Source: Gammaproteobacteria bacterium
Lineage (GTDB): Bacteria > Pseudomonadota > Gammaproteobacteria > Methylococcales > Methylomonadaceae
Length of the DNA: 34,519 bases
Assembly (NCBI GenBank): GCA_018830325.1
Contig: JAHJSQ010000023.1
Span: forward strand, 1-34,519
Direction of reading: 5' to 3'
The position numbers and the translations under genes were made by a program. Shown in pieces: positions 1 to 34,519 of this stretch; the stretch's first letter is position 1; each line of letters begins with the position of its first letter. A model generated the notes under the pieces. That model searched no databases, had not been told where the DNA came from, and saw nothing but the letters and a program-made list of their open reading frames with translations.

Positions 1-254
1 ACGCTCTTTCCCAAGCTCCAGCTTGGGAAAGACACCCCGGAAGCTCCAGCTTCCTGTGACCGACACAACCTACGCACATTCTCAATCAATCCCGACTCGC
101 TCGTTCAATTTTTCTTGATTGTCGGGAAGCTAGAGCTTCCTAAACAGGTTACCCAAGCTGGAGCTTGGGTAACAGCATATTTTAGTTTTTGCGACTACGA
201 CTAGCCCCTGCTCGGACACTTGACTTCGGTAAGCTGAAGCATCTTGCTAATCAG
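1..254. mobile_element. Partial MITE with IS1595-like end (copy 1)
   Basis: This stretch is the reverse complement of most of the element at 20871-21275, with only scattered differences. Its inner boundary is at 254, where the bottom strand reads CTGATTAGCAAG followed by ATGCTTCAGC. That end also appears at the IS element starting at 34382. The interior is a series of hairpins built on an 18-bp palindrome of the type CCCAAGCTGGAGCTTGGG and on GGAAGCTAGAGCTTCC. The other end lies left of the window. No coding capacity is seen. Positions 255-437 next to it hold nothing recognisable. Confidence 0.75.
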
Positions 255-437
255 GTCTAATTTTCGAGCTCTTTGAAAAGTCGGACATAGGGTTTGAGGA
301 ACAAGCTGTTGATAGTTTCCGCTTTACAGCGGCTATCACCGATTGAAAGCCTCGCTGCATGAGTCGTCTTTTATCATTTCTCCGCGCCTCTGCGCGAATT
401 ACTTTTAATTAACCGCCCGGAGCGCGTTGGCGCTATC

Positions 438-713
438 TATACCTTTCGCATTTCAAATTTCGGCAGTGTCGGAGGGGCCTCGGGGTGCTCGGTCGATTTT
501 TGCTCCTGTAAAATAGACATTCACGCCATCCATGGCGCTAGCAAAGGCTTTGCCAGCATGGAGCTGGAATAGAGCCTACATGGACGTATTTACCCAGCAC
601 CTAAATTATCTATGTAATCAATCATGGCCAATAGGCTATGGAATTTAGGTGCTGGGTTTACGGCGTCCCTTGACGGGCACCCCGAGACCGAAATTTTATC
701 TACGATAAGTATA
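438..713. mobile_element. MITE-like element A, TATAC-end family
   Basis: The ends are inverted: TATACCTTTCG on the left and TATACTTATCG read from the right on the bottom strand, both followed a few bases later by an AAATTTCGG block. The same ends occur at 9227-9468 and 26499-26661. The interior contains the shared core (bottom strand GACGCCGTAAA ... TACGTCCATGTAGGCT), split by a nested palindrome at 593-656. It also contains a second module with GCAGGAGCAAAAATC-like sequence that recurs at 1514-1723 and 19950-20242. It ends 6 bp from the stop codon of the PepSY gene, so it may act as part of that gene's 3' end. Confidence 0.75.
593..656. mobile_element. Nested palindromic insert in element A
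   Basis: A 64-bp insert has perfect 15-bp inverted ends, CCCAGCACCTAAATT and its complement. It is bounded by the direct repeat TTTA (589-592 and 657-660), which looks like a 4-bp target duplication. Removing insert plus one repeat restores the uninterrupted core as seen in the element at 26499-26661. The same insert is found at 9284-9348 and 20021-20085. Confidence 0.75.
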
Positions 714-719
714 TAAAAA

Positions 720-1208
720 TCAATCTTCCTCGGCCTTGATGATTTTACCGGTTCCGGCGTCGACCTCGACTTCCATTTCGCGTCCATCCGCCATTTTTAT
801 TTCAAATTCATAGACCGCAAAACCGTCGGTATTGATTTCATACTCCACTTCACTGATCGTGCCCGGATAGGCTTCTAGCGCTATTTTTCGAGCCTGCGCT
901 TCATCAATTTTCTTCAAGGTAGCAAAAGCCGGATGATCAGCGCTCGGCAATTCTTGTTCTTTTTCGAAAATATTGCCGGTTTTATCGCATTTAAACTCCC
1001 ATTTAGCGCCGTCAGCCGATTTTGCTTTGATTTTGTAATACTCGACGCCTTTTTTGTTTTTCAACTTCATTTTGACAATCGGGTCTTGCGTCACTTCGCC
1101 GACTGCTTTGCGACAGGCGTCGAAGGCCGTATTGTCTTGAGCGACAGCGACCGTGCCGAATAAGCCCAGTAAGGCGCTCAAATAAAAATTTTTATTTTTA
1201 TAACTCAT
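720..1208 (-). CDS. Secreted PepSY-domain protein
   Basis: The start at 1208 gives 162 residues beginning MSYKNKNFYLSALLG, with a signal peptide ending near the VAVAQ segment. A GAGGT ribosome site lies about 8 bases upstream; longer upstream starts read into a repeat. The C-terminal third matches the PepSY pattern: an alpha helix (IDEAQARKIALEAYPG), then YEFEIKMADGREMEVEVDA and TGKIIKAEED. PepSY domains are typically found in exported proteins and in inhibitors of proteases or regulators of iron and redox proteins; the exact role here is unknown. Two cysteines (in FDACRKA and FKCDK) may form a disulfide in the periplasm. It stands alone between repeats. Confidence 0.8.
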   Translation of the reverse strand: MSYKNKNFYLSALLGLFGTVAVAQDNTAFDACRKAVGEVTQDPIVKMKLKNKKGVEYYKIKAKSADGAKWEFKCDKTGNIFEKEQELPSADHPAFATLKKIDEAQARKIALEAYPGTISEVEYEINTDGFAVYEFEIKMADGREMEVEVDAGTGKIIKAEED

Positions 1209-1330
1209 GATGATAGACCTCATTGAAAAGTTAACAGGTGCACTCATTGCCGATGCCGACAAGCCCTCTCGAGTTCGGGGCGAGGCATCGGCCGAAGGGT
1301 ACAAAAATATGAAAGTATTTCCTATTTCTG

Positions 1331-1423
1331 GTTCCCACGGTCCTCCGTGGGAACCCATACCTTGGCTGCCGAGGCAAGATCGGTATACATTCCCACGCTG
1401 GAGTGGTGGGAGCGAGGAATGTT
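1331..1423. repeat. Two dispersed hairpin repeats
   Basis: Positions 1331-1354 form a 10-bp perfect stem with a 4-base loop (GTTCCCACGG, loop, CCGTGGGAAC). Positions 1390-1423 form a second, imperfect hairpin of the same TTCCCACGC type. This resembles the GTTCCCACG hairpin repeats common in many proteobacterial genomes. Nothing coding is seen in 1209-1513. Confidence 0.6.
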
Positions 1424-1513
1424 TTCGGCATTAGTTAGGCGATCTTTTCGACCGTCTTTATCTTACACAGCCAATCTTAGCTGCCGCAACTTTAAAGAAT
1501 CACTATCAGAAAG

Positions 1514-1723
1514 CAGCAATTCTCAGTTTTCAGGGTGAGGGGTATGCCTGTCGAGGAACGCCGTAAACCCATTCATGGGGCTTGGCGGCGGCTAAACGCC
1601 AAGGATGGCGTGTATTAGGGCAATGCAGGAGCAATTGCCGAGGAGCAAAAATCTGCCCCTGCCGCCGACATCCTCGCCAAGCAATCGCCGCACCCTTTTT
1701 TATTCTCAAATTGGGAGTTGCTG
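1514..1723. mobile_element. MITE, CAGCAATT family, with 9-bp target duplication
   Basis: The inverted ends are CAGCAATTCTCAGTTTT on the left and CAGCAACTCCCAATTTG on the right (bottom strand). The 9-bp sequence ATCAGAAAG directly precedes the left end (1505-1513) and directly follows the right end (1724-1732). This is a perfect target-site duplication and direct evidence of transposition. The 210-bp interior has no open reading frame of note. It carries the shared core (GGAACGCCGTAAACCCATTC at 1555-1574) and the module GAGGAGCAAAAATCTGCCC. The insertion lies at the stop codon of the neighbouring TonB-receptor remnant, whose stop is kept by the duplicated bases. Confidence 0.9.
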
Positions 1724-1724
1724 A

Positions 1725-2348
1725 TCAGAAAGTCCATTTAACACCGCCCATCATTTGGAAACCCTGACCCGGATGGATACCGTCGACACGGCTGGCTATG
1801 TATTTTTTGTCGCTCAGATTATAACCGTTCATAAACACATTGACGTTTTTGACGACTTGATAATTAGCCGATACATTGAAAACCGTATAGCCGGGAATAA
1901 TGCCTTCTTGTCCACTCGCATCCTCTTCTCGGGTATTTTCAATGTCGACATATTGCTGACTGACACTTTGAATACCAAAACGTATATCTAGACCCCAAGG
2001 CGTTTCGACACCGACATTAGCGTTGATTAAATGCTCCGGAGTATACGGCAATCGATTATCTTTAACGATCCCGGCTCTGGTTTCGGTACTAGCAAAATAA
2101 GCATCGAGATAGGTGTAAGACGTTGTTAAATAATAATTGTAATCGGTACCGAATAGTTGGTTAGAATCCAAACGAAAACCGGTTTCCACCCCTTGGTGTA
2201 CTGTTTCGCCGACGTTGATAAACCGATTATCCGGGACCGTTATGTCTTCCACAATTTGGTTGTCAAAATCGATTCTGAAATAGGTCATTTCCAGACTAAC
2301 ACCCAGTGTAGGCGAGATTCGAACACCATTCCGCTCCCTGCTAACCAC
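1725..2348 (-). pseudogene. TonB-dependent receptor, C-terminal remnant
   Basis: The open frame encodes about 200 residues typical of the C-terminal beta-barrel of TonB-dependent outer-membrane receptors of the ferric siderophore or FecA type. Visible hallmarks are FRIDFDNQIVE, the barrel-strand pattern LTTSYTYLDA, YTPEHLINANVGVE, a strand ending NVNVFMNGYNLSDKKY and the terminal aromatic MMGGVKWTF. A full receptor has 650-800 residues including a plug domain; here the plug and most of the barrel are missing. The frame starts only about 10 bases after hemH ends, with no signal peptide, so this is a broken gene. The stop codon overlaps the target duplication of the adjacent MITE. Confidence 0.85.
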
Positions 2349-2357
2349 TAACTGACC

Positions 2358-3437
2358 CTAAACCTTCGCCCCCAACGCTTTTGCCAAACGATCACGCTTC
2401 CCTGTATCGTTTTCGACTTCCCAGCCTTGCAGGTTTTGCCGAATCAATTGACCTAGCGCGTCGATATGTCCGGGCTCGGCGTTGAGCGCATCGATGTATT
2501 CATAACGGTCGCCGCCGCTGCTTAAAAAATAAGAACGGTTTTCGACGCCGATTTCTTCGATCGTTTCGAGACAATCAGCGGCAAATCCCGGACAAAATAT
2601 TTGTACCGACTTGTAGCCTTGTCCTGGCAAGGCTTTCAGCGTCTCGTCGGTATAAGGCTTAAGCCATTCCTCCCGGCCGAAACGAGACTGAAACGTCGTC
2701 ATGTATTCGTCTGGAGCTAGCTTTAGCGCTTCGGCGATCAATCGAGACGTTTTGTAGCACTCGCAGTGATATGGATCGCCGTTATGTAGGTAGCGCAGCG
2801 GAATGCCGTGATAAGAAAAAATCAATTTATCGGCACGGCCATGCGCATGCCAATGATGCCGGATATGCTCGGCCGCTGCTTGAATGAACGGGTCGAAATC
2901 ATGATAGTGAGTGATGAAGCGCAATTCCGGCAGCCAGCGGCGCTTTTTGAATTGATCCGCCAAGGCATCGAAAGTCGAGGCGGTCGTCGACGCCGAATAT
3001 TGCGGGTATAGCGGTAGCACCAATAATTTTCGGACGCCTTGTTGCAATAGCCTATCCAATACCGATGCGATCGACGGAGTGCCATAGCGCATCGCGAAAT
3101 CGAGCACCAGATCGTCGCCCCAATCCGCCTGTAGATTTTTTTGCAAGGCTTCGGCTTGATGCCGGGTATGAAACATCAACGGCGATCCTTTTTCGGTCCA
3201 TACCGATTTGTAGGATTTTGCCGAACGCCGGGGCCGAATTCGCAGAATGATGAAATTCAAGACAAACCACCAGATAAATCGAGGAACCTCGACGACCCGC
3301 GGGTCAGACAAGAACTCCTTAAGGTAAACGCGCAATTCCTTCGCGGTCGGTGCTTTCGGCGTACCAAGATTGGTAATCAAAACACCTATTTTATCGTTTT
3401 GTTGATGCGTGAATGCGGGACTGCCTTTAAATTTCAT
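2358..3437 (-). CDS. hemH: Ferrochelatase
   Basis: This 359-residue protein inserts Fe2+ into protoporphyrin IX, the last step of protoheme synthesis, at the cytoplasmic face of the membrane. The family signature is clear: GVLITNLGTPKAPTA near residue 18, the conserved LPLYPQYSASTTAS block (141-154), the catalytic histidine in FSYHGIP (H210) and the acidic metal-path motif FCPGFAADCLETIEEIG (281-297). Length fits bacterial HemH. It lies 66 bases downstream of the pentapeptide-repeat gene on the same strand. No strong ribosome site is visible before the ATG at 3437. The TonB-receptor remnant follows immediately; iron uptake and heme synthesis may once have been neighbours in function. Confidence 0.97.
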   Translation of the reverse strand: MKFKGSPAFTHQQNDKIGVLITNLGTPKAPTAKELRVYLKEFLSDPRVVEVPRFIWWFVLNFIILRIRPRRSAKSYKSVWTEKGSPLMFHTRHQAEALQKNLQADWGDDLVLDFAMRYGTPSIASVLDRLLQQGVRKLLVLPLYPQYSASTTASTFDALADQFKKRRWLPELRFITHYHDFDPFIQAAAEHIRHHWHAHGRADKLIFSYHGIPLRYLHNGDPYHCECYKTSRLIAEALKLAPDEYMTTFQSRFGREEWLKPYTDETLKALPGQGYKSVQIFCPGFAADCLETIEEIGVENRSYFLSSGGDRYEYIDALNAEPGHIDALGQLIRQNLQGWEVENDTGKRDRLAKALGAKV

Positions 3438-3503
3438 GCGTTTTCGCTTTGGAATATTGTTTTGTTGAAGTTTGTTAACTCAGCCTTATTTAACAAAGCT
3501 GGA

Positions 3504-4283
3504 TCAATCGAACAGCGCTTGATCTAAATTTTTACTCTTTTCTAAACCTCTAAGTTCGCCTTTATCTTTTATGCCATGAAATTTTGTGCCGGCAAGGTTG
3601 GCCTGCGAAAAATCGGTATCCAGCAGTTTGGCTTGGGAAAGATCGGCACCCGACAAATCGGCACCGGTGAGGTCTGCACCGGCCATGTCGGCGACCATTA
3701 AATTAGCGTTTTGCAGATTGGCACCGTTCAATTTGGCCAAACGCAACATGGCCCGACTCAAATTAGCCCCGGCCAAATTGGCTCCGGTTAAATCGGCGCC
3801 TTTTAAATTGGCGCGCATCAAACCCATCGGCTGATTTTTCATATCCGCCCCCCAATTGGCTTCTCTCAGATCGGCGCCCTTTAAATTAGCACCGTCCATC
3901 ACGGCAATAAAACGACTGCCTCTTAGATTAGCCTTGCTCAAATTGGCCTTGACTAAACTGACACCGAACACGCTGCTATTCGAAAGATCGGCGCCGGATA
4001 AATTGATGCCGGTCATTACGGTCAAATCCAATACCAAACCGGACAAATTACTATTGCTAAAATCGGCCTTTCTCAAATCGGCGCCCCATAAATCGGCATG
4101 GCGAAAATCCAAGCCGGATAAGTCGACTCCGCGTAAGTCCTTCCGGCGCAAATCGGCCGGTTTCTCTTTTGTGGCCGTGCTTAGCAGTTGTTCGATTTGC
4201 GCACGGTCGAGATCGGCCGCAAATGCCGAGGAAGTATTCAGTGCCAATAAAAACAACGAGGTAAATAGGGTAGGTATTTTCAT
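3504..4283 (-). CDS. Exported pentapeptide-repeat protein
   Basis: I start at 4283 (MKIPTLFTSLFLLALNTSS) because an AGGAGAT ribosome site lies just upstream and a signal peptide then ends at AFA/AD; this gives 259 residues. From about residue 45 to the end the protein is an almost unbroken series of A(D/N)LXX pentapeptides (for example GADLRKADFSNSNLSG), which form a right-handed quadrilateral beta-helix. Pentapeptide-repeat proteins have varied and mostly unknown roles; a periplasmic location makes DNA-gyrase mimicry of the Qnr type unlikely. A non-repeat helical segment (DLDRAQIEQLLSTATKEKP) precedes the helix, as in several cell-envelope members. Confidence 0.88.
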   Translation of the reverse strand: MKIPTLFTSLFLLALNTSSAFAADLDRAQIEQLLSTATKEKPADLRRKDLRGVDLSGLDFRHADLWGADLRKADFSNSNLSGLVLDLTVMTGINLSGADLSNSSVFGVSLVKANLSKANLRGSRFIAVMDGANLKGADLREANWGADMKNQPMGLMRANLKGADLTGANLAGANLSRAMLRLAKLNGANLQNANLMVADMAGADLTGADLSGADLSQAKLLDTDFSQANLAGTKFHGIKDKGELRGLEKSKNLDQALFD

Positions 4284-4365
4284 CGTATCATCTCCTAATG
4301 CGTTGGCTTGATCAAAACTCATTATATACTCAGAGCAAGGGCATGTTCAGTTTTCTAAAACGCCC

Positions 4366-4519
4366 CAGCAATTCCCAGTTTGAGAATAAAAAAAGGTGCG
4401 GAGTGTGCTTGGCGAGGATGTCGGCGGCAGGGAGGTCCCATGGATAGGTTTACGGCGTTCCTCGACTGGCATACCCCGCACCCTGAACACGGAAAAATTT
4501 CTCCAACTGGGAATTGCTG
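4366..4519. mobile_element. MITE, CAGCAATT family, with perfect 9-bp target duplication
   Basis: This 154-bp element has 15-bp perfect inverted ends, CAGCAATTCCCAGTT. It is flanked on both sides by AAAACGCCC (4357-4365 and 4520-4528), a 9-bp target duplication. It is shorter than its relative at 1514-1723 and carries the shared core in the opposite orientation (bottom strand CGAGGAACGCCGTAAACC). It lies in the ~320-bp gap between the pentapeptide gene and the ATP-grasp-like gene; the rest of that gap shows nothing else. Confidence 0.93.
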
Positions 4520-4606
4520 AAAACGCCCATTACAAACGAAATGCTTTGTTCCTGACGTTCCGATATTTCTGAGTTAAACTAACCTCCTTTCCTACTCTCC
4601 CTGTAT

Positions 4607-5929
4607 TTGTCTCAAAACGCACTCATGACTTCTTGTAACGATCCGGCATGCGCCAAAAAAGTCGAATTATTAAATAGCGAATGCCGTTGCGTGTCGTTAG
4701 ACCGTCATGCTCTGCGCGATGAATTGCTGGCTCTTAACGATCTTAATCTATTCCGCATGCTCACCGAAGAGCGTCCGTATTTATTCGCAGAATCGGCCGT
4801 ATTCGTCGATGAATCCTGCTTACGGCGGCAATGGGAAATTATCGCGGCACTGGAAAAAGTCATCGATTTACCGGCTTATCAACAGCGGGTATTGGCTTAT
4901 GCGCCTGAAACCGCCCTTTTTACGCCGAAAGCCCGGGGCGTTTTTTTGGGCTACGATTTTCATATCGGACCCAATGGACCGCAATTAATCGAAATTAATA
5001 CGAATGCCGGCGGCGCCCTGGTCAATGCGATCCTGGCGCGCGCTCAAGTCACTTGTTGCGAGCAAGCAGGCGACAGGCGTCCGGGTCAATTACCCGGGAT
5101 GGAGTTAAAACAATCGCTCGAGCAAGTTTTCACCGATATGTTCCTCGAAGAATGGCGACAGGAGCGGGGCGAGCAAGCATTAAAAACGGTTGCCATCGTC
5201 GATGAGCAACCGGCCGAGCAATATATGTATCCGGAGTTTTTACTATTCGAAAAACTCTTCGAGCGGCACGGTATCGAAGCGGTAATTTGCGATCCGTCGG
5301 AGTTGACCTTCATCAATGGCAAGCTGTTATATCGAGAGCTTCACATCGATCTCGTTTATAACCGTCTGACCGATTTCGGTTTGGAAGAAATAGCCTCGCA
5401 AGCATTGCGCAATGCCTACTTAGGCAATGCCGTGGTCGTGACGCCTTATCCCAGAAATCACGCATTGTATGCTGACAAACGCAATTTGGCCGTGTTGACC
5501 GACGCTGCGGTTTTAGAAGAAATCGGCGTAGATGCTGCCACTCGCGAGATTTTATTATCAGGAATCGCACAAACCGTCGTTGTGCGAGAACAAGACGGGG
5601 AAAAACTTTGGTCTGATCGGAAACGTTTATTTTTCAAACCGGCCAAAGGCTTCGGCAGTAAGGCTGCTTACCGCGGCGATAAACTCACTCGGCGAGTATT
5701 TGGGGAAATCTTGCAAGGCGATTATGTCGCGCAACAATGGGTAGCGCCAAGCGAAAGGCACTTAGAAGTTGATGACGCAGTGATGGGTTTTAAATTGGAC
5801 TTGCGTAATTATGTTTACAACGGTCAAGTGCAGTTAGTCAGCGCAAGATTGTATCAAGGCCAGACGACTAACTTCCGTACACCCGGCGGAGGATTCGCGC
5901 AGGTTGTCGTCGTCGATCCGGCCGGATAG
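4607..5929 (+). CDS. ATP-grasp-like protein of unknown substrate
   Basis: The start is uncertain: TTG at 4607 or ATG at 4625; neither has a clear ribosome site, and the frame is closed by a stop at 4580. The N-terminus is cysteine-rich (CNDPACAKK, SECRC). Features of an ATP-grasp fold are visible: GYDFHIGPNGPQLIEINTN near residues 125-143, a lysine and glycine-rich segment FFKPAKGFGSKAAYRG near 345, and a late basic/acidic segment GFKLDLRNYVYNG followed by QTTNFRTPGGGFAQ. ATP-grasp enzymes join a carboxylate to an amine or thiol by way of an acyl phosphate. I cannot assign a substrate. It converges on rdgB with 9 bases between stop codons. Confidence 0.65.
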   Translation: MSQNALMTSCNDPACAKKVELLNSECRCVSLDRHALRDELLALNDLNLFRMLTEERPYLFAESAVFVDESCLRRQWEIIAALEKVIDLPAYQQRVLAYAPETALFTPKARGVFLGYDFHIGPNGPQLIEINTNAGGALVNAILARAQVTCCEQAGDRRPGQLPGMELKQSLEQVFTDMFLEEWRQERGEQALKTVAIVDEQPAEQYMYPEFLLFEKLFERHGIEAVICDPSELTFINGKLLYRELHIDLVYNRLTDFGLEEIASQALRNAYLGNAVVVTPYPRNHALYADKRNLAVLTDAAVLEEIGVDAATREILLSGIAQTVVVREQDGEKLWSDRKRLFFKPAKGFGSKAAYRGDKLTRRVFGEILQGDYVAQQWVAPSERHLEVDDAVMGFKLDLRNYVYNGQVQLVSARLYQGQTTNFRTPGGGFAQVVVVDPAG

Positions 5930-5938
5930 CGCTCGACT

Positions 5939-6532
5939 TTAAAGAGCCGAGGCCAAAACGCTTAACGCCTTGCCCCGATGACTGATCGCATTTTTGACTT
6001 CAGGCGCCAACTGCGCCGATGCACATTCGTACTCGGGCACCCAAAATACAGGGTCGTAACCAAAGCCGTTGTCACCGACCGGTTCATCCAAAATCCGACC
6101 TTCCCAAGTCCCTTGTGCGATCACGGGACAGGGATCCTGGGCATGCTCGATGAACACGATCACGCAGATGAAACGCGCAGTGCGCTGTTCGAACGGCACT
6201 CCGGACAATTCCTTCAACAACTTATCGACATTATCTTGATCGCTGGCATCCGAACCCGCATAACGCGCCGAGATCACTCCCGGGGCGCCGTGCAAATAAT
6301 CCACCGCCAACCCGGAATCATCGGCGATTGCAGGCAGTCCCGAATGGAATGCCGCATTACGGGCTTTCAATAGCGCGTTTTCGACGAAGGTCTTGCCGGT
6401 TTCATCGGCTTCCGCGATTTGGAACTGCGACTGAGGCACAATCGGATGACCGGCCAAAATAGCTTGGATTTCCCGGATCTTACCGGGATTACCGCTGGCC
6501 AGAACGACCGGCTGGGAAGGATTCGATAACAT
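5939..6532 (-). CDS. rdgB: XTP/dITP diphosphatase (non-canonical purine NTPase)
   Basis: This 197-residue enzyme hydrolyses dITP, dXTP and ITP to monophosphates, keeping inosine and xanthine out of DNA and RNA. The RdgB/HAM1 signatures are present: VVLASGNPGKIREI near the N-terminus, the catalytic segment PAIADDSGLAVDYLHGAPG, then SARYAG, and the C-terminal GYDPVFWVPE and AISHRGKAL blocks. Its ATG abuts the rph stop codon without a gap, so the two are translated from one message. The rph-rdgB pairing is common in proteobacteria. Confidence 0.96.
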   Translation of the reverse strand: MLSNPSQPVVLASGNPGKIREIQAILAGHPIVPQSQFQIAEADETGKTFVENALLKARNAAFHSGLPAIADDSGLAVDYLHGAPGVISARYAGSDASDQDNVDKLLKELSGVPFEQRTARFICVIVFIEHAQDPCPVIAQGTWEGRILDEPVGDNGFGYDPVFWVPEYECASAQLAPEVKNAISHRGKALSVLASAL

Positions 6533-7264
6533 TTAAAAGTTTTCCAGAGCTTCGGCTTGTTTTTCCAACAATTGTTTGATGCCATGCTCGGCCAAGCTCA
6601 GCATCGCATCGAGCTCGTCCTTACGAAACGCGTGGCCTTCGGCAGTACCTTGTACTTCAATGAATGCCGAAGCGTCATTCATGACGACATTCATATCGGT
6701 CTCGGCATTGCTGTCTTCGGCATAATCCAAGTCCAAAACCGGAACGCCTTTGAAAATGCCGACTGAAACCGATGCGACTTGTCCGTGCAGCGGATTTTTC
6801 TTGATTTGCTTTTTAGCGAGCATTTTCTGCACCGCCAATGACAAGGCAACGAAACCGCCGGTAATCGATGCCGTTCGTGTTCCGCCATCGGCTTGCAGCA
6901 CGTCGCAATCGATCGTGATGGTATTTTCACCCAGCGCTTTCATATCGACCGCGGCTCTTAGCGATCGACCGATCAAGCGTTGAATTTCCTGAGTGCGCCC
7001 GCCTTGTTTGCCGCGACTCGCTTCACGCCCCATTCGGTCGTGTGTGGAGCGGGGCAACATCCCGTATTCGGCGGTAATCCAGCCTTCGCCCTTACCTTTG
7101 AGAAATCGCGGCACGTTAGTTTCGACACTGGCCGTGCATATCACACGCGTGTCGCCAAATTCTACCAGCACGGAACCTTCCGCATGCTTGGTGTATCCGC
7201 AGGTAAATTTAATGTCTCTCAATTGATCAGGATTACGTCCGCTTGGTCTCATAGTGCTACTCAT
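6533..7264 (-). CDS. rph: Ribonuclease PH
   Basis: This 243-residue phosphate-dependent 3'-5' exoribonuclease trims tRNA 3' ends. Family features include [14 protein letters not shown] at the N-terminus, [42 protein letters not shown] (phosphate-binding arginines) and [20 protein letters not shown]. Length matches the family (about 240). The ATG at 7264 is used here; an internal ATG at 7252 (MRPSGR) matches the start of many homologues and is an alternative. It lies 58 bases downstream of the kinase gene and directly upstream of rdgB on the same strand. Confidence 0.97.
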
Positions 7265-7322
7265 GATTAAATAACGCGACAGTATAACCGAAAGCTTTCA
7301 TTTAAAGAGGGCTTTTGAGCAT

Positions 7323-8222
7323 TCAATTAGCAGTCAACTCTTTTAGATAATCGGCCACAGATTGCGGACGATCGGACGGCTTAACCGCCATCGCCCAATC
7401 GATAACCGCCAACAGTTTTTTGGAATATTTTTTTTTGTGAGCCTTCACCGCAGGGATCAGCGAGTCATTCTGAGCTCGCTCGGTTGCTTGAGGAGGCGCT
7501 TTATAGTCGAGGCAGGCCCGCATGCTCGCGCCGATCGCATAAAGATCGGTCCAAGGCCCTAGCGGTTTATTGCTTAAATATTGTTCGACCGGCGAAAACC
7601 CGTTGGTCAGTACTTTGCTTTGTTTATGTCGAGCCGGATTAGGAAAAGTCTGAATCGCGCCGAAATCCAGCAATACAGGATCGTTTCCCGGGCGAATCAA
7701 AATATTGGCCGGCTTGATGTCCAGATGAACGAGATTATGTTGATGAATAAACCCGACGCCATCTAATAATGAAACGAATACTTGTACTAAAAACTCCTCG
7801 CTCATCTCCAGTAATCTTTTTTGCAGAATTTTTTCCAAGGTAAGCCCGTAGTCGTAAGTCATCACCATGTACACTGTCGAATTTTCTTGAAAAAAATTGA
7901 TGACTTCAACAATATTCGGGTGTTTTAACTTCGCCAACACCATCGCTTCTTCGAAAAATAGCGCTCTACCTCGCTTGAACAAAGCTTTGGTTTCCTCGCT
8001 GTTAGCCACGACTTGATTATTCCACGTTCTATGGGCTAATTTTCTAGGCAGATACTCCTTGATCGCGACTTGAACCTGATCTAATCGCCTGCGGGCCAAG
8101 TAAACGGAACTAAATCCGCCGCGCGCCAATTCACGCTCGATCATATAGTCGTCTATAATGGTGCCGGATTGGAGATAATTCCATTGTTTAGGATAGTTAT
8201 CCGGATCGTAGTATTCAGCCAC
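7323..8222 (-). CDS. Soluble Hanks-type Ser/Thr protein kinase
   Basis: The 299 residues form one kinase domain. The glycine-rich loop is ARGGFSSVY (33-41), the ATP-anchoring lysine is K55 in VAIKEY, the catalytic loop is HLDIKPANIL (166-175, D168 as base), and the metal-binding motif is LDFGA (185-189). HLD replaces the usual HRD, so it lacks the arginine of RD kinases. No transmembrane segment or sensor domain is seen, so it is probably cytoplasmic. It lies upstream of rph and rdgB on the same strand and is divergent from yicC (54-bp gap). Its target is unknown; the neighbourhood suggests RNA or nucleotide metabolism, which is only an inference. No partner phosphatase is in the window. Confidence 0.92.
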   Translation of the reverse strand: MAEYYDPDNYPKQWNYLQSGTIIDDYMIERELARGGFSSVYLARRRLDQVQVAIKEYLPRKLAHRTWNNQVVANSEETKALFKRGRALFFEEAMVLAKLKHPNIVEVINFFQENSTVYMVMTYDYGLTLEKILQKRLLEMSEEFLVQVFVSLLDGVGFIHQHNLVHLDIKPANILIRPGNDPVLLDFGAIQTFPNPARHKQSKVLTNGFSPVEQYLSNKPLGPWTDLYAIGASMRACLDYKAPPQATERAQNDSLIPAVKAHKKKYSKKLLAVIDWAMAVKPSDRPQSVADYLKELTAN

Positions 8223-8276
8223 TGAGTCGCGTCATTGGGTTAATTCGTGAAAAAACACGACAATTATAGGTGAAAA

Positions 8277-9134
8277 ATGATCAGAAGTATGACGGCATTT
8301 GCCGGAGATGAAGCAGTCATCGAAAATTTAACCGTTCTTTGCGAACTGCGATCGGTTAATCATCGTTATTGCGACATCACTGTCAAATTACCCGAGCGCT
8401 TCCGCTTTGCCGAAGCGCCGATACGTAGCGCCATTGCCGCAAAAATCAAACGCGGCAAAGTCGAATGCGCATTAAATTATAAAAAGCTTCCGCAAAACTT
8501 TAACATAGATCTACAGGCGGTTGAGGCACTTTTGAACGCAGCCCGCACTATCGAATCGCTTATGCCCGAGCCCCGAACATTTTCGGCTCTCGATATTTTG
8601 ACTTACCCGGGTATTCAACAGGAAATCGGCACAGACAATGCCATTCTTGGTCAGGGTATTACTGCTTTAATCGAGCGCACGCTCGAACAAATGATCGAGG
8701 TCAGAAATCGGGAAGGCGAGCAATTAGCAAGCCTTATCGATGAACGCTGCCGAAAGATGAGCGAATTAGTCGTTGCAGCGCGTAGCAGAATGCCCGAAGT
8801 TTTGGTTCATCTGCGGGAAAAACTGAAGCTCCGAATTCACGATTTAGTAATCGAACCCGATTTCGACCGACTGGAACAGGAATTAGTTTTTTTGACCCAA
8901 AAACTGGATGTCGAAGAAGAGTTAGATCGTCTCGAAACGCATGTCAACGAAGTAAGACGTACCCTCAAAGACTCAGAGCCAGTCGGCCGCAGAATGGATT
9001 TTCTAATGCAGGAAATGAACCGCGAAGCCAATACCTTAGGCTCTAAGTCTGCCGACAAGGTAATGACCGGCATTGCGATAGACTTGAAAGTCTTGATTGA
9101 ACAAATGCGCGAACAAATTCAAAATATCGAATAG
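8277..9134 (+). CDS. yicC: YicC family endoribonuclease
   Basis: This 285-residue protein begins with the characteristic MIRSMTAFAG and ends with ...VLIEQMREQIQNIE. The family N-terminal domain contains CELRSVNHRYCDITVKLPERF, and the DUF1732 C-terminal domain contains GRRMDFLMQEMNREANTLGSK. YicC-family proteins are reported to be RNases acting on small RNAs and mRNA in enterobacteria. In many bacteria gmk follows yicC; here it is followed by a MITE and the polyene operon instead, suggesting rearrangement. It is divergent from the kinase-rph-rdgB operon. Confidence 0.95.
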   Translation: MIRSMTAFAGDEAVIENLTVLCELRSVNHRYCDITVKLPERFRFAEAPIRSAIAAKIKRGKVECALNYKKLPQNFNIDLQAVEALLNAARTIESLMPEPRTFSALDILTYPGIQQEIGTDNAILGQGITALIERTLEQMIEVRNREGEQLASLIDERCRKMSELVVAARSRMPEVLVHLREKLKLRIHDLVIEPDFDRLEQELVFLTQKLDVEEELDRLETHVNEVRRTLKDSEPVGRRMDFLMQEMNREANTLGSKSADKVMTGIAIDLKVLIEQMREQIQNIE

Positions 9135-9226
9135 ACCAAAACGCGCTCGAAAAAGACGCATTCCGCCAAACTTAAGTCTGTAAAATCTACACTTAATCTT
9201 TCTCACAACTACATTTTCGGATTAGT

Positions 9227-9468
9227 TATACTCATCGTAGATCAAAATTCGGCACCGGGGTGTCCGTCAAAGGACGCCGTGAACCCAGCACCTAAATTCC
9301 ATAGGTCATTGGTAATGATTTAATATTATGGCTAATTTAGGTGCTGGGTGAATACATCCCTGTAGGCTCTAGCCAGCTCCATGCTGGCCCCTCACCTAGC
9401 GTTAGGTGAGGGGCCGAACACCCGGTGCCTCCTCAGGCACTGCCGAAATTTGATGTACGAAAGTTATA
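9227..9468. mobile_element. MITE-like element B, TATAC-end family
   Basis: The inverted ends are TATACTCATCG (left) and TATAACTTTCG (right, bottom strand), each followed by a CAAA(A/T)TTCGGCA block. The interior has the shared core (GGACGCCGTGAA ... TACATCCCTGTAGGCT) split by a nested palindrome at 9284-9348, then several small hairpins such as CCAGCTCCATGCTGG and CCTCACCTAGCGTTAGGTGAGG. It fills the gap between yicC and the polyene operon and ends 15 bases before the first ATG of that operon. Confidence 0.75.
9284..9348. mobile_element. Nested palindromic insert in element B
   Basis: A 65-bp insert has the same perfect ends, CCCAGCACCTAAATT and its complement, as at 593-656. It is flanked by the direct repeat TGAA (9280-9283 and 9349-9352). 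The repeated bases differ from the TTTA of element A (TAAA when read in the same core orientation) but match the local core sequence in each case, as expected of a true target duplication. Confidence 0.75.
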
Positions 9469-9483
9469 CCATTAACGACACGC

Positions 9484-10176
9484 ATGCAATTGGATTTCAT
9501 CATAAATAAATGGGCTGTCTGGCCACCTTTGTCGCCTGAGCAAGATAGCGCCGCCCAATGGCTTTCCGACATATCCCCCATGCTGAAAAGGCGCTTGACA
9601 CCGCTGGCTAAGACCGTATTCTGTACCGTTGCTCAGTGCCTTGACGAAGACGGCATGGTGCCTGCGGTATTCAGTTCCGCTCACGGCGAATTGGCTAAAT
9701 CCTTGTCGATGATGGAAATGCTCGAGGTCGGCGAGGAAATCTCGCCGACCGGGTTTAGCCTGTCGGTCCACAATGCCATTGCCGGTTTGTTTTCGATGGC
9801 CTGGAAAAACAAGCTGCAATGTACCGTGCTCGCTCCCGGCGAGGAAGGCATGGCGCCCGCATTTATTGAAGGATTAGGCTTACTTCAAGAAGGCGCGGAA
9901 CGGGTGTTGTTGGTGTTTTACGATGAACCCTTGCCCGCCTTTTATCCGTCTTCTCCTTATCGATTGTCTTCGGATTCGAGCTGTGCGCTAGCATTGATGA
10001 TTGCAAAAAGCGGCACAGGACAAGCGTTGACACTATTTTCTTCAGCATTAATCGGAAACGACGGCGAACAACCGGTACAATTGCCGGCCTTTATTCGCTT
10101 TTTGACCGAGCCGCAGACTCGACTGACCTTCTGCATGCCGCGCCGGAGTTGGAGTTGGGAAAAACGTTACGACTGA
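9484..10176 (+). CDS. Ketosynthase-like protein, aryl polyene type (ApeC-like)
   Basis: The 230 residues resemble the short beta-ketoacyl synthase N-terminal-domain proteins (PF13723) that open aryl polyene clusters. Support comes from the pattern AVFSSAHGELAKSLSMMEML, the segment SPTGFSLSVHNAIAG (residues 88-100), which corresponds to the region before a ketosynthase active site, and the immediate ACP neighbours. The nucleophilic cysteine is absent (SVHNA), consistent with a chain-length-factor-like partner rather than a catalytic synthase. In studied APE systems the ApeC-type protein pairs with a separate ketosynthase (ApeO); no such gene is in the window. No ribosome site is evident before the ATG, and a MITE ends 15 bases upstream. 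First gene of the operon. Confidence 0.8.
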   Translation: MQLDFIINKWAVWPPLSPEQDSAAQWLSDISPMLKRRLTPLAKTVFCTVAQCLDEDGMVPAVFSSAHGELAKSLSMMEMLEVGEEISPTGFSLSVHNAIAGLFSMAWKNKLQCTVLAPGEEGMAPAFIEGLGLLQEGAERVLLVFYDEPLPAFYPSSPYRLSSDSSCALALMIAKSGTGQALTLFSSALIGNDGEQPVQLPAFIRFLTEPQTRLTFCMPRRSWSWEKRYD

Positions 10177-10230
10177 CGTTATCCTCGATTTTGGCGGCAA
10201 CCGCTATTGATATAATTTTTAGAGAAATGT

Positions 10231-10494
10231 ATGAGCAGTTTGGAAAATGAATTAAAAAAATTGATTATCGAGTCACTCGATTTGGAGGATATCGGCGTGG
10301 ATGATATCGATAGTCACGAAGCTTTGTTTAACGACGGCTTGGGGCTGGACTCGATAGATGCCCTGGAACTGGGCCTCGCGATTAGAAAAAAATATAATAT
10401 CCGGATCGATTCGGAAAAAGACGACGTGGTTAATATTTTCGCGTCGGTCGCCGCGCTGGCTGAATTTATTGATTCCGAGCAGAGGGCAGCATGA
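10231..10494 (+). CDS. Acyl carrier protein 1 of the polyene cluster
   Basis: An 87-residue acidic helical protein with the phosphopantetheine attachment serine at S41 in GLGLDSIDALELG. Carrier proteins hold the growing acyl chain as a thioester on the 4'-phosphopantetheine arm. It follows the ketosynthase-like gene by 54 bases and overlaps the second ACP gene by 4 bases (ATGA). Paired ACPs at this point are the standard ApeE/ApeF arrangement; which of the two carries the starter and which the extender units cannot be told from sequence alone. Confidence 0.93.
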   Translation: MSSLENELKKLIIESLDLEDIGVDDIDSHEALFNDGLGLDSIDALELGLAIRKKYNIRIDSEKDDVVNIFASVAALAEFIDSEQRAA

Positions 10495-10739
10495 ACAATC
10501 GCGATGACATTCTGCAAATGATCAGGGACATCATGCAGGAGATGTTCGAGATAGACGCGGAAGACGTGACGCCGGAAGCCCGTCTTTATGAAGACCTCGA
10601 TTTCGACAGCATCGACGCGGTCGACATGATTGTCAAACTCAAGGAATTGACCGGCAAGGCCGTGAAACCGGAAGATTTCAAGAACGCACGCACCGTAGGC
10701 GATGTCGTCGAAGCCGTCGATAAACTGATCCATATCTAA
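10491..10739 (+). CDS. Acyl carrier protein 2 of the polyene cluster
   Basis: An 82-residue acyl carrier protein with the attachment serine S40 in EDLDFDSIDAVDM. It is clearly distinct from its upstream neighbour and more like a housekeeping ACP (helix I ILQMIRDIMQEMFEID). It overlaps the preceding gene by 4 bases, and its stop codon shares one base with the next ATG (TAATG). Translational coupling across three genes supports a fixed stoichiometry in one polyketide-like machine. Confidence 0.93.
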   Translation: MNNRDDILQMIRDIMQEMFEIDAEDVTPEARLYEDLDFDSIDAVDMIVKLKELTGKAVKPEDFKNARTVGDVVEAVDKLIHI

Positions 10740-11290
10740 TGCGCAAATGGCTTAACGGCGTCATCGGTGTCTTGATGCTGTTATATCCGCTGGCCGTTTA
10801 TTTCGGCATTCAATCGGTGCAGCCCTGGCAGATTGCCATGTCCTTGGCCACGCTGTTGCTCGTGCGCCTGGTTTGCGGACGGACTACCGGCGCGGCCAAT
10901 CAAGGCTTGATCATCGCCGCGCTACTGTTTTGCGGCCTGGCCGTCTGGAATAATAACGAGATCACGCTGCGTTTTTATCCTGCTTTGGTGAATCAGGGCT
11001 TGCTACTGGTGTTTGCGTCGAGCCTGTATTTTCCGCCGCCGGTGATCGAACGGCTGGCGCGTCTTCAACATCCCGATTTGCCCCCTCAAGGCGTGCTTTA
11101 CACCAGAAGGGTCACCCAGATCTGGTGCGTGTTTTTTTTACTGAACGGATTGATTGCCGCCGCGACCGCGCTGTGGTGCAGTTTTGCCTGCTGGAGCCTG
11201 TATAATGGCCTGCTGGCTTATGTGTTGATGGGGTTATTGATGGCGATCGAATATTGGGTGCGAATCAGGACGCAGGATCATGCGCGTTGA
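10739..11290 (+). CDS. COG4648-type inner-membrane protein (first copy)
   Basis: The 183 residues contain four or five hydrophobic helices, starting with GVIGVLMLLYPLAVYFGI. Conserved features of this family are FASSLYFPPPVIERLARLQ, TRRVTQIWCVFFLLNGLIAA and WSLYNGLLAYVLMGLLMAIEY. COG4648 proteins are a regular but functionally unassigned member of aryl polyene clusters (ApeG position). Here it lies between the ACPs and the ligase and overlaps the ligase start by 11 bases. A paralogue with the same motifs is encoded at 28754-29383. Confidence 0.85.
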   Translation: MRKWLNGVIGVLMLLYPLAVYFGIQSVQPWQIAMSLATLLLVRLVCGRTTGAANQGLIIAALLFCGLAVWNNNEITLRFYPALVNQGLLLVFASSLYFPPPVIERLARLQHPDLPPQGVLYTRRVTQIWCVFFLLNGLIAAATALWCSFACWSLYNGLLAYVLMGLLMAIEYWVRIRTQDHAR

Positions 11291-12974
11291 ACCGATTCCG
11301 CTGAGCCGCTGCGCATTACCCGCGCATCCCGAACGGACGGTTGCCGCGCATGCAGGACAACTGTTGGACCGGCAACGCTTCTGCGCCGATGTCGCTGCCG
11401 CGGTCTCAGCATTACAGCATCAAACACCGCCTTGCTATGCCCTGTATCATGAAGACGCCTACCTGTTCGCGGTGCTGCTCTTTGCCTTGTGGCATGCCGG
11501 CAAAATAGTCGTCATTGCCGGCAATAACTGTCCGGCGACCGCCGATGAACTGGCCGGGCAAGGCTGCGCATTGATCGGTGCCTGGCAAGGGCGCGAATCG
11601 CCATTGGCCAGCCCTGCCGAAGTAAACATCGAATTGCATGCTCTGAGCCCGGCCGATACGCAATTGACGCTTTTTACCTCCGGTTCGAACGGCAGACCTA
11701 AGGCCATCGTCAAGACCTTGCCGCAATTGCAACGCGAGGTCGATGCCCTGGAAGCCCAGTGGGGCCTATTGTTGGGAGAGTCGGCGGCGGCCGCGACCGT
11801 CAGTCATCAGCATATTTACGGATTGTTGTTCAGATTGTTATGGCCGCTGGCGTCGGGGCGCTGTTTTCACAGCCAGCTATTTTTGAGTCCAGAGCCGATG
11901 TTGAAAGCCTTGGCCGGCCAACCCGCCTATTGGGTCGCGAGCCCCGCGCAATTGAAAAGGCTCGATGAATTGACTGAATGGGATCAATTAGCCGGGTTCA
12001 GCGCCATTTTCAGTTCGGGCGGGCCGCTTCCGCCCGAGGCCGCAGCGCAAATCGAGCGGCTTTGCGGGCAGCGGGTCATCGAAGTCTACGGCAGTTCCGA
12101 AACCGGCGGGATTGCGTGGCGCTGCTCCGCTCAAGATACGCGATGGACGCCCTTTGCCGGTATCGGACTCAGTCGGGGCGAGGATGGACGCTGTTTGTTG
12201 ACATCGCCGTATTTGCCCGATGCAAGTGCCTATCCGATGGATGACCGGATCGAACTGCACGGCGACGGACGCTTTAGCCTGATGGGCCGGCTCGACCGCA
12301 TCGTCAAGGTGGAGGAAAAACGTTTGTCGTTGGACGCATTGGAAAACGCCTTGACTCAATCCGATTGGGTCGAGCAGGCGCACTGTTTGCTGCTCAGCAA
12401 CCGGCGGGACCGTGTGGCGACCGCTATCGTGTTGACCGAAAGCGGCTTGGATGCGCTACGCCGGCAAGGCCGTGCGGCCGTATTCAAGTCATTGCGGCGG
12501 CAATTGCAACGAGCCTTCGAATCGGTGGTATTGCCGCGTAAATGGCTATTCTTCGACAGCTTGCCGATAACCCGACAGGGTAAAATCGATCATGCCTTGC
12601 TTCGGCAATTGTTCGCGTTGGACTCGGCCAAATATCCGCAATTGCTATACTGCCAGATCGCCACCAACAGCGCCGAACTGGAATTTCGCATTCAGCCCGA
12701 ACTGGTCTATTTCGACGGTCATTTTCCGGGCATGCCGATTCTACCAGGCGTGACGCAATTGGCTTGGGCCGAGCATTACGGCAAGTTGTTTTTTTCGATC
12801 GAGCAGCCTTTTCTGACAATGGAAGCGGTCAAATTTAAAAAAATCATCCTACCGGATGCCTTGATCAAGATGACGCTGGAATGGCGAGACGAGACCTGTA
12901 AGCTCTATTTCGATCTGAGTTCGGTCAGCGAATCGCATAGTTCCGGACGGATGGTGTACGGAGCACGCTCATGA
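11280..12974 (+). CDS. Acyl-AMP ligase fused to hotdog dehydratase (ApeH-ApeI-like)
   Basis: The 564 residues make two domains. Residues 1-445 are an adenylate-forming ligase: nucleotide loop LFTSGSNGRPKAIVK (131-145), VYGSSETGG (269-277), an aspartate in PMDDRIELHG (319-328) and the catalytic lysine in RQGKIDHALL (K435). Residues 455-564 are a FabA/FabZ-like hotdog domain with the active-site histidine in YFDGHFPGMPILPGV (H481). In E. coli-type aryl polyene clusters these are two neighbouring proteins: a ligase that activates the aryl carboxylic acid starter and a 3-hydroxyacyl-ACP dehydratase. The fusion would couple starter loading with chain dehydration. It overlaps both neighbours (11 and 4 bases). 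Confidence 0.9.
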   Translation: MRVEPIPLSRCALPAHPERTVAAHAGQLLDRQRFCADVAAAVSALQHQTPPCYALYHEDAYLFAVLLFALWHAGKIVVIAGNNCPATADELAGQGCALIGAWQGRESPLASPAEVNIELHALSPADTQLTLFTSGSNGRPKAIVKTLPQLQREVDALEAQWGLLLGESAAAATVSHQHIYGLLFRLLWPLASGRCFHSQLFLSPEPMLKALAGQPAYWVASPAQLKRLDELTEWDQLAGFSAIFSSGGPLPPEAAAQIERLCGQRVIEVYGSSETGGIAWRCSAQDTRWTPFAGIGLSRGEDGRCLLTSPYLPDASAYPMDDRIELHGDGRFSLMGRLDRIVKVEEKRLSLDALENALTQSDWVEQAHCLLLSNRRDRVATAIVLTESGLDALRRQGRAAVFKSLRRQLQRAFESVVLPRKWLFFDSLPITRQGKIDHALLRQLFALDSAKYPQLLYCQIATNSAELEFRIQPELVYFDGHFPGMPILPGVTQLAWAEHYGKLFFSIEQPFLTMEAVKFKKIILPDALIKMTLEWRDETCKLYFDLSSVSESHSSGRMVYGARS

Positions 12975-13705
12975 AGGTTTGCGTCATTATCCCGGTTTAC
13001 AATCACGAAGACGCGGTCGGCACGGTCGTCGAGCAATTAAAACCCTACGACCTGCCTTGCTATCTGATCAACGACGGCAGCACGCCGTCCTGCACTTCGG
13101 TGTTGAAGCGATTGGCGGAACGTGAGCAGGATTGGATCGTGTTATACGAACGCCCAGAAAACGGCGGCAAAGGCGCGGCGGTCATCGACGGTTTGCGCTT
13201 GGCGATAGCCGATGGCTTCAGCCATGCGCTACAAATCGATGCCGACGGACAGCACCGGCTCGAGGACATCGATCGTCTGCTGAAGGTAGCCGAACGACAC
13301 CCAAACCGGCTGATTCTCGGCAAGCCTCGTTTCGATGACACCGTGCCTAAGGGCCGCTTGTACGGTCGTCAATTCACGAACCTGTGGATTTGGATCAATA
13401 CGCTGTCGCTTTCGATCGCCGACGGCATGTGCGGTTTTCGCTGCTATCCGCTCGCGGCGGTCGATCCCTTGCTGAAATCGACCCGAATGGGCCTGCGCAT
13501 GGACTTCGACATCGAAATCGCCGTGCGTCTCTACTGGCAAGGCATCGATGTACTCAATGTCGAAACCGAAGTGCGCTACCCGCTGGACGGCGTTTCGCAT
13601 TTCGACATGCTGCGCGATAACCTATTGATTTCGAAAAAGCATGCGCAATTGTTCTTCGGCATGCTGATACGCCTGCCGCGCTTATGGATGAGGCATTGGA
13701 GATGA
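12971..13705 (+). CDS. GT2-family glycosyltransferase
   Basis: A 244-residue family 2 glycosyltransferase: CVIIPVYNHEDAVGTV at the start, NDGS at residues 34-37, NGGKGAAVIDGL and the metal-binding QIDADGQHRLED (88-99) are diagnostic. A late LRMDFDIEIAVRLYW and Y-PLDGVSHFD segment are also typical of the dolichol-phosphate-mannose-synthase-like group. In aryl polyene clusters one large protein often joins glycosyltransferase and acyltransferase domains (ApeJ); here they are two separate genes overlapping by 4 bases. The likely role is glycosylation of the anchor that carries the polyene in the outer membrane, which is an inference from studied APE systems. Confidence 0.92.
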   Translation: MKVCVIIPVYNHEDAVGTVVEQLKPYDLPCYLINDGSTPSCTSVLKRLAEREQDWIVLYERPENGGKGAAVIDGLRLAIADGFSHALQIDADGQHRLEDIDRLLKVAERHPNRLILGKPRFDDTVPKGRLYGRQFTNLWIWINTLSLSIADGMCGFRCYPLAAVDPLLKSTRMGLRMDFDIEIAVRLYWQGIDVLNVETEVRYPLDGVSHFDMLRDNLLISKKHAQLFFGMLIRLPRLWMRHWR

Positions 13706-14625
13706 AACATTGGGCCAACATGGAGGAACGCGGCGTCATCTGGGGCATGCAGTTGCTGCTCAAGGTCTATCTGTTATTCGGACGCAAGGTGCTGCAAGTG
13801 TTTTTGTATCCGGTGGTCAGTTATTACTGGCTGCTCAACGGTAAGGCGCGTGCTGCCAGTATCGATTATTTGCGCCGCGTGTCGGCTTTTTTGCCCGCGG
13901 ACACGATACGAGGCGGACGCTACGGCAGTTATCTGCATTTCATCGCTTTCGCGAATGCGATCATCGATAAACTGGCTGCCTGGAGCGGCGCGATCTCGTT
14001 GAACGATGTCGAATACCATGGCCGAAACGCCATCGTCAGCCATCTCGAACAAGGCCAGGGAGTTTTGATCCTGGGTTCACACCTGGGCAATATGGAAGTG
14101 TGCCGGGTCATCGCCAAGCTGCGCAAAAACGTCACTGTTAATGTCTTGGTGCATACCAAGCATGCCGAAAAATTCAATGCGCTGTTAAACCGTTATGCCG
14201 AATCCGGGCGCATGAATCTGATTCAAGTCACCGAAATGAACGCCGCGACCGCAATGCTGCTGCAAGACAAAATCGAAGCCGGCGAACTGGTCGTGATCGC
14301 CGCCGACAGAATTCCGGTCACAGGGCAAGGGCGTGTAATCAATGCGCGCTTTCTGAGCGCAATAGCAAAGTTTCCGCAAGGGCCATACATCTTGGCTTCG
14401 CTGCTGAAATGTCCGGTCTATACCTTGTTTTGCTTGAAGCGTCAGGGCAAGCAAGCGATTTATTTCGATCATTTCAGCGACGGCCTGAATCTACCGAGAA
14501 AACTTCGCGAAGAGCGTGCCAGGCGTTATGCTCAGGACTATGCCGACCGCTTGCAGCACTATTGTCTGCTGGAACCGCTGCAGTGGTTCAATTTTTACGA
14601 TTTTTGGCAGAATGGAAATGATTAA
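13702..14625 (+). CDS. LpxL/HtrB-type acyltransferase
   Basis: I chose the ATG at 13702 because it forms an ATGA overlap with the glycosyltransferase stop and gives the family-typical start MKHWANMEERG; an earlier ATG at 13684 is possible. The 307-residue protein has a membrane-inserted N-terminal helix (LLLKVYLLFGRKVLQVFLYPV) and the acyltransferase motif LGSHLGNMEVC with catalytic His and Glu in the HX4(D/E) pattern. A later VVIAADRIPVTGQGR block corresponds to the substrate-binding motif. In APE systems such an enzyme adds acyl chains to the lipid anchor. A 74-base gap separates it from the Uma2 gene. Confidence 0.9.
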   Translation: MKHWANMEERGVIWGMQLLLKVYLLFGRKVLQVFLYPVVSYYWLLNGKARAASIDYLRRVSAFLPADTIRGGRYGSYLHFIAFANAIIDKLAAWSGAISLNDVEYHGRNAIVSHLEQGQGVLILGSHLGNMEVCRVIAKLRKNVTVNVLVHTKHAEKFNALLNRYAESGRMNLIQVTEMNAATAMLLQDKIEAGELVVIAADRIPVTGQGRVINARFLSAIAKFPQGPYILASLLKCPVYTLFCLKRQGKQAIYFDHFSDGLNLPRKLREERARRYAQDYADRLQHYCLLEPLQWFNFYDFWQNGND

Positions 14626-14699
14626 GGGGCGATGTGATAGGATGCTCCCTTGCTTAGCCCCTCGACAACCCTGGCTAAAATCAAGAGAAGGTAATCATC

Positions 14700-15302
14700 A
14701 TGCCTAAAATCACCGATTTGTCGCAACTCGACACTAAGCAAACCTATAGCTATGCCGATTATTTGACCTGGCAAATCAAAGAAACCGTCGAATTGATCAA
14801 AGGCAAAGTCATGATGATGTCGCCCGCACCGAATGTCCTGCATCAACGTATCGAAAGAAAACTACTGGTCGGCATCGACCTCCATTTGAAAAATAAGCGA
14901 TGCGAAATTTTTCCGGCACCTTTCGATGTGCGTTTATACGATAGAAAACAATCCGTGCTGAGTAGTCAGGAAATTTTTACCGTCGTACAACCGGATTTAT
15001 GCGTCATTTGTAATCCTGAAATCTTGGATAAACAAGGTTGCAACGGCGCGCCGGATTGGATTATCGAAATTCTCTCTCCAGGCAATTCCAAGCGGGAGAT
15101 GCAAATCAAATATCAGCTTTATCAAGAATGTGGCGTACAAGAATATTGGTTGGTTTACCCTGAACAACAAGCGATTCATCAGTTTGTTCTCGATGCTGAA
15201 GGGCAGTATCGGCTTAAAGCCATGTTTGCCGATAAGTCGGCATCATCTTATCTATTTCCTGACTTATCAATCGATTTAATTGATCTTTTTGCTAGCCGCT
15301 AA
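14700..15302 (+). CDS. Uma2-family PD-(D/E)XK nuclease-like protein, inside the polyene operon
   Basis: A 200-residue Uma2 (DUF820) protein. The nuclease-like residues are D in VVQPDLCVI, E in DWIIEILSPGN and K in MQIKYQLYQECGVQEYWLVYP. Uma2 proteins are abundant in cyanobacteria and some proteobacteria, often beside mobile elements; their function is not established. This gene has no known part in polyene synthesis yet sits between the acyltransferase and the ammonia-lyase genes. Its stop overlaps the ammonia-lyase ATG by one base (TAATG), and a GAGAAGG ribosome site lies upstream. A second, divergent Uma2 gene is at 25882-26445. Confidence 0.88.
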   Translation: MPKITDLSQLDTKQTYSYADYLTWQIKETVELIKGKVMMMSPAPNVLHQRIERKLLVGIDLHLKNKRCEIFPAPFDVRLYDRKQSVLSSQEIFTVVQPDLCVICNPEILDKQGCNGAPDWIIEILSPGNSKREMQIKYQLYQECGVQEYWLVYPEQQAIHQFVLDAEGQYRLKAMFADKSASSYLFPDLSIDLIDLFASR

Positions 15303-16831
15303 TGACTAAACGAATCGTAATCGTCGACGGACAAGACTTGACGATCGAAGATATTGTCGCGGTTGCGGACCGCTCGCATCGACTCGAATTGAGCGATGCG
15401 CCGGCCTTCGTCGCGCGCATCGACAAAGGCGCTGAATTCATCGAAACGTTGCTGCGCGAGGAAGGCTTCGTCTACGGCGTCACGACCGGTTACGGCGATT
15501 CCTGCACCGTGTCGATCCCGCTGGACAAGGCCGGCGACTTGTCGCGCCATCTTTATACCTTCCACGGTTGCGGCCTCGGCGCGCATTTCGACGAACAACA
15601 AACCCGCGCGATCATGGCGGTGCGTTTGAACAGCCTTGCACGGGGTTTTTCCGGCGTGCGTTACCGCTTGCTGCAACAGATAGCCGAATTACTGAAACAT
15701 GATGTGCTGCCGTTGATTCCGCAGGAAGGCTCGGTCGGTGCCAGCGGCGACTTGACGCCGTTGTCTTATCTAGCGGCGGTTCTGGCCGGTGAGCGCGAAG
15801 TAATCTTTCGCGGCGAGAAGCAGGAAGCCGCGAAAGTGCTGGCAACATTGGGCATCGCTCCGTTGACGCTGAAACCGAAGGAAGGCCTCGCGATCATGAA
15901 CGGTACGGCGGCGATGACGGCGTTGGCCTGCCTGGCCTATCAACGCGCGGCCTATTTGTCGCAATTGTGCACACGCATCACCGCGCTGGCGTCGGTCGCG
16001 CTGAACGGCAACGCCTATCATTTCGACGAAAAATTATTCTCGGTCAAGCCGCATGCCGGGCAAATCAAGGTCGCGGCGCGTATTCGAGGCGACTTGCATG
16101 TCACCGAACAGACGCCGCGCAACGATACGCGCCTGCAGGACCGCTATTCGCTACGCTGCGCGCCGCATGTGATCGGCGTCTTGGAAGACGCGCTGCCGTG
16201 GCTACGGCAATTTATCGAAAACGAATTGAACAGCGCGAACGACAACCCAATTATCGACGCCGAAGGCGAGCATGTCTTGCACGGCGGACATTTTTACGGC
16301 GGTCATATCGCGTTCGCGATGGACAGCTTGAAAACGGCGGTCGCGAATCTGGCCGACCTGATGGACCGGCAGATGGCGCAATTGATGGACACCAAGTTCA
16401 ATCACGGCTTGCCGGCCAATCTGTCCGGCGCGAGAGGCGACGAGGCGATGCTGAATCACGGTTTCAAAGCCGTACAAATCGCCGTGTCGGCCTGGACCGC
16501 CGAAGCGCTTAAATTGACGATGCCGGCCAGCGTGTTTTCGCGTTCGACCGAATGCCACAATCAAGACAAAGTCAGCATGGGCACGATTGCCGCGAGAGAC
16601 TGCGTGCGCATCATCGAATTGACCGAGCAGGTCGCGGCGGCCGTTTTGATCGCCGTCATCCAGGGCGTTGAATTGCGCGGGGGACGGTCGGGTTTGAGCG
16701 CCGGTCTCAAGCATACGCTGCAACAAGTGAGGGCCGAGATCGGTTTTCTCGAAGCCGACCGAGCATTGGAACGGGAATTGCGCCTCTGTCTGCAATTGAT
16801 CCGCGACCGGCATTGGGTTCTGTATGACTAA
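15302..16831 (+). CDS. MIO-type aromatic amino acid ammonia-lyase (HAL/PAL/TAL family)
   Basis: The 509 residues match the histidine/phenylalanine/tyrosine ammonia-lyase family. The self-forming MIO cofactor comes from A147-S148-G149 in GSVGASGDLTPLSY. TTGYG (61-65) holds the catalytic tyrosine, and NDNPII and the LMDTKFNHGLPANLS region complete the active site. The selectivity loop reads FHGCGLG (88-94), unlike the SH of typical HutH, so histidine is not the obvious substrate. In this context release of ammonia from tyrosine or phenylalanine to give a cinnamate-type starter is plausible; related lyases occur in flexirubin and some APE clusters. No hut genes are nearby. It overlaps the thioesterase by 8 bases. 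Confidence 0.92.
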   Translation: MTKRIVIVDGQDLTIEDIVAVADRSHRLELSDAPAFVARIDKGAEFIETLLREEGFVYGVTTGYGDSCTVSIPLDKAGDLSRHLYTFHGCGLGAHFDEQQTRAIMAVRLNSLARGFSGVRYRLLQQIAELLKHDVLPLIPQEGSVGASGDLTPLSYLAAVLAGEREVIFRGEKQEAAKVLATLGIAPLTLKPKEGLAIMNGTAAMTALACLAYQRAAYLSQLCTRITALASVALNGNAYHFDEKLFSVKPHAGQIKVAARIRGDLHVTEQTPRNDTRLQDRYSLRCAPHVIGVLEDALPWLRQFIENELNSANDNPIIDAEGEHVLHGGHFYGGHIAFAMDSLKTAVANLADLMDRQMAQLMDTKFNHGLPANLSGARGDEAMLNHGFKAVQIAVSAWTAEALKLTMPASVFSRSTECHNQDKVSMGTIAARDCVRIIELTEQVAAAVLIAVIQGVELRGGRSGLSAGLKHTLQQVRAEIGFLEADRALERELRLCLQLIRDRHWVLYD

Positions 16832-17246
16832 GGCCATCGTCTCCTGTGAAGTCGAAATCGAGGTGCCATTTTTCGATGTCGACCTGATGGAAATTGTCTG
16901 GCACGGCCATTATCTAAAATATTTCGAAATCGCCCGTTGCGCACTGCTCGATAAGATCGATTACGGCTATATGCAAATGCGCGAATCCGGCTATGCCTGG
17001 CCGGTCGTCGATGTGCGCGTCCGCTATGCGAAACCAGCGAAGTTCGGTCAAAAAATCATCGTGCATGCTGAATTGACCGAATGGGAAAACCGCATGAAAA
17101 TCAATTATCTGATTCTCGACAAACAAACCGGCGCGCGCTTGACGCGCGGCTATACCTACCAAGTCGCGGTCGAGATCTCCGGCGGCGAAATGTGCTACGA
17201 ATCGCCGCCGGTATTGTTGGAAAAATTGGGACTTAACGTATCGTGA
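16824..17246 (+). CDS. Hotdog-fold acyl-(ACP/CoA) thioesterase (ApeK-like)
   Basis: The 140 residues show the 4-hydroxybenzoyl-CoA thioesterase pattern: PFFDVDLMEIVWHGHYLKYFEIAR (catalytic D20) and a later YLILDKQTGARLTRGYTYQVAV strand pair. Members hydrolyse acyl-CoA or acyl-ACP thioesters. In aryl polyene clusters the ApeK-type thioesterase is thought to edit or release acyl chains. It overlaps the ammonia-lyase by 8 bases and the oxidoreductase by 4 bases (GTGA). Confidence 0.92.
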   Translation: MTKAIVSCEVEIEVPFFDVDLMEIVWHGHYLKYFEIARCALLDKIDYGYMQMRESGYAWPVVDVRVRYAKPAKFGQKIIVHAELTEWENRMKINYLILDKQTGARLTRGYTYQVAVEISGGEMCYESPPVLLEKLGLNVS

Positions 17247-18766
17247 AGGACTATGATGTCATTGTGATCGGTAGCGGCATCGGAGGCTTGACTGCGGCCG
17301 GCTTGCTCGCGAAATCCGGCAAGTCGGTGTTGGTACTCGAAAGCCATGACCGGCCGGGTGGTTATGCGCACGGATTCAGGCGCAAAAAATACCGTTTCGA
17401 TTCCGGCGTGCATTTGATCAGCGGCTGCGGCCCTGACGGTTACCGGGGCGGACAAATCATCTACAAGGTGTTACAGGCGCTCGATGTCGAACATAGTATC
17501 GAATTCATCAACATAGACCCATTCAGCCATGCCCGTTATCCGGATTTGGACACCGCTTTGCCGCAGTCGGTCGAGGCGTTTTGTGAACGGTTGGGACGGC
17601 TGTTTCCGGAAGAGCAGCAGGGTTTGCGCGACTTGACCCGTTTATGTCTGCAGGTGGCCGAAGAAATTACCGTCGCCGATGAGATCATAGCCGGAACGAA
17701 CCTAGCCGAGGCACAACGCTTGCTGCCAGCCTTATGCAAATACCGCAAAGCAACCCTGGCCGAAGTGGCGCGGAAGTTCATCGCCAACCCGAAATTACTG
17801 GGGCTCTTCGCAAGCAATTGGCCTTATCTTGGCCTGCCGCCTTCGGAAGTCTCATTTGTCTATTGGTCGACGATGTTGATTGGCTATATGGTCGACGGCG
17901 CTTATTACTGCAAGGGCGGTTTCCAGCATTTGGCAGATACGCTGGTCGACGGTCTCGCACAGCACGGTGGCGAGATCCGCTTCAAATCGCCGGTCGATAA
18001 AATTCTGATCGAAAACGGAAGGACTGCCGGTGTCGAGGTAAAAAACGAAAAGTTTGCCGCGCCGGTCGTGATCGCCAATGCCGACATCCGGCATACGGTT
18101 TGCGAGATGATCGGCGAACAGCATTTTCCGACACGCTATATTCAACGCATCAAAAAAATGCAGCATTCTTTGTCGATTTTCGCGGTCTATATCGCGACCG
18201 ATATCGATCTCATCGCGCAGAAATTGGCTCACGAGTCGTTTTGTTTCCAAGACTTCGATCATGAGAAGAATTTTGCCGCGACCTGCAACGGCGAGATTAC
18301 TTGGCTCAGTATCACCGCTCCCACGCTGGTCGACCCGAATCTGGCCCCGCCAGGTCAGCATCTTTTGATGCTAACGACCTTGCTGCCTTATCAAGCAACG
18401 GACTCTTGGCAACAGGCCAAACCGGGCTATATGGATGCGATGCTAAAACTGGCTGGAAAGTATATCGCCGGGCTCGAGGATCATGTCTTGTTTATCGAAG
18501 GCGGGTCTCCGGCGACGATGCGCCGCTACACGCAAAATTTTCAGGGCGCGGCTTACGGCTGGGACGTTTCGCCGAGCCAAGTCGGCCCCGCGCGCCTACC
18601 CAATCAATCGCCGCTGCCGGGACTGTATTTCGCCGGCCATTGGACTTCGCCTGGCGGCGGCGTATACGGCGTAAGTGTATCCGGCGTGCAGGCCGCACAA
18701 AAAGTGTTGGGAATTAGACAGCAAGCCGAGTTCTGGCGATTGATCGAAACGCTTGGGCAAACATAG
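17243..18766 (+). CDS. CrtI/retinol-saturase-like FAD oxidoreductase
   Basis: The GTG at 17243 overlaps the preceding stop (GTGA). The 507-residue protein begins with an FAD-binding Rossmann motif, VIVIGSGIGGLTAAGLLAKSG, then ESHDRPGGYAHGFRRK and FDSGVHLISGCG. It ends with PLPGLYFAGHWTSPGGGVYGVSVSG, the second FAD-contact motif of phytoene desaturases. The family includes carotenoid desaturases/isomerases and all-trans-retinol saturases. In flexirubin-type and some other aryl polyene loci such oxidoreductases occur, but E. coli-type APE clusters lack one. Its action on a conjugated polyene (desaturation, reduction or isomerisation) is a reasonable inference. Last gene of the first polyene segment. 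Confidence 0.9.
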   Translation: MKDYDVIVIGSGIGGLTAAGLLAKSGKSVLVLESHDRPGGYAHGFRRKKYRFDSGVHLISGCGPDGYRGGQIIYKVLQALDVEHSIEFINIDPFSHARYPDLDTALPQSVEAFCERLGRLFPEEQQGLRDLTRLCLQVAEEITVADEIIAGTNLAEAQRLLPALCKYRKATLAEVARKFIANPKLLGLFASNWPYLGLPPSEVSFVYWSTMLIGYMVDGAYYCKGGFQHLADTLVDGLAQHGGEIRFKSPVDKILIENGRTAGVEVKNEKFAAPVVIANADIRHTVCEMIGEQHFPTRYIQRIKKMQHSLSIFAVYIATDIDLIAQKLAHESFCFQDFDHEKNFAATCNGEITWLSITAPTLVDPNLAPPGQHLLMLTTLLPYQATDSWQQAKPGYMDAMLKLAGKYIAGLEDHVLFIEGGSPATMRRYTQNFQGAAYGWDVSPSQVGPARLPNQSPLPGLYFAGHWTSPGGGVYGVSVSGVQAAQKVLGIRQQAEFWRLIETLGQT

Positions 18767-18796
18767 AATTGCCGCTACCTTACTGTTATTAAACTA

Positions 18797-19111
18797 GGCT
18801 ATGTTCGCGTTAGCAGTTGAAACAGTTCTCCTTCCTACTAAATAAACCATTTTGGAACTAGTCAATGATTGTTTTCCAATACACTGAGCGTGGAAGAGGG
18901 TACGATTACTCGCTTGACAGGACGCCGTAAATACGTCCATGTAGGCTTGACGGCGGCTTTCCCTGCCGCCGACACCTGTCAATCGAGCAACCGTACCCTC
19001 CTTTCAACCATTAGCGCGATATTGAAAAAAGGAAAGTTATTCAGAGTTGTATCCTTGGGTTTCATGTTGGCTTTAAATTCAAAAGTATCAACTATTAACG
19101 AGAACATAGCC
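18797..19111. mobile_element. MITE-like element with nested 26-bp inverted arms
   Basis: The outer inverted ends are GGCTATGTTCGCGTTAGCAG (left, 18797) and GGCTATGTTCTCGTTAATAG (right, bottom strand, ending at 19111). Inside is a second inverted pair at 18896-18921 and 18975-19000 starting GAGGGTACG and ending TTGACAGG. Between these arms is the shared core GACGCCGTAAATACGTCC at 18922-18939 followed by a GGCGGC/GCCGCC hairpin. The inner arms plus core recur at 32734-32838, but with different outer ends. No clear target duplication is seen. Confidence 0.75.
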
Positions 19112-19119
19112 TTAAGCTA

Positions 19120-19205
19120 AGCCGTTCGTTATGAACCTGTCGAACCATGGACTGCTTAATTTAGGATTTCGTGAAAAATAACTTCCTGGAGCTATGAGTT
19201 TTGTA
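19120..19205. repeat. Repeat remnants between element and nucleotidase gene
   Basis: Positions about 19121-19150 (GCCGTTCGTTATGAACCTGT and following) resemble a widespread CCGTTCG...GTCGAACCATG bacterial repeat. Positions 19161-19205 match the left outer arm of the element at 32688-32875 (TTAGGATTTCGTGA, AAATAAC, then CTATG) without a partner arm, so they appear to be half of such an element. Confidence 0.5.
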
Positions 19206-19220
19206 GCGACCGCCACCTTC

Positions 19221-19261
19221 TAACCGCTAACCGCTAACCGCTAACCGCTAACCGCTAACCG
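19221..19261. repeat. Heptanucleotide tandem repeat (TAACCGC)
   Basis: TAACCGC is repeated five times in full plus a partial sixth unit, with no mismatch. The array ends 3 bases before the stop codon of the nucleotidase gene on the opposite strand. Perfect arrays of 7-bp units are prone to slippage; here length change would affect only the 3' untranslated region of that gene. Confidence 0.9.
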
Positions 19262-19264
19262 ACA

Positions 19265-19849
19265 TTATTCTCCTTGATATAGCTGATCCACCGTTAAATG
19301 TACGGCCGGCAGAAAGTGCTCCCGAAAATAATCGACCTCCGGTAAATCGATCTTGTTGAGTCGTATTTCAATGTCGTCCATAGCGTCTTTAAACTCGAAA
19401 TTGCCGGCCCGAGTCTCTTCGACGCATTTGACATAGGCGCTGATCGTATCGGCAGCCTTGACCAATTCGGAAATCGACTCCTCGCAGGACTCGGTGACAT
19501 AGTTATACAGATCGTCTTTTAACGCATCGGGCAAGGTATCGACTAAGGCCTGCGAGGCGACCGACTCGATGTCCTTATAATGATTTAATATTCCGGAATT
19601 GAATTTTTTGATCGGCGTCGGCAAATCTCCGGTAATACTTTCGTGCGCGTCATGATAAAGCGCGGCCAAGACGACCTCGCCGGGGTCGATCGCCCCGCCG
19701 AATAGCTCGTTTTTGATGGTGCATAATAAATGTGCTATCACGCAAACATCGAATGAATGTTCCTTGACGTTTTCATTGATCGAATTACGCTTAAGTCCCC
19801 AACGTTGAATATATTTCAAACGATTGATGGTAGCGAAAAATCCCGACAT
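19265..19849 (-). CDS. HD-domain 5'-nucleotidase, YfbR-like
   Basis: The 194 residues fit the YfbR family of 5'-deoxynucleotidases, which dephosphorylate dNMPs. The metal-binding HD residues are H31 in VKEHSFDV and H66-D67 in ALYHDAHES; the family-specific TGDLPTPIK (73-81) and a late KAADTISAYVKCVEE are present. The N-terminal NRLKYIQRWGLKRN also matches. It stands alone between repeat-rich stretches, about 100 bases from the next element. YfbR of E. coli has about 199 residues, so the gene is full length. Confidence 0.92.
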   Translation of the reverse strand: MSGFFATINRLKYIQRWGLKRNSINENVKEHSFDVCVIAHLLCTIKNELFGGAIDPGEVVLAALYHDAHESITGDLPTPIKKFNSGILNHYKDIESVASQALVDTLPDALKDDLYNYVTESCEESISELVKAADTISAYVKCVEETRAGNFEFKDAMDDIEIRLNKIDLPEVDYFREHFLPAVHLTVDQLYQGE

Positions 19850-19949
19850 GATTGTGGCTCCGTAGCAAAATTACGTAACTTATTCTAACGATAAAATATC
19901 GCGGATAATAATATACTTTGCGAGGCCACATTCGCTCGAAGTTTAACCA

Positions 19950-20242
19950 TACTCCCTTTTGGTCGAAAAACCGTCTAAGAATAAAAGGTATGGGATGTGT
20001 CTATCGAGGACCGCCGTTCACCCAGCACCTAAATTATCTCAGATAGTTAACCATAGCCAATTGACTATGGAATTTAGGTGCTTGGTAAACCCATCCATGG
20101 AGGCTTGACGGCAGCAATCGAACGCTAGGGATGGCGTGAATGCAGATTTTGCAGGAGCAAAAATCTGCCCTGCTGCCGACATCCTCGCTAGCCACACCCA
20201 TACCTTCATAAAGTTAACTAATTTTTGAGTATAAAGGGAGTA
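19950..20242. mobile_element. MITE-like element C, TACTCCC-end family
   Basis: The inverted ends are TACTCCCTTT on both strands (left at 19950, right ending at 20242), followed inward by an A-rich block and GGTATGGG. The interior has the shared core in diverged form (GGACCGCCGTTCA ... AAACCCATCCATGGAGGCTT), a nested palindrome at 20021-20085, and the module GCAGGAGCAAAAATCTGCC seen in the element at 1514-1723. The end sequence starting with TA suggests TA-targeting transposition, but this is not proven. Confidence 0.7.
20021..20085. mobile_element. Nested palindromic insert in element C
   Basis: Third copy of the CCCAGCACCTAAATT insert, 65 bp, with one mismatch in the right end (GGTGCTTGG). 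The flanks, TTCA and TAAA, no longer match, so this copy looks older. Its place relative to the core is the same as in elements A and B. Confidence 0.7.
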
Positions 20243-20287
20243 ATAGATTAAATTTAGGCGCTTTATTTATTTGCGAGAATTCGCAGA

Positions 20288-20318
20288 ACAAAAAAAAGCC
20301 GGAGCGTAAAGCTCCGGC
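20288..20318 (-). terminator. Rho-independent terminator of the small membrane protein gene
   Basis: Read on the bottom strand: GCCGGAGC, a 5-base loop, GCTCCGGC, then a run of eight or more T. The stem is 8 bp and perfect. It lies 41 bases after the stop codon of the gene at 20360-20512. Confidence 0.92.
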
Positions 20319-20359
20319 AAAACAACACACGAGGTAAAAAAGGTAACGAGGGGAGAGAA

Positions 20360-20512
20360 TTAATCGCGAATACGGCGATTGGAAAACATGATGCTAAACA
20401 TCGCGGCCGAGGCAAATGTCATTGCTGAAACGATAAAAGCTCCGGAAATGAATCCGAAAATTCCGATAATAAACATCAAACCGAGCGCGACATCTTTCTG
20501 AAAATCAGTCAT
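20360..20512 (-). CDS. Small two-helix membrane protein, unknown function
   Basis: The start at 20512 (MTDFQKDVALGLMF) has an AGGAT ribosome site 9 bases upstream and gives 50 residues. Two hydrophobic stretches are visible, LGLMFIIGIFGFISGAFIV and SAMTFASAAMFSIMF, followed by a basic tail NRRIRD. A strong terminator follows the gene, which supports a real, independently transcribed unit. I do not recognise the family. Confidence 0.75.
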   Translation of the reverse strand: MTDFQKDVALGLMFIIGIFGFISGAFIVSAMTFASAAMFSIMFSNRRIRD

Positions 20513-20641
20513 TTCGCAATATCCTAGTGAAAAGGTATGAATTAGTGGGATTGAGGACAACTATACCTAGTTACCTTTGTGTTAACAATAGACATAATAA
20601 TTGATAGATTGTTTCTTATTACGCAATAAAAGAGATTTAGC

Positions 20642-20763
20642 TCATTCTTTGTTTAGTTTGAGAGTTCCTTCTGCGCTTCTGGCCGTCATTTCCCGACAGA
20701 CATAACTGCCTTTTTTATCTGCCAAAGCATAATTAACCCAGCCGTTACAACCAAGGCTGGGTA
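20642..20763 (-). pseudogene. Possible C-terminal remnant of an unknown protein
   Basis: The bottom strand has an open frame without a start, ending at 20642, that reads PSLGCNGWVNYALADKKGSY followed by VCREMTARSAEGTLKLNKE. The balanced composition and two cysteines look protein-like, but an in-frame stop lies just upstream (TTT TGG CGC TAA). It may be the tail of a lost gene. The rest of 20513-20870 holds nothing that I recognise. Confidence 0.3.
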
Positions 20764-20870
20764 CATCTTAGCGCCAAAACTTTTATTTGCACTATGTTTT
20801 CAATGCCTTGTGGGTAGCCGATGGAAAAGCTTACTGCCATTAAGTTAAGGAAACTCCGTCATTCCGCCAC

Positions 20871-21275
20871 CTGATTAGCAAGATGCTTCAGCTTACCGAA
20901 GCCAAGTGTCCGAGCAGGGGCCAGTCGTAGTCGCAAAAACTAAAATATGCTGTTACCCAAGCTCCGGCTTGGGTAACCTGTTCAGGAAGCTCTAGCTTCC
21001 CGACAATCAAGAAAGATTGAACAAGCGAGCCGGGGGTGATTGAGAATGTGCGAAGGTTGTGTCGGTCTCAGGAAGCTCTTGCCCTGAGCCCTTCGGCTGC
21101 GCTCAGGAGAGCCTTGTCGAAGGGGGAGCTTCCGGGGGGGGCTTTCCCAAGCTGGAGCTTGGGAAAGAGCGTGATGTGGGTTGGCCGTTTTAGCTTGACG
21201 CGCATGGCTTGCGAACCCCGTCCTGCTATGGATATGCTGATCTTTGAGCTTTAGCTGAAGAAGCTTACTAATCAG
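20871..21275. mobile_element. MITE with IS1595-like ends (copy 2, complete)
   Basis: The left end is CTGATTAGCAAGATGCTTCA and the right end, on the bottom strand, CTGATTAGTAAGCTTCTTCA. Both match the start of the IS element at 34382 (CTGATTAGCAAGTTTCTTCA). The interior repeats the hairpins of the copy at 1-254 in inverted orientation. A 47-bp unit at 21078-21124 (CCCTGAGCCCTTCGG ... TTGTCGAAGGG), a repeat type widespread in proteobacteria, has inserted into the loop of a GGAAGCT...AGCTTCC hairpin that is intact in copy 1. No target duplication is visible. There is no transposase, so it would depend on one supplied in trans. Confidence 0.8.
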
Positions 21276-21291
21276 TAAGATTTATGAGTTT

Positions 21292-21696
21292 TTATTTTTT
21301 CTCTTTAAGCAGATCCCTAATCTCGGTTAATAGTTGTTCTTCCTTGGAAGGCTCCGGCTCAACTTCCGGCGCTGCCGCCTCTTGCTTCTTAAGCCTGTTA
21401 ATAAATTTGACTGCAATGAAAATTGCAAAAGCGACGATAGTAAAGTCGATTAATGCTTGAATGAATTTACCGTAACTTAATGTGACGGCTTCTGCACCTT
21501 CCGTGGCTTCCTTTAGCACAATAGCCAGATCGGAAAAATCTACTCCCCCGATCAAAACGCCGATTGGAGGCATGATAATGTCACCGACAAATGAGGAAAC
21601 GATTTTACCGAATGCAGCTCCGATAATAATACCGACCGCCATGTCGATTACGTTTCCCTTAACCGCAAATTCCTTGAACTCACTTAAAATACTCAT
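21292..21696 (-). CDS. mscL: Large-conductance mechanosensitive channel
   Basis: I start at 21696 ([20 protein letters not shown]), which has GGGGAG upstream; a longer frame adds five residues. The 134-residue protein has the MscL layout: N-terminal helix, TM1 [20 protein letters not shown] with the pore-lining glycines and alanines, a periplasmic loop, TM2 [20 protein letters not shown], and the charged C-terminal bundle [16 protein letters not shown]. It opens under membrane tension to release solutes on hypo-osmotic shock. It lies just downstream of ftsH on the same strand (203-base gap with no other gene). Confidence 0.97.
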
Positions 21697-21899
21697 AGTA
21701 AAACTCCCCAAAAGTTAGAATTGTTATTGTTGTTCTTGCCATAGAAGTCCACTCCAATACCATCCCTTATTAATGAGATCGAGGTTACGTTCGTCTCACC
21801 GATACTCCAAGTCAGTACGCCCTGAACTCCCTCATGGGAGAGCAGTATTTTTCGCCGATAAATGTCTTTTGGCCTTGCCTATTTCCGCTTTGACTCTCC

Positions 21900-23855
21900 T
21901 TAACCCAAAAGTGCATCGATATCCTCTCCGTGGATCACTTCTTTTTCCTGAAGAATTTCGGCAAGCTGATCCAAAATGTGCCGTTTAGCAGTCAAAATAT
22001 CCATTGCGCGCTCGATTCCCTCATCGACCAGCGCCTTGACTTCGGCATCGATCAGCTTAGCGGTTTCCTCGCTGTAATTGCGATATTCGGTCCCTTCGGT
22101 TTCGAGAAATTGCAGTTGTTGACGCTTGCCGTAAGTCAACGCACCGAGTTTGGCGCTCATGCCCAAATAACACACCATGGCCCGAGCAATTTCACTGGCT
22201 TTTTCCAAGTCGTTTTGCGCGCCGGTCGACACATTGCCCAATGCGATAGCTTCCGCCATGCGCCCGCCCATCAAAATCGCAATTTGATCTTTAAGTTCGG
22301 CATCGGTGGATAGAAATTTTTCCTCGACCGGAAGTTGCAACGTAAAACCCAAAGCCGAAACGCCGCGCGGAATGATCGACACCTTGTGAATCGGCTGACC
22401 GGTGGGTACATGCTTCGCGACCAATGCATGGCCTGCCTCGTGGTAAGCAACGCGGCGTTTTTCCTCGGGTCCCAGCGCACGCGATTTTTTCTCGGGACCG
22501 GCCAAAATACGGTCGATCGCCGCTTCGAAGTCTTCCATGCCAACATTATCATGATTGACGCGCGCCGCTAGAATCGCGGCTTCGTTCGCGATATTCGACA
22601 AATCGGCGCCGACCAATCCCGGCGTGCGTTTGCCGACGACGGTCAAATCGACGTCGGAAGCAAGCTGCATTTTCGCGGTATGCAGTTTGAGAATTTTGAC
22701 ACGGTCTTCGAGGTCCGGTTTGTCGACAATAATCTGCCGGTCGAAGCGCCCGGCGCGCAGCAAGGCTTTGTCGAGAATTTCCGGACGATTGGTCGCGGCC
22801 AATACGACCACCCCCGATGAAGGATCGAAACCGTCCATTTCGGTCAGCAATTGATTGAGCGTTTGCTCCCGTTCGTCATGGCCGCCCATCACCATCGGCC
22901 CGCCGCGCGAGCGGCCGATCGCATCGAGTTCGTCGATAAAGATAATACAAGGGGCTTTTTGGCGAGCCTGTTCGAATAAATCGCGAACTCGTGCGGCACC
23001 GACGCCGACGAACAGTTCGATAAATTCCGAACCGCTAATGTTGAAAAACGGCACGCCGGCTTCGCCCGACACCGCTCGCGCCAGCAAGGTTTTCCCGGTA
23101 CCGGGTGGGCCGACCAACAATGCGCCTTTCGGCATACGGCCGCCGAGTTTTTGAATTTTTTCCGGGGCTTTAAGAAATTCGATCGACTCCTTCAGTTCCT
23201 GCTTCGCACTCTCGCTACCGGCAACATCGTCGAACGTAATTTTCGGTTGCGTTTCCGGATGTATCTTGATTTTATTACCGATATTCAAAAAGCCGCGTCC
23301 GGCCGGTCCACCGCCGGCCATGCGCCGAAACAGCCAGGACCAAATCGCGACTAAGATCAGCATCGGAATGATCCAATTGAATAGTATATTGCCAAGCCAA
23401 CTTTCTCCGCTTCTAACGACATAATCGACATCGTGTTCGGCAAGCGTCTCTGCGAGATGTTCATCCCACAGAGGAATAGTCATGAAGTGTTGGGGAGAAT
23501 CAGACGGTTCGTCGGGTTTTATCAGGCCGGTAATCGTTTTTTCGGTGACCACGGCACGCTGGATTTTGTTATTCTTAACCAATTCGAGAAATTGGTTGTA
23601 GGGTAGTTCGTCTTTTTGCAGTTCGTTAGCCTGATTGAAGATAGACAAAATCATCAACACACCCAGGCCAATCAACAAATAGCGTGTCAATTTTTCGCTC
23701 TTATCGGGCTTTTCCGGCGCATTGATTTCCTTTTCCGGATCGGGCTTGAATAATGTCCGATAAAGACCGGTCAACGCCGTTTTGAGCGACTTCAGTAATT
23801 GAATCAGAAAACCGGTTAATATTTTCAGGAAATTATCGGAATTTTGTTTGTCCAT
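21900..23855 (-). CDS. ftsH: ATP-dependent zinc metalloprotease FtsH, N-terminally extended paralogue type
   Basis: The 651 residues form a membrane-bound AAA+ protease that degrades misfolded and regulatory proteins. Seen are two transmembrane helices (about 57-74 and 157-177), Walker A GPPGTGKT (249-256), the pore motif FVG (282-284), Walker [12 protein letters not shown], the second-region LLRAGRFDR, and the zinc site HEAGH (472-476). Unlike E. coli FtsH, about 55 residues precede the first helix. It is not next to rlmE/ftsJ, the usual partner of the housekeeping gene, so it may be a second ftsH. A GAGGT ribosome site precedes the ATG. Confidence 0.96.
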
Positions 23856-23904
23856 AGTGATGACCTCGAAAAACGGACGAAATGGTTTAACCCTCTATTT
23901 CCCC

Positions 23905-23932
23905 ATATTACCACTCAAATAATAACGCTCAA
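23905..23932 (-). promoter_or_regulatory. Candidate sigma-70 promoter of ftsH
   Basis: On the bottom strand TTGAGC (-35, 23932-23927) is followed after 16 bases by TAATAT (-10, 23910-23905). The predicted start would leave about 40 bases of leader before the ftsH ATG. This is a sequence match only; no heat-shock type consensus was seen. Confidence 0.4.
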
Positions 23933-23964
23933 TTTATAAAAATTAGCGTTTTTTTGTATAACCG

Positions 23965-25044
23965 ATGAGGATGCCAGTGCAATCTATTCTAATCTTAACA
24001 AGATATGCCGTTTTTTTAAGTCTTTTATCGCTTGGCTTCAGCGTTTCGGCACTCGGCGCAAGCACACTGCAGATGCTAAGACCGGCTTCTGCGCTCACGG
24101 CCAATGATTTAGTTGTTATTGTCAATGAAGCCGATCCACTTAGCGTTAAGATTGCCGACTATTATGGACGCAAAAGAGGCATTCCGAACAAACAAATTGT
24201 TCGCGTTCGTTTCGACCCGGCAATGAAAGTCATGAAGCCGGAGCAATTCGAAGCGATCAAGGCCGAAGTCGATGCGCAGACGCCGAACCATGTTCAGGCA
24301 TTCGTGTTGACTTGGCTGCAGCCGTTCCGGGTCGACTGCATGTCGATTACAACGGCATTCGCTGCCGGCTACAACCAACAGTTCTGCGCCAAAGGTTGCC
24401 TAAATACCCGCAAAAGTCCCTATTTCGCGTCGGAGAGCGCCAAACCCTTCAAAGATTATCAATGGCGCCCCAGCATCATACTCGCCGGCAGAAATTTTGA
24501 AGAAGCTAAAAAATTAATCGATAGAGGTATCGCCGCCGATTATACGCATCCCAAAGGATCGGCCTATTTGCTACAAACCAATGATAAGGCACGCAGCTCG
24601 CGTGCGGCATTATTTCCGAGGATAAGCGAGAGTTTTAATGGTACATGGCCGGTTAATTTCCTTAAGCGCGAATTCATCAAGGACAAGTCCGATGTGATGT
24701 TTTATTTTACCGGCCTAACACATGTTCCGCACATACAAGATAATCGTTACCCGCCCGGAGCCGTTGCCGATCATTTAACATCGACCGGCGGCGTGCTAAC
24801 CGGCAGTAAGCAAATGAGCATCATCGAGTGGATTGAGGCCGGCCTCACCGGAAGCTATGGAGCCGTAGTCGAGCCGTGCAATTTTCCGGAAAAATTTCCA
24901 CACCCCGGTGTACTGATGTTTTATTATCTTAGAGGCAGCACGCTAATTGAGTCCTATTGGAAAAGCGTGGCACGGCCCGGCCAAGGTATTTTTATCGGCG
25001 AACCGCTTGCTAAACCGTTTGCCTACCCTGCAAAAAAGTTTTAG
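23965..25044 (+). CDS. Exported TIGR03790-family protein
   Basis: The 359-residue protein has a signal peptide (AVFLSLLSLGFSVSALGA). The mature part opens with LTANDLVVIVNEADPLSVKIADYYGRKRGIPNKQIVRV, the hallmark of the TIGR03790 family, whose function is unknown. Later conserved parts include VMFYFTGLTHVPHI, HLTSTGGVLTGSKQMS and EWIEAGLTGSYGAVVEPCNFPEKFPHPG. Four or more cysteines (CMSI, FCAKGC, EPCN) suggest disulfides outside the cytoplasm. It is divergent from ftsH and lies 33 bases before a rhomboid protease gene, so the two are probably co-transcribed. Confidence 0.88.
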   Translation: MRMPVQSILILTRYAVFLSLLSLGFSVSALGASTLQMLRPASALTANDLVVIVNEADPLSVKIADYYGRKRGIPNKQIVRVRFDPAMKVMKPEQFEAIKAEVDAQTPNHVQAFVLTWLQPFRVDCMSITTAFAAGYNQQFCAKGCLNTRKSPYFASESAKPFKDYQWRPSIILAGRNFEEAKKLIDRGIAADYTHPKGSAYLLQTNDKARSSRAALFPRISESFNGTWPVNFLKREFIKDKSDVMFYFTGLTHVPHIQDNRYPPGAVADHLTSTGGVLTGSKQMSIIEWIEAGLTGSYGAVVEPCNFPEKFPHPGVLMFYYLRGSTLIESYWKSVARPGQGIFIGEPLAKPFAYPAKKF

Positions 25045-25077
25045 TGTGAAAAGCATTAAAGCCTACCGAGATTAAAC

Positions 25078-25836
25078 ATGATACCGATACGAGACGATAA
25101 CCCCACCGTTCGCCCTCCCGTGATCACGATCGTAATCATTGCTGCGAATATCGCGGTATGGCTATTGCTGCAAGGTGCGGGCGTAGAGGCTGCATTGGTT
25201 AAGTCGCTGTGTCATTACGGCTTGATTCCGGGTGAATTATTGAATACGGTGCCTAAGGGCATGACAATTCAAGTGACTGCGAACTACGGCTGTATTCTGA
25301 GCGGCGAAACCGGCAATAGCACTCTGTTGACCCATGCCTTTTTGCACGGCAGTTGGTTTCATTTAATCGCCAACATGTGGTTTTTATGGATTTTCGGCGA
25401 TAACGTCGAGGATGTGATGGGTAGCTTTCGCTTCGTGGCATTTTATTTGCTGTGCGCGCTCGCCGCGGCGGGGGCTCAAATTTATAGCAATCCGGGAGCC
25501 GCGATACCTATGGTGGGCGCGTCAGGTGCGATCGGCGGCGTCATGGGCGCTTATGCCCGCTTATATCCGAGAGCACGGGTACACACGATCATTCCGATTG
25601 GCTTTTATATCACTTCGTTTTCCGTTCCCGCCGGCTTCATGCTGGGTTATTGGTTTTTGATTCAATTGTTGAGCGGCATTCCGGCAATCGGCGATGAAGC
25701 CGGCGGTGTCGCCTTTTGGGCGCATGCAGGCGGTTTTATCGCAGGACTGATTTTAATCAAGCCGATGCACCGCCCGGACTATCTAGCCGAACATAACGCG
25801 CTAATGGCTAGCCGTCGACCCGAAGACCGGTTTTGA
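25078..25836 (+). CDS. Rhomboid-family intramembrane serine protease
   Basis: A 252-residue polytopic membrane protease that cuts substrates within the bilayer. The catalytic serine is S149 in PMVGASGAIGGVMG (GxSG motif) and the catalytic histidine H216 in FWAHAGGFIAG. The conserved HxxxN of helix 2 is HLIAN (95-99). At least six hydrophobic helices are visible. The loop between the first two helices (GMTIQVTANYGCILSGETGN) is larger than in GlpG. It follows the TIGR03790 gene closely, so that exported protein is a candidate partner, by context only. Confidence 0.95.
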   Translation: MIPIRDDNPTVRPPVITIVIIAANIAVWLLLQGAGVEAALVKSLCHYGLIPGELLNTVPKGMTIQVTANYGCILSGETGNSTLLTHAFLHGSWFHLIANMWFLWIFGDNVEDVMGSFRFVAFYLLCALAAAGAQIYSNPGAAIPMVGASGAIGGVMGAYARLYPRARVHTIIPIGFYITSFSVPAGFMLGYWFLIQLLSGIPAIGDEAGGVAFWAHAGGFIAGLILIKPMHRPDYLAEHNALMASRRPEDRF

Positions 25837-25881
25837 TTCGTTACCATTTTGTCATTTTAGATTTTCAGGATAAATAGATTT

Positions 25882-26445
25882 ATGCAACAAGCAGAAGCAT
25901 TAACATTCAACGCCGACGATTTTTTGGCCTGGGAGGAGTCCCAAACCGAGAAGCACGAATACATTACCGGCGAAATCTTCGCGATGGTCGGCGCGCGGCG
26001 CGAGCATGTCTTGGTGAGCCTAAATTTAGCCTCTTCGCTAAAACAGCGATTACGCGGAACGCCCTGCCAATCCTACATGGCCGACATGAAACTGCGGGTC
26101 GAGTCGGCCGACGCATTCTTCTATCCCGATGTCATGGTGACGTGCCATCCGGAGGACCGCAAGGCCGAACAATTTTTAGCCCATCCGACGCTCATCGCAG
26201 AAGTCTTGTCCGATTCCACGGCGGCATTCGACCGAGGCCATAAATTCGCCGCGTACCGCAGTTTGGAGTCGCTCAAGGAATATGTCATTGTCGATATCGA
26301 CGCGCTACGGGTAGAGTGTTATCAGCGAACTTCGGACAACGAATGGCTGCTGCATGATTACACCGGCCAACAAGATTGCCGATTTTCCAGTCTCGAATTA
26401 ACGATTCCGCTCGCTGAAATTTTTGAGGATGTTCTTGCGGATTAA
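25882..26445 (+). CDS. Uma2-family PD-(D/E)XK nuclease-like protein (second copy)
   Basis: A 187-residue Uma2 protein. Candidate active-site residues are D in FFYPDVMVTC, E in TLIAEVLSDST and K in FDRGHKFAAYRSLESLKEYVIVD. The N-terminal FLAWEESQTEKHEYITGEIFAM is the usual family opening. The function is unknown. It follows the rhomboid gene by 45 bases and is only distantly related in sequence to the Uma2 protein at 14700-15302. Confidence 0.9.
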   Translation: MQQAEALTFNADDFLAWEESQTEKHEYITGEIFAMVGARREHVLVSLNLASSLKQRLRGTPCQSYMADMKLRVESADAFFYPDVMVTCHPEDRKAEQFLAHPTLIAEVLSDSTAAFDRGHKFAAYRSLESLKEYVIVDIDALRVECYQRTSDNEWLLHDYTGQQDCRFSSLELTIPLAEIFEDVLAD

Positions 26446-26498
26446 GCATTCATCACCCTTGATCGACAAGCAAACGATAATTCATCCAACCAGCCGTT

Positions 26499-26661
26499 TA
26501 TACCTTTCGCACTTCAAACTTCGGCAGTGCCTGAGGAGGCACCAGGGTGTGCGGCAAAGGCTTTGCCAGCATGGAGCTGGCATAGAAGAGCCTACAGGGA
26601 TGTATTCACGGCGTCCTTTGACGGACACCCTGGTGCCGAATTTTGATCTGCGATGGGTATA
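26499..26661. mobile_element. MITE-like element D, TATAC-end family, core intact
   Basis: The inverted ends are TATACCTTTCGCACTTCAAA (left) and TATACCCATCGCAGATCAAA (right, bottom strand), followed inward by a TTCGGCA block. This 163-bp copy carries the shared core without the nested palindrome (bottom strand GACGCCGTGAATACATCC), and so shows the empty site. It also has a GGCAAAGGCTTTGCC hairpin. Its right end contains the ATG used by the next gene. Confidence 0.8.
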
Positions 26662-27642
26662 AATAAACCATTACTGTTTAGCACGGCGTTGGCACTCGCG
26701 GTCTGGCTTGCTTGGTATGCCTATAGCTCGCCTGATAGCCTATCGATCATCGAAGAATATTGGACCGTCACTTTGACGATGGTCTTCGGTTCGTTCATCG
26801 CCGGCGCGACCAGCGAAGGCGGCGGGGCGGTCGCTTTTCCGGTGTTCACGAAAGTACTGCATATCGCCCCGCTCGATGCGAAGGTGTTTTCATTGGCGAT
26901 TCAAAGCGTCGGCATGACCGCCGCGTCATTGACGATAATCGCACTACGGGTTCCGGTTGTCTGGCCGGTCATTGCCTGGGTCAGTTTGGGCGGTTTAGCC
27001 GGCGTTTCGATCAGTTCGGCGGCATTGGCGCCCTTGCTGTCGCCCGCTCTGTTAAAAATGCTGTTCACCGCGATGATCGCCGCTTTTGCATTGCCGTTGA
27101 CGATCTTGACTTGGCAAAAGCGACTGCATAATGACACGCTGCCGTTTTTCGGCGCGCGCGAAAAAGCCATTATGCTGTTGACCGGAACCGTCGGCGGCGG
27201 CATGACCGGCTTGGTTGGCAACGGTATCGATATCATTTGTTTTTCGGTGATGGTTTTGTGGTTCCGTTTATCGGAAAAAGTGTCGACGCCGACTTCGGTG
27301 ATCTTGATGGCGGTCAATGCGCTGGCCGGATTTGCGCTACATGGGTTCTTGCTGGATAGCTTCTCCGCGACAGTAGAACGTTACTGGCTATCGGCAGTGC
27401 CGGTCGTCGTGATCGGCGCGCCGTTGGGCGCTTATTGCTGCACTAAGCTGAATAGTCGGTGCATTGCCGTCATCTTGATACTGCTGATACTGTTCGAATT
27501 GCTCAGCTCGCTGATATTGATTCCATTAACTGCTAATATTATCGGCATCAGCCTGACGGTTTTCGTCATTTTTTTGTGGTTCTATTACCGAATAACCCGG
27601 TCGGCGCGTTACCGGCCGGCTTGTGAAAGAGGAGAAGAATAA
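26653..27642 (+). CDS. TSUP-family (TauE/SafE) membrane permease
   Basis: The 329-residue protein has about nine hydrophobic segments. Two related halves begin with MVFGSFIAGATSEGGGAVAFPVF and LLTGTVGGGMTGLVGNGIDIICF, the glycine-rich signature of the sulfite exporter TauE/SafE family. Members move sulfonates, sulfite or other anions; the substrate cannot be told here. The ATG at 26653 lies inside the right end of a MITE and has no visible ribosome site, so the N-terminus may have been remodelled by the insertion. An alternative TTG start lies about 13 codons further on. The stop overlaps the lipoprotein gene by one base. Confidence 0.88.
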   Translation: MGINKPLLFSTALALAVWLAWYAYSSPDSLSIIEEYWTVTLTMVFGSFIAGATSEGGGAVAFPVFTKVLHIAPLDAKVFSLAIQSVGMTAASLTIIALRVPVVWPVIAWVSLGGLAGVSISSAALAPLLSPALLKMLFTAMIAAFALPLTILTWQKRLHNDTLPFFGAREKAIMLLTGTVGGGMTGLVGNGIDIICFSVMVLWFRLSEKVSTPTSVILMAVNALAGFALHGFLLDSFSATVERYWLSAVPVVVIGAPLGAYCCTKLNSRCIAVILILLILFELLSSLILIPLTANIIGISLTVFVIFLWFYYRITRSARYRPACERGEE

Positions 27643-28205
27643 TGATGCGTACGACTACTTACGGTTTATTTTTATTAATACTATTTTCGCTGACCTCCTG
27701 CACCAGGGCCATCAAGCCCGAAGCCCTCCCGTCACATATCTCATTGGGGGATACCTACTACACGCAATTCGTGATGCGTTACGAGAAAGACGTCCATCCG
27801 ACGACCAATTACCGGCGCGGCGCGTCGATTCCGGTCAATACCCCGGTTAGGCTATTGAAAATGACCAATAAAACGATCGAAGTCGAGGTTGATAATTCCA
27901 GCCAGCATTTGACGATAAAAAATGTTCAAAAACATACCGGAGATGACGTCTATCAGGCCTTCGATAAATTATTCGCGCCAAATAAGATCGATTTATCAAA
28001 GTTCAACGCCTTGGAAAAGCAACATATTCAAAACGGCACGGTAGCCAAAGGCATGAGCAAGGACGCAGTAATAGTCGCGATCGGCTATCCACCGATCACC
28101 GAAACACCGAGCTTGGACGGCAACCGCTGGGTTTACTGGAGCCACCGTTTCAATCGTTTCAATGTGCATTTCAAAGACGGCAAGGTGAGTTGGGTCGAGG
28201 AATGA
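27642..28205 (+). CDS. Small lipoprotein with SmpA/OmlA-like C-terminal motif
   Basis: A 187-residue lipoprotein: the signal peptide TYGLFLLILFSLTSC ends in a lipobox with the acylated cysteine at about residue 20. The C-terminal part, NGTVAKGMSKDAVIVAIGYPP followed by NRWVYWSHRFNRFNVHFKDGKV, recalls the BamE/SmpA-type fold in which a helix is followed by W-Y and F-V-F strands. Its ATG overlaps the permease stop (TAATG) and has an AGGAG ribosome site. The function is unknown. Confidence 0.78.
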   Translation: MMRTTTYGLFLLILFSLTSCTRAIKPEALPSHISLGDTYYTQFVMRYEKDVHPTTNYRRGASIPVNTPVRLLKMTNKTIEVEVDNSSQHLTIKNVQKHTGDDVYQAFDKLFAPNKIDLSKFNALEKQHIQNGTVAKGMSKDAVIVAIGYPPITETPSLDGNRWVYWSHRFNRFNVHFKDGKVSWVEE

Positions 28206-28207
28206 TT

Positions 28208-28414
28208 ATGAATACATTTGAAATCAACAAAATGACTACAACAGAACGTCTTGAAACCATGGAGGCAATTTGGGATTCCTTGGTTCGTGACGAAACTGAA
28301 ATCGACATGCCCGGCTGGCACCGAGACATTCTCGACGAAAGACGCTTGCGCATTGAACGAGGCGAAGCAACGTTTTTTTCCCTTGACGAGCTAAAATCCG
28401 GAAATGGTCGGTAA
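28208..28414 (+). CDS. Antitoxin of a RelE/ParE-type module (addiction module component)
   Basis: I chose the ATG at 28208 because GAGG lies 7 bases upstream; it starts two bases after the lipoprotein stop. The 68-residue product (MNTFEINKMTTTERLETMEA...) matches the putative addiction module component family (TIGR02574): WDSLVRDE near the middle, then WHRDILDERRLRIERGEATFFSLDEL. Such antitoxins bind the toxin with the C-terminal segment and repress the operon. The toxin ATG follows the stop codon directly. Confidence 0.9.
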   Translation: MNTFEINKMTTTERLETMEAIWDSLVRDETEIDMPGWHRDILDERRLRIERGEATFFSLDELKSGNGR

Positions 28415-28711
28415 ATGCCAATTATTCGTATACTGGACGATGCCGCCAAGGATCTTGACGAGGGAAGAGTTTTTTACCAAAAACATGGAGTCGGCAACTA
28501 TTTTTGGGATAGTCTTCTGTCCGATATCGAATCATTGCTAATACACTCAGGTGTTCACCTAAAGGAACACGGTTATTACCGAATGCTGGCAAAACGATTT
28601 CCTTATGCAATTTATTACGACATTCGATTCAACTTCATTGATATCATCGCTGTCTTGCCTATACGCAGAAACCCTTTATGGATCCAGGCGAAAATGAGTG
28701 GCAGGCGCTAA
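28415..28711 (+). CDS. RelE/ParE-family toxin
   Basis: The 98-residue protein has the ParE/RelE layout: two N-terminal helices (AAKDLDEGRVFYQKHG, FWDSLLSDIESLLIH) and a beta-sheet with RMLAKRFPYAIYYDIRFNFIDIIAVLPIRRNP. The RF-PYAIYY and ..AV-P-RR-P signatures are typical. RelE-like members cut mRNA on the ribosome, whereas ParE-like members inhibit gyrase; which applies here is not clear. It directly abuts its antitoxin and ends 42 bases before the second polyene segment. Confidence 0.93.
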   Translation: MPIIRILDDAAKDLDEGRVFYQKHGVGNYFWDSLLSDIESLLIHSGVHLKEHGYYRMLAKRFPYAIYYDIRFNFIDIIAVLPIRRNPLWIQAKMSGRR

Positions 28712-28753
28712 CGCCATTTTTGTTTTTTCCTACTATATATATCCTTTTTCGAC

Positions 28754-29383
28754 ATGATCGCCCTCATAAAAAGCATTATCGCCACCGGCTTGTTTCTATC
28801 CTATCCGTACCTGGTTTACCGGGGGATCGAAAGCGGCATGGTCTGGCTGGCGCCGGCTATTTTTTCCGGCCTCTATCTGATGCGGGCGTTGGCCGCGCCC
28901 AGCCTGAGAATCAAAATCTACAAAGGCCTGTTCGCGCTGGCCTTGCTGTTGGGCGCGTATTATCTGCAAACCGTCACCGCGAAAATATTGCCGGTATTGA
29001 TTCAACTCATGTTGATGGGCGTTTTCGGGCGGACTTTGCTGAAAGACAAGGGACCGCCGTTTATCGAAAGCTTCGTAAGGCTGGAATTCCCTGAAATTCC
29101 TCCCGAAATCCTGGTCTATTGCCGTCAATTGACTTTGCTCTGGACAGGATTTTTCGCATTCAATGCCGCGATGTGTACAATCTTGGCAGTCTGGGGCAGC
29201 GATTTTTGGTGGACAGTCTATAACGGCATATTGATCTATACGATGATAGGCGCTCTGATGATAGGAGAATACATTTATCGCCATTTCCGCTTTCCCGGCC
29301 TAGGCATCCCCGACCCGCGCTCGACGATTAAAACGATGATCGTCAATGGACGTAGAATCTGGATGGACGTGCAGGCGCGTTAA
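28754..29383 (+). CDS. COG4648-type inner-membrane protein (second copy)
   Basis: The 209-residue protein has four or five hydrophobic helices and the same family motifs as the protein at 10739-11290: FVRLEFPEIPPEILVYCRQLTLLWTGFFAFN, WTVYNGILIYTMIGALMIGEY. It has a longer C-terminal tail (GIPDPRSTIKTMIVNGRRIWMD). Family members accompany aryl polyene genes. The stop overlaps the next ATG by one base (TAATG), linking it to the LolA-like and MMPL genes. Confidence 0.87.
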   Translation: MIALIKSIIATGLFLSYPYLVYRGIESGMVWLAPAIFSGLYLMRALAAPSLRIKIYKGLFALALLLGAYYLQTVTAKILPVLIQLMLMGVFGRTLLKDKGPPFIESFVRLEFPEIPPEILVYCRQLTLLWTGFFAFNAAMCTILAVWGSDFWWTVYNGILIYTMIGALMIGEYIYRHFRFPGLGIPDPRSTIKTMIVNGRRIWMDVQAR

Positions 29384-30030
29384 TGAAAAAACCTAACATC
29401 TCCTCATTTTGCTCAACATTTGTTTTGCTGCTGTCGGCCTTGTTATCGACAAATGCGGCTCATGCCGTCGATACCGAGTGGGAAGTCATGCAAAGGATGC
29501 AATCGGATACGGCGGTACGAATCGCCTATCGAGAAACCCGCACGCTGGAACTCATCGACCAACCTTGGCAAGGCGGCGGATATCTGTACTCGCTTGCGCC
29601 GGATTTGATGATCAAGGAGCAATTGCAACCGGAGCGGGTCTTGATGGGCATCAAGGGCGACCGGATGTTCTATTTCGATCCGGCGGCTAATGTACGCCAT
29701 CGCGGCGAGCTGGACGCGGCCAATCCGCTAAGCTTGCATATCGCCTTCTTCAATGCTTTGGTCAATGCCGATGTCGCCTTGCTGCACAGAGTCTACCGCG
29801 TCGATTTCGACGCCCGGGAGCAAGACTGGCTGATGACGCTGAAGCCCAGGCGGGGCGACCGATCCGGACTGACTGTCGTTATTTCCGGCCAGCCCGGACA
29901 ACAAGCCGAACGTATCGAAATCCGGCAGGCCGACGGCGATCTCAGCGAATTTTTGTTGCGCAAGGATGCCGAAGGCGAGGCGATCGAAACCGAAGTGAAT
30001 CGCTTGTATAAAGAATTGCTGGGGAACTGA
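29383..30030 (+). CDS. LolA-like periplasmic carrier of the polyene cluster (ApeL-like)
   Basis: The 215-residue protein has a signal peptide (FVLLLSALLSTNAAHA) and an open beta-barrel pattern like LolA: VRIAYRETRTLELIDQPWQGGGYLYSLAPDLMIKEQ and a later GDRMFYFDPAANVRHRGEL. LolA-like proteins in aryl polyene clusters are thought to carry the lipid-like product across the periplasm. It lies between the COG4648 and MMPL genes, two bases from the latter. Confidence 0.88.
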   Translation: MKKPNISSFCSTFVLLLSALLSTNAAHAVDTEWEVMQRMQSDTAVRIAYRETRTLELIDQPWQGGGYLYSLAPDLMIKEQLQPERVLMGIKGDRMFYFDPAANVRHRGELDAANPLSLHIAFFNALVNADVALLHRVYRVDFDAREQDWLMTLKPRRGDRSGLTVVISGQPGQQAERIEIRQADGDLSEFLLRKDAEGEAIETEVNRLYKELLGN

Positions 30031-30031
30031 T

Positions 30032-32332
30032 TTGCCGAAGCTACGCACTCGCCTGTTTTATCTGTTGCCGCCGCTGTTGGCATTACTGGTGGCGCTGGCG
30101 GTCGAATTCAAGACCGACCTTTCCGCTTTCATCATCGCCGGCGACAATGCCGAGGAACTGCTGCTCGCGAGCGAAATGCAGTCCGGCGCATTGTCGCGGC
30201 GTTATTTAATTTCGGTCGGCTCGGATACAGGCGAACCGGTCACCGGCGCTTTCATCAAGATGCTGCAAGAACGCTTGAACACCATCGACGGCGTGCTCGA
30301 AGTCTGGTCGCCCGAACGACAAAACCAAAACATCGAAGCGGTGCAAGCACTATACCGCGATTACGCCGGAGCGCTCTACAGTCTTACCCCGGAATCGGAC
30401 TTGGCGGAGCTGTTCACGCCGCAAGGCTTGGCGCAACGCGCCGAGTTTTTGAAACGAGCGCTCTTGTCTCCGCAAGGCGCGATGATCAAAAGCATCGCCT
30501 TGCAAGATCCCTTGTTATTGACGCTGAACGGCTTTCGCACCGTCGGCGCGCAAATGCAACAAGCCGGCATCACCAATACGCAATACCAGAATCTGATCCT
30601 GGAAACCGAAATGGCCGGATTGGACGCGCCGCAACAAAGCCGAATTCAGGCGGCGATCGAACAAACCTTCAAAGAACAGATGCAAGACCGGCCGGAATCA
30701 TGGCGACTGGAAATGACCGGCGTGCCGGTGTTCGCGGTGGCAACGCAACAATTGATTCAGGGCGATATCGTCCAAATCAGCATTCTGTCTTCCATTGCCT
30801 TAATGGCACTGTTTCTGCTGTTGTTTCGTTCGTTCGGCGCGCTGCTGCAAGTGTTCACCTTATTGATCATCGTGATCCTGAGCGCGATATTGAGCACCGC
30901 TTGGGTATTCGGCTATGTGCACGGCATGACGATCGCGATCGGCTCGACGCTGATCGGCATCTGCATCGACTACCCGATACATGCGATTGCGCACGCGCAA
31001 ACGGTTCGCGCCGAAGACAAGACCGCGGCAATTATTAGAATCTGGCCTAGCCTTTTACTGGGAGGTATTACAACGCTGGTCGGTTATACGGCCTTAGGCG
31101 CGTCCGGTTATCCTGGATTTCAACAAATCGCGGTCTATGCCGGCACCGGCATCATTGCCGCTTTATTGTTGACTCGCTTCATCCTGCCGGGCTTGGTCGC
31201 GGGCGGCGACCGCAGAACGTTAACGGTACCGTTAGTCGCCCGCTGGGCAAGCTTCTGCGCGCGTTTTCGGCCTTGGCTATTGACGGCATTGTTGGTACTG
31301 CTGGGCTCGTCGCTATTCGCCTTGCCGTCGTTACGCTGGCTCGAAGACATGCAGGACCTAACGCCGGAACTGGATTATCTAAAAGAAAACGACAAACGGA
31401 TTCGGGCGCGTATGGTCAGCATAGAGCCGGGGCGTTTCGTGCTAATTACCGGGCAAGACATCGAAACCGCACTGCAAAAAGCCGAGCAAGTCTATCCGGT
31501 GTTGGAGCGACTGAAACGACAAGGCGAACTGAACGAGTATTTCGGCCTATATCCGTGGCTGCTGTCGGCAACGCAACAACAACGGAATCAAGCGCTATTG
31601 CAAGACTCTCTGACCGACGAAAATCTAAAGCTTTGGCAACAAGCTTTGCGGGAGCAAGGCTTGTCGGTCGAGCGGCTAGGCCGATTCGGCTATCACAAAC
31701 AGGACGCGCTGACATTAAAGCAGGTATTCGAAACACCGGTCAAAAGATTGATCGACAGCCGCATCATCAGCACGGAGCGTCAAAGCGTCGTGATGATCTG
31801 GCTGGCCGAACATGACCCCGAAGCGCTCCGAGCGGCGCTAGCTACGATCGAGGACGCGCGCTATTTCAGCCAGCGCGACCTGCTCAACAACATGACCCGC
31901 GACTATACCGAGCGTGCGCAAACTTTGCTGGCGGTCGGATTAGTCATCATCGTCCTGCTATTGGTCGTGCGCTACCGAAGCCTGGTAAAAACGCTGCAAA
32001 CCCTATCGCCGGCAGTGTTGTCGGCGCTATTCATTTTAAGTCTCTGGTCGCTCGGCGGCGCGGCGATTAGCTTTCTGCATTTGGTCGGTTTTCTGCTGGT
32101 CGTCGCAATCTGTGTCGATTACGGTATTTTTTACCAGGAAAATCGCGGCGGCGATATCAAACTAACCTATCAAGCGATGGCCGCCTCGATGTCGACCAGC
32201 GCGCTGGCTTTCGGTTGCTTGGGAACGGCCGAGAGCACGTCGCTTAGAATTCTGGCCGGCGTCGTCGTGCTCGGCGTGCTGTTGGGTTTTTTGTTTTGTC
32301 CGCTGATCATCAAGCACCGGGAAGGCGCTTGA
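30032..32332 (+). CDS. MMPL/RND-type exporter of the polyene cluster (ApeM-like)
   Basis: The start is TTG at 30032, one base after the previous stop. The 766-residue protein has the RND/MMPL plan twice over: one helix (FYLLPPLLALLVALAVEF), a large periplasmic domain, five helices (from ISILSSIALMALFLLLFRSF), then the pattern again with a second periplasmic domain and five helices. GICIDYPIHAIAHAQ and VAICVDYGIFYQE in the helix-4 positions hold the acidic residues expected for proton coupling. In aryl polyene clusters it is thought to extract the product from the inner membrane and hand it to the LolA-like carrier. It is the last gene of the second segment. Confidence 0.92.
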   Translation: MPKLRTRLFYLLPPLLALLVALAVEFKTDLSAFIIAGDNAEELLLASEMQSGALSRRYLISVGSDTGEPVTGAFIKMLQERLNTIDGVLEVWSPERQNQNIEAVQALYRDYAGALYSLTPESDLAELFTPQGLAQRAEFLKRALLSPQGAMIKSIALQDPLLLTLNGFRTVGAQMQQAGITNTQYQNLILETEMAGLDAPQQSRIQAAIEQTFKEQMQDRPESWRLEMTGVPVFAVATQQLIQGDIVQISILSSIALMALFLLLFRSFGALLQVFTLLIIVILSAILSTAWVFGYVHGMTIAIGSTLIGICIDYPIHAIAHAQTVRAEDKTAAIIRIWPSLLLGGITTLVGYTALGASGYPGFQQIAVYAGTGIIAALLLTRFILPGLVAGGDRRTLTVPLVARWASFCARFRPWLLTALLVLLGSSLFALPSLRWLEDMQDLTPELDYLKENDKRIRARMVSIEPGRFVLITGQDIETALQKAEQVYPVLERLKRQGELNEYFGLYPWLLSATQQQRNQALLQDSLTDENLKLWQQALREQGLSVERLGRFGYHKQDALTLKQVFETPVKRLIDSRIISTERQSVVMIWLAEHDPEALRAALATIEDARYFSQRDLLNNMTRDYTERAQTLLAVGLVIIVLLLVVRYRSLVKTLQTLSPAVLSALFILSLWSLGGAAISFLHLVGFLLVVAICVDYGIFYQENRGGDIKLTYQAMAASMSTSALAFGCLGTAESTSLRILAGVVVLGVLLGFLFCPLIIKHREGA

Positions 32333-32416
32333 AGATACAGTAAAAAAACAACATCCCCAAATGGCTTCCACGCTAGGCTGTCGTAATTTACCGATTTTCA
32401 AGATATTTTGAGCGCC

Positions 32417-32496
32417 GTAGGGCACGCATCGCGCACCTTTCCACGATAGCGAACCCGGCGAGATGTCCCGACCCAGGTGCGCGATGCGCACCCTAC
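32417..32496. repeat. Dispersed inverted repeat, GTAGGG...GCGCACC type
   Basis: The arms at 32417-32437 and 32476-32496 are near-perfect complements (GGTGCGCGATGCG on the right pairs with CGCATCGCGCACC on the left). This repeat type is common in proteobacterial intergenic regions. The surrounding gap 32333-32687 has no gene that I can support. Confidence 0.65.
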
Positions 32497-32687
32497 AACT
32501 GGCGTTTTATAACCTATGCTCACCAACAATTTCCAAGATTTTTTGAGATTAAAAAGTGGGAACACAGAATTTAGCTAAAATGGATTTTTTCGACAGCCTA
32601 CTTCCACGCTCCGCGCTCGTCGTTATCTAGTCAAATTTCGGCGCCGGGGCGCTCGGGCTAATGGTTTGAATGACACGCATCAGAAGC

Positions 32688-32875
32688 CTTAGGATTTCGT
32701 GATAAATAACGTCTTTGAACTATGCGCTTTGTTGAGGGTTCGGTAACTCGCTTGGCAGGACGCCGTGAATACGTCCGTGTAGGCTTGACGGCGGCTTTCC
32801 CTGCCGCCGACACCTGCCAATCGAGCAACCGAACCCTCCGTAAAATGGGGAAGTTATTTACGACCCAATCCTTAA
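32688..32875. mobile_element. MITE-like element with GAGGGTTCGG arms and AGGATT ends
   Basis: The outer ends are AGGATTTCGTGATAAATAAC (32691-32710) and AGGATTGGGTCGTAAATAAC (right, bottom strand, 32872-32853). The inner 26-bp arms are at 32734-32759 and 32813-32838, with the shared core GACGCCGTGAATACGTCC between them. The inner part is the same module as in 18896-19000, but the outer ends differ. It ends 65 bases before hsdM. Confidence 0.75.
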
Positions 32876-32939
32876 AAAAATTGAACAACATCTGAAATGA
32901 ATCAGTTCCCGATGAAACCGGGCACTCAAAGGAAAAAAA

Positions 32940-34385
32940 ATGGACCACAGTGTACACAATAAGCTGATCTCGTTTATCTGGAATATCGCCGACGACTGTC
33001 TGCGCGATGTGTACGTTCGCGGCAAATACCGTGATGTCATTCTGCCTATGGTCGTATTGCGTCGGCTCGATACCCTGCTTGAGCCAACCAAAGAAGCGGT
33101 GCTTGAAGAAGTAAAATTTCAGAAAGAAGAAATGCAAGCCACAGAGTTGGACGACGAACCGTTAAAAGCCGCCAGTGGCTATGTGTTTTATAACACGTCC
33201 AAGTGGACGCTAAAGTCACTCTTCAATACCGCAACGAACAACCAGCAAATCTTGCTGGCAAACTTTGAAGAATACCTGCTCGGTTTCAGCGACAACGTCA
33301 AAGAAATCATTGAATGCTTTAACTTGAAGTCTCAGATTCGCCACATGGCGTCAAAGCAAGTGCTGCTGGATGTCGTCGAAAAGTTTGTCTCGCCTTATAT
33401 CAATCTAACGCACGAATCCGTTGAAGATCCGGATGGCAACAAAATGCCAGCATTGACCAACCTGGGCATGGGTTATGTGTTTGAAGAGCTGATCCGCAAA
33501 TTCAACGAAGAAAATAACGAAGAAGCGGGAGAACACTTTACACCCAGGGAAGTGATTGAACTGATGACCCATTTGGTCTTTGACCCGGTAAAAGACCGGC
33601 TTCCACTGACCATGACTGTCTACGACCCGGCTTGCGGCAGTGGCGGTATGTTGACCGAATCGCAAAACTTCATCGAAGAAAAATACCCGAACGACAATCG
33701 TGATGTGTATCTCTATGGTAAAGAGATCAACGACGAAACCTACGCTATCTGCAAATCCGACATGATGATTAAGGGCAATAACCCGGAAAACATCAGAGAA
33801 GGCTCAACCCTGTCTACCGATGAATTTGCCGGTACCAAGTTCGACTTCATGCTGTCCAACCCTCCCTACGGCAAAAGCTGGGCCGGTGAACAGAAGCACA
33901 TCAAAGACGGTAGTGATGTGATTGACCCGCGTTTCAAAGTAAACCTGAAAGACTACTGGGGCAATGAGGAAGTGGTTGATGCCACGCCTCGCTCCAGTGA
34001 TGGTCAGTTGCTGTTCCTGATGGAAATGGTCAGCAAGATGAAAGACCCGGCCGTCAGCCCGCTCGGCAGCCGAATCGCCTCTGTTCACAACGGTTCGTCA
34101 CTGTTTACCGGCGATGCCGGCGGTGGCGAGAGTAATATTCGCCGTTACATCATCGAAAACGATAGACTGGAAGCCATCGTGCAATTACCGAATAACCTGT
34201 TTTACAACACCGGTATCACTACTTACATCTGGGTGTTAAACAACAACAAACCTGCATCACGCCAAGGTAAGGTACAGTTAATCGACGCCAGCCTGCTGTT
34301 TCGCAAACTGCGCAAAAACCTGGGTAACAAAAACTGCGAATTTGCCCCCGAGCACATTGAGGAAATCACCCATACCTATTCCTGA
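32940..34385 (+). CDS. hsdM: Type I restriction-modification methylase subunit, truncated by IS
   Basis: The encoded protein is an N6-adenine methylase (M subunit), which with HsdS and HsdR modifies or cuts DNA. The N-terminal domain (HNKLISFIWNIADDCLRDVY), AdoMet motif DPACGSGGML and catalytic NPPYGKSW are intact. The frame stops at HTYS after 481 residues because an IS end beginning at 34382 supplies the TGA. Homologues continue well past this point, so the C-terminal part is missing. hsdS and hsdR are not in the window. Start: AAAGGA lies 8 bases upstream. Spelling and codon use (fewer CG-rich codons) differ from neighbours, hinting at acquisition. Confidence 0.92.
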   Translation: MDHSVHNKLISFIWNIADDCLRDVYVRGKYRDVILPMVVLRRLDTLLEPTKEAVLEEVKFQKEEMQATELDDEPLKAASGYVFYNTSKWTLKSLFNTATNNQQILLANFEEYLLGFSDNVKEIIECFNLKSQIRHMASKQVLLDVVEKFVSPYINLTHESVEDPDGNKMPALTNLGMGYVFEELIRKFNEENNEEAGEHFTPREVIELMTHLVFDPVKDRLPLTMTVYDPACGSGGMLTESQNFIEEKYPNDNRDVYLYGKEINDETYAICKSDMMIKGNNPENIREGSTLSTDEFAGTKFDFMLSNPPYGKSWAGEQKHIKDGSDVIDPRFKVNLKDYWGNEEVVDATPRSSDGQLLFLMEMVSKMKDPAVSPLGSRIASVHNGSSLFTGDAGGGESNIRRYIIENDRLEAIVQLPNNLFYNTGITTYIWVLNNNKPASRQGKVQLIDASLLFRKLRKNLGNKNCEFAPEHIEEITHTYS

Positions 34386-34519
34386 TTAGCAAGTTTCTTC
34401 AGCTAAAGCCCAAAAACCAGGATATTCACGGCCAGAAGGCGCATACTGGCCACTTAATTACCAAGGAGTCAGCTCATGGCCATGAATAAAATTCAGTTTC
34501 AAGCAGGCCTGTCACTACC
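34382..34519 (+). mobile_element. IS1595-type insertion sequence, left end
   Basis: It begins CTGATTAGCAAGTTTCTTCA directly after the last sense codon of hsdM. About 94 bases later comes a transposase start. Its end matches those of the MITEs at 1-254 and 20871-21275. The element continues past the window. Confidence 0.75.
34476..34519 (+). CDS. IS1595-family transposase, N-terminus (partial)
   Basis: Only 14 codons are in the window: MAMNKIQFQAGLSL. This matches, by recall, the usual opening of IS1595-family (ISPna2-like) transposases. AAGGAG at 34463-34468 sits 7 bases before the ATG. The rest of the gene, including the zinc ribbon and catalytic domain, lies beyond the edge. Confidence in the family is limited by the short length. 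Confidence 0.65.
   Translation, partial: MAMNKIQFQAGLSL

Follow-up and report, generated by a model that had tools for sequence, protein, structure and literature searches.

Eight elements of the window share a core

The window analysed here is a stretch of 34,519 nucleotides from a gammaproteobacterial genome of the family Methylomonadaceae. A first-pass annotation had proposed that eight elements in it carry a common core between unrelated ends. All eight elements, 154-315 bp long, were located and every one of them contains the core, which is intact (ACGCCGTRAATACRTCCNTGTAGGCT) in three, interrupted by a common hairpin insert in three and present as a sister form (AACGCCGTAAACCYATYCATGGG, in which CCC/GGG replaces TAC/GTA) in two. 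The elements are referred to below by their end types (S1 to S7). Three have TATAC ends (S1): 438-713 on the plus strand, whose core is split by the insert at 593-656; 9227-9468 on the minus strand, with the insert at 9284-9348; and 26499-26661 on the plus strand, with an intact core at 26589-26614 on the minus strand. Two CAGCAATT-ended elements (S6) hold the sister core. One (1514-1723, minus strand) has a 9-bp duplication of ATCAGAAAG and its core at 1558-1583 on the plus strand, and the other (4366-4519, plus strand) has a 9-bp duplication of AAAACGCCC and its core on the minus strand. The GGCTATG-ended element (S3; 18797-19111, minus strand) is flanked by TTAAACTA and TTAAGCTA, which are alike at 7 of 8 positions, and contains an intact core at 18922-18947 on the plus strand. 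The core of the TACTCCC-ended element (S7; 19950-20242, minus strand) is split by the insert at 20021-20085. The AGGATT-ended element (S4; 32688-32875, minus strand) shows a 3-bp duplication, TTA, around 32692-32871 and an intact core at 32760-32785 on the plus strand. The GCAGGAGCAAAAATCTGCC side module, described earlier as shared between end families, was recovered in 19950-20242, as a variant with additional GAGGAGC in 1514-1723, and in diverged form at 495-537 within 438-713.

Other repeats lie in the same window. Positions 48-256 and 20869-21077 form a 209-nt inverted pair that is 95% complementary with 20.6 kb between its members, and smaller CCCAAGCT(C/G)... palindromes are found near it. 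Half of an AGGATT-type (S4) element at 19161-19204 adjoins a 7-base tandem repeat at 19209-19261.

Structure of the conserved module

The approximately 40-bp core of the first-pass annotation is conserved, but the true conserved unit is larger and comprises the core, a second hairpin and a stem enclosing both. Comparison of copies gives good support for a structured nucleic-acid module on the strand opposite to that on which the core had been written, here called the GGA strand (the plus strand in 438-713). In the proposed fold, an outer stem of variable sequence (P1) closes a three-way junction with two hairpins, P2 and P3, which have ANGGA loops. On the GGA strand P2 reads AGCC-YAC-[ANGGAY]-GTR-TTYAC-GGC, and P3 is a variable stem closed on [ANGGAY]. 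Among the window elements, the P2 loop is ATGGAC in 438-713 (580-585) and 18797-19111 (18935-18940), ATGGAT in 4366-4519 (4440-4445) and 19950-20242 (20093-20098), AGGGAT in 9227-9468 (9356-9361) and 26499-26661 (26596-26601) and ACGGAC in 32688-32875 (32773-32778); it has decayed to ATGAAT (1571-1576) in 1514-1723. The P3 loop of 26499-26661 is ATGGA. P3 is truncated in 4366-4519 and holds the side module in 19950-20242, and in 1514-1723 the side module stands where P3 would be.

To examine the fold, 125 copies with the exact core pattern were taken from 117 named loci. The P1 partner usually lies 26-27 nt beyond the core, as in 63 of the 77 copies whose P1 run is 6 bp or longer. In 37 of 119 usable copies, 10 bp or more are joined by Watson-Crick pairs without a break, compared with 0.13% when partners were swapped between copies, and in 34 of 119 the run reaches 15 bp or more; 106 of the 119 arm sequences are distinct. 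An example is Marinimicrobium (loci L205, L219 and L256-L262), in which the outer arms are unlike from copy to copy while their pairing is kept and the core and usually P3 stay constant; the two arms seemingly undergo mutual correction. P3, which sits between the core and the returning strand of P1 and was part of no search pattern, has TCC (GGA on the opposite strand) in its loop in 113 of 124 copies. In 85 of 122 copies a hairpin closes on NTCCNT, compared with a mean of 0.46 and a maximum of 3 after shuffling.

Covariation was scored in a second set, in which 304 core matches were reduced to 139 distinct copies of one spacing and thinned to 93. The inner stem of P2 covaries (TAC/GTA, CCC/GGG, TCC/GGA and TAT/ATA), with 99.3% standard pairs versus 80.6% after shuffling, although the letters of P2, loop included, are partly fixed by the patterns used to fetch the loci. 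The outer P2 pairs are nearly invariant in these 93 copies; in Rheinheimera they are changed to GTC/GAC. P3 has 89.1% standard pairs versus 58.8% after shuffling. The value for P1 is 89.8%, but entry into this set required P1 to be mostly paired, and the fair test of P1 is therefore the count of runs of at least 10 bp given above. In the source genome the P2 loop, which belongs to the search pattern, is kept in 80 of 82 core matches; 53 of those 80 have the P3 hairpin (GGA on the other strand), in 17 a GCAGGAGC module takes the place of P3, and 10 have neither. A hairpin GGACG...CGTCC within the core was also considered and dropped, since the R of RTCC would disrupt its pairing and the P2 pairs already account for the covariation.

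Strand asymmetry

A G.U pair on one strand corresponds to an A.C mismatch on the other, so that wobble pairs carry information on the strand that folds. Among distinct copies whose P1 could be scored (220 of 274), 353 P1 wobbles are consistent with the strand opposite the core and 80 with the core strand; by our own arithmetic, composition alone would give a ratio of about 1.2 to 1. Counted per copy (n = 102), 68 lean to the opposite strand and 9 to the core strand, with 25 ties. The asymmetry is absent in P2 alone (6 versus 8) and slight in P3 (10 versus 5). Fold energies agree in direction with P1: the GGA strand was the more stable one in 87 of 112, 33 of 45 and 44 of 54 copies, compared with 58 of 111, 19 of 46 and 25 of 54 random windows. 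A bias of this sign could also come from single-stranded DNA, as G.T wobbles stabilise DNA hairpins too. The suggestion of the first-pass annotation that the core itself is functional finds support: a structured RNA carrying the consensus of a protein site is indicated by the conserved loops, the covarying stems and the asymmetry between strands.

The functional RNA might instead be the other strand, a small RNA whose two loops contain UCC. This is how Rfam draws Ysr224 (RF02770), the family that represents the Yersinia carrier of the module: it is modelled on the core strand with a fold different from that of the GGA-strand module, and scores 129.9 bits in the Yersinia carrier (L197) and 19-32 bits in other carriers. 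Ysr224 is also tabled as a temperature-responsive Yersinia sRNA in the part of a review consulted (PMC9029176). Both the wobble and the energy asymmetries favour the GGA strand, however, and the core-strand RNA is considered improbable. At the gathering threshold no Rfam family, Ysr224 (70 bits) included, matched the window.

End types, target duplications and exchange

The ends were surveyed in 40 stretches of the source genome totalling 738 kb, the window included. Among 91 core matches, 88 could be classified by their arms and three were left out. The ends differ between elements as first described, and they are more numerous than initially recognised (at least four families), with seven arm types in 738 kb. 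Both arms were of one type in 72 of the 88 classified cores, namely 27 S1 (TATAC), 21 S2, 7 S5, 5 S4, 5 S7 (TACTCCC), 4 S6 (CAGCAATT) and 3 S3 (GGCTATG); the other 16 have mixed arms, are cut by the end of a stretch or are unclear. Since S2 to S5 have inner arms that look related, the seven are to be taken as end types and not as independent origins.

The carrier elements resemble MITEs in having terminal inverted repeats and, where it can be read, a duplication of fixed length for each end type. All five complete S6 elements have a 9-bp target duplication, exact in four and with 8 of 9 letters in one. Exact 3-bp duplications were found in 13 of 19 S4/S5 spans (AGGATT/GGAATATG). Among 16 S3 spans collected with a loose pattern, four have an 8-bp duplication with 7-8 of 8 letters alike, two of them with and two without the core, and one further core-bearing span is alike at 4 of 8. 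S1 and S7 (TA) are not resolvable in this respect. The search for an autonomous partner with S6 ends opened one 2.7-kb span, in which no transposase was found; its open reading frames resemble, by our own reading, an NlpC/P60 protein and a chromate transporter. Some ends enclose no core, as in a 78-bp S1 element and in S3 ends around other palindromes. At L008:8534-8737, GGCTATG-type ends enclose a GTAGGGTACGC pair, and at L023:7848-7997 they enclose a GTCATCCC pair that resembles a CGTC-type REP.

Two kinds of composite element were observed. An S7 (TACTCCC-type) left arm is joined to an S4 (AGGATT-type) right arm twice (L030, minus strand, 10629, and L024, 4143), and an S6 CAGCAATT element is nested within an S5 GGAATATG element (L012, 9474-9786). 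The two chimeras are joined at the core, in line with the earlier proposal that elements recombine there. From the chimeras and the nested element it follows that the centre has been swapped between end types, and the 72 of 88 cores with like arms indicate that such exchange is not frequent. A core always linked to a single end family, with exceptions due to later nested insertion, was not what was seen: nested insertion accounts for some cases, such as that in L012, and the core is still carried by seven end types.

The insert that splits the core in 438-713, 9227-9468 and 19950-20242 is a CCCAGCACCTAAATT...AATTTAGGTGCTGGG-type hairpin, situated at the same point of the core each time and with TGAA or TAAA-like letters on either side. 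Of 25 paired inserts in the 738 kb, 19 have both core flanks, five have one and one has none. We regard the insert as a guest at this one position of the core, hosted by elements that differ in end type; either it is nested there through a very narrow choice of target or it has spread along with the core.

These composites could also be accommodated by an inert core, that is, an old MITE interior passed on by inheritance and kept uniform by recombination and arm correction, while decay and nested insertion replaced the ends around it. Chimeric and nested elements, the related inner arms of S2 to S5 and the elements that have the same ends and lack the core are all consistent with such a history. 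It does not account for loops and a junction that are near-identical across the class while the stems vary, nor for an asymmetry that is strand-specific, and it is regarded as rather unlikely.

Distribution of the core

A degenerate pattern with up to two mismatches found 245 core copies in the source genome (4.8 Mb, 167 contigs) and none when the pattern was reversed, so the copies are not due to chance. Counting the source genome each time, the core was present in 29 of 121 relatives, patchily in 19 of 185 genomes of a sample of the class Gammaproteobacteria, and in 7 of 37 gammaproteobacterial genomes of a phylum sample in which 113 genomes of other classes had none. One genome of the same genus has 584 copies at one mismatch. 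Among named contigs the core occurs in at least 117 stretches. The matches listed include Stenotrophomonas, Rheinheimera, Marinobacter, Microbulbifer, Halopseudomonas, Luteimonas, Yersinia similis and Methylomonas; their titles are mostly gammaproteobacterial, with one bin labelled Rhodobacteraceae and one labelled only Proteobacteria. Stenotrophomonas maltophilia SJTL3 has 93 copies, among them 21 plus/minus pairs spaced 253-360 bp. A 62-nt consensus had no match at E 0.01 in phage, plasmid and E. coli collections.

Relation to known repeats

One carrier of the module is already known. The printed 168-nt sequence of the RU-2/YPAL element of Yersinia and Erwinia (PMC2759123, seen in part) carries the core together with P3 on the GGA strand, and like the elements described here it is repeated, mobile and palindromic. 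YPAL has a single end type and a length of 168 bp, and according to the portion of a review available to us (PMC2229807) its target duplications are 3-26 bp, it targets dyad symmetry and it may affect upstream transcripts. The window elements, in contrast, measure 154-315 bp and have duplications fixed for each end type; they are therefore relatives of YPAL in the core and not members of it. In the sections of the YPAL literature consulted, a class-wide core, an exchange of ends and a CsrA site are absent from its descriptions. YPAL/RU-2 (Rfam Ysr224) is thus a known carrier, and the new part is the portable core with twin sites. Among publications matching the core letters, only PMC2759123 is known to contain the element, the others having been judged by title.

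High-copy intergenic palindromes, sometimes placed within larger palindromes, are also typical of REPs (GTAG and CGTC families) and BIMEs (PMC3733652, in part). Many cores contain GTAGGCT, the part of Di Nocera 2013 consulted records REPs located within palindromes (PMC3733652), and the source genome has, by our own reading, two RAYT-like genes, all of which would suit a repeat of the REP type that is mobilised by a RAYT transposase and tagged by GTAG. The module differs in its three-way junction, its conserved loops and the absence of a fixed tag: GTA belongs to the P2 stem, where it covaries with TAC, and CCC/GGG copies have no GTAG. Nor does the core adjoin any of the three Y1 genes of the source genome, the 2.7-3.4 kb around each containing only look-alikes with two mismatches. 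On these tag and flank tests a REP/RAYT origin was rejected as very improbable. One 234-aa Y1 transposase (L076:1400-2180; RAYT-like by our own reading) lies between AAAAGGGGTCAGGTTAC inverted repeats unrelated to the core.

Both loops fit the CsrA consensus

The GGA strand, written as RNA, closes P2 as UAC-ANGGAY-GUA and P3 on C-ANGGAY-G. This corresponds to the published Rsm site, 5'-A/U CANGGANG U/A-3' (PMC4353343 and PMC6849547, consulted in part), a match that was recognised only after the structure had been worked out. In the set of 93 copies, P3 conserves the letters C, A, GGA and G, while its stem varies freely, as does the second letter of the loop. P3, which was not selected for, contains CANGGANG in 81 and ANGGA in 86 of the 93 copies; P2, which was partly selected for, has CANGGANG in its hairpin loop in 92. 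Since both loops fit the CsrA/RsmA consensus and the source genome has one csrA gene, the module is probably a twin CsrA site. CsrA-titrating RNAs of the CsrB/RsmZ type likewise present (A)NGGA sites in hairpin loops (PMC9788540, available in part). These are single genes with many sites, whereas the module has two sites per unit and many dispersed mobile copies.

We put the probability at roughly one half that the module is a twin-site RNA, probably CsrA-binding, carried as cargo by several MITE families. Element RNA, which we infer to be transcribed in the source genome, would most likely bind CsrA through both loops and could then act either as a CsrA decoy or as a binding site for CsrA in its own neighbourhood, with a putative benefit to host or element. 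In this reading the module rides in the middle of MITEs of several end families, each presumably moved by a transposase of its own, and passes between families through recombination at the shared centre and through insertion of palindrome into palindrome. A broader version is more tentative: that this is a class-wide mobile RNA module, present in tens to hundreds of copies in many gammaproteobacterial genomes, with two near-ideal CsrA sites per copy and portable between transposon types, so that transposition builds a CsrA sponge or plants CsrA sites beside genes. If so, a large dispersed repeat set in many gammaproteobacteria, methanotrophs included, would be a conserved RNA module and not inert, with a nameable protein partner that links mobile elements to a global post-transcriptional regulator. 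The Yersinia YPAL elements would gain a testable function, and the module would be a clear example of cargo common to transposons with different ends and duplication lengths. Literature searches on CsrA with repeats or MITEs, and on the core letters, found no earlier CsrA reading, class-wide core or end-type exchange, which is not proof of novelty.

Some findings count against the twin-site CsrA reading, among them the modelling of Ysr224 on the other strand. The presence of csrA does not discriminate between carriers (32 of 33) and non-carriers (39 of 42), a comparison without power in which the 42 core-less genomes were hand-picked from the class list. Orientation to neighbouring genes is neutral, with 27 co-directional and 32 antisense copies outside the source genome and 8 and 9 inside it. 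Open reading frames were called by a simple length rule in this test, and of the 153 copies of one set (set D), 61 inside such frames and 17 without a near neighbour were not counted. Outside the source genome, convergent gaps exceed divergent ones, 29 to 9.

The neutral orientation also fits a module that acts as single-stranded DNA, with RNA unnecessary: a recombinase that seeks hairpins would recognise the GGA-strand hairpin during replication or transposition, or the hairpin would serve as a preferred landing site. The stabilising G.T wobbles, the hairpin insert at one point of the core and the targeting of dyad symmetry by YPAL (as noted in the review excerpt cited above) fit this explanation. 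It leaves unexplained the CsrA consensus in both loops with a free second letter, and the core does not flank the Y1 genes of the source genome. We consider it unlikely, if the foremost of the alternatives, and retain the twin-site RNA.

GGA loops are not confined to the GGA strand of the module. The GCAGGAGC side module, at 1600-1660 and 20125-20168 of the window, contains a core-strand hairpin with a GGA loop, GCC-AAGGAT-GGC (near form CGCTAGGGATGGCG), and may, judging from these letters, add sites on the other strand.
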